Source: Haliclystus octoradiatus
Taxonomy: Eukaryota > Cnidaria > Staurozoa > Stauromedusae > Haliclystidae
Direction: 5' to 3'
Assembly (NCBI GenBank): GCA_916610825.1
Contig: OU744453.1
Location: forward strand, 6,919,845 to 6,983,844
DNA length: 64,000 nucleotides
The position numbers were made by a program, and so were the translations under genes. The notes under the pieces are model-generated. The model was not told the DNA's origin and made no database searches. It saw nothing but the letters and a program-made list of their open reading frames with translations. Shown piece after piece: positions 1 to 64,000 of the stretch (position 1 is its first letter; each line of letters opens with the position of its first letter).

Positions 1-16
1 TGCGAGTGGTAGTATT
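1..16 (+). pseudogene. 5' piece of a family exon B, cut by the Gypsy insertion
   Basis: These 16 bases encode A-S-G-S-I, the stretch before the second Cys of exon B in the sister genes at 10804-11216 and 27039-27451. The exon continues after the retroelement at 4280 in the same frame (G-C-I-W). The four bases TATT at 13-16 are repeated at 4276-4279 as the target-site duplication. The rest of the gene lies upstream of the window. Confidence 0.75.
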
Positions 17-175
17 TGTGGTGCCTCGTTTATAGGCAGCCTCGTTATGACCACTATAAATAGCTTTATAATCTCTGTATGTGATCAGTTTCTATCTTGT
101 ATGTACGCTAACGCTATCTATTAAATAATAATGAATTACAGTTGATACTTTGTTGTCAGATATTGAGTCACAACA
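17..175 (+). repeat. 5' LTR
   Basis: A 159-bp direct repeat with TG/CA ends, nearly identical to 4117-4275. A TATAAATAG-like box lies about 40 bp into the repeat and could serve as a promoter element; that role is inferred. The leader after the LTR starts TTGGCTCAG, where a tRNA primer-binding site would be expected; I do not assign the tRNA. Confidence 0.92.
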
Positions 176-250
176 TTGGCTCAGTTGATGTTGCACCTGA
201 CTTAGTTTATTTTATTTTGAATATTATTATAGATTTATTGTTATATAATT

Positions 251-1027
251 ATGGCAGGTTTTAGAGGGAGATTGCCTTCAGAATTTGACCCAACTCAACT
301 TAATGCGTACGATAAATATGTTAAATGGAGATCTGCTTTTGAAACTTATGTTTTAGCAACAGATATTGAGTTAAAAACTCCACGAAAGCAACTTGCGATA
401 CTATAAAATGTGGCGGGAGAATAGTTTCGACAATTCTGTAAGAAGAACTGCAAGTTCACCATTGACACACCAGAAAATGTGGAAAATGTTTTAATAGAAA
501 TGGGAAATATACTTAAACCTCAACGACGACATTTACAATATCGCTGCAAACTACTCGATTCCAAGCAAGGAACTGATCAATCGATTAACGAATTCTTACA
601 AGCTTTACGGACAGCTTACGAAGAGTCTGGCTATACTGATAACAACTTGAATGATGAACTATTAATACGCGATTTATTAATCAGAGGTATTAGAAACGAA
701 GATGCAAAGCGATTAATTTTGCAACAAAATATCGATGAATTGACAATTAATGACTGTACAAATTTGATTTCAACATTTGAAACGGTTATTACGAATAGTT
801 CAACAAGCCATACAATAGAAGGTGCTGCAAGTGCAATTACTTACGATGATTGTAAATTCTGCGGGCGATCACATGGCAAGGGAAACTGTCCCGCTTTTGG
901 CAAAACATGTAGTAAAGGTCAGGCTAAAAATCATTTTGCTAATAAATGTAACAATTTTAAGAAAGAAAAAGTTATACAGAGAAGAAGTCTAAAAAGTATA
1001 TCAAGAAAAATACGAAGGAGAAATTAG
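251..1027 (+). pseudogene. Gypsy gag-like region, broken
   Basis: An ATG at 251 opens a frame (MAGFRGRLPSEFDP...) that stops at about 405. The gag-like frame resumes from 479 to 1027 (about 182 codons), so an intact Gag is not encoded. The downstream part has a Cys/His cluster of zinc-knuckle type (CKFCGRSHGKGNC) followed by a second Cys-rich segment ending HFANKC, and a basic tail. This places it as the nucleic-acid-binding C-terminal half of a retroelement Gag. Confidence 0.75.
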
Positions 1028-1038
1028 CTGCTGTTAAT

Positions 1039-1947
1039 TTGGATAATGTAAGTGACTCATCGTCGGAAAAGTCTGCATGTTTTTCAGATATTTCATTCGC
1101 TGTTGATGATATCAAAGACAATATTACTGGTAAGCGATTATATGTAAACCTGTATTGTGCTGGCCAAGCATTGAAATTTCTTATTGATCCTTGGGCGACA
1201 TCGACCATGGTCCCGGAGAGTTATTTACGTCAGGCGAAGGACTATACGTTATTAATAAACAATTATGTACGTCCATGGAACAGTAAGCCAATAGAGATTA
1301 GTGCTTCTGGCACGTTAAAGCTGTCGGCATCGCCGCAGCACAGAGCAGTTAAAATATTTGCCAAAAGCATTGCCAATTTAAAATGCCCTTTATTGTCTTA
1401 CTCAGACTATCTCGCATTAGGTGGTACACCAATAGCTTTACCTTCAGAATTCAATGTTGAAGTGAACACTGTTGAGACTTTAAGTAGTTTTGGCTCTGCA
1501 ACTATTCAACTTAAATCCGATTCTAAACCTGTTGTTCAAGGTGCCAGGAAGTTGGCATTTAGATTACATTATTCTGTTGCCAAGGAGATTAATCACATAG
1601 TTAAGGCTAACATTCTTGAACGTGTAACTGGGCACAGTGAGTGGTTATCCCCTATAGTTGTCGCATGGAGAATTAACGGCAAGCCTCGGATATGTGGATA
1701 TTTTCGAAGATTGAACGAATCAATTAATAGAGAACGTTATGTTATTCCTACTGCAGATACTGTGTTTTCTAATTTACATGGATCTACTGTATTTTCTACT
1801 TTGGATTTAGAATCCGGATTTAATCAGATTAAACTCGATGAAAAATCTAGTAAACTGACAACTATTTCAACTCATTGTGGCAATTATAGATATTTACGTT
1901 TACCGTTTGGCATTAGTCTGCCCCTGAAATATTTCAACGAACAATGA
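1039..1947 (+). pseudogene. Gypsy pol: protease and N-terminal reverse transcriptase, broken
   Basis: A 302-codon frame. About residues 30-60 hold a retropepsin-like segment, but the expected D-S/T-G-A active site reads DPWAT, so the protease is probably dead. From about residue 170 the reverse transcriptase palm is recognisable, including the motif LDLESGFNQI and LRLPFGI. The frame then breaks, and the YxDD-containing region is reduced to a remnant around 1980-2008 that lacks the second Asp. The loop between that motif and the connection domain is missing. The element therefore cannot encode an active reverse transcriptase. Confidence 0.85.
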
Positions 1948-1997
1948 GTGACCATTTATCTGATTTACAGGGATGCTAAGTTTATATATATGATATT

Positions 1998-2537
1998 TTG
2001 GTTCATGGTATATTGGGAATGGTCAATTATCTGCAAAAGTTTTTACCGTCAATATCAACACAAGTTAAACATATAAGAGATATTTTAAAAGGAAACTTCG
2101 ATTTAAATGCTGTTAATTCTGCCTGGGATGATGTAAAATTGGCACTTCGTAATGTAGCTACTACTTCTTTTCGTTTTTATAATACCAAGTCTCAAACAGC
2201 AATACTTTCTGACGCTAGCCCGTATGGATTAGGTGGATGTTTATTACAACGTGATACATGTAACAGTGAATGGAGGCCTGTTATGAGTGCTAGTCGTTCA
2301 CTTACTGCAACGAAAGAAAAATATTCGCAAATGGAACGGGAGCTACTCAGTATTGTATTCGGTGCTACACGATTTCGACAGTTTATACTAGGAGGAGACG
2401 TCGAGTTTTGGACAGATCACAAACCGCTGGAGGCCATTTGGACCAACGCATTTGATGATATACCACCAAGACCGCAAAGAATGATGTTACGTTTAGCACC
2501 GTATGGGCCAAAAGTTGTATACAAACCGGCAAAATAA
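1998..2537 (+). pseudogene. Gypsy pol: connection and RNase H
   Basis: A 179-codon frame starting directly after the deleted reverse transcriptase centre. It opens with the conserved LGMVNYLQKFLP connection motif. RNase H follows, with the first catalytic Asp in SDASPYGLGG, the Glu in MERELLSIVFG, and a later Asp in WTDHKPLEAI. The frame ends at TAA 2535-2537, just before the next pol segment, so a stop codon separates RNase H from integrase. Confidence 0.85.
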
Positions 2538-2540
2538 GCC

Positions 2541-3899
2541 ATGAATCGTCTGGCAGACACACTGTCTCGTAAGCCGACGTCTGAAGAACAGCAGGAGATA
2601 ACCGACAGTGATTATGAGCAAATAGCAGCGGTTGTTCTCGAATCTGCTGGTACGTTATTATTTGAAGACTTTATAACAATAGATGATGTAGCTAAAGAGA
2701 CTTTATCAAGCAATGGTTTAAATATAATTATTGATGCTATCGAAAATAATAATTGGTCAAATTTATCAGAAGTTTTTGATAGTTACTTTAAAGAGAGACA
2801 TAACTTAACTGTAATGGAAAAACCTCGTTTATTACTTAGAGATAATCAAATTGTTATCCCTTCTGTTTTGCGTGAACGATTAGTTAAGATCGCTCATGAT
2901 AGTCATTTAGGTGTGAAGGACACCATATCTCAGTTAGCATCAGTTTGGTGGCCCGGTATAACGGCCGATGCTAAAGCAGCAGTATCACGCTGTGAGTACT
3001 GTATCGAAACACAAGATAATTTACCAAATTTAGAGTTACAGCCCTCTGGTGTACTTCCACCACGGCATACTGTTGCTGCCGATATATTCCATGTAAATAA
3101 AAAAGCTTATCTATCTGTTGTGGATCACAGATCCCGTTATCCAGAAGTATTTCCATTAACATGTGAAAAACATGAAAAAATTATTGATGCTTTTGAACAT
3201 TTATTTTGTCTTAGAGGTCCAACGAGTGAAATAATGACTGATAATGGCTCTCAATTTACTTGTAAGGAATTCAAGAACTTTTGTAAGGCTTGGGGTGTTA
3301 GAATCAGACACTCTGCGCCACTTTATGCCAGGTCCAATGGAATGGTCGAACTATTGCACCAAACTTTCAAACAGCGTTAGCATAGCTGTGATCATTTAGC
3401 CGACAGACAACGTTTAAGACGGGTTTTATTTTCATTGAGAATATCGTATCATCGTACAATTGGCACTACACCGTTACATGCTTTAATGGGTAGAAAAGCT
3501 ATTACTCCTATTCCCGCGTTATTATATTTGAATACTGTTAACACTGATCATCAACTAGCTGCAAAGATTGCAATGAAAACTATGCACGGTAAGAAGCAAA
3601 ATGGATTGCAATTTCCTATTCCAGATATTGGAGAACGTGTTACCATCCGTACTTATAATAATTTAGTAAGCGGTGAAGTGAGAAGTACAACTCCGAGATG
3701 TGTTGAAGTTACTACGGATAATGGAAATACTCTTGTTCGCGCACGTGCGCAGGTTATTACGCCGACTCGTTCCAGAAGTGATATAACTCGTGTTAACCCA
3801 GAACCAATCGCTGTGGAATTACAACGTACGACTAGGTCTGGTCGTGTATCCAAACCACCTTTAAAATTGAGTCTTTCAGATCCATCTACTTATAAATAA
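2541..3899 (+). pseudogene. Gypsy integrase, interrupted
   Basis: The first frame, 2541-3380, has an HHCC zinc-binding domain (H...H, then CEYC) and the integrase core. The catalytic residues are visible: Asp in ADIF, Asp in TDNGSQF, and Glu in SNGMVE. A stop near 3378 ends it. The second frame, 3435-3899, carries the end of the core (YHRTIGTTPLHALMG) and the C-terminal tail, finishing with a basic RTTRSGRVSKPP motif common at Gypsy pol ends. I see no chromodomain. The break makes integrase inactive as encoded. Confidence 0.85.
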
Positions 3900-4116
3900 A
3901 TTAATATAATCAACTTAACCATTGATTGTAGTATTATATTTAGTTTAATTAAAGTTTTTATGTAACTATATTGATATCATCCATTACGTTTTGTTTGATT
4001 TTATGTTTTATGAAATAAATGTTCGTTTTTATTAGATACTCAAGTTAATATATTTTATGTTAATTTTAATTTACAATTCATTTGAATTTATTATTTACTT
4101 TAGAAGAAAAGGCGAG

Positions 4117-4275
4117 TGTGGTGCCTCGTTTATAGGCAGCCTCGTTATGACCACTATAAATAGCTTTATAATCTCTGTATGTGATCAGTTTTTATCTTGT
4201 ATGTACGCTAACGCTATCCAATGAATAATAATGAATTACAGTTGATACTTTGTTGACAGTTATTGAGTCACAACA
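4117..4275 (+). repeat. 3' LTR
   Basis: A 159-bp copy of the repeat at 17-175, preceded by a purine-rich tract. It ends in CA at 4275. TATT at 4276-4279 duplicates the bases at 13-16. Confidence 0.92.
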
Positions 4276-4570
4276 TATTGGCTGCATTTGGTTAGCACCT
4301 CGATCGCCTTTTGGATGTCCGAGTCATGAGGAAACAATCACGCAAGTATTAACCTATGCATGGAGAGGTCATGTCATCATTCCAACAAGTCATTTTCAAG
4401 CTGATGCTCACGGTATGGCAGCAACTTACATATGGACAGAGAGGTACTATCGCTTTTACAAAGGCAGAAAGTACGCAATATGGCAAAAAGAAGACTACTA
4501 CAATTGGTTGGATCTTGATAATTATGGCACTACATGTATGAGAGTATTAGCAACAGCGAAATCATCATGA
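4276..4570 (+). pseudogene. 3' part of a family exon B, gene interrupted by the Gypsy element
   Basis: From 4280 the frame G-C-I-W-L-A-P runs to TGA 4568-4570, matching residues 37 onward of exon B in the intact genes at 7050-11216 and 25430-27451. All landmark residues are kept: PFGC, the Trp/Tyr-rich run from WTERYYRFYKG, and the final Cys in GTTCMRV. An AATAAA at 4804-4809 is a probable poly(A) signal at the same relative place as in the sister genes. No in-frame stop lies in this half, so the LTR insertion may be the only lesion. Exon A lies outside the window. Its PFGC-flanking residues (RS before, SHE after) match the right-arm gene at 42547-44570 rather than the left-arm one. Confidence 0.85.
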
Positions 4571-7049
4571 ACAATCGATCATGCTTCATATGTTATAAAC
4601 TATTGTGCCAAAAGTTAGTTATTGGGGTATTTTGTTTTTCTAAACTTGTTAATACTTTATTGCAAATTTTTTTAATTTAAATATTAAAAAGCTTGATTTC
4701 GTTTCTAACGCATTTTATAGGAGTATGTTAATTTTATACCACACTTTCTCTGCTATATATAATCTCTATGGGGTAATTTCTGCCTTCATCTATGCTTTGC
4801 ATTAATAAATATTCATCTATTGGGAAAAGCGTTTTTTCATTTATTATGTTTCATACCACATGAGACTAGCATCATTCATCCTTTATAATAGTTTTACAAT
4901 ATTTAATATAGTAATTATTAAGTTTCCTGAATAATGGGTCAGGAAAAAAAATAACAGTGCCTTTTGTGCTAGAGACATAAAAATTGGCAGAGATGCTTTT
5001 AAGTGTGATAACACTTTATTGGGAAATAGGGCCACTTGAAATTCCAATAAGTAGTGTGCGTGGTCAAAATTGCTGATTGTCAGCAAAAATCTAAATTTTT
5101 GACATTTTTTTCAAAACCTTCGAGAAATGCCTTTCTTCAACATGCCCTGCAAATAAAAAACTGTGTGCGTCACTAATTCAACTATGCTAAGGGATCATTC
5201 AGATTTGTAAATAAGACATTTTCGTCATACTTGCACCCCCCTCATCCCCTGCAAAAATCGACATTTTTAATTTTGTTTACAATTTTGGAGAAATACCTTT
5301 CTACAACGTTCCCTGCATATACATATTGCGTGCAACTAATTTGGCTATGCTAAATGATCATTCAAAGACATTTTTCGTCATATTTGCACCCTCTCCCATC
5401 CCCACCAAAAATCAACAGTCTTTCCACAACATACTCTACAAGTAAATAGTGTGTGCAGTTTAATTAGCGTCGCTCATCGATCATTCAGATTTGGCAAGAT
5501 GACACGTTGGTGTGTGAGTGTGTTATTTTATTTGAGTTCGTAACCAAAATGAGCAAAATGCTCGTTTAACATTGATACGAATAAGTGTGATGCTTGATCC
5601 CACCCAACATCTGTGAAATTTGGCGATGGAAATTTCGATTTTTCAACATTGATTTTACATTTAGAATTCCCCATTCAAACAATTAGTAGGGTATTTTTAT
5701 TGTTACTTATCTTTTACTGGATAGCAACATAGTTAAATGACGTCATCATATATCAAGATACGTAAGTGTGTATAGAGACTACACGATCATGAAATGAAGT
5801 GGATTGCATATTAACCACACTTTTAGCAAAAAGAAGACGAAAGAAAAGCAAATTGATATGACACTAAATAATAAAAATAGAAACAACAACGATATTAATA
5901 ATATCTATTATTGTTATGTTGATATCATTTCATAGCATAGCAGGAAGTTGAGAACGTGAACATTATTACCAGTATAACTTATTATTAATACATTATCTTT
6001 TGAACTTATATTTAGATATACTTGTTACCTGTACACATTTTAGACCTATAGCATTAATTTTCATTATTTTCAGTAGCTTCAGCCTATATTATTCATTGGT
6101 ATTTTTGGCTCCATCATCTGGTAAGAAGCTATGTAGTTGCCTTCCTGAGACATCTAGGATGTTCTAGAACATAGCAGAACCTACATGACCTACAATGACC
6201 ATGCATGATCTATCAGCACTAGCATTCATGCTAAACATTATAAATACAGTAAATGTAAAATGCAATTCATGAGAACTCAATGAGAACTATGAGAACACAT
6301 AGAAATCTATGAGAACTCTGTGTGCAGTTTACTGTCGACATAACTTGGATTAATATTTATTCATAAGTAGAAACATACAACTGAAATCAATCTGTGACAT
6401 AACTTGTCCAGTAGATAATCATCATATATGTGAAGTAAAATCATACAATTGACAGTGAAACATTTATAAGTGTTTCTATTGACATTATATTACGACGACT
6501 GAAGCAGCCAGCAGCCATCTCTTTATCTTTGCCTTGACATTCACCAAAATAGAATGAGAGTGTTGCTAGAAGATTATTGACCAATCACATTCCGTGTTGA
6601 GACGATGGACCAAACAACGTTTGTGAGATCAACATGGCGAAAAAGGAGAGTGAAGAGCAAACTTGTATTTTAAACAGTTGATTTGAGTATTTTATGTACA
6701 AAATTTCTAGTTGCCCTATTCGAAAATTTCATGAAAAGTACATATTATGTTGGCATACAAATTTCCATGCTTCTATCAGATGGAGAACAATGACATTATT
6801 TTGATGGGTTTTTTCTGACCGTACTAGAAGCTCCACTCACAGTATAATTCCCTACATTTCATGATTAATTTCTATACTTGCTCGTCTATTCAAACAGACT
6901 ATTAAATTCATTGCAGGACTCTATTATTGTCTACCATTTGGTTAAAAATTGTATTTTATAAATAATTGATAACATTAATAAAACGAAAGTAATTTTTAAT
7001 CGTCGCATCATTTGTCAATTGTCGCTTCTTGGCAATAAAATCAAATAAT
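4571..7049 (+). other. Intergenic spacer between family genes
   Basis: No supported gene. The spacer is collinear and similar to 27452-30218, so gene and spacer were duplicated together. It contains the diverged tandem repeat at 5070-5510. The last 400 bp before exon A resemble the upstream regions of the other exon A copies and probably hold the promoter. I cannot define a core promoter. Confidence 0.7.
5070..5510 (+). repeat. Diverged minisatellite, about 150-bp unit, about 3 units
   Basis: Successive units share the order: poly-T stretch, a sentence resembling GAGAAATGCCTTTCT-ACAAC, a TGTGTGC(A/G) block, GCTATGCTAA, CATTCAGAT, then a C-rich TTGCACCC block. The same array with about four units lies at 27930-28570 and, inverted, at 41440-42060. 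It is always downstream of an exon B. Confidence 0.7.
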
Positions 7050-10000
7050 ATGGATTATAGCGACTTATTCTTCTGCTTAGCATTACTCTATTGGATAAGT
7101 ACATCGTTAGCAAATGTAGACTCAACAACTAAGAGACGTTGGATAATCGTGACAAAAATTCCTACGACAATTGAAGTGAAAAGTAATCTGGCAAAAACTG
7201 TTTTGATGAAGAAAGTTGTGACTGCTTCGATGATTTTGTGTGCTTTCTTGTGTCAAAGATTCTCTTGTGAGAGTTTATACTACAATGGTCCTATCAACCA
7301 ACAGAGATCGATGTGCTACTTGATCAATGAAAATTCGTTCTTTCCATCAATTCCAGGGCAAAATGGTATTATTCCGATGAAAATGGTAAGCAATATCCTT
7401 GTTTCCATTTGGCATATATGTATAATTTTGCTTCAGTATGCAGCTGCGTCGAAATAATCCTAATTTTTCATAAAAATTCCATATTTCTGGGATAGCGACA
7501 TTGTTGAGATAAGCTAATACATTCACATAAATTTAGCTCGTTAATCACTAAACCATGTTCATGCATTCATGTATATTACGCATAAATCACAGACGTGTAG
7601 AATCAGTGTAGTTATGAACTCTATCCAAACCAAAATGAAATTACGATGCAAAGGAAATTGAAAACACAAATTCATAAACATCTTAAATCGAAAATTGAAT
7701 CTGCAAAATAAGGTTGGGACTCTATTTCCTACATATATAGTTGACAAAATATTATATGCTAAAATGGAAATAATATATCCTAAAATTATATTTAAGAGCT
7801 GCTGGACTCCTCAAATACTACAACATTTGTATTAAAAATTGTTAGTAGAGTGATTAATATCATGCAGGGGTTGTCTTTTGTCTTATACAATACTTAATAA
7901 TGAATCCATAGCATGCTTTTGTAAGGGACTGAAAGACTATAGCTGAAACATGTTCTAAAATAATGCTATATTTTGTTCTTCCAGATTCAGATTGGTCAAA
8001 ATACAGGTGATTAATAGCTATAATGATGCATAAATCTTACACATTTTGTTCGTACATATTGAATACTTTTGATTAGGAACATTAAAGTAAGGACTAAAGA
8101 CAATATGAATGGCCACCCTCTGCAGCGTTGTGGTTATGATTCTTCATTGATGTCTTTAAATTCCTTGGTGTTATGATTGACGATCAATTAAATAGATCTT
8201 CCAGTATTGATTTCATCGAAAGTAGAATTAGAAAAAATAGCTCCGCTACGCTCGGACTCACAGTGAATGATATAATGATCAAAATAAATCAATAGAATAT
8301 CAAATCAATCAAATCATCATGCAAAGAAAAATCAAATGAAATCAAGTTCAATAATGTAAAATCAATCCAATCGAATGATATAAAGTCAGATCACATAAAA
8401 AATCAACTTCAATAAAACAGCATAAAATAAACAATCAAATCAAGCCAATATAATAATTATTGTATAAGTTAGATAAATAAAATAAATAAAAATATGAGAT
8501 AGATATTAGGAATGGAATAGTGAAATAAAAGTTGAAAAAAGTGAAAAGAAGGCAGAGTAAAACTATCAGAAGAAAAAAATATCAGACTAATAAATCAAAT
8601 GAAAAAAAGAAGAATATGTTTTTGAAGACCCTTAGGGTTCAGGGTTCAACTCCAACCCCATGCGCTTGACACAAATGCTCCACCCCTGGAACAAACCTAG
8701 AATAAAGATTTAAGCGCCACTGTCTGTGATCGTGACGGCGGTAGAGCTGGTGATGAACCGCAAGCTAACGGGGGCATGCCGGAGCTGAACCCTGGCTACT
8801 AGGCTGCCGCGCCGGCGACAACTTGAATAGATGAAGCTGCCCTGATCAATTGTCTCTCCCTTCTTTACAAATTATATAGTAGCAATGAACCTATTTTATC
8901 ACATTCTACTATATTTTAGTTCTAAACTTTAATAATCATTAATTAATCATAATACAGTACATTCAGTATTTCAGCACAATTTAGTTTATTTATCGTAGTT
9001 TAATATACATATTAATAACATCATTTATAATATTATATAATTTTAATTTGATATTGGTGGGAAACAAACCCAAGTTTTTTGTCAACTGATTTCATTGGAT
9101 AATATTGACCATGTGATGTATAGTTTAATAATAGTATCCATCAAATGCAAAGGGTGGATGTCGGTGTCTTTGATATGCTGGCTCACAGCAACCGTAAAAG
9201 TTGAACCAGTTCAACTTTTGAGACAATCGCAGACAACGTTACGGCTTCCGGTAGAACAACAACTTTAAAGAATGTAAACAACAAATACCATGCAAACTAT
9301 TACCAGAAGAATATTAATTTCTCATTAATTATACTAGGGGCCTAGCGCCATTTTATGACGTACAGTATATGACGTGACATTTTCCTTTCGAAATATCGCC
9401 TTGTTATTGTTGTCGCATTGGCAAACTGGTTTATATAGTCTATATAATTTATTCCAAATAAAACCATGATAAATGGCTTATCAGTTTAATGTAATAAAAA
9501 GCTTCAGAAAACATTATAAACAATAGATATACAATACTGTCTTGTCTAAGCCCCAAAACAAATGATGAATTGTCGGTTTAAAAGTTCCCTCCGTCAAAAC
9601 ACAACAAAAATTATCTTTGAAGTTTCACATCAAATAGTGATGTTACAGAACGATTAAAACCTTTCATTAACCATTTCAATTGATGAGAAAAAGAAAACAA
9701 TCATGTTTACTACCAATGAAGAGATTATCACGATCTATACAAACATGCAATTGTAATCTCGCTCAGCTGCGAGTACACGTTCATGGCCGCCATCAAAAAT
9801 TTTTATAAAAATGTCACCTGAGTGAAAACGCTCCTAACCGTGATTCCAAAGGCAACAATGCCAGAATCTGAACAACAACTCAGTGAAGTCTAGGCGGATA
9901 TTGCGCAATCGCTGACGAGATCGCTGATTGTCTATGTATTGTTTGCGGGCAAAATAGACTACGATTTGCTATTTACACAAAAATCACGCTTTCGTAACCG

Positions 10001-11216
10001 TGATTTACCAATTTTCCAGACCGATTTCATTTTCAGCATGATAGAATAGACTCATGGATACTCCGTAACCATGAGTCTAAAATAGTTATTCATTAATTAG
10101 ACTAAAACCTTTTTTTCAATACAACGCACAAACTACTAAGTTTTGTTTTTGTTTGTCACAAGTATTAGTTATTTGAATCAATTTAAACGAGCATTATATC
10201 CTCATTGCAGTCAACGAATTAAAATAAAATGCACACAGATTGTATTGCTCTGTAAGCGTTAATTGTGATATAGTAGTTAGTGATGTATGTTGATTGGTTA
10301 ATTGTGCCATTGTCTCATTGATATTGTGGTACTAGCTGTTTATATATTCGTATTCTTGCTCGTTGATCGTCGTTTATATTTTGAAGCCTACTTGCGTGTT
10401 TTCCGTCTCCTCCATGCCGACCCTATATGAATAACATAAATAAAATCTGCTACATAATGTACGATTGATGCAGTAGATTCCTTTAATATATGCATATCTC
10501 TCCACTGATATACATATTTACTACCGATTATCAGCATTGGCCAATTTGACCCTGGGTTATGACAATCAGAGCATGTATACCTCATATACTCCATCTTTTA
10601 ATAACAGACAGCAGAAAAATGGAAACAGTAAATATATCCCATTCATTTTATCATACTGTCACATTCATCAGGCGGAATTATATACTGAATAATGAAACTA
10701 AGACCAAAATGAAAGTCTATCTTAGTTTCTTTATCTTTCTCAGATCGGATACTATGTTTACTACGTATTTGCTAATTAGAAATTATGACCTTTTCATTAA
10801 CAGAAACATCGGCAACTGATGAAATAGTTTGTCATAGGGGTATGGGGGAGCGTCCAGGAACCTTTACGTGGAAGTTAGATTCTGGTGACTACAAGATTAA
10901 ACTTGTTCATGCGAGTGGCAGTATTGGCTGCTATTGGTTAGCAAATCAATGGCCTTTTGGATGTCCGAATGCTGGGGAAACAATCACGCAAGTATTAACC
11001 TATGCATGGAAAGGAAGTGTTATCATTCCAACAAATGAATTTCAAGCTGATGCTCACGGTGGGGCAGCAACTTACATATGGACAGAGAATTACTATCGTT
11101 TCTACAAAGGCATACAGTATGCAATATGGCACAAAGAAGACTACTCCAATTGGTTGGATATTGATAATTATGGCACTACATGTATGAAAGTATTAGCAAC
11201 AGCGAAGTCACCTTGA
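7050..11216 (+). CDS. Secreted PAN/Apple-like domain protein with novel C-terminal domain, intact 3-exon gene
   Basis: Exons are 7050-7385, 7985-8006 and 10804-11216. All junctions are GT-AG and the spliced length is 771 nt, giving 256 residues and TGA. An ATG at 7029 is in frame; I prefer 7050 because it puts a hydrophobic signal peptide (DLFFCLALLYWISTSLA) at the N terminus. Exon A then holds a PAN/Apple-like Cys pattern (CAFLCQRFSC, later MCYL). The 22-nt exon 2 adds a short linker. Exon B has four Cys and a Trp/Tyr-rich core (WPFGC, YIWTENYYRFYKG, WHKEDY); I do not recognise this domain. AATAAA lies at 11455-11460. Function is unknown. A secreted recognition or matrix role is inferred only from domain type, tandem copies and localized variation. 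Intron 2 carries a 1.8-kb insertion. Confidence 0.82.
8090..8240 (+). pseudogene. CR1/L2-like LINE reverse transcriptase fragment
   Basis: A short remnant in intron 2 encodes a degraded form of FLGVMIDDQLN, resembling LGLLIDDKLN in the LINE at 60098-63212. The same fragment, longer, occurs at 31290-31728. The fragment is interrupted here by the insertion at 8241-10078 and may resume at about 10086-10150. Confidence 0.6.
8241..10078. mobile_element. Unclassified 1.8-kb insertion in intron 2
   Basis: The paralogous intron at 31430 reads straight through at this point. Here, 1838 bp are inserted between two copies of AAAATAG (8234-8240 and 10079-10085), a candidate 7-bp target duplication. No convincing coding region is present. 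The interior has a tract of AAATCAA-like repeats (about 8280-8450), a GC-rich block (8636-8820) and a perfect 11-bp-arm hairpin at 9196-9219. Terminal inverted repeats are weak at best (GACTCA near each end in opposite orientation), so the class is open; hAT-like is possible from the duplication size. Confidence 0.5.
8636..8820 (-). repeat. GC-rich SINE-like block
   Basis: This segment is strikingly GC-rich in an AT-rich setting. Read on the minus strand, it begins with a block resembling a tRNA A-box (GGCAGCCTAGTAG) followed by GGTTCAGCTCC, close to a B-box. A second GGTTCAACTCC lies on the plus strand near 8646. This suggests a tRNA-derived SINE head, but no clear cloverleaf or poly-A tail is seen. 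Confidence 0.3.
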
Positions 11217-12155
11217 TCAATTAATCATCCTTAGCACAATCACCATGATCAGGTCTCATGTAATAACAATCGAATTGCAGATGGTTACTTATTTGGGTAT
11301 AATTTGTTTAGCAATCATACTAATTCTTTTATCAAACTCATATTCTAAAATGCATTTTAAAGGTTACTATGTCCTTGTAAAGTTTTTAGTTTAGAAACGC
11401 TATGCACTGCATATAACGGGTACGCGCGCGTTTTGTCTTTATTTGCTTGGGATTAATAAAAATAAGTGCTGCTGGGGAAATGTGTTTTTATTTGAAATAT
11501 TTCATGTAATGTCAATCAAAGATCTCAATTCTTCCATGAAACAAAAATTCAACGGCTATTTTTTTTCGATGAAAACTCGAACGTAGACACATGCGTAGTT
11601 TATGCATCACCGAGACGAAAAAAAGATAGCTGCTACACATTCGTCTCGTGGATTTGATAAGGAAGAGGCTTTGATAATACCTACAAATATAGTAGAATAA
11701 TATATACCCGACAGTCTGTCCTCGACAGTTTTGGCTATTACAAATGCAATCAATAGTTGCATCTTGGGAGCTGCTATATCCCAAAAAAAAGGGGTTATTA
11801 ATTCATTAATTAAACATATCAAAAGTTTGTAAACTAGTATGTTGTTCTATGCATTCTGTATTGATATTTTTTAATGATGTTCCAGGAATTCTATTTGAAT
11901 TTTATTTAACCAAAATCTAATAACAATAAAATTTGATTTGCCAAAAGTCATTGTTGCATGTAGTAAACTTGATTAGCGACATTGCATGTCAAAGATTGTA
12001 TAACATGATTACTAAAATGATTACATTACTCTTGTTCGTGGGTCACAGAAATCTGGGCCCATTCCTTCCCTAACAACAAAAGAGAAATCCATATCGCAAA
12101 TGAGACTTGCGAGTTTGTTGCGAAAAACATAAAAGATCTTAAAGCTCTTTAATTT
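11217..12155 (+). other. 3' flank of the intact family gene
   Basis: Contains the probable poly(A) signal at 11455-11460. To about 11780 it is similar to the flank of the exon B pseudogene (23370-23780). I see no supported gene. At 12155/12156 the palindrome begins. Confidence 0.6.
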
Positions 12156-12675
12156 ATATATCATTGGATGTCAAACTACTTAGTAATGCAACTGATACTC
12201 ATGAGGTACATATATGGCTATTTTATTTACATATCTGTGTTAAGACTAAACTTGGCTATGTGCCCTAATTAGAATTAGGCTTGATGACTATATAAAAGAC
12301 AAAGATGAGGATTGAGAAAGTTGAGATTCACCAAATCAACAATAAAGTTGTATAGACTTGTATGTATTATAGGAGCGCAATAAACTCTCTAAAACAAACA
12401 ATTTAGCAATCGAACTGTAATATCCCTTTTATATTATCATTATAAAGTCAAAGGGATTGGGACAAATATTTTGACAATTACTGGAGGATAACATTGGCAC
12501 AACATCGGCTTGTTGCTCAGGAAATGAGAAGTTCACACCAAAAATAATTTAAGATAAATCTGTGAGTGGTTTTGTTAAGATCCTTTATGATCTAGATGTG
12601 TTGCAATGTTAATGCATCAGTCAACTGACATCTGCACGGCCCACCAACTCTGAGAGAAGCCCAGGGGAGTTAACA

Positions 12676-12935
12676 ATTGGAATCTGTTAAGCCCTGGCAA
12701 AATGAATCCAACATTTTGCTTGCTTTTTCGCAACAACGATGTTGTGAAAATGTTGGCTTCATTTGTCCACCCAAGCCAACAAATTTTGACAAACTTCGGT
12801 GTTGGATTTTGTTGGCTGGCACTTTGAAGAAGATCCAAACATTTTCCAACATTCTATTGTTCTTCTCGATGTTGTGAAAATGCTGGCTTCATTTGGCAAC
12901 CCCAGCCAGCATTTTCACAATATTTTCACGTCTCT
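12676..12935. repeat. Hairpin-rich repeat cluster, first array
   Basis: Repeated copies of GTTGTGAAAATGCTGG and of its reverse complement, linked by GCTTCATTTGG, form short hairpins, for example 12868-12930. A second array lies at 13357-13545, with about 420 bp of ordinary sequence between. The arrangement resembles a foldback or MITE element whose ends are built of short inverted units. Mirror copy at 56170-56430. Confidence 0.6.
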
Positions 12936-13356
12936 ACTGTTGGTCGATGATTAAGTAAAGTTTTTTGATTGTCGCGTAATGACAACTGCAGTTTGGCGCG
13001 AAAGTCTTGATGAAAACTGTTGATTTGTTTCATAGAGTCGAGAAATTCAAATGATAAAGTATGTTATTTTATTTAGCAGGCTTTGCTGTTTATTCTAAAT
13101 TTTCAAGTGATTTTAATATCTCTGCGATGGTGGACGACATTCATAATCTTCATAGTGACAAAGAAAGTACGTACGATTGAACAGAGACCGATTATTAAAA
13201 TATATTATGGTTTAATTTGAAAATGCTCGCGAAGTAGAGCAAAGAAGGACAACCAAAATGAAAGATATTATTGAAAGAGAATAATTTCAATAAATCTAAA
13301 TCTAAATCGAGTGACGCAGAAGATGATTTCCCCTTTTAGATTTTCTTTTACGGCTC

Positions 13357-13545
13357 CGGATGTTGTGAAAATACTAGCTTCATTTGGCCACGCCAGTCAG
13401 CACTTTGCCAGCATTAAGCCAGCACTGATGATTGATGTTGTGAAAATGCTGGTTTGGGTGTCCAAATGAAGCCAGCATTTTCACAACATTGTTGCGAAAC
13501 TTTATCAAATGTTGTGGAAATGTTGGCTTCATTTGGCCGGGGCTT
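13357..13545. repeat. Hairpin-rich repeat cluster, second array
   Basis: Contains the clearest hairpin, 13432-13490, with arms GTTGTGAAAATGCTGG and its complement around TTTGGGTGTCC. Mirror copy at 55556-55745, where a few bases of one unit are lost. Confidence 0.6.
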
Positions 13546-13970
13546 TACAATCGATTAATTTATTTCCCCATATCACGGGAGAGAGTTGCTTGTTAAAACC
13601 CCAGTTCTATGTTCTTGTGATGATAAACATGTATAATATGAAGTTTATACCACACAGGAATATTGAAATAGAGAAATTTGTGATTTCTATAATTTTGATT
13701 TTTGTCAACGCTCATGCTGTCGTTTCATCATATAGAAGTTCAGAACATATGCTAGAGTTTCTACAGTTTATAAATTACTAAATGTAGCTAATCAGGGCTT
13801 GTTTTGAATGTTCCTCTACTATTTATCAAAGAAAGATGGATAGAATAACTATAAAGGTATTAATAAGTAGTTATGAATAAATCAAATCCATTTCTACTAA
13901 TTTATATCTACGCTTCATGTATACCAATTTATACTTAATAACAATATAAAATTTACTTTATTATAATATT

Positions 13971-14285
13971 ATAATTTATGCAGCTATGCTTCTTTTTATC
14001 TCTAAATGAATATTATCTTTACCGAATACGCATCTATGAAGCCTCAATCTCAAAACATGTTGAAATTAGAACGACTCTGCAGAATACAGGTGCCATCATT
14101 GGCTGACATGAAAAACTAAACATTTTTAAGAACTTCCATCTGTCAAAAGTTATACATATTATAATTTATGCAGCTATGCTTCTTTTTTATCTCTAAATGA
14201 ATATTTTTTTACCGATCATTCACCTATACTTCAATAACAAAACCTATTGAAATTAGAACGAATCTGCAGAATACGGGTTTATGAC
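13971..14285. repeat. Tandem duplication, 190-bp period, 1.7 units
   Basis: ATAATTTATGCAGCTATGCT begins at 13971 and again at 14161. Both units continue through similar TCTCTAAATGAATAT and GAAATTAGAACGA(C/A)TCTGCAGAATAC blocks. The second unit runs into the 3' end of the ORF at 14224-14760, so that C terminus is repeat-derived. The mirror copy lies near 54840-55140. Confidence 0.75.
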
Positions 14286-14760
14286 AATGCATTGCAGTCT
14301 TCATGTGCACTGGAGCTGGAAGTCCAGTAGGTTCATCACCAGTGACTTCAGTGGCCAGAGAGTCCATCTGTTGAACAATCATATTATTCGATGATTTTTC
14401 AACAATATCATCGTTAACACATTGACGTTTTCGTGGCGCTTGATCATTAGCATTATTTGTCTCAGTATCACTGAGAACATCATTGTCATTGAATAAATCA
14501 TGTGCATCTTTCAATGTTTTAACAACAGGTGCCATTGAATTCATGACATTGATCAAAAGATCGAGTTTCTGTTCCACACAATCTGTACGTGATGGTTGAA
14601 CCTCACTTGTATTTTTACTCAAAACTGCGTCTCCAGTATTGTTTTGACCATTATTGCTAGCCTCGCTACACAAAGCTTGGTCAAATGTAATAGATGTTTC
14701 TCCTTGATCTACAGTTGTTATTAAAGTTTCAACCATAACATTTGATGAAGGTTTTGCCAT
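14224..14760 (-). CDS. Retroelement gag-like or hypothetical protein, short ORF
   Basis: The frame is open from 14799; I choose the second ATG (MAKPSSN) at 14760, giving about 178 residues. It is acidic and Asn/Asp/Ser-rich, with a basic APRKRQC patch and the segment NDDIVEKSSNN. It loosely recalls the N-terminal gag-like proteins of DIRS or other metazoan mobile elements, but I see no zinc knuckle or catalytic domain. The last 20-25 residues (FCRFVLISIGF) overlap the 190-bp repeat and are probably not ancestral. In the right arm it occurs twice because of the tandem duplication. One copy is cut at the duplication junction (52101-52412), and the other has a one-base insertion near 54421. Confidence 0.35.
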   Translation of the reverse strand: MAKPSSNVMVETLITTVDQGETSITFDQALCSEASNNGQNNTGDAVLSKNTSEVQPSRTDCVEQKLDLLINVMNSMAPVVKTLKDAHDLFNDNDVLSDTETNNANDQAPRKRQCVNDDIVEKSSNNMIVQQMDSLATEVTGDEPTGLPAPVHMKTAMHCHKPVFCRFVLISIGFVIEV

Positions 14761-15175
14761 GATCCAAATACAGAAGATGAAAACTTTGTTATTAAACACG
14801 GCATAAACTCAAAATTAATTATAAAAACGATAAATACATATTAAAATAATACTAACGTTTGCAAAAGATGTTGATAAACCTAATGAATATCCTAGGATGG
14901 TCAACATTTACAACGATAAATTCAATAAATATAATGAGACATCTGAAAGCACGTGTTAAAAATTGAATCAACTACTACACATGCGCTACTCTCTCAATAA
15001 TCTCTGCTTCGATGAACTGGGAGAAAGGCTATTGATCGAAATGGATATACAAGCACAACGAAAAGTTATCAAAAATGTTATTGCTACCGCAGTGTCAATC
15101 TATAGATCCATCGCAATTTGGCAACAGCATGGTAGTTTAACAGCTTACTTAAATTGACAACGATGGAGCGTTGAT

Positions 15176-15431
15176 GTAACTAGCCTGCATTACAGGCCGC
15201 GATTCATTCACGAAAGAATAGCGTCTGTGTGAATTGCTCGGTTTCTCTGTTTCTGGGCCTCGTATCAGAATAAGATTAATGTCACATAGTTATGCAAGGT
15301 TAAGGTGATTCTCACCGGGATTCTCACATTACTTTGTTTACTTCAGTTGACATGATTGCTGACAATAAGCGAGTTCGGAGCTTTCACGCGCATGCGCCAT
15401 ATTTGGGGATTGGGCGCTAGAGCAGGATAGA
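15176..15431 (+). repeat. Terminal inverted repeat, left end of ISL2EU-like element
   Basis: Two conserved blocks (15176-15245 and 15365-15431) match in inverted order and orientation the blocks at 22070-22155 and 21910-21976, with unrelated sequence between. Identity is roughly 80% by eye. Right-arm counterparts lie near 51460-51720 and again near 53705-53960 in the tandem copy. Confidence 0.7.
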
Positions 15432-18028
15432 ATTCCCAAAAACATATATTTTCCAAAAGGTTTTGTCTGCGAATCGTACTATTCTATCGTGTTATTTACC
15501 ATCGTTTACCTGTCTATATGCAATTCATCTTTAGTTTGTTTCTTGATTATTTAATTGCAAGGTAAGAAATCTATTTCTGATAAACATTTTTATTCTTCCA
15601 TTCGTTTATTCAACTGTCCATTATCCGGTTCACTGACAATATACAGAGATCTGAGACGTTATTGATGTGTAATACAGTGATCCGATCCTCTAGCGCCTCT
15701 TCAAGAATTGAAAAGAGAGGCCATTCAAATTTATTGACGAAGCCAGAACATCAGCGCATCTAGCAATGGCAATAATGTCACAAGGTCCATTCATTTCAAA
15801 CTGTTTGTGTTTGACTCTAATTAATTCTCATTCTATCGTCAAAGGTAGGTGCTAGCTAGCTAGATATTTTATGTATGCAATACAATTTTGCAATGACTGC
15901 ACAGCCAATAACTTGATCATTCTATAGGCATAAATAAATAGTAGCCTAGGCCTTTTAGGTTAGGCATAAATCCATAAAAATATTTCTCCAAAGTTTGAGA
16001 ACTCAGTTGCTCAGGTTCTCAGAATCTTCGGAGCAGTCTAATCAAGTCCTTTATAGCACCATCTTGAAAAGATTCTATATTTATCACTGAACTTAACGTC
16101 GTTTCAACTCATTTATTTGTTCATACGAGAAAAACATTTTGTCAATATTACATATAAACATAAAATTTCTTCCTAGGCCTAAGCTTGAATATAATCCTTC
16201 AAAGCCTGCTAGCTATACCCAACCCACCCCTTGCACATATTTTTAAGTTGGTAAATACCTTAGAATGATCTAAGCTTTATACAATGGTTTACCTGCATGA
16301 ACAGAGGCTCTGTCGACTCTAAAGCCTCTCTATATGCCATGATGCAATTGTCTACAAAGTCTTGATGAATAACAACAATGGAAGCATATATATATATGGA
16401 TGTGGACTATATAATATTGTTGGGTGTAGGCCTTATATATATTGGCTAGATACTCGTCAGTCTGTAAATGACAACCAATCAAAGTAATAATAATAAAGTG
16501 ACTTTTAAGCGACTAAAGTAGAGCGACTAAGTAATAATAATAATATAATAAGAATAGGAATAATAAGAACACTAATATTTAGACAGGATGGACAGTGTGA
16601 AAACATTGTTATCATATCAACATGTCCCTGTATAAAATTAAAATTAAATAGAATGAAAAAGATATCTAAATTAAATTAAGTTAAATGAACTGAAGCAAAT
16701 AAAGCAAAATTTATGAAACACTGAGTCATCTTAACATAAATAAAAGCTGTATCTGTTCTAAGGATCCTTGAAATATTCAAAATTGTTGTTACCCAGTAAT
16801 TTATATTTATGAAGATGTTTTCCTTATTTCAAGGGCTAGTTTGTTGTAACTTTTTCTACCCACATAGTAAAATAATTCCTTCTGTATTTTGGTTTCAATC
16901 TTGGTATCTTCGACTGTTGATGATTTTTTTTATTTCTTGAGAAATATTACTACCATTGGGTATATATGACTAGATAAATCATATTTCAAGTGTATATAAA
17001 AAGAAGATACAAAATTACAAAATAATAACACTGAGCAGCCAAATATGATAGTTGCATACTATTAGGCAGTGCAATACAGAAACACTTATTGGTAATAATT
17101 TCAAGAGAAAATTATCACATCACCCTCAAGAAATATTAGGCCTCTAGCTATGCATCATCATTGTTATTCAGACATTTTCAATTTTACACCAAATGTTTTC
17201 AATTTAAACCACCGTAATCAGGATGTATTTATTGTCCAGAATATACTTTCGGTACAGATTTCAGTTATTCCTGGAAAGAAGCAGTTGTACGAAATGAGGG
17301 TCGAGAACGTCTATTTGAAGAATTTGGCAAAACGAAGGCCTACACACGTGTTGATTACAACATAAGTTGTTCCTTAGTTAATGAACATAAATGTTGAATT
17401 TGGAAACCTTGTTTTCTCTGCAACATTCATTGTTTGCAGTTCCTTAAATTAGATCTTTCTCTGGGGTTAAAACAGAGGTATCCTACCAACACTCTCATTA
17501 TAACCTATAACCTATCATTATAACCTATAATTTGCATGTGATACACTGTAAATTATTATTTGTCTTAATCAACACAGCCAGTCGGCCTCTGAGGCTCTGA
17601 GGCTCTGTATGTTATGCTTGATCTCTGTGATGAATAAGTGGTTTATTTTATGAAAAATCGTTGATTCAAAACTTAGAAACAACTACTTCGTCATTCGTCT
17701 GTCTTGTTGTTGTACTTTATAGAATGTGTTGAATCTGCATGTCATTGAACACCAATCATAATAAGAAGGCATAATTATTTTATTTAGTTCATTCAATAGC
17801 CAATGCCAAATGCAAATGCTTTATGAGGAGGTATAAACTTTAATTTAAGAAATATGACAATTTAAATTCATGTCACCGTTTCTGCATGTTTTCAAATTAC
17901 ACAGGTCAACGTTAAGTTTTGCAAGTCATGATTACCAAATCATACGTTTTATTTCTGGATAGTTTATAGTCCTATGGGCTCCCACAGGTCAAAAGAGTTT
18001 TTGTTATTGTTTAAATTTTCTATTATAG
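15432..18028. other. Interior of ISL2EU-like element upstream of transposase
   Basis: No supported coding exon. There is an ATG at 15764 with a short open stretch running to a GTAGGT donor-like site at about 15844, which could be a leading exon. TAGGCCTA-type motifs occur near 15940-15970. A short ORF at 17150-17365 is kept in both arms but shows no recognisable domain. Confidence 0.4.
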
Positions 18029-19649
18029 ATGAGAATCTGTGCTTTCACTCACTGCTCAAATGGTACATACCAGATGGATAAATGGAAACTTATTATATGT
18101 TCTATTCATTCTGAAAAACATGGCAAATGTGAATGTCCTCGTCCATGGAAACTGTTCGAATTTCCCTTAGTAAAGGTTGATCCAGTCCTCCGGTCAGACT
18201 GCATAAAAGCATTCAATAGAAAAATCCTGTTACAGGCAAGAACTGACACGCTTCCAAGGACGATAGCATCATCAGCATCTGTTAAACCTGCTAATCCACA
18301 GAAGCGTAGACGGCCACCACCAAAAGCCAGGAACTCAATGCAAGCAAGTCTAAAACTTCAACAAACAATCAACCTCAATCTATTGTATCGGTTATGATGG
18401 ATGATATGTCCAGTTCTATATCTTACTGAAAAATTGTCAGACTCTATTTCAGAACCAACATGCAATGAGCCTGAACCTGCTATGATAGTTATTGATAACC
18501 AAGTTACAGATATCATAACTGAAAGTTATACATTGTCTGAACCAACATGCAATGAACCTGAACCTGCTACAATAATTATTGATAATCAAATTACAGATAA
18601 CACAACCGGAATTTATGCATTATCTGACCACAACTATTATTACAAATGTAAGTGCAGAATTGATTGTGACTGTATATTGTGATTGTGGATGCACTGAAAA
18701 AGAATGTATTATGGAAAAGCAGATTAAAGTTATAAAAAATTTGCAATTTAAAACGTTATCTAGTTAAAGACTAGCAGAAAAAGAATGTTGAAACAACAGA
18801 GGATTGCTTGTAAATATCTTAAGTCAGACTCAAAAGTTAAATTTTATACTGGTTTGCCCTCGTTAAAAGTATTTCACAACACCACAGAAGAGAGGACCAA
18901 AGAGAAAGTTGCCTATTGAAGATGAGATGTTTCTGACATTGGTCAAACTGTGACAAGGCATAGCCAATGAGCTGTTAGCTGATATGTCTGGTGTGAGTGT
19001 TGGACTTGTTTCCCAAATATTCAATACATGGAGCAAATGTCTGTCCCAACAATTGAAAACTTTAATATTCTGGCCTTCTATAAGGCTATTCGTCGCTCTC
19101 TTCCACAACCACTAGCAGGATATCCGAAGCTCACATTTACTTTTGACGGTAGTGAAGTTTTCATACATCGGCCACGAGATTTGGAATTATAATCTCAAAC
19201 TTAATCTGATTATAAAAAGAATAATACGATCAAATTTTTAGTTGGCATTGCATCAAATGCCATGATATGCTTTCTTTCTCAAACATCGGGAGGTAGAGCC
19301 TCTAATAGACACATAACTCTAGACTCAGGACCCCTTGATTATGTAGAAAAAGGAGATCTTATCTTAGGAGATAGAGGGTTTAATATTAGGGAAGATTTAA
19401 TCATTAGGGGGGCAACCCTTGAAATACCCTCCCAGCTAGCTCTGGGCAGGAGCAAATGATAACACAAAACGTCTGGGCAACAAAAAAATAGCAAATGCGA
19501 AGATCCACGTTGAAAGGGCAATTGGTAGAATAAAACATTATTTAATTCTGAAAACTGTCCTTCCCCTTACGTTAGTAGCAAACATAGACGATATTTTAAT
19601 AGTTTCTTGCTGCCTTTGTAATTTATTGCTACCACTTGCACTTTCATGA
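18029..19649 (+). pseudogene. ISL2EU/PIF-type transposase with THAP-like N terminus, inactivated
   Basis: 18029-18397 opens with a THAP-like zinc-binding domain: C-x4-C near the N terminus, then a WK...C..H...C.C block and the LFEFP motif, followed by a basic linker. A stop ends this frame. 18401-18682 has two 90-bp repeats encoding SEPTCNEPEPA and then a Cys-rich KCKCRIDCDC segment. From about 18863 the helix-turn-helix-like and DDE_Tnp_4 domains follow: Asp in TFDGSEVFIHRP, Asp in GDLILGDRGFNI, and Glu in KIHVERAIGRIKHY. It ends at TGA 19647-19649. Several in-frame stops and frame changes make it a pseudogene. Mirror copy at 47408-48890. Confidence 0.82.
18441..18620 (+). repeat. Two-unit 90-bp coding minisatellite in the transposase linker
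   Basis: GAACCAACATGCAATGA(G/A)CCTGAACCTGCTA recurs with a 90-bp period, encoding SEPTCNEPEPA-x-I-x-IDNQ. In the right arm 138 bp covering much of the second unit and the following segment are missing, so this is one of the indels between arms. Confidence 0.75.
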
Positions 19650-19679
19650 ATCATTACAAATTTTGTAATTTTGGGTTCA

Positions 19680-20660
19680 TCAAACCAGCACAAGCACAGA
19701 CTGCAACATGCATTAAGCATTTCTTCGTTGGTATTGGTAATTACTTTATTACTATTAAGCAATTCTGGTATAATATAATGTAGGAAAAATTATTCTGCTG
19801 AATCTGATAAGCTAGTCAAACTGTTGCCATTATAATCAATTCTTTCCAAATAATATCCATGCTTTGAGTAAAAAAAAAAGTCACACCATTTGATTCCAGT
19901 GACTCCCATTTGGAATTGGACCTGGCTATAGTAAGGATTCAATTTCTTTAGGTGAAATGGACACCATTGTCTGTGACTTTTGAATAATCTAGTTCTGCTT
20001 CTAGTGCGTGCAAATTTGAACTTCTATATGGGCATTTAATTTCAAGTAAACCATGACCACAGCAACAACAAGTAACAGTTCAATCTGGGCTAGCACCAAT
20101 AAATGGTCGTTTTTGGCAAACGACAAGTCCACAAGACTCAACAAATAAGTGTTTGTGTTTTTCTTCATCTCTTTTTCATAAACCGATCTTGCTTCATCCT
20201 CCATCTGCTGTCCATACAGGAGGGGGACAATGATGTTTATGTATGTACGCGGCGTTGAACAGATAGCTGAAAACCATGAAGTTACAGACCCATTTGGATC
20301 TTACTTAGATCTCTACTTGGTGTTTCTACTTTTGTCATCACTGTGCGGGATATCGAAGATGTTATCCTGCCAATTCTCTGATTTTTGCAGCTATGGTTCT
20401 CATTTTGGTCACGAGTACCATATTCGATGGCTTTAACATCATTGTTTGTAAAGCATTGTAGCCTCCCGCGTAAACCTATAGCTATGCCTTCTGTTTTAGC
20501 AATTTCTATTATACTTTGGGGAAGTCCAGGAAGAGCATCTACGGTTACCTCAACATTGAGATCATGCTCTACAGGTATGACATCAGCAATAGGCCTTTCA
20601 ATATCAGCACATTTAAATGCCCAAAATGAAGTAGCACTACAGTACAAGGATGACATTATA
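19680..20660 (-). pseudogene. YqaJ-type exonuclease of the ISL2EU-like element, inactivated
   Basis: Read on the minus strand across shifting frames: an N-terminal NQRIGRITSSIS segment (20330-20380), then EDEARSVYEKEMKK, then FIGASPD followed by a stop where Gly is expected (about 20084-20110), then LLEIKCPY. GASPDG and EIKCP are nuclease core motifs of the YqaJ/lambda-exonuclease-like family. The premature stop after GASPD is present in both palindrome arms, so inactivation predates their separation. Upstream 20697-21014 may be further coding remnant (a run ending KVNHTKQTHMLDDY) but is not recognised. The gene converges with the transposase. Confidence 0.7.
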
Positions 20661-21014
20661 CCAACTATAGAGTAGGAGGGACCTCTGTCGTATTGCTTAT
20701 CTTTGATTGAAATAGTCGTCGAGCATGTGGGTTTGTTTGGTGTGATTTACCTTTCTTCTTGTAATGTAGCTTTTTAATTGACATGTCACATACTTTTTGG
20801 AATTTGGTTGGTTGTCTTGATGAACCATATCTATTCCATTGGCATTCCTTATTAGTACTGGACTTTTTTCACATCTAACCATTAATCCAAGCATGCTCAA
20901 CTTTGAATAATATTGCCTCAACATGGTTACATGTGGAACCAAGCCTGTGATATAATAAAAATAAAATAATAATAATGAATAATAGTCTGCATAAAGAAAT
21001 AAAAATTGGCACAT

Positions 21015-21909
21015 CTTTTTTATTTAAATGACTAAGCTACAACCGCATGCTAGCCTTCAACTTTTTCAATTTTATCCCTATCCTAAATTTCACATTCATG
21101 TTTATATATTTATATTTAATTATGTATTAAGATTTTAATTTATCAACACAGAGATCCATTGAATACCACACGTGTGGGTTGGCCTTCCATTAAAATAATA
21201 AATTTAATTAAATAAAATGTATACTCACCCAGTAAAACAAGTATAATAAGCAGAGGCAACATGTCCACTCTTTTATTCAATGCATACCCACATCTCGTGA
21301 GGGTCGTTGTTTATTCGCTATGATGGTGTTGACATCGATTTGAAGAAGCAATTTGAGTGATTAGGAGATATCTCATGATATAAAACATCTTTTAACCATT
21401 GGCAATCAAAATAACTGTATAGGCTTTCCCTTCCCTATAATCGGAAAGAAGTCTTTTACTCAACTCAACCGATTGCTCTGCGCTCAACAAAAACTTCGAT
21501 AATTGAGGAAGAAATACAGGCAGCCATTTTGTAATCCCTTCTTTCTCTTGGATCCAAGTGTCTTCCTTGAGATGTAATGGATCAGGTAATGTAAACTTTG
21601 GAATATTGAGAAGATTTTTATATTCAAACTCTTTAAGTCGACATTATTCGACAGCACTTGGTTTCAATTGTACACCAATTTGAGAAGCGCCAAAAGCAAG
21701 TAATTCTTCCTTGGGCCCTGATTCTTTGAGCCCACGTTTTTTCTGATAATCTTTCAGCTCATTGCATTTCCATAAATTTAGCTCATTAAAATTTAGCGGT
21801 TCCAGAGTACCGGCAGAGTACTCATGATTGGATTGTTTTTAGATAAAATAAGATAACATCGGTAATTTACAAAGCTTTTCGACTAAACGACCGAAGCAAT
21901 TTTGTGTTT
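21015..21909. other. Interior of ISL2EU-like element, no gene seen
   Basis: No domain can be supported on either strand. TATA-rich sequence with scattered short frames lies between the YqaJ remnant and the right inverted repeat. Confidence 0.4.
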
Positions 21910-22155
21910 TTATCCCGCTCTAGTGCTCAATCCCCAAAGATGACGCATGCGAGCGAATAACTCCGAGCTCGCTTATAAATTGATCGAACAGAGGTGATGA
22001 ATATATTCATTAAGAACAATAGATTAACCATGCATCGATCACAAACTTCCGCTCTACGTTTTTGAAAAAATGGCTGGACAGAGAACTGCGCTAATCACAC
22101 AGACCCTATTCTTTTGTAAATAAATCGCGGTCTGTAACGAAGACTATTATGTAAC
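21910..22155 (-). repeat. Terminal inverted repeat, right end of ISL2EU-like element
   Basis: Reverse complement of the blocks at 15176-15245 and 15365-15431, imperfect. Missing in the right arm. Confidence 0.7.
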
Positions 22156-22956
22156 TGGAAATAAAAATATATCACATTCAACATTGATTGACTCTGATCT
22201 GTCACGTTTTGCCATCTGGTGACGAATAGAGATGAATGTGCCATTATAATGAATGTAACATCATATTGAAACATTATAATAATGAATGCGCCAGTATAAA
22301 AGTACAATATAGTCGCTTATTGGAATTTCAATAGCGTCTTCCACAGGACTGATTATTTGGGAAAACTCATTGTATAACATTGTGTAACCGTACAAATTTA
22401 GAAAGCAAGGAATATCATGCCTATTTCATTTGCGCATGTAGATATTAGCAATTGACAATTTCAATGCCAACGTTAAATGTTATACATCATGTAGTTATCT
22501 AATTTTCTACATGTCTGCATTAGGGTGTATTATTGAATTAAGCAATCATTTAATATATCAATCAATCGTCAAAGCGTTTTTCGGTATATTGTAAAATCCA
22601 TGTTAAAATGTGATTAGTCTTTTCAGTCAGTAAGCTATCACGAGTAAGAGTAAATGTATGCAATTCAGCATTATCGAGTAATCTAAGAATCAAAGATAAG
22701 CAGGAGAACCAGGTTGCTATTGTGAACTGTATGCAGGTAGAACGCTTTGTAATAGGGAATACTAATCAACAGAGAATTTGAAACAGTAACTGTATTCCCA
22801 TTAAATCTAGCATACTGTCACATTCATCAGTCCAAATTAGATACTGAATACTGAAACTTGGTCCAGAATCAAAGTCTCTCTTAATTTCTTAATTTTTCTC
22901 ATATCTTAAATTATTAGGTATTTGCTAAATATAAATTATGACCTTTTCATCAACAG

Positions 22957-23369
22957 AGACATCAGCACCTAATAGACCTGTTTGTCATAATGGCATGGGG
23001 GATCGTCCAGGAACCTTTATCTGGAAATTAGAAATTGATGACTATAAAATTAAATTTGTCCATGTGAGTGGTAGCATTGGCTGCGTTTCTATAGGGTACA
23101 GGTGGCCTTTTGGATGCCACTTGAATGGGAAAACAGTTACGCAGCTGTTGTCTTACGCATTGAAAGGTGATGACATCATTCCAACAAGCGATTTCGAAGC
23201 ATATGCTTTTGGTGGAGCAGCAACATACATATGAACAGAGAATTACCATTGTTTCTACAAAGGTAGAGAATATTCAATATGGCACAAAGAAGACTACTAC
23301 AATTGGCTTGATTTTGATAACTATGGCGTTACATGAATGAGAGTATTAGCAACAGCAAAGTCACCATGA
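22957..23369 (+). pseudogene. Family exon B pseudogene
   Basis: Preceded by an intact acceptor (TTTTCATCAACAG) and 413 nt long, the same as the functional exon B copies. It is the most diverged member, with CVSIGYRWPFGCHLNG around the conserved PFGC. Two in-frame TGA codons, at 23232-23234 (in place of Trp) and near 23334 (in place of the last Cys), kill it. The downstream poly(A) hexamer is also altered (AATGAA). No matching exon A was found upstream; that space is filled by the ISL2EU-like element. The copy is absent from the right arm because of the 2952-bp deletion. Confidence 0.88.
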
Positions 23370-25429
23370 CCATGATCATCATCCTTACCAGCGTTACCAT
23401 GACAAGGCCTCGTGTAATACCAATCGAATTATAGATGCTACTTATTTGGGTATACTTTATTTTCCAATCATGCTAATGCTTTTATGACACTTTTACAACT
23501 CGTTTTAAGAGTTACTATATATATTGTGGAAGTTTTTTAGTTGAAAAACACATATGCACTATACAGAACAACCACCCGTCCCGTTTGTCTTTATATGCTT
23601 GGGATTAATGAAAACAAGAGCTACTGGGAAAATGTGTCTTTATTTGAATCTCTCCATACAACATTGATCAAAGACCTCAAATCTTCTAGCGTTAAGAGGC
23701 TTTGATATTACCCTGAAATATAGTAAAACCAAATACCCGACAGTCTATACTCGACTAGCTTTTGAAAAGTGGACATTGTTAAGATAGAGTATAAATACAA
23801 AACAAACAATAATGTGAAACTTTGTGAAAATTTATACAATTTACATTTGGAGAAATACTGCAATTTTGGAGTCGAATATTTCTGTCACCTTGAACTGTAT
23901 AATATTTTCCAATGGGCAGTATAAAATATACATTCTGCTACTTAACGAATAATTCGTTTCTTTACTTGAGTTATAACAGGATTCTGCATGATGCTCTAGC
24001 CGCGTGGTACTTGTTCCATAACTCATCGGTTCCTTCAATTTCATGTTTGACTGCTTGGTGTTGCTTAGCAATTCATAATTAGTGAATAAGTGTTTCTCAA
24101 AGACTACGCATGATCATAGGGATTACAAAATTATTTATTTTACACAATTTAGTCCTGAATTTCCGCTTTAACCCTCTGTTTAATATTCGCTCAAAATTTT
24201 CTTATTAAAAAATAGTTCTAATTGTTTCTCTTAAATAAAACTTGTATAAAAATAAAACTTTTTCTAGTATTTATTTTAAAATATTATCTCGAAGCAAGCA
24301 CTTTAAAAGTACTGTTTGAAATGTGTTTGGTATAAACCTGGGATTTGTTGCTGAGGATATATTGCGATACACTTTTTAAATTCTGTTTCTCTTGATCCCT
24401 TAAAATAAGCAAAGCCGTTAAAGTGGGAATAAACACCCCATGAATATCATCACATATGTAGTAGGACCTGACGAGAAGAATATTGCCGCGAATTTTTTTT
24501 CAATCTGAAAATTGTTTCTTGTCTAAAAATTCCGACAGATCTAAATTAAGAAAAATGGCGTGAGTACTGAATTGATATCGAATATTGAATATTTAAACTC
24601 AAAATTGACTTTGGATTTTTTCTAAAGTCTCGATAATTTTAGTAATGGAAACCAAGGAATTTTACGACGTGCAGTAAATTTCTATGAAGGTGATATGGCC
24701 CAGTATTCTAATATTGAATTCCAGTTGGTTTGAATTTCACATCATTATAGCCATTGAACAATGCAGTTTCAAAAACACAATCTAACTTGTAAGTCCAACG
24801 TGATGTCCCGAATGAGAATTTTGAGTTTGTTCTGAATATTTTAAAACAATTAACAAATGCTTAAGAAAGTCATACGACAATTTATCAATATATAGTACTG
24901 TAGCTTTAGAGCAACTGGCGGACAAGTTTGTATGATAATCGTTATTACGATAACTCAATAAACACACGCAGTGGAGTTAACAACAGAATGAATATATTGA
25001 ATAGAATACAGACTATATTTAATATAGGAATAAGAGGGTAGCCAGGTACATGAATATGAGGTTACGGAATATTACACACGGTTATTCAGAAGTGATAGCT
25101 TTGTAGCGTAGTTGAGGCACCGAATGAGAAGATTGGAATTCGAAGATTATTTGTCGTGATTTTCTGATACTTTTCCGTCTTCCACTGAAGTGAGTCGAGT
25201 GTGCCGTAGTGCTTAGACTCATAGGAAAGCGTTTGACATCCATATTAAGCTTCAATATAATGCCGAACAATGAAACCTGCTATCCTATGTCTTGTATAAG
25301 CATTTGATAGGATATCTCACTGTTTCTAGTGAGAAATGAATTATTGATTATTTTAAGACGCTATCTTTGATCACTGAAAGGATATTTTTTAGCTTATTCG
25401 AAAGTTCTCAAGGTACTATTAATTACACG
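23370..25429. other. Spacer upstream of the second intact family gene
   Basis: To about 23780 it resembles the 3' flank at 11217-11780. The rest has no recognisable gene. Conserved in the right arm at 44571-46580. The last few hundred bases before 25430 should hold the promoter, but no core element can be assigned. Confidence 0.5.
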
Positions 25430-27451
25430 ATGGATTTCTCTCATATATGTTTTCATGTAACTATCTTATATTTGTTAAATATCTTCAAAGTCAATGAAGG
25501 ATCAGATCGAAGGCGACAATGGATCATTTCAAAGAATATTTCTCCAGGAATCGCAAGCAAAGGTCCGCCAGCTCGACCAGCGAAAGTGCTAAACAGCCCT
25601 TCTGAAATATCATGCGCTATGTATTGTAAAAGAGGTTCATGTTCTAGTTTCTATCAATATAATGATGATAAGCGTCCACGCTGCTTTCTCGGAAATGGCA
25701 ATTTGTCCCCCCAGACTTTACCAGGGAAGAATGGATATTTTGCAATGAAAATCGTGAGTATATGTTTTATATCTCGAATTAAATTTAAATTTTAACATTT
25801 TTTCACGATATATGTACGTTAACTAAATCGCTGCTGTCAGTGAGTGTTTTTTATTGCAAATGATATTAGCTAAATACAATATGGACGATAACACTATTAT
25901 GGCAAGCCAATATTTCCTAACATACAAATTCAATAAATATTGAACATTTGAGTATTGCAAAATAAAGGTAGAATGTAAGAATATAAAATGTTATATTCTA
26001 TCATTATTTATAAACATCGATACAACAGTCTATATTAAGCTTGAAAATATTCTTAGTACAAAGCAGCTGCCGTTTATTATGGTTTACAATGAGAATATAT
26101 AAGAGGAATGATGATAGAGTAAAGAACTCAATGGAAATATGCGCCTCGCAGTATGTCCCGCAATCGGCTATCTGTATTGTAGCAGAATCTGACTTTTCCA
26201 TGGTAGTGATTTATCGCGAAGAAATGATTGCTAGCCTCTGTCATTGAAAGCAATATATTTTGAAACATTGTATCTAAAAATTTGTTCGAGCATGTGATTC
26301 ATGCTAATTAAATAATATTACATTTTACAGTCAATGAAAGGCACAAGTGCTTGTTTTTTGGAGTACATTAGAAAATTTACATACAAATGGACGATAATTA
26401 TTATTATAAATACGACTTATAGCTACGATAAACATGGATGCACTGAGGAGGAATCGAGTCCTGGTCTCCTGCGCAGAGTGCAGACACTCTACCTCTGGTC
26501 TACTAGTGCAGTATAGCTCCAGTGCAGCTCCCAGCGTACTAATACAGCCTTCAATTACAAATTTTTATGAAATTTCTTTTTGGTAGGTTCCATCCAAAGG
26601 GAATACAGATTATCAACCTCCAGGTAAGACAGTTTGTTATAGTTCCTGGACTACCAGAATAATATTAATGCGACTGATATATTTTGATCCAATGAAATGA
26701 GGCATTTGACTTTCTCTGGTATGGTAAAGAATTTTATTGTGATTCTTTATTCCTCTAACTATCTACTGGTTATAAGAGCATAACAAGGTTTTGCTATGAA
26801 AATTTCTGGCAATCTGATTTGTTAACGCCTAGGAAGCTATCTCACGACATCACATTACAACAAAGCGTTGAAAACTAACCAGGAAAAAACCAATGACACC
26901 ATATTTTCAAAATGGCTGACTGCAGCTTTGAAAATTATTAAAGTATATAAAGTATAACAGTGATAGATAGAAATATGTCACAATGGAATAGCTTCTCAGA
27001 TATAGCTGATAACATCTTGATTTCATTTTTATTAACAGCAACATCGGCAACTGATGAAATAGTTTGCCATAAAGGTATGTGGGAAGCTCCAGGAATATTT
27101 ACATGGAAGTTGGATTCTGGTGACTATAAGATTAAACTTGTTCATGTGAGTGGTAGTATTGGATGCATTTGGTTAGCACCTCAATGGCCTTTTGGATGTC
27201 CGAATGCTTGGGAAACAATCACGCAAGTGTTAACCTATGCATGGAAAGGTAGTGTTATCATTCCAACAAGTCATTTTCAAGCTGATGCTTACGGTGGGGC
27301 AGCAACTTACATATGGACAGAGAATTACTATCGTTTTTACAAAGGCAGACAGTATGCAATATGGCACAAAGAAGACTACTACAACTGGTTGGATCTTGAT
27401 AATTATGGCACTACATGTATGAGAGTATTAGCAACAGCGAAATCACCATGA
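25430..27451 (+). CDS. Secreted PAN/Apple-like domain protein with novel C-terminal domain, left-arm gene
   Basis: Exons 25430-25753, 26587-26623 and 27039-27451, all with GT-AG ends, splice to 774 nt (257 residues plus TGA). An in-frame ATG exists at 25367; 25430 is preferred because it starts the hydrophobic signal segment (HICFHVTILYLLNIF). Exon A differs strongly from the other members (RRRQWIISKNISPG) but keeps the PAN-like Cys spacing (CAMYCKRGSC, later CFL). The 37-nt exon 2 encodes VPSKGNTDYQPP. Exon B has the usual four Cys and aromatic core, with variable residues QW and NAW around PFGC. AATAAA at 27685-27690 is the likely poly(A) signal. Its mirror copy is 42547-44570. Function unknown. 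Confidence 0.82.
26439..26510 (-). tRNA. tRNA-like sequence in intron 1, probably pseudogene or SINE head
   Basis: On the minus strand, 72 nt begin TGCACTA and end CAGTGCA, forming a nearly complete 7-bp acceptor stem. An A-box-like AGACCAGAGGTAGAGTG and a B-box-like GGACTCGATTCC are correctly spaced. The anticodon arm has a mismatch and C in place of the universal T33, so a functional tRNA is doubtful. The right-arm copy (43487-43558) has a perfect acceptor stem. Confidence 0.45.
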
Positions 27452-27929
27452 ACAATTGATCATGCTTCATATGCTATAAACTATTGTGCTAAAAGTTAGC
27501 TATTGGGGTATTTTGATTTTTAAACTTGTTAATACTTTATTGCAATTTTTCTGAGTTTAAATATTTATAATATTGATTTCGTTTCTAACGCATTTTCTAG
27601 GATCATGTTAATTTTATACCAAGCATTCACTGCTATATATAATCACTATGGGGTACTTTGTGCCTGTCATGTATGCTTTGCATAAATAAATTTTCATCTA
27701 TTGGGAAAATCGTTTTTTTCATTTATTATTTTTCATACCATATGAGATTAACACCACTCATCCTTTATAATAGTTTTGCAATATTTACAATACAATATTC
27801 CTGAATAATGGGAGAGGAAAAAAGATAACAGTGCCTGTTGTGCTAGAGACATAAGTGTGATAGCATTTGATTGGGAAATAGGGCCACTTGAAATTCCAAT
27901 AAGTAGTGGGCGTGGTCAAAATTGCTGAT

Positions 27930-28570
27930 CGTCAGCAAAAATCTAAATTTTTGATATTTTTTTCAAAATCTTGGAGAATGCCTTTCTTCAACATGATCTG
28001 CAAATAAAAATTGTGTGCGCAACTAATTCAACTATGCTAAGCGATTATTCAGATTTGGAAATAAGACAGTTTTCATCATACTTGCACCCCCTCATCCCCT
28101 GCAAAAATTGACATTTTTGATTTGTTTACAATCTTGGAGAAATGCCTTTCTACAACGTTCCCTGCATATACATGTTGCGTACAACTAATTTGGCTATGCT
28201 AATTGATCATTCAAAGACATTTTTTATCAAGCTTGCACCCGCCCCCTCCATTTCCAACAAACATTAACATTTTTGATTTACTTTTTCAAACTATCAGAGC
28301 AATGCTTTTTCCCAACATACTCTGCAAATAAATTGTCTGTGCAACTGATTTAGCTATGCTAATCAATTATTCAGATTTGATGAAAAGACACATTTCGTCA
28401 TATTTGCACCCTCTCCCATCCCCACCAAAAATCAAAATTTCTGATTTGTTCTTTCAAACTACCAGAGAAATGTCTTTCCACAACATACTAGAGTAAAAAG
28501 CAAGTACATAGTGTGTGCAGCTAATTTAGCTTCGCTCAACGATCATTCAGATTTGGCAAGATGACACTTT
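27930..28570 (+). repeat. Diverged minisatellite, about 150-bp unit, about 4 units
   Basis: Same repeat family as 5070-5510, one unit longer. Each unit contains a GAGAAATGCCTTTC-like block, a (C/T)GCAAATA block, GCTATGCTAA, CATTCAGATTTG and a TTGCACCC block. A short (TG)n run follows at about 28570-28592. Mirror copy at 41440-42060. Confidence 0.7.
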
Positions 28571-30218
28571 GGTGTGTGTGTGTGCGTGTGTGTTATTTTA
28601 CTTGAGTTCGTAACCAAAATGAGCAAAATGCTCGTTTAACATTGATACGAATAATTGTGATTCTTGATCCCCCAACATCTGTGAAATTTGGTGATGGAAA
28701 TTTTGATTCTTCAACATTGATTTTACTTTTAGAATTCCCCATTCTAACAATTAGTAGGGTATTTTTAATGTTACTTATCTTTTACTGGATAGTAACATAG
28801 TTAAATGACGTCATCATATATCAAGATACGTCAGTGTGTATAGAGACTACATGATCATGAAATAAAGTGGATTACATATCAACCACACTTTTAGCAAAAA
28901 GAAGACGAAAGAAAAGCAAATTGATATATGACACTAAATAATAAAAATAGAAACAACAATGATATTAATGATACTTATTATTGTTATGTTGATATCAATT
29001 CATAGCATAGCAGAAAGCATGATGTTAACATAGAACATTCAGTAGAGAACGTGAACATTATTACCAGTATAACCTACTATTATACATTATTTTTTGAACT
29101 TATATTTACATATACTTATTACCTGTAGACATTTTAGACCTGCATTAATTTTCATTATTTTCAGTAGCTTCAGCCTATATTAAGAATTGTTAATTTTGGC
29201 TCCATCATCTGGTAAGAAGCTATATGTAGTAGCCTTCCTGGATCTAGGATGTTCTAGAACATTGAAGAACCTACATGACCTACAATGACCATGCATGATC
29301 TAGCAGCACTAGCATTCATGCTAAACACAATAAATACAGTAAATGTAAAATGCAATTCATGAGAACTCAATGAGAACTATAAGAACACATATAAACCTAT
29401 GAGAACTCTGTGTACAGTTTACTGTCGACATAACTTGGATTAATATTTATTCATAAGAAGAAACATACAACTGAAATCAATCTATGTTGTTATTCTTGTT
29501 CTTTAAAATTAACCAAGGAATACTTGTAGCCTACAGATCTCTTCAAATGTAAAGTATATCAACATCATACGTAAACTAGTGTGGGAATATGGTGACATAC
29601 TACCCCAGTAGATAATCATCATATATGTGAAGTAAAATCATACAATTGACAGTGAAACATTTATAAGTGTTTGTATTTACATTAAATTACGACTGAAGAA
29701 GCCAGCAGCCATCTCTTTACCCTTACCTTGAATTCCACCAAAGTAGAATGAGAGTGAGGCTAGAAGATTATTGACCAATCAGATGCCATGTTGAGACGAC
29801 GGACCAAACAACGTTTGTGAGATCAACATGGCGAAGAAGAAGAGCAATGATTTTAGAATTTTATGTACAAAGTTTCTAGTTGCCCTATTCGATAATTTCA
29901 TGAAAAGTATATATTCTGTTGGCATACAAAATTCCATGCTTCTATCAGATGGAGCACAATTATATTTTTTTGATGACTTTTCCTATCGTACTAGAAACTC
30001 CACTCACAGTATATTTCCCTACATGTCATAATTAATTTCTACACTTGCTCGTCTATTCATACAGACTATTAAATTCATTGCAGGACTCTATTATTGTCTT
30101 AAACATTTGATTAAAAATTGTATATTATAAATAATTAATATCATTAATAAAACGAAAATAATTTTTACTCTTCGCATCATTTGTCAATTGTTGCTTCTTG
30201 ACAATAAAATCAAATAAC
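28571..30218 (+). other. Spacer upstream of truncated family gene
   Basis: Collinear with 5511-7049. No supported gene. A short frame at 29828-30031 is identical in both arms, but that reflects arm identity rather than coding constraint. From about 29.7 kb inward the two palindrome arms become almost identical. Confidence 0.55.
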
Positions 30219-31192
30219 ATGGATTTTAGCGAATTATTCTTCTGCTTAGCATTACTCTATTGGATAAGTACATCGTTAGCAAATGTAGATTCAACAACTA
30301 AGAGACGTTGGATGATCGTGCCAAAAATCGCTACCGGAATTGAAGTGAAAAGTAATCTGGCAAAATCTGTTTTGATGAATGAAATTGAGACTTCTTCGAT
30401 GACCTTGTGTGCTTTCTTGTGTCAAAGATTCTCTTGTAAGAGTTTATACTACAATGGCACTTTCAACCAGCAGATATCAATGTGCTACTTGTTCAATGGA
30501 AAGTCGTTCTTTCCTTCAATTCCAGGGCAAAATGGTATCATTCCGATGAAAATGGTAAGCAATATCCTTGTTTTCATTTGACAAATATGTAAAATTTAAC
30601 TAAAGTATGCAGCTGCATCGAAGTAACCCTAATTTTTCTTAACAATTCCAAATTTCTTGGATAGTGACATTCTTGAGATAAGCTTATATATTCGCGAAAA
30701 CCTTATCATATTAATCACTGAGCAATGATCATGAATGATCTCGGCTAAATTATGAAACAGCCAAGACGTATATAATTAGTGTAGTTATAAACTCTATCCA
30801 AATCAAACTGAAATTACGCTGCAAAGTAAATTGGAAGCACATATTAATAAGCCTTTTAATTCGAACCTTGATTCTGGAAGATAATGTGAGTAATCTATTT
30901 TCTGGATATATAATTAAGAAGAAATTGTATGTTAAATTGAAAATAATATATTCTAAAATTATTTGTTGATGTTTCTGGAATCCTCAAAGGGTACAACATT
31001 TGTATTAAAGTTGCAAATAAGTGGCAAAAAGTTACAAGTAATTAATTTTAGGCATGGGTTTCATTTTTCTTATACAATACTCAATAATGAATTCAAAGCA
31101 TGCTTTTGTAAGGAACTGAAAGACTATAGCTGAAATATGTTCTCAAAAATGCTATATTTTGTTTTTCTAGATTCAGTTTGGTCAAAAAACAG
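30219..31192 (+). pseudogene. Truncated family gene: exon A and exon 2 without exon B
   Basis: Exon A 30219-30554 encodes a signal peptide (ELFFCLALLYWISTSLA) and an intact PAN/Apple-like domain (CAFLCQRFSC, MCYLF), ending in a GTAAGC donor. Exon 2 is 31171-31192 (22 nt, GT-AG). No exon B follows; a LINE fragment, a microsatellite and the Penelope element fill the space up to the palindrome centre. The reading frame is undamaged, so the gene seems to have been cut by rearrangement rather than by slow decay. It is the closest relative of exon A at 7050-7385. Mirror copy at 38784-39757 with one amino-acid difference. Confidence 0.8.
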
Positions 31193-31289
31193 GTAATTAA
31201 TAGCTCTAATTAAGAAATAAACGTACATACTTTGTTGGTAAAGATTGCTTACTTTTGATTAGAAACATTAAAGTAAGGACTAAGGATAA

Positions 31290-31728
31290 TATGAATGGCC
31301 ACCCTCAGCAGCGTTGTGTCTAGGACTCTCCTTTGATATCGATTAAATTGCTTGGTGTTATCATTGACGATAAATTAAATAGATCTACTCATATCAAATT
31401 CTTCGATTGCTAAATTAGAAAAAATAGTTATTCATTGAATTGACTAAAACATTTTTTTCAGTATAACACAAACTACAAATTACAAAGTTACAGCTCTATG
31501 ATCAAGCCTCATTTTGATTATTGTATTGAAGTATGGTGAAATCAACATGATAGATCTGCTCTTTCGTAAAACATATTACATTACTTATCATTCATTTGAT
31601 TATATATACTTTGGTACTCTTCAATTGAAGGATTTTCGAATTTCTAAAGTCTTACTATTTCTGCATAATGTCATCAAGAATAAAGTCCATTTTAAATCTC
31701 ATTTTAAACATATTTCAGTCCAGTAATC
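31290..31728 (+). pseudogene. CR1/L2-like LINE reverse transcriptase 3' fragment
   Basis: Degraded frames encode LGVIIDDKLN, then KPHFDYCIEVW, then LKDFRISKVLLFLHNVI, in the order seen near the end of ORF2 of the LINE at 60098-63212 (LGLLIDDKLN, KPHFEYGLAAW). Several stops and frameshifts. The fragment runs directly into the microsatellite at 31729. Mirror at 38248-38686. Confidence 0.75.
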
Positions 31729-32625
<897 letters not shown>

Positions 32626-32695
32626 TTGATTAATAAATTTTTCCTTATTAATTTTGAGACAAATGACAGCGATAAAAGAGACATAATTTAGCAAC

Positions 32696-32725
32696 GTTTC
32701 GTTATCTTCTTAATAACATCGTCAG
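32696..32725 (-). ncRNA. Hammerhead-like ribozyme core in Penelope 3' UTR, copy 1
   Basis: On the minus strand CTGACGA is followed by a GTTAT...ATAAC hairpin and GAAAC, the order of the hammerhead catalytic core (CUGANGA, stem II, GAAA). One unpaired T precedes stem II, and stems I and III are not convincing, so it may be degenerate. Hammerhead motifs are known in Penelope-like elements. Confidence 0.4.
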
Positions 32726-32833
32726 GCGAGTGAGTGATATTGAAAATTTCATAAAATATATAGAGAAAACTAATTAACATAATTCTAATAGAGCGTTAAA
32801 TTCACAGACATCGATACGGAAGACTGTCAGTGA

Positions 32834-35217
32834 TCAAACAAAGAGCCGGGATTTAACAGAGTCTAATTGCGTGTTGAGTGTAGGCTTGATCTGCCGAATC
32901 GCAAGCATTTCATGAATGAGGCAATCAAAACGGTTCTTACATTTTTTAATAACTCGAAAGTTTTGATGACAATCGCGGACGGTAATACCATGTGAATGGC
33001 GAAGATGTGATCCAATGGCCGATCCAGTATGTCCGTCAATGCGTTGATGTAAGTGTTGGCAAGTGAAGCCAACATAGCTTGCATCACACAAGTCACATTG
33101 AAAACAATAAACAACGCATTGACGAGACAAGAGCGGTGGCTTTGGCTCACGTAATCGCAAATCATCTACAATTTTCCTAGTGTTGAAAACCGGTCTGATA
33201 ATTTGGCCGATATTACCACTAAGATTAGATAGCTGCTTTTTAAGTGAATTTGCTGAAATTTGATCTTTGAAAGGCAAAGTAATATTGATGTCATTTTTAC
33301 TTCTGCTTGCGACTGGCAAATCAAGTGTACCTTCAACACGCTTCTTTCTAAATTTATTTACGTAAAACTCAATTAATTGACTAGGATACTTTAAGTCTAA
33401 AAATCTATTACGCACTATAGTGCACTCTTCATCAAAGTTTTTATCGGTTGATGAAAGCCGATTGGCACGATCTAGCATTGTAATCAGTAGTGCCTTCTTA
33501 TAATTTGCATCAACATGACTCTGATAATGTAGTAATAATCCATTATCAGTAGGTTTATGATGAACACCAGTTTCAACTTTCTTATTAATAAATTTCATTG
33601 AAACGCCAAGAAAAGGTAATTTGTTATTCTCTGCGATTTCCATAGTGAATTTTAAAGCAGAATGTTCATTGTTTAACTTTTGTAGAAATTGATTAGCATC
33701 GTATAGGTTTGGCATAATTGTTAAAGTATCATCGACATAGCGATAATAATGTTCAGGAAGATCATTCTTTTCCTTTAGTCTATCTTCAATGTGACACATA
33801 AAAACATTTGCCATTAAGGGACCCAAAGGGGAACCCATTGCCACGCCATCTATTTGTTCGAACAGCTCTCCTTGAAAAGTAAACAACTGATCTTTTGTGG
33901 CAATTTGAAGTAATTCTTTTAGATCATCTTTTGTTAAAGCTAGATCGTGTGTTTCATTAAACCAATTATCTGAGAAAGCTTTATCAACTAAAATATCTAT
34001 GGTTTCATCGACAGGAACGTTTGTGAACAGGGACTCGACATCATAAGACACCATAATATCACCGGCTGCAGGCGTGAGAGTCCGAATAAAATTTGTGAAT
34101 TCAAATATATCATCTACCATGTAATCATTCATTGACATGGGTTGTAGTTTTTCTTCTAACCACTTTGCCAATTTAAAATTATAGGAATTAGTGCTTGATA
34201 AAATTGGTCTCATCGCTAATAGAGGCTTATGTGTCTTAGGGAGACCATATATGTGGGCTAGCCTAGACCCTGTTGGCGATAGAGAATCAGCTATTGGTTT
34301 CGAGAAAATTCGTTTCAAGGCCTCCTGAACTTTTCTTTCCCTTTCCAGTAAAGGATGGTCAATTTTGCGAGGCCTACCCCTCGTCTTTTTGCTATTACAA
34401 TTATATGGTCGGAACTTATCAGTTTTGTCGATAGACGCTTTGCGTAAGAGTCGCACGTATTCGCTATAGTCCATTACTACAACACCGTTTCCCTTATCAT
34501 GCTTCGTAATAATAATATCTTTCTTACTTTTCAGACTTTTTATTGCTCTAATTAGTTGTTTCGGAGCGGTAGGTCCTTTATGTTGGCTGTAATTTATTGC
34601 TAAAGTCTTGAGGGTTGTAAGAGCGAGATCTTTTTGCTCAGATGAAAGGGACTGGTCAAGCCTCCAGCAAGCTTTTTCGAAACTAGCTAAGACATTACTT
34701 TCGTCAGTCATACTTCGACGAGGAAGGGAAAATTTGAGGCCTCTTGAAATCACAAGCTTTTCAAAAAATGATAGTTGATACGAGGATAGGTTAACAATGT
34801 GCTTATCTACATCGGTATGATCACGGCTCAACATTCTTGAAATTTTCTTAGTATGTACTGACATAACTTTTTCATACTGTAACTTTCTAATTTCAATTAA
34901 GTGTTTTAAGGATGACATATATTGAACAACAGAATAGGCCTCACGTAATAATTGATAAGAAGAATTTATTTCAATTCTAATTCTTTCTAGATCTTTCAGT
35001 CTTAGATATATTTCTTCCTTTATTACCTGTTTTTCGTAGGACCTTGATGATCTGGTCCATTTCCTTTTTGTTGAATTATCGACCTTAGCAAATGTTGGAA
35101 TCAATCCAAGGTTGTTACATAGGTTGAGATATTCAATTGACGCCTCGCAGTTTACAAGGCGCCTGCTACATTTTTCAATTCTCCTGAAAAATTGTAGCTT
35201 GTTATCGCGTTTGAGTA
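32834..35217 (-). CDS. Penelope-like reverse transcriptase with GIY-YIG-type C terminus
   Basis: About 795 codons are genuinely element-derived. The open frame extends to an ATG at 35257, but those first 13 or so residues are antisense to copy 2, so that start is an artefact and the true start is lost. The N-terminal third has charged helical segments and the KHDKGNGVVVMD motif. The reverse transcriptase follows: YGLPKTHKP, motif A VSYDVESLFTNVP, motif B DGVAMGSPLGPLMANVFM, and the catalytic YVDD in YYRYVDDTLTI. The C terminus has a GIY-YIG-like nuclease core (VVYCFQCDLCDASYVGFT, then a Cys/His set). No internal stop, which suggests recent activity. Confidence 0.93.
34405..35217. other. Unique spacer at the centre of the palindrome
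   Basis: 813 bp with no inverted partner, all belonging to the N-terminal coding part of Penelope copy 1. The arms share ATAATTGTAATAGC at the join (complement of 34391-34404, and 35218-35231), and diverge immediately beyond it. Confidence 0.95.
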
Positions 35218-36788
35218 ATAATTGTAATAGCAAAAAGACGAGGGGTAGGCCTCGCAAAATTGACCATCCTTTACTGGAAAGGGAAAGAAAAGTTCAGGAG
35301 GCCTTGAAACGAATTTTCTCGAAACCAATAGCTGATTCTCTATCGCCAACAGGGTCTAGGCTAGCCCACATATATGGTCTCCCTAAGACACATAAGCCTC
35401 TATTAGCGATGAGACCAATTTTATCAAGCACTAATTCCTATAATTTTAAATTGGCAAAGTGGTTAGAAGAAAAACTACAACCCATGTCAATGAATGATTA
35501 CATGGTAGATGATATATTTGAATTCACAAATTTTATTCGGACTCTCACGCCTGCAGCCGGTGATATTATGGTGTCTTATGATGTCGAGTCCCTGTTCACA
35601 AACGTTCCTGTCGATGAAACCATAGATATTTTAGTTGATAAAGCTTTCTCAGATAATTGGTTTAATGAAACACACGATCTAGCTTTAACAAAAGATGATC
35701 TAAAAGAATTACTTCAAATTGCCACAAAAGATCAGTTGTTTACTTTTCAAGGAGAGCTGTTCGAACAAATAGATGGCGTGGCAATGGGTTCCCCTTTGGG
35801 TCCCTTAATGGCAAATGTTTTTATGTGTCACATTGAAGATAGACTAAAGGAAAAGAATGATCTTCCTGAACATTATTATCGCTATGTCGATGATACTTTA
35901 ACAATTATGCCAAACCTATACGATGCTAATCAATTTCTACAAAAGTTAAACAATGAACATTCTGCTTTAAAATTCACTATGGAAATCGCAGAGAATAACA
36001 AATTACCTTTTCTTGGCGTTTCAATGAAATTTATTAATAAGAAAGTTGAAACTGGTGTTCATCATAAACCTACTGATAATGGATTATTACTACATTATCA
36101 GAGTCATGTTGATGCAAATTATAAGAAGGCACTACTGATTACAATGCTAGATCGTGCCAATCGGCTTTCATCAACCGATAAAAACTTTGATGAAGAGTGC
36201 ACTATAGTGCGTAATAGATTTTTAGACTTAAAGTATCCTAGTCAATTAATTGAGTTTTACGTAAATAAATTTAGAAAGAAGCGTGTTGAAGGTACACTTG
36301 ATTTGCCAGTCGCAAGCAGAAGTAAAAATGACATCAATATTACTTTGCCTTTCAAAGATCAAATTTCAGCAAATTCACTTAAAAAGCAGCTATCTAATCT
36401 TAGTGGTAATATCGGCCAAATTATCAGACCGGTTTTCAACACTAGGAAAATTGTAGATGATTTGCGATTACGTGAGCCAAAGCCACCGCTCTTGTCTCGT
36501 CAATGCGTTGTTTATTGTTTTCAATGTGACTTGTGTGATGCAAGTTATGTTGGCTTCACTTGCCAACACTTACATCAACGCATTGACGGACATACTGGAT
36601 CGGCCATTGGATCACATCTTCGCCATTCACATGGTATTACCGTCCGCGATTGTCATCAAAACTTTCGAGTTATTAAAAAATGTAAGAACCGTTTTGATTG
36701 CCTCATTCATGAAATGCTTGCGATTCGGCAGATCAAGCCTACACTCAACACGCAATTAGACTCTGTTAAATCCCGGCTCTTTGTTTGA
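35218..36788 (+). pseudogene. Penelope-like reverse transcriptase and GIY-YIG domain, 5'-truncated
   Basis: About 523 codons from the middle of the protein to the stop. The open frame extends upstream to an ATG at 35112, but those 35 residues are antisense to copy 1 and are spurious. All reverse transcriptase motifs (VSYDVESL, GVAMGSPLGP, YVDD) and the C-terminal nuclease region are intact. The missing N-terminal third means it cannot make a complete protein. Confidence 0.9.
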
Positions 36789-36896
36789 TCACTGACAGTC
36801 TTCCGTATCGATGTCTGTGAATTTAACGCTCTATTAGAATTATGTTAATTAGTTTTCTCTATATATTTTATGAAATTTTCAATATCACTCACTCGC

Positions 36897-36926
36897 CTGA
36901 CGATGTTATTAAGAAGATAACGAAAC
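36897..36926 (+). ncRNA. Hammerhead-like ribozyme core in Penelope 3' UTR, copy 2
   Basis: CTGACGA 36897-36903, stem GTTAT 36905-36909 with ATAAC 36917-36921, GAAAC 36922-36926. Same reservations as for copy 1. Confidence 0.4.
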
Positions 36927-36996
36927 GTTGCTAAATTATGTCTCTTTTATCGCTGTCATTTGTCTCAAAATTAATAAGGAAAAATTTATTAATCAA

Positions 36997-38247
<1,251 letters not shown>

Positions 38248-38686
38248 GATTACTGGACTGAAATATGTTTAAAATGAGATTTAAAATGGACTTTATTCTT
38301 GATGACATTATGCAGAAATAGTAAGACTTTAGAAATTCGAAAATCCTTCAATTGAAGAGTACCAAAGTATATATAATCAAATGAATGATAAGTAATGTAA
38401 TATGTTTTACGAAAGAGCAGATCTATCATGTTGATTTCACCATACTTCAATACAATAATCAAAATGAGGCTTGATCATAGAGCTGTAACTTTGTAATTTG
38501 TAGTTTGTGTTATACTGAAAAAAATGTTTTAGTCAATTCAATGAATAACTATTTTTTCTAATTTAGCAATCGAAGAATTTGATATGAGTAGATCTATTTA
38601 ATTTATCGTCAATGATAACACCAAGCAATTTAATCGATATCAAAGGAGAGTCCTAGACACAACGCTGCTGAGGGTGGCCATTCATA
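38248..38686 (-). pseudogene. CR1/L2-like LINE fragment, right arm
   Basis: Mirror of 31290-31728, essentially identical, with the same stops and the same KPHFDYCIEVW block. Confidence 0.75.
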
Positions 38687-38783
38687 TTATCCTTAGTCCT
38701 TACTTTAATGTTTCTAATCAAAAGTAAGCAATCTTTACCAACAAAGTATGTACGTTTATTTCTTAATTAGAGCTATTAATTAC

Positions 38784-39757
38784 CTGTTTTTTGACCAAAC
38801 TGAATCTAGAAAAACAAAATATAGCATTTTTGAGAACATATTTCAGCTATAGTCTTTCAGTTCCTTACAAAAGCATGCTTTGAATTCATTATTGAGTATT
38901 GTATAAGAAAAATGAAACCCATGCCTAAAATTAATTACTTGTAACTTTTTGCCACTTATTTGCAACTTTAATACAAATGTTGTACCCTTTGAGGATTCCA
39001 GAAACATCAACAAATAATTTTAGAATATATTATTTTCAATTTAACATACAATTTCTTCTTAATTATATATCCAGAAAATAGATTACTCACATTATCTTCC
39101 AGAATCAAGGTTCGAATTAAAAGGCTTATTAATATGTGCTTCCAATTTACTTTGCAGCGTAATTTCAGTTTGATTTGGATAGAGTTTATAACTACACTAA
39201 TTATATACGTCTTGGCTGTTTCATAATTTAGCCGAGATCATTCATGATCATTGCTCAGTGATTAATATGATAAGGTTTTCGCGAATATATAAGCTTATCT
39301 CAAGAATGTCACTATCCAAGAAATTTGGAATTGTTAAGAAAAATTAGGGTTACTTCGATGCAGCTGCATACTTTAGTTAAATTTTACATATTTGTCAAAT
39401 GAAAACAAGGATATTGCTTACCATTTTCATCGGAATGATACCATTTTGCCCTGGAATTGAAGGAAAGAACGACTTTCCATTGAACAAGTAGCACATTGAT
39501 ATCTGCTGGTTGAAAGTGCCATTGTAGTATAAACTCTTACAAGAGAATCTTTGACACAAGAAAGCACACAAGGTCATCGAAGAAGTCTCAATTTCATTCA
39601 TCAAAACAGATTTTGCCAGATTACTTTTCACTTCAATTCCGGTAGCGATTTTTGGCACGATCATCCAACGTCTCTTAGTTGTTGAATCTACATTTGCTAA
39701 CGATGTACTTATCCAATAGAGTAATGCTAAGCAGAAGAATAATACGCTAAAATCCAT
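38784..39757 (-). pseudogene. Truncated family gene, right arm: exon A and exon 2 only
   Basis: Exon A 39757-39422 and exon 2 38805-38784, mirror of 30219-31192. One residue differs in the signal peptide (Val for Glu). No exon B between exon 2 and the palindrome centre. Confidence 0.8.
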
Positions 39758-41403
39758 GTTATTTGATTTTATTGTCAAGAAGCAACAATAAACAAATGAT
39801 GCGAAGAGTAAAAATTATTTTCGTTTTATTAATGATATTAATTATTTATAATATACAATTTTTAATCAAATGTTTAAGACAATAATAGAGTCCTGCAATG
39901 AATTTAATAGTCTGTATGAATAGACGAGCAAGTGTAGAAATTAATTATGACATGTAGGGAAATATACTGTGAGTGGAGTTTCTAGTACGATAGGAAAAGT
40001 CATCAAAAAAATATAATTGTGCTCCATCTGATAGAAGCATGGAATTTTGTATGCCAACAGAATATATACTTTTCATGAAATTATCGAATAGGGCAACTAG
40101 AAACTTTGTACATAAAATTCTAAAATCATTGCTCTTCTTCTTCGCCATGTTGATCTCACAAACGTTGTTTGGTCCGTCGTCTCAACATGGCATCTGATTG
40201 GTCAATAATCTTCTAGCCTCACTCTCATTCTACTTTGGTGGAATTCAAGGTAAGGGTAAAGAGATGGCTGCTGGCTTCTTCAGTCGTAATTTAATGTAAA
40301 TACAAACACTTATAAATGTTTCACTGTCAATTGCATGATTTTTGTTCACATATATGATGATTATCTACTGGGGTAGTATGTCACCATATTCCCACACTAG
40401 TTTACGTATGATGTTGACATACTTTACATTTGAAGAGATCTGTAGGCTACAAGTATTCCTTGGTTAATTTTAAAGAACAAGAATAACAACATAGATTGAT
40501 TTCAGTTGTATGTTTCTTCTTATGAATAAATATTAATCAAAGTTATGTCGACAGTAAACTGTACACAGAGTTCTCATAGGTTTATATGTGTTCTTATAGT
40601 TCTCATTGAGTTCGCATAGTTCTCATTGAGTTCTCATGAATTGCATTTTACAATTACTGTATTTATAGTGTTTAGCATGAATGCTAGTGCTGCTAGATCA
40701 TGCATGGTCATTGTAGGTCATGTAGGTTCTTCAATGTTCTAGAACATCCTAGATCCAGGAAGGCTACTACATATAGCTTCTTACCAGATGATGGAGCCAA
40801 AATTAACAATTCTTAATATAGGCTGAAGCTACTGAAAATAATGAAAATTAATGCAGGTCTAAAATGTCTACAGGTAATAAGTATATGTAAATATAAGTTC
40901 AAAAAATAATGTATAATAGTAGGTTATACTGGTAATAATGTTCACGTTCTCTACTGAATGTTCTATGTTAACATCATGCTTTCTGCTATGCTATGAATTG
41001 ATATCAACATAACAATAATAAGTATCATTAATATCATTGTTGTTTCTATTTTTATTATTTAGTGCCATATATCAATTTGCTTTTCTTTCGTCTTCTTTCT
41101 GCTAAAAGTGTGGTTGATATGTAATCCACTTTATTTCATGATCATGTAGTCTCTATACACACTGACGTATCTTGATATATGATGACGTCATTTAACTATG
41201 TTACTATCCAGTAAAAGATAAGTAACATTGAAAATACCCTACTAATTGTTAGAATGGGGAATTCTAAAAGTAAAATCAATGTTGAAGAATCAAATTTTCC
41301 ATCACCAAATTTCACAGATGTTGGGGGATCAAGAATCACAATTATTCGTATCAATGTTAAACGAGCATTTTGCTCATTTTGGTTACGAACTCAAGTAAAA
41401 TAA
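39758..41403 (-). other. Spacer, right arm
   Basis: Mirror of 28571-30218. No supported gene. Differences between arms rise outward from about 40.3 kb, for example three or four substitutions near 40330-40350. Confidence 0.55.
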
Positions 41404-41439
41404 CACACACGCACACACACACACCAAAGTGTCATCTTG

Positions 41440-42060
41440 CCAAATATGAATGATCGTTGAGCGAAGCTAAATTAGCTGCACACACTATGTACTTGCTTTT
41501 TACTCTAGTATGTTGTGGAAAGACATTTCTCTGGTAGTTTGAAAGAACAAATCAGAAATTTTGATTTTTGGTGGGGATGGGAGAGGGTGCAAATATGACG
41601 AAATGTGTCTTTTCATCAAATCTGAATAATTGCTTAGCATAGCTAAATCAGTTGCACAGACAATTTATTTGCAGAGCATGTTGGGAAAAAGCATTGCTCT
41701 GATAGTTTGAAAAAGTAAATCAAAAATGTTAATTGTTTGTTAGAAATGGAGGGGGCAGGTGCAAGCTTGACAAAAAATGTCTTTGAATGATCAATTAGCA
41801 TAGCCAAATTAGTTGTACGCAACATGTATATGCAGGGAACGTTGTAGAAAGGTATTTCTCCAAGATTGTAAACAAATCAAAAATATCAATTTTTGCAGGG
41901 GATGAGGGGGTGCAAGTATGATGAAAACTGTCTTATTTCCAAATCTGAATAATCGCTTAGCATAGTTGATTAGTTGCGCACACAATTTTTATTTCCAGGG
42001 CATGTTGAAGAAAGGCATTCTCCAAGATTTTGAAAAAAATATCAAAAATTTAGATTTTTG
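41440..42060 (-). repeat. About 150-bp minisatellite, right arm
   Basis: Mirror of 27930-28570, with about four units and small indels relative to the left arm. A (CA)n run at about 41404-41424 is the counterpart of the (TG)n run. Confidence 0.7.
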
Positions 42061-42546
42061 CTGACAATCAGCAATTTTGACCACACCCACTACTTATTGG
42101 AATTTCAAGTGGCCCTATTTCCCAATCAAATGCTATCACACTTATGTCTCTAGCACAACAGGCACTGTTATCTTTTTTCCTCTCCCATTATTCAGGAAAC
42201 TTAATAATTACTAAATATTGTAAAACTATTATAAAGGATGAGTGGTGTTAATCTCATGTGGTATGAAAAATAATAAATGAAAAAACGATTTTCCCAATAT
42301 ATGAATATTTATTTATGCAAAGCATACATGACAGGCACAAAGTACCCCATAGTGATTATATATAGCAGTGAATGCTTGGTATAAAATTAACATGATCCTA
42401 GAAAATGCGTTAGAAACGAAATCAATTTTATAAATATTTAAACTTAGAAAAATTGCAATAAAGTATTAACAAGTTTAAAAATCAAAATACCCCAATAACT
42501 AACTTTTGGCACAATAGTTTATAACATATGAAGCATGATCAATTGT

Positions 42547-44570
42547 TCATGGTGATTTCGCTGTTGCTAATACTCTCATACATGTAGTGCCATAATTATC
42601 AAGATCCAACCAGTTGTAGTAGTCTTCTTTGTGCCATATTGCATACTGTCTGCCTTTGTAAAAACGATAGTAATTCTCTGTCCATATGTAAGTTGCTGCC
42701 CCACCGTAAGCATCAGCTTGAAAATGACTTGTTGGAATGATAACACTACCTTTCCATGCATAGGTTAATACTTGCGTGATTGTTTCCCCATGACTCGGAC
42801 ATCCAAAAGGCGATCGAGGTGCTAACCAAATGCAGCCAATACTACCACTCACATGAACAAGTTTAATCTTATAGTCACCAGAATCCAACTTCCAGGTAAA
42901 TATTCCTGGATTTTCCCACATACCCTTATGGCAAACTATTTCATCAGTTGCCGATGTTGCTGTTAATAACAATGAAATCAAGATGTTATCAGCTATATCT
43001 GAGAAGCTATTCCATTGTGACATATTTCTATCTATCACTGTTATACTTTATATACTTTAATAATTTTCTAAGCTGCGGTCAGCCATTTTGAAAAGATGGT
43101 GTCATTGGTTTTTTCCTGGTTAGTTTTCAACGCTTTGTTGTAATGTGATGTCGTGAGATAGCTTCCTAGGCGTTAACAAATCAGATTGCCAGAAATTTTC
43201 GTAGCAAAACCTTGTTATGCTCTTATAATTAGTAGATAGTTAGAGGAATAAAGAATCACAATAAAATTCTTTACCATACCAGAGAAAGTCAAATGCCTTA
43301 TTTCATTGGATCAATATATATCAGTCGCATTAATATTATTCTGGTAGCCCAGGAACTATAACAAACTGTCTTACCTGGAGGTTGATAATCTGTATTCCCT
43401 TTGGATGGAACCTACCAAAGAGAAATTTCATAAATTTGTAATTGAAGGCTGTATTAGTACGCTGGGAGCTGCACTAAATTCTATACTGCACTGGTAGACC
43501 AGAGGTAGAGTGTCCGCACTCTGCGCAGAAGACCAGGACTCGATTCCTCCTCAGTGCATCCATGTTTATCGTAGCTATAAGTCGTATTTATAATAATAAT
43601 TATCGTCCATTTGTTTGTAAATTTTAATCTAATGTACTCCAAAAAACAAGCACTTGTGCTTTTCATTGACTGTAAAATGTAATATTATTTAATTAGCATG
43701 AATCACATGCTCGAACAATTTTTAGATCAATGTTTCAAAATATATTGCTTTCAATGACAGAGGCTAGCAATCATTTCTTCGCGATAAATCACTATCATGG
43801 AAAAGTCAGATTCTTCTACAATACAGATAGCCGATTGCCGGACATACTGCGAGGCGCATATTTCCATTGAGTTCTTTACTCTATCATCATTTCTCTTATA
43901 TATTCTCATTGTAAACCATAATAAACGGCAGCTGCTTTGTAATAAGAATATTTTCAAGCTTAATTTAGACTTTTGTATCGATGTTTGTAAATAATGATAG
44001 AATATAACATTTTATATTCTTACATTCTACCTTTATTTTGCAATACTCAAATGTTCAATATTTATTGACTTTGTATGTTAGGAAATATTGGCTTGCCATA
44101 ATAGTATTATCGTCCATATTGTATTTAGCTAATATCATTTATAATAAAAAACACTCATTGACAGCAGCGATTTAGTTAACGTATACATATATCGTGAAAA
44201 AATGTTAAAATAAAAATTTAATTCGAGATATAAAACATATACTCACGATTTTCATTGCGAAATATCCATTCTTCCCTGGTAAAGTCTGGGGGGACAAATT
44301 GCCATTTCCGAGAAAGCAGCGTGGACGCTTATCATCATTATATTGATAGAAACTAGAACATGAACCTCTTTTACAATACATAGCGCATGATATTGCAGAA
44401 GGGCTGTTTAGCACTTTCGCTGGTCGAGCTGGCGGACCTTTGCTTGCGATTCCTGGAGAAATATTCTTTGAAATGATCCATTGTCGCCTTCGATCTGATC
44501 CTTCATTGACTTTGAAGATATTTAACAAATATAAGATAGTTACATGAAAACATATATGAGAGAAATCCAT
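42547..44570 (-). CDS. Secreted PAN/Apple-like domain protein with novel C-terminal domain, right-arm gene
   Basis: Exons, in transcript order, are 44570-44247, 43411-43375 and 42959-42547. They total 774 nt, with conserved GT-AG sites and no stop before the end, giving 257 residues. It is the mirror of 25430-27451 and nearly identical in exon A and exon 2. Exon B differs at clustered positions: Ala to Asn after the first Cys, QW to RS before PFGC, and NAW to SHG after it. A stretch of about 90 bp around PFGC matches the gene fragment at 4280-4570 almost exactly, which suggests gene conversion or a recombinant allele. The poly(A) signal is near 42308-42313 on the minus strand. Function unknown. 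Confidence 0.82.
43487..43558 (+). tRNA. tRNA-like sequence, right arm
   Basis: Mirror of 26439-26510. Acceptor halves TGCACTG and CAGTGCA pair over all 7 bp. A-box-like and B-box-like blocks are present. The loop at the anticodon position reads ACTCTGC without T33, so it is probably a tRNA-derived relic. Confidence 0.45.
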
Positions 44571-46580
44571 CGCGTCATTAATAGTACCTTGAAAACTTTC
44601 GAATAAGCTAAAAAATATCCTTTCAGTGATCAAAGATAGCGTCTTAAAATAATCAATAATTCATTTCTCACTAGAAACAGTGAGATATCCTATCAAATGC
44701 TTATACAAGACATAGGATAGCAGGTTTCATTGTTCGGCATTACATTGAAGCTTAATATGGATGTCAAACGCTTTCCCATGAGTCAAAGCACTACGGCGCA
44801 CTCGACTCACTTCAGTGGAAGACGAAAAATTATCAGAAAATCACGACAAATGATCTTCGAATTCCAATCTTCTCATTCGGTGCCTCAACTACGCTACAAA
44901 GCTATCACTTCTGAATAACCGTGTGTAATATTCCGTAACCTCATATTCATGTACCTGGCTACCCTCTTATTCGTATATTAAATATAGTCTGTATTCTATT
45001 CAATATATTCATTCTGTTGTTAACTCCACTGCGTGTGTTTATTGAGTTATCGTAATAACGATTATCATACAAACTTGTCCGCCAGTTGCTCTAAAGCTAC
45101 AGTACTATATATTGATAAATTGTCGTATGACTTTCTTAAGCATTTGTTAATTGTTTTAAAATATTCAGAACAAACTCAAAATTCTCATTCGGGACATCAC
45201 GTTGGACTTACAAGTTAGATTGTGTTTTTGAAACTGCATTGTTCAATGGCTATAATGATGTGAAATTCAAACCAACTGGAATTCAATATTAGAATACTGG
45301 GCCATATCACCTTCATAGAAATTTACTGCACGTCGTAAAATTCCTTGGTTTCCATTACTAAAATTATCGAGACTTTAGAAAAAATCCAAAGTCAATTTTG
45401 AGTTTAAATATTCAATATTCGATATCAATTCAGTACTCACGCCATTTTTCTTAATTTAGATCTGTCGGAATTTTTAGACAAGAAAAAATTTTCAGATGGA
45501 AAAAAAATTCGCGGCAGTATTCTTCTCGTCAGGTCCTACTACATATGTGATGATATTCATGGGGTGTTTATTCCCACTTTAACGGCTTTGCTTATTTTAA
45601 TGGATCAAGAGAAACAGAATTTAAAAAGTGTATCGCAATATATCCTCAGCAACAAATCCCAGGTTTATACCAAACACATTTCAAACAGTACTTTTAAAGT
45701 GCTTGCTTCGAGATAATATTTTAAAATAAATACTAGAAAAAGTTTTATTTTTATACAAGTTTTATTTAAGAGAAACAATTAGTACTATTTTTTAATAAGA
45801 AAATTTTGAGGGAATATTAAACAGAGGGTTAAAGCGGAAATTCAGGACTAAATTGCTGTAAAATAAATAATTTTGTAATCCCTATGAGCATGCGTAGTCT
45901 TTGAGAAACACTTATTCACTAATTATGAATTGCTAAGCAACACCAAGCAGTCAAACATGAAATTGAAGGAACCGATGAGTTATGGAACAAGTACCACGCG
46001 GCTAGGGATCATGCAGAATCCTGTTATAACTCAAGTAAAGAAACGAATTATTCGTTAAGTAGCAGAATGTATATTTTGTACTGCCCATTGGAAAATATTA
46101 TACAGTTTAAGGTGACAGAAATATTCGACTCCAAAATTGCAGTATTTCTCCAAATGTAAATTGTATAAATTTTCACAAAGTTTCACATTATGGTTTGTTT
46201 TGTATTTATACTCTATCTTAACAATGTCCACTTTTCAAAAGCTAGTCGAGTATAGACTGTCGGGTATTTGGTTTTACTATATTTCAGGGTAATATCAAAG
46301 CCTCTTAACGCTAGAAGATTTGAGGTCTTTGATTAATGTTGTATGGAAAGATTCAAATAAAGACACATTTTCCCAGTAGCTCTTGTTTTCATTAATCCCA
46401 AGCATATAAAGACAAACGGGACGGGTGGTTGTCCTGTATAGTGCATATGTGTTTTTCAACTAAAAAACTTCCACAATATATATAGTAACTCTTAAAACGA
46501 GTTGTAAAAGTGTCATAAAAGCATTAGCATGATTGGAAAATAAAGTATACCCAAATAAGTAGCATCTATAATTCGATTGG
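44571..46580 (-). other. Spacer, right arm
   Basis: Mirror of 23420-25429. No supported gene. It ends at the deletion scar 46581-46589. Confidence 0.5.
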
Positions 46581-46589
46581 ATGGCTACT

Positions 46590-47377
46590 GGGAGGCTACA
46601 ATGCTTTACAAAAAATGATGTTAAAGCCATCGAATCTGGTACTCGTGACCAAAATGAGAACCATAGCTGCAAAAATCAGAGAATTGGCAGGATAACAACT
46701 TCGATATCCCACACAGTGATGACAAAAGTAGAAACACTAAGTAGAGATCTAAGTAGGATCCAAATGGGTCTGTAACTTCATGGTTTTCAGCTATCTGTTC
46801 AACGCCGCCTACATACATAAACATCATTGTCTCCCTCCTGTATGGACAGCAGATGGAGGATGAAGCAAGATCGGTTTATGAAAAAGAGATGAAGAAAAAC
46901 ACAAACACTCATTTGTTGAGTCTTGTGGACTTGTCGTTTGCCAAAAACGACCATTTATTGGTGCTAGCCCAGATTGAACTGTTACTTGTTGTTGCTGTGG
47001 TCATGGTTTACTTGAAATTAAATGCCCATATAGAAGTTCAAATTTGCACGCACTAGAAGCAGAAATAGATTATTCAAAAGTCACAGACAATGGTGTCCAT
47101 TTCACCTAAAGAAAATGAATCCTTACTATAGCCAGGTCCACTTTCAAATGGGAGTCACTGGAATCAAATGGTGTGACTTTTTCGTTTACTCAAAGCATGG
47201 ATATTATTTGGAAAGAATTGATTATGATGGCAACAGTTGGACTAGCTTATCAGATTCAGCAGAATAATTTTTCCTACATTATATTATATCAGAATTGCTT
47301 AATAGTAATAAAGTAATTACCAATACCAACGAAGAAATGCTTAATGCATGTTGCAGTCTGTGCTTGTGCTGGTTTTA
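46590..47377 (+). pseudogene. YqaJ-type exonuclease remnant, right arm, 5'-deleted
   Basis: Mirror of the distal part of 19680-20660. It keeps NQRIGRITTSIS, EDEARSVYEKEM, FIGASPD with the same premature stop, and LLEIKCPY across frames. The 5' end was removed by the deletion at 46581-46589. Confidence 0.68.
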
Positions 47378-47407
47378 TGAACCCAAAATTACAAAATTTG
47401 TAATGAT

Positions 47408-48890
47408 TCATTAAAGTGCAAGTGGTAGCAATAAATTACAAAGGCAGCAAAAAACTATTAAAATATCATCTATGTTTGCTACTAACGTAAGGGGAAGGAC
47501 AGTCTTCAGAATTAAATAATGTTTTATTCTACCAATTGCCCTTTCAACGTGGATCCTCGCATTTGCTATTTTGTTGTTGCCCAGACGTTTTGTGTTATCA
47601 TTTGCTCCTGCCCAGAGCTAGCTGGGAGGGTATTTCAAGGGTTGCCCCCCTAATGATTAAATCTTCCCTAATATTATACCCTCTATCTGCTAAGATAAGA
47701 TCTCCTTTTTCTACATAATCAAGGGGCCCTGAGTCTAGAGTTATGTGTCTATCAGAGGCTCTACCTCCCGATGTTTGAGAAATAAAGCAAATCATTGCAT
47801 TTGGTGCAATGCCAACTAAAAATTTGATCGTATTATTCTTTTTATAATCAGATTAAGTTTGAGATTGTAATTCCAAATCTCGTGGCCGATGTTTGAAAAC
47901 TTCACTACGGTCAAAAGTAAATGTGAGCTTCGGATATCCTGCTAGTGATTGTGGAAGTGAGCGACGAATAGCCTTATAGAAGGCCAGAATATTAAAGTTT
48001 TCAATTTTTGGGACAGACATTTGCTCCATGTATTGAATATTTGGAAAACAAGTCCAACACTCACACCAGACATATCAGCTAACAGCTCATTGGCTATGCC
48101 TTGTCGCAGTTTGACCAATGTCAGAAACATCTCATCTTCAATAGACAACTTTCTCTTTGGTCCTCTCTTCTGTGGTGTTGTGAAATACTATTAACGAAGG
48201 AAAACCAGTATAAAATTTAACTTTTGAGTCTGACTTAAGATATTTACAAGCAATCCTCTGTTGTTTCAATATTCTTTTTCTGCTAGTCTTTTACTAGATA
48301 ACGTTTTAAATTGCAAATTTTTTATAACTTTAATCTGCTTTTCTATAATACATTCTTTCAGGTTCATTGCATGTTGGTTCAGACAATGTATAACTTTCAG
48401 TTATGATATCTGTAACTTGGTTATCAATAATTATCATGGCAGGTTCAGGCTCATTGCATGTTGGTTCTGAAATAGAGTCTGACAATTCTTCAGTAAGATA
48501 TAGAACTGGATATATCATCCATCATAACCGATACAATAGATTGAGGTTGATTGTTTGTTGAAGTTTTAGACTTGCTTGCATTGAGTTCCTGGCTTTTGGT
48601 GGTTGCCGTCTACGCTTCTGTGGTTTAGCAGGTTTAACAGATGCTGATGATACTATCGTCCTTGGAAGGGTGTCAGTTCTTGCCTGTAACAGGATTTTTC
48701 TATTGAATGCTTTTATGAAATCTGACCGGAGGACTGAATCAACCTTTACTAAGGGAAATTCGAACAGTTTCCATGGACGAGGACATTCACATTTGCCATG
48801 TTTTTCAGAATGAATAGAGCATATAATAAGTTTCCATTTATCCATCTGGTATGTACCATTTGAGCAGTGAGTGAAAGCACAGATTCTCAT
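47408..48890 (-). pseudogene. ISL2EU/PIF-type transposase, right arm, inactivated
   Basis: Mirror of 18029-19649. The THAP-like N terminus (48890-48522) is open, and the DDE motifs (GDLILADRGYNI and others) are recognisable. It lacks 138 bp of the linker, including most of the second 90-bp repeat. Frame breaks are shared with the left copy. Two further differences (LGDRGFN versus LADRGYN) show the arms have drifted. Confidence 0.8.
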
Positions 48891-50170
48891 CTATAATAGA
48901 AAATTTAAACAATAACAAAAACTCTTTTGACCTGTGGGAGCCCATAGGACTATAAACTATCCAGAAATAAAACGTATGATTTGGTAATCATGACTTGCAA
49001 AACTTAACGTTGGCCTGTGTAATTTGAAAACATGCAGAAACGCTGACATGAAATTAAATTGTCATATTTCTTAAATTAAAGTTTATACCTCCTCATAAAG
49101 CATCTACATTTGGCATTGGCTATTGAATGAACTAAATAAAATAATTATGCCTTCTTATTATGATTGGTGTTCAATGACATGCAGATTCAACACATTCTAT
49201 AAAGTACAACAAAAGACAGACGAATGACGAAGTAGTTCGTTCTAAGTTTTGAATCAACAATTTTTCATAAAATAAACCACTTATTCATCACAGAGATCAA
49301 GCATAACATACAGAGCCTCAGAGCCTCAGAGGCCGACTGGCTGTGTAGATTAAGACAAATAATAATTTACAGTTTATCACATGCAAATTATAGGTTATAA
49401 TGATAGGTTATAGGTTATAATGAGAGTGTTGGTAGGATACCTCTGTTTTAACCCCAGAGAAAGATCTAATTTAAGGAACTGCAAACAATGAATGTTGTAG
49501 AGAAAACAAGGTTTCTAAATTCAACATTTATGTTCATTAACTCATGATCAACTTATGTTGTAATCAACACGTGTGTAGGCCTGCGTTTTGCCAAATTCTT
49601 CAAATAAACGTTCTCGGCCCTCATTTCGTACAACTGCTTCTTTCCAGGAATAACTGAAATCTGTACCGAAAGTATATTCTGGACAATAAATACATCCTGA
49701 TTACGGTGGCTTAAATTGAAAACATTTGGTGTAAAATTGAAAATGTCTGAATAACAATGATGATGCATAGCTAGAGGCCTAATATTTCTTGAGGTTGATG
49801 TGATAATTTTCTCTTGAAATTATTACTAGTAAGTGTTTCTGTATTGCACTGCCTAATAGTATGCAACTATCATATTTGGCTGCTCAGTGTTATTATTTTT
49901 TTAATTTTGTATCTTCTTTTTATATACGCTTGAAATATGATTTATCTAGTCATATATACCCAATGGTAGTAATATTTCTCAAGAAATAAAAAAAATCATC
50001 AACATTCGAAGATACCAAGATTGAAAACGAAATACAGAAGGAATTATTTTACTATGTGGGTAGAAAAAGTTACAAAAAACTAGCCCTTGAAATAAGGAAA
50101 ACATCTTCATAAATATAAATTACTGGGTAACAACAATTTTGAATATTTCAAGGATCCTTAGAACAGATAC
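48891..50170 (-). other. Interior of ISL2EU-like element, right arm
   Basis: Mirror of the left-arm segment upstream of the transposase. No supported gene; the short frame 49553-49768 mirrors 17150-17365 with two substitutions. Confidence 0.4.
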
Positions 50171-52399
50171 AGCTTTTATTTATGTTAAGATGACTCAGTG
50201 TTTCATAAATTTTGCTTTATTTGCTTCAGTTCATTTAACTTAATTTGATTTGGATATCTTTTTTATTCTATTTAATTTTATACAGGGATATGTTGATATG
50301 ATAACAATGTTTTCACACTGTCCATCATGTCTAAATATATTAGTGTTCTTATTATTCCTATTCTTATTATATTATTATTATTACTTAGTCGCTCTAATTT
50401 AGTCGCTTAAAAGTCACTTTATTATTATTACTTTGATTGGTCGTCATTTACAGACTGACGAGTATCTAGCCAATATATATAAGGCCTACACCCAACAATA
50501 TTATATAGTCCACATCCATATATATATATGCTTCCATTCTTGTTATTCATCAAGACTTTGTATACAATTGCATCATGGCATATAGAGAGGCTTTAGAGTC
50601 GACAGAGCCTCTGTTCATGCAGGTAAACCATTGTATAAAGTTTAGATCAATTTAAGGTATTTACCAACTTAAAAATATGTGCAAGGGGTGGGTTGGGTAT
50701 AGCTAGCAGGCTTTGAAGGATTATATTCAAGCTTAGGCCCAGGAAGAAAGTTTATGTTTATATGTAATATTGACAAAATGTTTTTCTCGTATGAATAAAT
50801 ACATGAGTTGAAACGACGTTAAGTTCAGTGATAAATATAGAATCTTTTCAAAATAGTGCTATAAAGGACTTGATTATACTGCTCCGAAGATTCTGAGAAC
50901 CTGAGCAACTGAGTTCTCAAACTTTGGAGAAATATTTTTATAGGCCTAGGCTACTATTTATTTATGCTTATAGAATGATCAATTTATTGGCTGTGCAGTC
51001 ATTATTGTTTTGCATACATAAAATATCTAGCTACCTAGCACCTACCTTTGACGATAGAATGAGGATTAATTAGAGTCAAACACAAACCGTTTGAAATGAA
51101 TGGACATTGTGACATTATTGCCATTGCTAGATGCGCTGATGTTCTGGCTTCGTCAATAAATTTAAATGGCCTCTCTTTTCAATTCTTGAAGAGGCGCTAG
51201 AGGATCGGATCACTGTATTACACATCAATAACGTCTCAGATCTCTGTATATTGTCAGTGAACCGGGTGATGGACAGTTGAATAAACGAATGGAAGAATAA
51301 AAATGTTTATCAGAAATAGATTTCTTACCTTGCAATTAAATAATCAAGAAACAAACTAAAGATGAATTGCATAGAGACAGTTAAACGATGGTAAATAACA
51401 CGATAGAATAGTACGATTCGCAGACAAAACCTTTTGGAAGATATATGTTTTTTGGAATTCGATCCTGCTCTAGCGCCCAATCCCCAAATATGGTGCATGC
51501 GCGTGAAAGCTCCGAACTGGCTTATTGTCAGCAATCATGTCAACTGAAGTAAACAAAGTAATGTGAGAATCCCGGTGAGAATCACCATAACCTTGCATAA
51601 CTATGTGATATTAGTCTTATTCTGATACGAGGCCCGGAAACAGAGAAACCGAGCAATTCACACAGACGCTATTCTTTCGTGAATGAATCGCGGTCTGTAA
51701 TGCAGGCTAGTTACATCAACGCTCCATCGTTGTCAATTTAAGTAAGCTGTTAAACTACCATACTGTTGCCAAATTGCGATGGATCTATAGATTGACACTG
51801 CGTTGTGCTTGTATATCCACTTCGATCAATAGCCGTTCTCCCAGTTCATCGCAGCAGAGATTATTGAGAGAGTAGCGCAGGTGTAGTAGTTGATTCAATT
51901 TTTAACACGTGCTTTCAGATGTCTGATTATATTTATTGAATTTATCGTTGTAAATGTTGACCATCCTAGGATATTCATTAGGTTTATCAACATCTTTTGC
52001 AAACGTTAGTATTATTTAAATATGTATTTATCGTTTTTATAATTAATTTTGAGTTTATGCCGTGTTTAATAACAAAGTTTTCATCTTCTGTATTTGGATC
52101 ATGGCAAAACCTTCATCAAATGTTATGGACAAAACTTTACTAACAACTGTAGATCAAGGAGAAACATCTATTACATTTGACCAAGCTTTGTGTAGCGAGG
52201 CTAGCAATAATGGTCAAAACAATACTGGAGACGCAGTTTTGAGTAAAAATACAAGTGATGTTCAACCATCACGTACAGATTGTGTGGAACAGAAACTCGA
52301 TCTTTTGATCAATGTCATGAATTCAATGGCACCTGTTGTTAAAACATTGAAAGTTGCACATGATTTATTCAATGACAATGAAGTTCTCAGTGATACTGA
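50171..52399 (-). repeat. 2.24-kb tandem duplication, copy 1
   Basis: The sequence from AGCTTTTATTTATGTTAAGA (50171) to CTCAGTGATACTGA (52399) is repeated at 52411-54643. It spans part of the ISL2EU-like interior, that element's end and the gag-like ORF. The left arm has a single copy. Confidence 0.93.
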
Positions 52400-52412
52400 T
52401 ACAGTGATATAG
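52101..52412 (+). pseudogene. Gag-like ORF cut by the tandem duplication junction
   Basis: Counterpart of 14224-14760. It opens at MAKPSSN and reads to LSDTDT, where the junction at 52400-52410 ends it after about 100 codons. Confidence 0.4.
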
Positions 52413-54643
52413 CTTTTATTTATGTTAAGATGACTCAGTGTTTCATAAATTTTGCTTTATTTGCTTCAGTTCATTTAACTTAATTTAATTTAGATATCTT
52501 TTTCATTCTATTTAATTTTAATTTTATACAGGGACATGTTGATATGATAACAATGTTTTCACACTGTCCATACTGTCTAAATATTAGTGTTCTTATTATT
52601 CCTATTCTTATTATATTATTATTATTACTTAGTCGCTCTACTTTAGTCGCTTAAAATTCCCTTTATTATTATTACTTTGATTGGTTGTCATTTACAGACT
52701 GACGAGTATCTAGCCAATATATATAAGGCCTACACCCAACAATATTATATAGTCCACATCCATATATATATATGCTTCCATTCTTGTTATTCATCAAGAC
52801 TTTATATACAATTGCATCATGGCATATAGAGAGGCTTTAGAGTCGACAGAGCCTCTGTTCATGCAGGTAAACCATTGTATAAAGTTTAGATCAATTTAAG
52901 GTATTTACCAACTTAAAAATATGTGCAAGGGGTGGGTTGGGTATAGCTAGCAGGCTTTGAAGGATTATATTCAAGCTTAGGCCCAGGAAGAAAGTTTATG
53001 TTTATATGTAATATTGACAAAATGTTTTTCTCGTATGAACAAATACATGAGTTGAAACGACGTTAAGTTCAGTGATAAATATAGAATCTTTTCAAAATAG
53101 TGCTATAAAGGACTTGATTATACTGCTCCGAAGATTCTGAGAACCTGAGCAACTGAGTTCTCAAACTTTGGAGAAATATTTTTATAGGCCTAGGCTACTA
53201 TTTATTTATGCTTATAGAATGATCAAGTTATTGGCTGTGCAGTCATTATTGTTTTGCATACATAAAATATCTAGCTACCTAGCACCTACCTTTGACGATA
53301 GAATGAGGATTAATTAGAGTCAAACACAAACCGTTTGAAATGAATGGACATTGTGACATTATTGCCATTGCTAGATGCGCTGATGTTCTGGCTTCGTCAA
53401 TAAATTTAAATGGCCTCTCTTTTCAATTCTTGAAGAGGCGCTAGAGGATCGGATCACTGTATTACACATCAATAACGTCTCAGATCTCTGTATATTGTCA
53501 GTGAACCGGGTGATGGACAGTTGAATAAACGAATGGAAGAATAAAAATGTTTATCAGAAATAGATTTCTTACCTTGCAATTAAATAATCAAGAAACAAAC
53601 TAAAGATGAATTGCATAGAGACAGTTAAACGATGGTAAATAAAACGATAGAATAGTACGATTCGCAGACAAAACCTTTTGGAAAATATATGTTTTTTGGA
53701 ATTCGATCCTGCTCTAGCGCCCAATCCCCAAATATGGTGCATGCGCGTGAAAGCTCCGAACTCGCTTATTGTCAGCAATCATGTCAACTGAAGTAAACAA
53801 AGTAATGTGAGAATCCCGGTGAGAATCACCATAACCTTGCATAACTATGTGATATTAATCTTATTCTGATACGAGGCCCGGAAACAGAGAAACCGAGCAA
53901 TTCACACAGACGCTATTCTTTCGTGAATGAATCGCGGTCTGTAATGCAGGCTAGTTACATCAACGCTCCATCGTTGTCAATTTAAGTAAGCTGTTAAACT
54001 ACCATACTGTTGCCAAATTGCGATGGATCTATAGATTGACACTGCGTTGTGCTTGTATATCCACTTCGATCAATAGCCGTTCTCCCAGTTCATCGCAGCA
54101 GAGATTATTGAGAGAGTAGCGCATGTGTAGTAGTTGATTCAATTTTTAACACGTGCTTTCAGATGTCTGATTATATTTATTGAATTTATCGTTGTAAATG
54201 TTGACCATCCTAGGATATTCATTAGGTTTATCAACATCTTTTGCAAACGTTAGTATTATTTAAATATGTATTTATCGTTTTTATAATTATTTTTGAGTTT
54301 CTGCCGTGTTTAACAACAAAGTTTTCATCTTCTGTATTTGGATCATGGCAAAACCTTCATCAAATGTTATGGACGAAACTTTAATTACAACTGTAGATCA
54401 AGGAGAAACATCTATTACATTTTGACCAAGCTTTGTGTAGCGAGGCTAGCAATAATGGTCAAAACAATACTGGAGACGCAGTTTTGTGTAAAAATACAAG
54501 TGATGTTCAACCATCACGTACAGATTGTGTGGAACAGAAACTCGATCTTTTGATCAATGTCATGAATTCAATGGCACCTGTTGTTAAAACATTGAAAGAT
54601 GCACATGATTTATTCAATGACAATGATGTTCTCAGTGATACTG
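52411..54643 (-). repeat. 2.24-kb tandem duplication, copy 2
   Basis: Direct copy of 50171-52399 with a few substitutions and small indels, for example an eight-base difference near 52515. An 11-bp junction (52400-52410, TACAGTGATAT) separates the copies. Confidence 0.93.
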
Positions 54644-54882
54644 AGACAAATAATGCTAATGATCAAGCGCCACGAAAACGTCAATGTGTTAACGATGATA
54701 TTGTTGAAAAATCATCGAATAATATGATTGTTCAACAGATGGACTCTCTGGCCACTGAAGTCACTGGTGATGAACCTACTGGACCTCCAGCTCCAGTGCA
54801 CATGAAGACTGCAATGCATTGTCATAAACCCGTATTCTGCAGATTCGTTCTAATTTCAATAGGTTTTGTTATTGAAGTATAG
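54345..54882 (+). pseudogene. Gag-like ORF, right arm, frameshifted
   Basis: Counterpart of 14224-14760. An extra T near 54421 breaks the frame; the remainder (54433-54882) is open and matches the left copy almost residue for residue. Confidence 0.4.
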
Positions 54883-55555
54883 GTGAATGATCGATAAAAA
54901 AATATTCATTTAGAGATAAAAAAGAAGCATAGCTGCATAAATTATAATATGTATAACTTTTGACAGATGGAAGTTCTTAAAAATGTTTAGTTTTTCATGT
55001 CAGCCAATGATGGCACCTGTATTCTGCAGAGTCGTTCTAATTTCAACATGTTTTGAGATTGAGGCTTCATAGATGCGTAGTCGGTAAAGATAATATTCAT
55101 TTAGAGATAAAAAGAAGCATAGCTGCATAAATTATAATATTATAATAAAGTAAATATTATATTGTTATTAAGTATAAATTGGTATACATGCAAGCGTAGA
55201 TATAAATTAGTAGAAATGGATTTGATTTATTCATAACTACTTATTAATACCTTTATAGTTATTCTATCCATCTTTCTTTGATAAATAGAAGAGAAACATT
55301 CAAAACAAGCCCTGATTAGCTACATTTAGTAATTTATAAACTGTAGAAATTCTAGCATATGTTCTGAACTTCTATATGATGAAACGACAGCATGAGCGTT
55401 GACAAAAATCAAAATTATAGAAATCACAAATTTCTCTATTTCAATATTCCTGTGTGGTATAAACTTCATATTATATATGTTTATCATCACAAGAACATAG
55501 AACTGGGGTTTTAACAAGCAGCTCTCTCCCGTGATACGGGGAAATAAATTAATCG

Positions 55556-55745
55556 ATTGTAAAGCCCCGGCCAAATGAAGCCAACATTTCCACAACATTT
55601 GATAAAGTTTCGCAACAATGTTGTGAAAATGCTGGCTTCATTTGGACACCCAAGCCAGCATTTTCACAACATCAATCACCAGTGCTGGCTTAATGCTGGC
55701 AAAGTGCTGACTGGCATGGCCAAATGAAGCCAGTATTTTCACAAA
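55556..55745. repeat. Hairpin-rich repeat array, right arm
   Basis: Mirror of 13357-13545. The hairpin around 55618-55672 is intact. Confidence 0.6.
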
Positions 55746-56169
55746 TCCGGAGCCGTAAAAGAAAATCTAAAAGGGGAAATCATCTTCTGCGTCACTCGAT
55801 TTAGATTTAGATTTATTGAAATTATTCTCTTTCAATAATATCTTTCATTTTGGTTGTCCTTCTTTGCTCTACTTCGCGAGCATTTTCAAATTAAACCATA
55901 ATATATTTTAATAATCGGTCTCTGTTGAATCGTACGTACTTTCTTTGTCACTATGAAGATTATGAATGTCGTCCACCATCGCAGAGATATTAAAATCACT
56001 TGAAAATTTAGAATAAACAGCAAAGCCTGCTAAATAAAATAACATACTTTATCATTTGAATTTCTCGACTCTATGAAACAAATCAACAGTTTCATATTAA
56101 GACTTTCCCGCCAAACTGCAGTTGTCATTACGAGACAATCTAAAAACTTTACTTAATCATCGACCAATA

Positions 56170-56430
56170 GTAGAGACGTGAAAATATTGTGAAAATGATG
56201 GTTGGGGTTGCCAAATGAAGCCAGCATTTTCACAACATCGAGAAGAACAATAGAATGTTGGAAAATGTTTGGATCATCTTCAAAGTGCCAGCCAACAAAA
56301 TCCAACACCCAAGTTTGTCAAAATTTGTTGGCTTGGGTGGCCAAATGAAGCCAGCATTTTCACAACATCGTTGTTGCGAAAAAGTAAGAAAAATGTTAGA
56401 TTCATTTTTCCTGGGCTTAACAGATTCCAA
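56170..56430. repeat. Hairpin-rich repeat array, right arm, outer
   Basis: Mirror of 12676-12935, more diverged than most of the arm. Confidence 0.6.
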
Positions 56431-56940
56431 TTGTTAACTCCCCTGGGCTTCTCTCGGAGTTGGTGGGCCGTGCAGATGTCAGTTGACTGATGCATTAACA
56501 TTGCAACACATCTAGATCATGAAGGATCTTAACAAAACCACTCACAGATTTATCTTAAATTATTTTTGGTTTGAACTTCTCATTTCCTGAGCAACAAGCC
56601 GATGTTGTGCCAATGTTATCCTCCAATATTTGTCAAAATATTTGTCCCAATCCCTTTGACTTTATAATGATAATATAAAAGGGATATTACAGTTCGATTG
56701 CTAAATTATTTGTTTTAGAGAGTTTATTGCGCTCCTATAATACATACAAGTGTATACAACTTTACTCTATATTATCCAATAGTATTGTTGATTTGGTGAA
56801 TCTCAACTTTCTCAATCCTCATCTTTGTCTTTGCACATAGCCAAGTTTAGTCTTAACACAGATATGTAAATAAAATAGCCATATATGTACCTCATGAGTA
56901 TCAGTTGCATTACTAAGTAGTTTGACATCCAATGATATAT

Positions 56941-57131
56941 AGGGCAATGATATTCGGTGATAATTTATTAGTGAGGTGGTCGATTTCGTGCTGCTTCCCC
57001 CTTAGACTGTTGCAGTTCCAGCTGACGATGTTAATATTATGAATTGGTCCAGGGTTGGGATGTATATCATCACAGCAGAGCATTATTAGATAGATAAGTG
57101 TTATAAAGTATTGGTTGATTTGTGAAAACAT
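56941..57131 (-). pseudogene. LINE ORF2 start, endonuclease N terminus, truncated
   Basis: The frame starts near 57131 and reads DIHPNPGP followed by INIVSWNCNSLRGK, the usual start of an APE-type endonuclease, then stops at the arm boundary; the last residues of the open frame are arm sequence. DIHPNPGP resembles a 2A-like peptide, with His in place of the conserved Glu. Confidence 0.75.
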
Positions 57132-58354
57132 TTGAGTACAGTAGTGAATGATGTAGTTATTGTGACATACAAATTGTTTATGGTGGATAATACGGTATGC
57201 TTAAATTTTTTATAAAGTTTTGTTTTGGTGTTAGTCGTAGTTACTTGATATTTACTGATGGATGAGTTAAATAAACCAGTTGATATTCGGATTTGTTTAT
57301 TATTGATGGGCATTGAGTATTTTGTTTGGGTCATATGCTGAAGTTGTTTATCGATGATTCCATAAGTGGCGTTTGTGAAAGTTGTATTTCCGATGTTGCG
57401 TTTTATGTGTAAGAGTAGTAGTGGGCAACTGCCATCTGAGGTATGATGCGATGTTGCATTGCATTGGAATGCCTTCGATTTGCAGCATGCGGCACATTTT
57501 CTTTCTTTCCTGCTGCATTTCTTTTCCCCGTCCAGTGGATGTTGATCACCACAAACAAAGCAAATTGACTCTTCGTCAATCATTTCACAATTTTTTGTGC
57601 TGTGACCAAGACGGCCACAATGAAAACATCGAATCGGCTTCAGATCTGGATAGGCGCAGACATTTAGTATTGAATCAAGTCTTAGCCACATGTTGCTCTC
57701 GGCAAGCTTAGAGAATGCTTTGGATGCTAGTAGTAAGGATACTCTTTGATCAAGAGCATTCTCTTTTGTTGGAAACAGATATAAATTAATAATGTCATTT
57801 TGACTCTCAAAAATGTCTGGATTGTCAGCAAGCAGTGAATCATGGATAGCTTTAGATGTCATCCATTTCGGAACATTCTGAATAATTGCGACTGGATCTC
57901 TTCTTTTTATTTCTTTGTAGGTAATTTTACCTTTACTTAAGGATGATTTTATGCTGGCTAGTTTTTCATTCGTCATTTCGATCGAGGTTGTTTTCCCTTT
58001 TGTTGTAATTATTGATCCTTTAACATTAATTTTACTAATCTTTAGTTTTTCTATTATTTTTTCAAAAGGTTCATCTGAAAGAAGCTTTGTGCAGTTTTTT
58101 GTTGTTCCATTAATTGTTCTATTGACAATTAATGCATTGTTAGGGGCTGTAGCCACTACCCGAGACCAAGAATTTGGTTGACATGGCAACTTTTCCCGTT
58201 CGATAAATTTAGAAATAATTTCTTTTAATTCAGATATTTCTTCCCTCATTTCATTGATCGATTCCTTCAGTTTATCATTGCATTTACATTCTAATCCTTC
58301 ATTGTCACTGGTACTCTGTTTGGCCCGTTTCTTTCCCATCTCTAGCAAATTCAA
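57101..58354 (-). CDS. LINE ORF1 protein with CCHC zinc knuckles
   Basis: 417 codons, intact. The N terminus is basic, followed by a coiled-coil-like stretch (KLKESINEMREEISELKEII, about residues 28-50). The middle is a probable RNA-binding region. From about residue 240 there are Cys/His clusters: CFHCGRLGHSTKNC, then CFVCGDQHPLDGEKKC and a further CAAC...C...H set. It should be the nucleic-acid-chaperone ORF1 of a CR1-like LINE, acting in the retrotransposition RNP. The last 10 codons overlap the ORF2 start. An intact frame suggests a young copy before truncation. Confidence 0.85.
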   Translation of the reverse strand: MNLLEMGKKRAKQSTSDNEGLECKCNDKLKESINEMREEISELKEIISKFIEREKLPCQPNSWSRVVATAPNNALIVNRTINGTTKNCTKLLSDEPFEKIIEKLKISKINVKGSIITTKGKTTSIEMTNEKLASIKSSLSKGKITYKEIKRRDPVAIIQNVPKWMTSKAIHDSLLADNPDIFESQNDIINLYLFPTKENALDQRVSLLLASKAFSKLAESNMWLRLDSILNVCAYPDLKPIRCFHCGRLGHSTKNCEMIDEESICFVCGDQHPLDGEKKCSRKERKCAACCKSKAFQCNATSHHTSDGSCPLLLLHIKRNIGNTTFTNATYGIIDKQLQHMTQTKYSMPINNKQIRISTGLFNSSISKYQVTTTNTKTKLYKKFKHTVLSTINNLYVTITTSFTTVLKCFHKSTNTL

Positions 58355-58460
58355 AATATCTGTGCTTACCTATCGATTGTTTACATCGTTAATCGTTGAT
58401 CGTTGATGAGGATATTGAAGCAAAAGAGAAGTTGATAAGTTTACATCAATTCTTTAACAC

Positions 58461-58671
58461 CATTTGTTCAAGATGTGATATATTTCGATATTATTACCAA
58501 ATCAGTCATTGAGCAATAATAAATTATATCTTAAATATGGTTATATTCAAAATAATGTATAGAATAAAAATAAAAATAAATGAACTGTTAAACTCAACAG
58601 TTATAGATTATTTTAACCACGATATGTAGCTTCTTCTATGTAGCTTCTTTGTACCTTCTTTGTATAACATT
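58461..58671. other. Short spacer, nothing recognised
   Basis: AT-rich. Probably LINE upstream flank and intronic sequence of the broken family gene at 59988-63461. Confidence 0.3.
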
Positions 58672-59030
58672 TTATCACAAAAATCAAAGGTAACAGTACT
58701 TTCTGACTGAAAGATGGCGACAAAAACCTACTAGTAGTGATTGTTGAAAAATGTTCGGTATTATTCATTGAGGATGGTATAATGAATGACACCGAACAAT
58801 TTTCAGTAATTACTACTTGTAGTTATTGTCGCTATCTTTCACTCAGAAATGTTTTACGAAGAAATTTCTGATCAACAGTAGCTTCGGAATCATTTTATTG
58901 CATTTCAACGTTTTGGTCATAACTGTGACCATTCTCAAGAGGAAAAGCGAGAATGGTCACAACGAAAACCGAAACGTTGAGATGCAATACAAATAATCCG
59001 AAACTACTGTTGCCTTTGATTTTTGCAATT
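58672..59030. repeat. Two nested long hairpins
   Basis: The inner hairpin arms 58700-58769 and 58780-58848 are about 80-85% complementary around a 10-bp loop. The second hairpin arms are 58873-58936 and 58950-59012 around a 13-bp loop. The outer bases 58672-58697 also pair with 59005-59030, and AACAGTA occurs at 58692-58698 and 58874-58880. This is best read as one palindromic element inserted into an arm of another with a 7-bp target duplication. Confidence 0.75.
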
Positions 59031-59049
59031 AAAAGATAACTACGACTTT

Positions 59050-59112
59050 TGAATTCACAAAATGCTTGCAATCCGGAGAATCAAGCCAAACCTTAATACT
59101 CAGTCGCTAACT
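59050..59112 (+). pseudogene. Penelope-like GIY-YIG C-terminal remnant
   Basis: The plus strand reads KMLAIRRIKPNLNTQS, closely matching MLAIRQIKPTLNTQL at the end of the Penelope protein at 32834-35217. It lies directly after the hairpins, one of which contains CGAAACGTTG, also found in the Penelope 3' UTR. A second, older Penelope insertion is likely. Confidence 0.65.
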
Positions 59113-59985
59113 CAATACAATCTCAGCTTCTCCCAGCCGCATATTGAAAAGATATTGTTAGTTGTTAATATCTTTTGTGTAGAATAAGCTATTGTTATAT
59201 AACGTACCCCGGTTCGACACTATAGTTAGTATTTTGTAAAACCTTTATATCATATTTATTTGTATTTTAGTTAATTTTATTTTTAAATACATTTATGAAG
59301 ATGGCATAAGCCTAATCGAAAGCTCGAATAACATCTATTGTATCTCTTAATTTTATTACACAGTTAATAAGAGTAGAAACGTTTTACAAATATTTTGTTA
59401 TTATTCAATTTAAATTACTTTTCCATAACTTAACAATAATGAAAAAGTGTCTTGATGCAGGAGAAGTACATTATTTTTTTCTGCATTAAAACTTTACTGA
59501 CAATAGATATATGGAATTTGGTGCCCTATACTAAGAAAGCTTCATTCAACTTCAGCAAAACAATTAAATTTCGACCTATTATCGAACTTTATTAACACAT
59601 AAAAGGATAATTATATTAAACCAGCTGAAAAGAGACTCCATATTTATCACGACTAGAAATGTCCTTTAAAGTGGAACTTCAGACCTATTTAAAGCATGCT
59701 GAGGTTTCCTAGAGGCTCAAGAACTGCTCTATTTCTCTTGTTTTGGCCACAATTGCCGTATATTTTGATCCTATACTCAGATTTTTCCCAGCGTCATTGG
59801 ACACCGCCACATTTGAAAAGCGTTAATTAAAAATTAAAATTAAATATTCAGTCTTTACTTCTGGCACTGTGGTGTAAATTTCCATGAGTGCATAATAATC
59901 TATTTTTCTTTGTAATATTTATACTTTCGTATTTGCAATAAATTTTTAAATATCATACAAAGTTTGATGTTTAGAGTACATGCTT
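59113..59985. other. Probable intron of the broken family gene, nothing recognised
   Basis: AT-rich with no supported coding or RNA feature. It lies downstream of the exon A donor at 59986-59987 on the minus strand. Confidence 0.35.
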
Positions 59986-60097
59986 ACCATATGGAACGGA
60001 ATAATACCATTGCTTCCAATGATGATGATGGATGATAATTGTCATCAACATAATAGCACGTTGTAGGCGATTGATTGTCAAGGCCGCCATAATGAAT

Positions 60098-63000
60098 GAA
60101 TATATATTTCAATCAAGTAATTATTAAATAACAATTACATGATTGTAGTCTCCCCGTAAGCACAAATGCTTGTTTATTTGGGGGACTAACTAATTTATAC
60201 ATATTAATATGTATACATTTTTATTTTATTTATTTTTATTTTTCTGCAAATGAGATAAATTGAATTAGCTGAGTGAGAGTGTGAGTGGTAGTCATTTCAT
60301 TAAAGAAAGAATGAGGAGTAGAATGAAACAAGGGAGATAGATGAAAGATGATGAACGAAAAAATAAATTATGATTTTGATAAAAAAGGAAATTTCAAAGA
60401 TAGTTGAAAGCAAAGGAAAATGTTGTTGTAAAAGAGTGTTAGAATTGATTAATTTGAACATACAAAGCAACTGTTTTGTGAGCATGAAGCGGAATAGTTT
60501 TGAGTGAAAACTGTTTTTAAATGTTTAAGAAAGGACTTTCTTGATATGCTGATATCAAGTGTGTGGGAGCAATTATTCCAGAGAGTAGGAAATTGATATA
60601 TGGGTAAACGTTGAAGATAGGAAGTTCTGGCAAAAGGTACAAAAAACGTATTGGTTTGGCGGTGTTTATTTAAAATAAAATGGAACTTGTCAAGTAAAAC
60701 AAATGGGGATTTTTTCAATATGATATTATAAAGGAAAGAGATTACTCTTATTATATACAAGTCTTGGATTTTCAAAATGTGGAATTTATTCATTAATGGC
60801 TCTGTATGGGCGTTGTACTTGCTGTTACAAATTATTCGTACACATTTTTTTTTGAGTTTAGTTACAAATTTTAGATGAGTGCTGTTGCCCCATGCTGCTA
60901 AGCCATATTCAAAATGAGGCTTGATAATTGCTGTATATATTTCAATTTTATGTTTTAAAGAAAGGGTACGTTTTAGGCGGACGAGGGAGTATATGTTTTT
61001 TCGGATTTTATTGCAAATCATGTTGATGTGATCTTTACAATTTAGTTTGTCATCAATTAGCAGTCCCAAAAATTTGATATGTTTAGTCTTGTGGTTATGA
61101 CCACATTGTTCCAAAATATGATCATTTATTTTGATTTGTATTGATTTAGTTACTGTTTGTGAATGATGAAATATAATAAATTTGCTCTTATCTGGATGAA
61201 GAGTCAATTGGTTATCAAAAACCACTTGGACACATTTTTTAGCTCGTCATTTACCTCTTGTTCAAGAGTGTCAGAATTGTTGGTTGACCATTGTAAAGTT
61301 GTGTCATCTGCAAATAAATTAGTGAAAAACTTTGTGGAAGAGGGGAAATCATTAATAAAAATCAAAAACAGTAAAGGCCCTAAGATGCTGCCTTGAGGTA
61401 CACCACAAGACAAAAATGTTGGAGCAGATGTGACACCATCAAATGACACAAATTGTTTTCTCATAGTTAAATAATTAGATATCCAATCAAACTCTTTTTG
61501 TTGAAAGCCATAATGGGATAATTTTTCCAAAAGTATTTTGTGTGAAACTGTGTCAAAGGCTTTTTTCAAATCTAGAAATATAGCGATATGGTATTTGTTA
61601 TGAGACTGTTTGAATTTGTTATTGAGGAAATTTGTAATGCAATGAACAGTTTCGTGACATGAGCAAAAGCCAAACTGGAAAGGAGTAAAAAGGAATGTTT
61701 CAAAATATGTAGATATCTGGTTATAAGCAGCTCGTTCTAAAATCTTGGAGAATGAATTAAGCAAAGATTTTGGTCGATAGTTTGTAAACTCGTGGATATT
61801 TCCTGCTTTGAAGAGTGGTATAATTTTTGCACATTTAAAAGAATCTGATATGAAGCCAGTTTGTAATGAAACGTTGATTAGATATGTTAAAGGTCCAAGT
61901 ATTTCATCTTGTATTGATTTTAAACAAATATGTGATATGCAATCTAGACCATGACTAGATTTCCGTTTTAGACGGTGTATTATTTTTGACACAGATGCAT
62001 GGGAAACATGTTTGAATTTAAAACTATGGGATTTATTAGGCGGAAGATATTTTGAGAAATTATCAGAGAACGTAAATTGCTCAGCTAGTTTGGGTCCGAC
62101 GTTGGAGAAAAACGAGTTGAATTCTTCAGCAATTTTTTGTTTGCTTCGTACTTGTTTTCCATTAATGTTAAAAAAACTTCTATAACGATTCTGCTTTTTG
62201 TTCCGTCCTAGTAATACATTAGTTGCACGCCAGAGTAGTTTAACATCATGGGTAGCCTACAATTTTGATAAAAATAATTCCAGTAGATTGTTTTGCATTT
62301 CCTGATAAGCTTGTAATATATTTTTTTGCATAAACTTGAGTTTTTGTTCTTGATTTTGAGACAGGATCCATTTTTGATGCAGTTTATCTTTTCTTTTTCT
62401 TGATATGATTAATCCTTGGGACATCCATGGGTTTATTTTGTGGTTGTCCTTATTCAGTATTTTTGTTATGAGTGGACATGAGATGTCAAGGCAGTTATTG
62501 ACATGGTTTTCAAATTTCTCAAATGCTTCTCTTGGCTCAGGTGGACGATACCAATCACAGCAAAGGAGAAGGTCTTTGAAATGTATAATATTTCTAGGTG
62601 ACATGACCCTGTAAGTCACTGTTTGTTTTTTGGTTTTACGACCCGACATATTATCAATGCTAACAAAAGTGAAAGATGATCAGATATGTCTGATGTGATA
62701 ACACCACATTTTAATGGATGTCTGAAATTGGTGAATATGTTATCAAGTAAGGTGCATGACTTTTGACTGATTCTTGTTGCATTGACAGTAGTCGGAAAAA
62801 GATGAAAGTGCAGAAAGAAATTAAGCAGTTCATGGGATTTTTGTGTATCAATCAACAGATTGACATTGAAGTCTCCAGCTAAAAATAGTGGTTTAGTAGT
62901 TTTCAGTTGTGACAGGATCTTGATGAGCAAATGAAGTGAGGTTTCTAAAATTGATTTTGGAGGAATATATACAGAGGCAAGGTAAAAATTGTTTGTCTCT

Positions 63001-63212
63001 ATGACAGCACATTCTAGGTTGCTTTCCATGTGAAATAACTCAGTACAAAAAATGTAATCTATTGTATTCTTGAGTATAAAACCAACACCGCCACCTCGGC
63101 GGTTCGGTCTTTCTTTTAGTATGACATTATAATTTGGAAGAGATATAGTGCCATTTTGCCAAATCTCCTGCAGTGCTAAACAGTCAATATTAGTTAGTCT
63201 TAAAAATTCAGT
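60098..63212 (-). mobile_element. CR1/L2-like LINE, 5'-truncated, inserted in family exon A
   Basis: 3.1 kb of ORF2 and 3' UTR lie between two copies of TAATGAAT (60090-60097 and 63213-63220), an 8-bp target duplication. The 5' truncation lies within the endonuclease domain, as is usual for LINE insertions. The 3' end carries an ATTC/TTCA-like terminus. Frameshifts split ORF2 near 62620-62650, 62260 and 61215. Confidence 0.85.
60449..63212 (-). pseudogene. LINE ORF2: endonuclease and reverse transcriptase, frameshifted
   Basis: Endonuclease (63212-62616) has the catalytic Glu in LALQEIW, GDFNVNL and SDISDHLSL. A linker follows (62649-62257). Reverse transcriptase (about 61992-61204) has FLDLKKAFDTVSHKIL (motif A), GVPQGSILGPLLF (B) and FADDTTL (C). 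The thumb and C terminus (61225-60449) contain LGLLIDDKLN and KPHFEYGLAAW and end in a short Cys pair (CSQNSCFVC). APE endonuclease with this reverse transcriptase layout fits the CR1/L2/Jockey group. Three frame breaks make it inactive. Confidence 0.85.
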
Positions 63213-63461
63213 TAATGAATCACTGTGATTATAGAACCCAGTGCAAGAGAATCTTGTACATAAGAAGGCACACGATGTCATTGAGCGAGTCGCAATGGCT
63301 TTCATCGGCACAGTCACAACTGGCTTATTATTTACAGACAAACCAGTTGGGATCTTTGGCACAATGATCCAACGTCTCTTATTATCTGATTCTACATTTG
63401 CATGTGAAAAAGTTATCAAATGAATCAAAATAATGTAAACATAATTTTTTTGGAACGCCAT

Positions 63462-64000
63462 CGTTGTAATTTGCTGCCGCTACAAACTTTATTCAGTTAA
63501 TGATCGCAAGACGTACTCTGAAGGAAGCCTTGCTATTATCCTATCATGAATGATTAATGAATGTCAAAGACATCAGACAACTAATAAATATAACAATAAT
63601 CTATATTTCTACAGCGCATTTTCTGAAATTTTCAAAGATAATTTACAATTATTAAAGATCATATTTATATTTTTCGTATTGGACCTATTTACTACAAGTT
63701 AAAAGTTGACTTACAATCTTTAAACATTAGGAGTATAAACTATCCCCGCATTAATTAAACCTACTACAACCGACCGACGCCAAATCACAGTAATAAAATT
63801 AAAAAGACTGATTTCCACTATATGAAAATTTCGCTGCAGCTAATACGCATGCGTAGTGTGACGTTGTTGACTTTCAGTATACTTTGAACGAAATGCCTTC
63901 GATTTGCGGCGCCAAGCTTGGATACTAAATTACTGCTAATACAAAAGTTTTAATTTCATCGATATGACCAGAATAATAAGCAAGAAGAATACGATGAATT
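63462..64000. other. Upstream flank of the broken family gene
   Basis: No gene seen. Presumed promoter side of the exon A pseudogene. A motif TTTCTACAGCGCATTTTCTG at 63607-63626 looks like part of a dispersed repeat but cannot be classified. Confidence 0.35.

Follow-up and report, generated by a model that had tools for sequence, protein, structure and literature searches.

The locus and its gene array

The window analysed here, a stretch of 64,000 nucleotides, maps by sequence match to chromosome 8 of Haliclystus octoradiatus, a stalked jellyfish, and its position 1 corresponds to C10:6919845 in the coordinates used for the surroundings. It belongs to a tandem array of PAN/lectin-like genes whose units hold sequence of two types, a and b. 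The array exons, located by tblastn, and the unit adjacent to the structure described below are the following:

25430-25756, plus strand: PAN-type exon
27035-27445, plus strand: second exon, putative lectin-like (AJLec-like) domain
30213-30557, plus strand: PAN-type exon (PAN_1 E 0.0038, under the cut-off)
39419-39763, minus strand: PAN-type exon, inverted segment
42553-42963, minus strand: second exon, inverted segment
44244-44570, minus strand: PAN-type exon, inverted segment
63219-63461, minus strand: PAN-type exon in B (see below), inverted segment
4276-12154, plus strand: adjacent unit without the element pair, a-type to 8240 and at 10079-10139, then b-type from 10609 on the same strand

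A profile built from nine of the twelve second exons, from which one exon with stops and two shorter exons were excluded, matches 6a56 at E 5.5e-4, as two colinear weak pieces. Besides the PAN-type exon with the sub-threshold PAN_1 match, one other was scanned and had no PAN match. The exon strands follow a simple rule: among the 38 array exon matches in 263 kb (tblastn), all 33 outside the segment bounded by two element pairs, P1 and P2, lie on the plus strand, and all five inside it on the minus strand. The order of a and b is likewise regular, a being followed by b on the same strand in four of the five other a-bearing units of the 263 kb (6.80, 6.86 and 6.91 Mb, and window 4276-12154); the fifth, at 6.83 Mb, has no b after a, which counts against the inversion proposed below. 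P1 is flanked by a on both sides and P2 by b on both sides.

A palindrome with unequal arms

A sequence-only reading of this DNA had described a palindrome of about 45 kb with arms of about 22 kb and an 813-bp spacer, and comparison of the window with itself by blastn recovers it, the spacer occupying exactly 34405-35217. Its inverted main blocks pair 12155-34404 with 56941-35218 at 94.0-98.3% identity, far beyond chance expectation. The parts of palindrome 1 are as follows:

12155-34404, plus strand: left arm A, an array unit that carries lectin-like gene exons and has the left Penelope-like element at its inner end (self-blastn)
34405-35217, no strand: 813-bp spacer, the 5' part of the left Penelope-like element, absent from the right copy
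35218-56941, minus strand: right arm A', a reversed copy of the unit in A (self-blastn and divergence profile)
20468-23419, plus strand: segment private to the left arm (blast gap)
50166-54648, no strand: tandem duplication of 2.24 kb, private to the right arm (direct repeat 50166-52403 / 52406-54648, 98.3%, blastn)

The symmetry is less strict than that reading had it. The coordinate sums over the main blocks, said to be near-constant, range from 66861 to 70000 (blastn, window against itself), and not every landmark recurs, since 20468-23419 is found only on the left, the 2.24-kb duplication only on the right, and the ATT tracts of the two arms are unequal, at about 0.9 and 1.25 kb (Tandem Repeats Finder). 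The segment private to the left arm holds a second-exon copy of the array at 22953-23360 with two stops (tblastn), and the order around it is retained in other array units. At the left edge the sequence across 12155 is unbroken in a paralogue at C10:6740553-6742872, so that this edge is ancestral. The window contains no N and the sole N run in the joined 263 kb (500 N, C10:6844326-6844825) lies about 75 kb to its left; thus no scaffold gap falls inside the palindrome.

A head-to-head pair of Penelope-like elements at the centre

At the centre of palindrome 1 two Penelope-like elements lie head to head. This pair, P1, consists of:

32834-35293, minus strand: reading frame in the left Penelope-like element, encoding a reverse transcriptase with C-terminal GIY-YIG
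35218-36788, plus strand: right Penelope-like element, inverted and 5'-truncated, with PF00078 at E 3.4e-11 in the frame 35040-36785
31729-32625, no strand: ATT-type tract, outer tail of the left element (Tandem Repeats Finder)
36997-38247, no strand: AAT-type tract, outer tail of the right element (Tandem Repeats Finder)

The frame of the left element, whose first 76 bases fall within the right element, matches PF00078 at E 5e-11; this match and that of the right element both lie above the curated cut-off. The C-terminal GIY-YIG endonuclease of an endonuclease-containing Penelope-like element is predicted from a scan of the last 171 residues, where PF01541 aligns over profile positions 2-74 of 78 (E 3.3e-4) with 21.3 bits against a cut-off of 22.6, slightly under the curated line; when the whole frame was scanned, GIY-YIG was absent from the matches at E 0.01. 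The left and right elements of P1 differ at one of 1760 positions, and in either orientation the identity between element halves is 99.7-99.9%. With their tails, P1 and its counterpart P2 measure about 6.5 and 4.9 kb.

The element is present elsewhere in the genome in related layouts. At least 23 full-length copies of the 813-bp spacer occur at 99-100% identity, both palindrome centres included (40 of 59 candidates scored), and 35217 is the point at which the unit ends in other copies. Among the seven other copies fetched, four (L002, L003, L004 and L008) are each adjoined at the 5' end by a second copy on the same strand; L005 and L006, a single locus, combine a short same-strand piece with a facing copy, and L007 shows no clear layout. 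Partial tandem and inverted copies, the pseudo-LTR layout, are therefore both present, P1 being the inverted form. In many, though not all, Penelope-like families a hammerhead ribozyme sits in the pseudo-LTR; here no Rfam family, the hammerhead included, matched window 32600-37000 at E up to 2, or four of the seven fetched copies at E up to 1. Because both flanks are ATT/ATC-rich, inspection by eye could not establish a target-site duplication for the pair.

A second palindrome sharing the edge and the junction

At its right end palindrome 1 adjoins a second palindrome, C10:6976783-7007773, whose left end coincides with it. The greater part of this second palindrome extends beyond the window, and it is centred on the same element pair, P2, 36.5 kb from P1. 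The features that connect the two are:

56939-64000 and on to C10:6990757, minus strand: left arm B of palindrome 2, with its partner B' at C10:6991571-7007773
35118-35317, no strand: probe over the head-to-head junction 35217/35218, with full matches here and at C10:6991471-6991670
56939-56941, no strand: novel join between A' and B, a 3-bp (ATA) overlap at which a cut LINE meets the outer end of A'

The junction of P2 carries the same 813-bp offset as that of P1, and the junction probe has two full-length matches among 42 matches, all others listed covering one half at most (40 of 59 candidates scored). The right half of P1 and the left half of P2 agree over 1759 bp at 99.83%. P1 and P2 differ at 8 of 2313 positions (0.35%), while either differs from the seven other copies at 8-10; the two pairs are thus no closer mutually than to other element copies, an observation that weighs against the inversion proposed below. 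They share only one derived base (site 675) that is absent from all seven other copies. The argument for a common origin of the two pairs is the junction they share.

The sequence-only reading had attributed palindrome 1 to fold-back duplication of one arm, and P1 taken alone, a longer element facing a copy without the 813 bp, does resemble a fold-back product. However, the central junction and its offset are not private to palindrome 1, its right edge is the start of palindrome 2, and the arms, as detailed below, have diverged unequally along their length and beyond what the age of the element allows. Fold-back would have to occur twice with an identical junction. Contradicted by the common junction, by the arm divergence and by an account that needs a single inversion, it is extremely improbable.

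The tails bear on a further possibility, that the pair inserted into a palindrome already in place, which we rejected: both P1 tails are of one type and both P2 tails of another, so that the tails were copied along with the arms. At the edge common to the two palindromes, the cut in the LINE is deduced from comparison with the uncut edge between A and L, the sequence to its left, and with C10:7007773, where the LINE continues, together with copies of the LINE portion. We also considered whether a transposable element has its 3' end at 56939 and rejected this, since the only other copy read (L033) continues, by eye, into an endonuclease-like ORF2, as B' does at C10:7007773; hence the LINE is cut at 56939. 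The old edges, 12155 and C10:7007773, are both retained, and one new join was found.

Divergence of the arms

Summed by zone, A and A' differ by 333 substitutions in 16,369 aligned bases (2.0%); zones were set between large indels, with one copy of the duplicated 2.24 kb of the right arm used per zone. The arms are near-identical beside the elements, with 3 differences in 2056 at 29670-31726, and 2-3% diverged farther out, with 89 in 3244 (2.7%) at 25170-28419. B and B' follow the same course, at 98.2% in the outer 2.7 kb and 99.8% in the inner 9.55 kb. Divergence between A and A' is six to eight times that between P1 and P2 (2.0% overall and 2.7% at 25170-28419 against 0.35%). The arms thus outdiverge a young element, and versions of the unit had therefore probably diverged already when they were combined. 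Gene conversion near the centre could also produce low central divergence. Tandem duplication of a single chromatid with no further exchange was considered and found insufficient for arms at 2.0% beside pairs at 0.35%.

A third copy of the outer part of the arm, A1, at C10:6.741 Mb, adds to the pattern. In a three-way comparison over 12155-14450, 32 of the 49 informative sites group it with A', 9 group A with A' and 8 group A with A1, whereas at 16555-18065 it is nearer to A (99.3%) than to A' (97.4%). This mosaic is compatible with either exchange or phase switching.

Such a pattern would also suit a false join in which the element pair linked two haplotypes, A coming from one chromosome and A' from the other: arms near-identical by the element and 2-3% different beyond it resemble alleles with a shared young insertion, P1 and P2 differ as much as each does from other copies, and A1 sides with A' at most informative sites. 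In that case, however, the outer end of A' should run into L in both haplotypes, and it meets the cut LINE instead; at least one of the haplotypes must truly have the join at 56939-56941 and would thus already carry a rearranged unit. We consider this explanation very unlikely. An earlier warning of assembly error was fair. A simple false haplotype join would not make the 56939-56941 join; a middle piece could be mis-oriented at the repeats.

Replication offers another route, in which a single event would switch template at P1, copy A backwards, jump by microhomology to the LINE, copy B backwards and switch back at P2. This would yield the same structure with a single 3-bp microhomology junction, and in yeast PMC10766183 describes template switching where short inverted repeats occur. 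Nevertheless, several switches would be required within one event, and a fresh copy should start out identical, at odds with the differences at 25170-28419 unless the homologous chromosome was the template. One-step template switching seems improbable to us.

Reversal of the segment between the pairs

When the segment between P1 and P2 was reversed in silico within C10:6919845-7015000 and matches of at least 1 kb at 90% or more were counted, the summed inverted matches fell from 40.5 to 7.0 kb, the four that remained being between element halves, and the summed direct matches rose from 6.6 to 40.0 kb. Both palindromes become one direct tandem duplication with an offset of 36-39 kb, and together with the strands of the 38 exon matches the test indicates that the reversal brings the segment back into line with its surroundings in order and strand.

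What the sequence shows directly is an element pair, a duplicated unit, a join and a segment in reverse. From them we propose, at a probability of roughly 0.65, that a local inversion took place within a tandem gene array and that palindrome 1 is one half of it, a duplicated unit having been inverted by recombination between the pairs. A Penelope-like element would have inserted as a head-to-head pair, a longer and an inverted 5'-truncated copy, in one PAN/lectin-like array unit. This unit, of about 37 kb, would then have duplicated in tandem, joined by the 3-bp microhomology between its right-hand LINE and its left end. Finally, since each pair holds the same sequence in both orientations, the first pair's right element and the second pair's left element would have undergone homologous recombination and inverted the segment between them, turning A-P-B, A-P-B (B in array orientation) into the adjoining palindromes A-P-A' and B-P-B'. 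Either the two units had diverged, as alleles or array copies, before being combined, or parts were replaced later. Recombination as the agent, and the order of steps, we infer; the inversion is favoured over fold-back because undoing it explains both palindromes together. As to the arm divergence of 2-3%, which counts against this reading, duplication of a single chromatid is not enough: diverged alleles or later exchange are required as well.

The same reversal would result if the true chromosome carried the direct tandem duplication and the assembler had placed the P1-P2 piece backwards, which is conceivable because both pairs look alike in either direction, at the identity given above for their halves. 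The genome note describes the assembly as 'not fully phased', with 260 missing joins or mis-joins corrected by hand, and the surrounding array is rich in repeats, a gap and overlapping contig ends lying 75 kb away. On the other hand, P1 and P2 are shorter than the 12-20 kb HiFi fragments, the sequences flanking them (a and b) differ, and the window is free of N. Such a flip is unlikely.

We also venture, as a distinctly speculative extension of the inversion reading, that the back-to-back Penelope pair might be a two-way recombination hinge in the lectin-like array, the segment between hinges flipping and exchanging with its mirror arm. If so, animals would carry differing orientations and mosaic gene copies at this locus.

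An inverted element pair in a tandem repeat, followed by one inversion, would provide a route to large palindromes without fold-back, giving two that adjoin and whose arms appear far older than the palindrome itself. Its signature in other genomes would be a mirror centre in a retroelement pair, an edge common to a second palindrome, and gene strands reversed only between the pairs, and it would point curators to the reads worth inspecting. Gene counts of Haliclystus octoradiatus in the array at C10:6.53-7.02 Mb hinge on how its duplications are resolved.

Comparison with known systems

Inversions between inverted transposable element copies by non-allelic homologous recombination are a known class of rearrangement. 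The structure described here is similar in having its breakpoints in near-identical inverted element copies with the segment between them reversed, but differs in that the flanks are tandem duplicates, leaving two adjoining large palindromes. The ampliconic palindromes of sex chromosomes have arms of tens of kilobases, a short spacer and an arm identity that is highest near the centre. Palindrome 1 is alike in all three respects; unlike them, it lies in a same-strand tandem array, its arms are 2% diverged and its spacer is an element pair. There is no evidence for sex linkage of the locus, sex chromosomes being 'Not applicable' in the genome note.

At the inversion treated in PMC12910113, the elements reported are Rachael and Hecuba, not Penelope. 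The ODIRA process, as outlined in PMC10766183, likewise joins inverted copies at short inverted repeats; here, by contrast, what lies between the two inverted junctions is a duplicate in reverse and not an inverted triplication, and the arms are diverged.

The closest counterpart of the pair itself is found in Adineta vaga, for which PMC3846280 presents head-to-head pairs as a usual product of Penelope elements. There too, inverted insertions encode reverse transcriptase and GIY-YIG and set a longer copy against an inverted 5'-truncated one; a further likeness is that direct partial tandems occur elsewhere in the Haliclystus genome. The differences are that the Haliclystus element gave no hammerhead ribozyme match and that its pair is duplicated, marking the change of direction of a whole array segment.

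Structure of the two palindromes

The window corresponds to C10:6919845-6983844 in a genome of 262 Mb and 33 sequences; the published Haliclystus octoradiatus assembly likewise spans 262 Mb in 33 scaffolds, with a mitochondrial genome of 18.3 kb and a chromosome 8 of 20.73 Mb, the same value as the N90 (PMC9975415). The palindrome coordinates proposed in the sequence-only reading were borne out, and a second palindrome begins where the first ends.

Window 12155-34404: left arm of palindrome 1 (A)
Window 20468-23419: segment present in the left arm only
Window 34405-35217: spacer, exactly bounded
Window 35218-56941: right arm of palindrome 1 (A'), inverted
Window 56939-56941: new join
Right of window 56939 to C10:7007773: palindrome 2
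C10:6976783-6990757: left arm of palindrome 2 (B)
C10:6991571-7007773: right arm of palindrome 2 (B'), inverted

The inverted repeat of palindrome 1 is present in the assembly, but its matching is imperfect, since beyond the left-arm-only segment the right arm holds a 2.24-kb tandem duplication and ATT tracts are unequal in length between the arms; 333 of 16,369 bases differ (2.0%, aligned zones summed). Palindrome 2 has the same 813 bp at its centre; over 9.55 kb its arms agree at 99.8%, and in their outer 2.7 kb at 98.2%. At C10:7003131-7005100, B' holds ~1.97 kb that B lacks, bounded by inverted ends read by eye as AGGGCTCCGCGCCGA; it is probably a DNA transposon inserted after the duplication.

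The left edge at 12155 is unbroken in a paralogue (C10:6740553-6742872, 98%), and past the outer end of B' a LINE runs uncut into its ORF2 endonuclease (by eye). The sole new join is that at 56939-56941: there a LINE is cut short and fused to the outer edge of A', the two sharing 3 bases. A haplotype mix-up as the source of the palindrome would leave this join unexplained.

One inverted segment

Each palindrome is centred on a head-to-head pair of a Penelope-like element (P1 and P2), and the chromosome reads left flank, A, P1, A' reversed, B, P2, B' reversed, right flank. Reversal of the P1-P2 segment turns this layout into a plain tandem duplication, (A P B reversed) followed by (A' P B' reversed), so that one inversion accounts for both palindromes. 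When the segment was flipped in silico within C10:6919845-7015000, counting matches of at least 1 kb and at least 90% identity and summing overlapping ones, inverted homology fell from 40.5 kb to 7.0 kb, made up of four matches between element halves, and direct homology rose from 6.6 to 40.0 kb, with unit-to-unit offsets of 36.1-39.2 kb.

Two further tests are independent of the flip. Within 263 kb of C10, the exon matches of an array of two-exon genes (all 38 clusters) lie on the plus strand in 33 of 33 cases outside P1-P2 and on the minus strand in 5 of 5 inside; random placement of the five minus exons gives the same split once in 500,000, the exons themselves not being independent. Furthermore, the sequence to the left of P1 (a) and that flanking P2 (b) follow each other as a then b on the same strand in four of five other a-bearing units, whereas at the palindromes the two a sequences face one another, as do the two b sequences.

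The Penelope-like element pairs

At the centre of palindrome 1 the right element copy starts at 35218, lacks its first 813 bases and faces the left copy, the 813-bp spacer being precisely these missing 5' bases. With 40 of 59 candidate places scored, the spacer is found full-length at 99-100% in 23 places, both palindrome centres among them. A 200-bp probe over the head-to-head junction matched fully at only two of the scored places, the two centres, and the rest of the 42 matches listed cover at most one half, which makes a single origin of the junction most likely.

Among seven other fetched copies, four (L002, L003, L004 and L008) are adjoined at the 5' end by another copy on the same strand; the single locus of L005 and L006 carries a facing copy together with a short piece on the same strand, and the layout at L007 is ambiguous. 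Facing pairs are a usual arrangement of such elements: in Adineta vaga, head-to-head is the 'most frequently observed' inverted arrangement of Penelope elements, with self-priming suggested (PMC3846280). The array also holds three pairs of a related element (79-85% identical) at C10:6.804, 6.859 and 6.913 Mb, which are older and have plus-strand genes at either side; an element pair alone therefore does not reverse the array. Young copies of the element that forms P1 and P2 also occur at C10:15521858-15575108 (three copies pointing the same way, 26 kb apart) and as facing pairs at C7:1925951-1928311, C27:3087-7647 and C11:6054362-6058524, candidate places for more mirror structures.

Relative ages

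Between P1 and P2 there are 8 differences in 2313 bases, each shows 8-10 against the seven other copies, and the two halves of P1 are separated by 1 in 1760, values that point to a young element. Neither pair is therefore nearer to the other than to the remaining copies; one derived base absent from all seven is common to both, and it is the shared junction that supports their common origin. Outward from P1, A and A' differ at 3/2056, 12/1250, 89/3244 and 16/1749 bases and then by 1.8-4.1% in four outer zones; palindrome 2 shows zero differences in the 2.2 kb adjoining the element's tail. Set against so young an element, this divergence indicates that the outer A-arm parts separated before its arrival. 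Either two diverged alleles or array copies were joined, or parts of the arms were overwritten by exchange with other versions, and arm-to-arm gene conversion could keep the inner parts alike. A third outer-arm copy, at C10:6.741 Mb, is a mosaic: at 32 of 49 informative sites in one part it sides with A', and in another it is closer to A (99.3% versus 97.4%).

Probable mechanism and assembly

The assembly itself shows the element pair and the junction common to both centres, along with the duplicated unit, the new join and the reversed segment. In the most likely history, tandem duplication of the unit came first; the right half of P1 then recombined with the left half of P2, to which it is 99.83% identical over 1759 bp, and the segment between them was inverted. 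Template switching in one step would give the identical end structure, as would an excised circle that reintegrated. A flip of the P1-P2 piece during assembly is possible, but P1 with its tails (~6.5 kb) and P2 with its tails (~4.9 kb) are both shorter than the sheared fragments of 12-20 kb, which came from one animal sequenced 68-fold with PacBio HiFi (PMC9975415). The assembly was built with HiCanu, purge_dups and Hi-C scaffolding and is described as 'not fully phased', the second haplotype being deposited separately (PMC9975415). Every ingredient of the structure is already known; in the literature searched, where coverage of subscription journals was limited, we found no description of such a palindrome pair.

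The only N gap seen in the 263 kb, of 500 N, lies ~75 kb left of the window, and the contig ends flanking it (C10:6835058-6844325 and 6844826-6854092) carry the same 9.27 kb at 99.99%, either an overlap that was never merged or a tandem unit left unresolved.

Gene array and other features

The large array (window 4268-44570; C10:6.53-7.02 Mb) keeps one strand throughout the 263 kb scanned except between P1 and P2. Its first exon is PAN-like, with a PAN_1 match that falls below cut-off (E 0.0038); a nine-sequence profile of the second weakly matches the sea-anemone lectin AJLec (6a56) at E 5.5e-4 in two colinear pieces. The proteins appear by eye to be secreted, and their function is inferred. 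One left-arm second exon contains two stops.

The array also carries a direct duplication of ~200 kb (C10:6529817-6747511 and 6747507-6937909), whose copies abut with a 5-base overlap and no N; they are almost identical in places, with 3 differences between window 9700 and 12250, are ~2% diverged from 12250 on, and lose homology inside the left arm (window 18065). It may be a genuine tandem duplication, or the assembly may have kept two haplotypes one after the other. Relative to the arm, an element-free unit has ~1.84 kb extra at window 8241-10078, bounded by the direct repeat AAAATAG. At window 60449-63479 a PAN-type exon lies directly against a LINE that has reverse transcriptase-like frames, the frame at 62616-63479 starting with that exon and passing into LINE endonuclease (by eye), and at 425-3899 putative Ty3-like gag-pol frames, also read by eye, are fragmented by stops.
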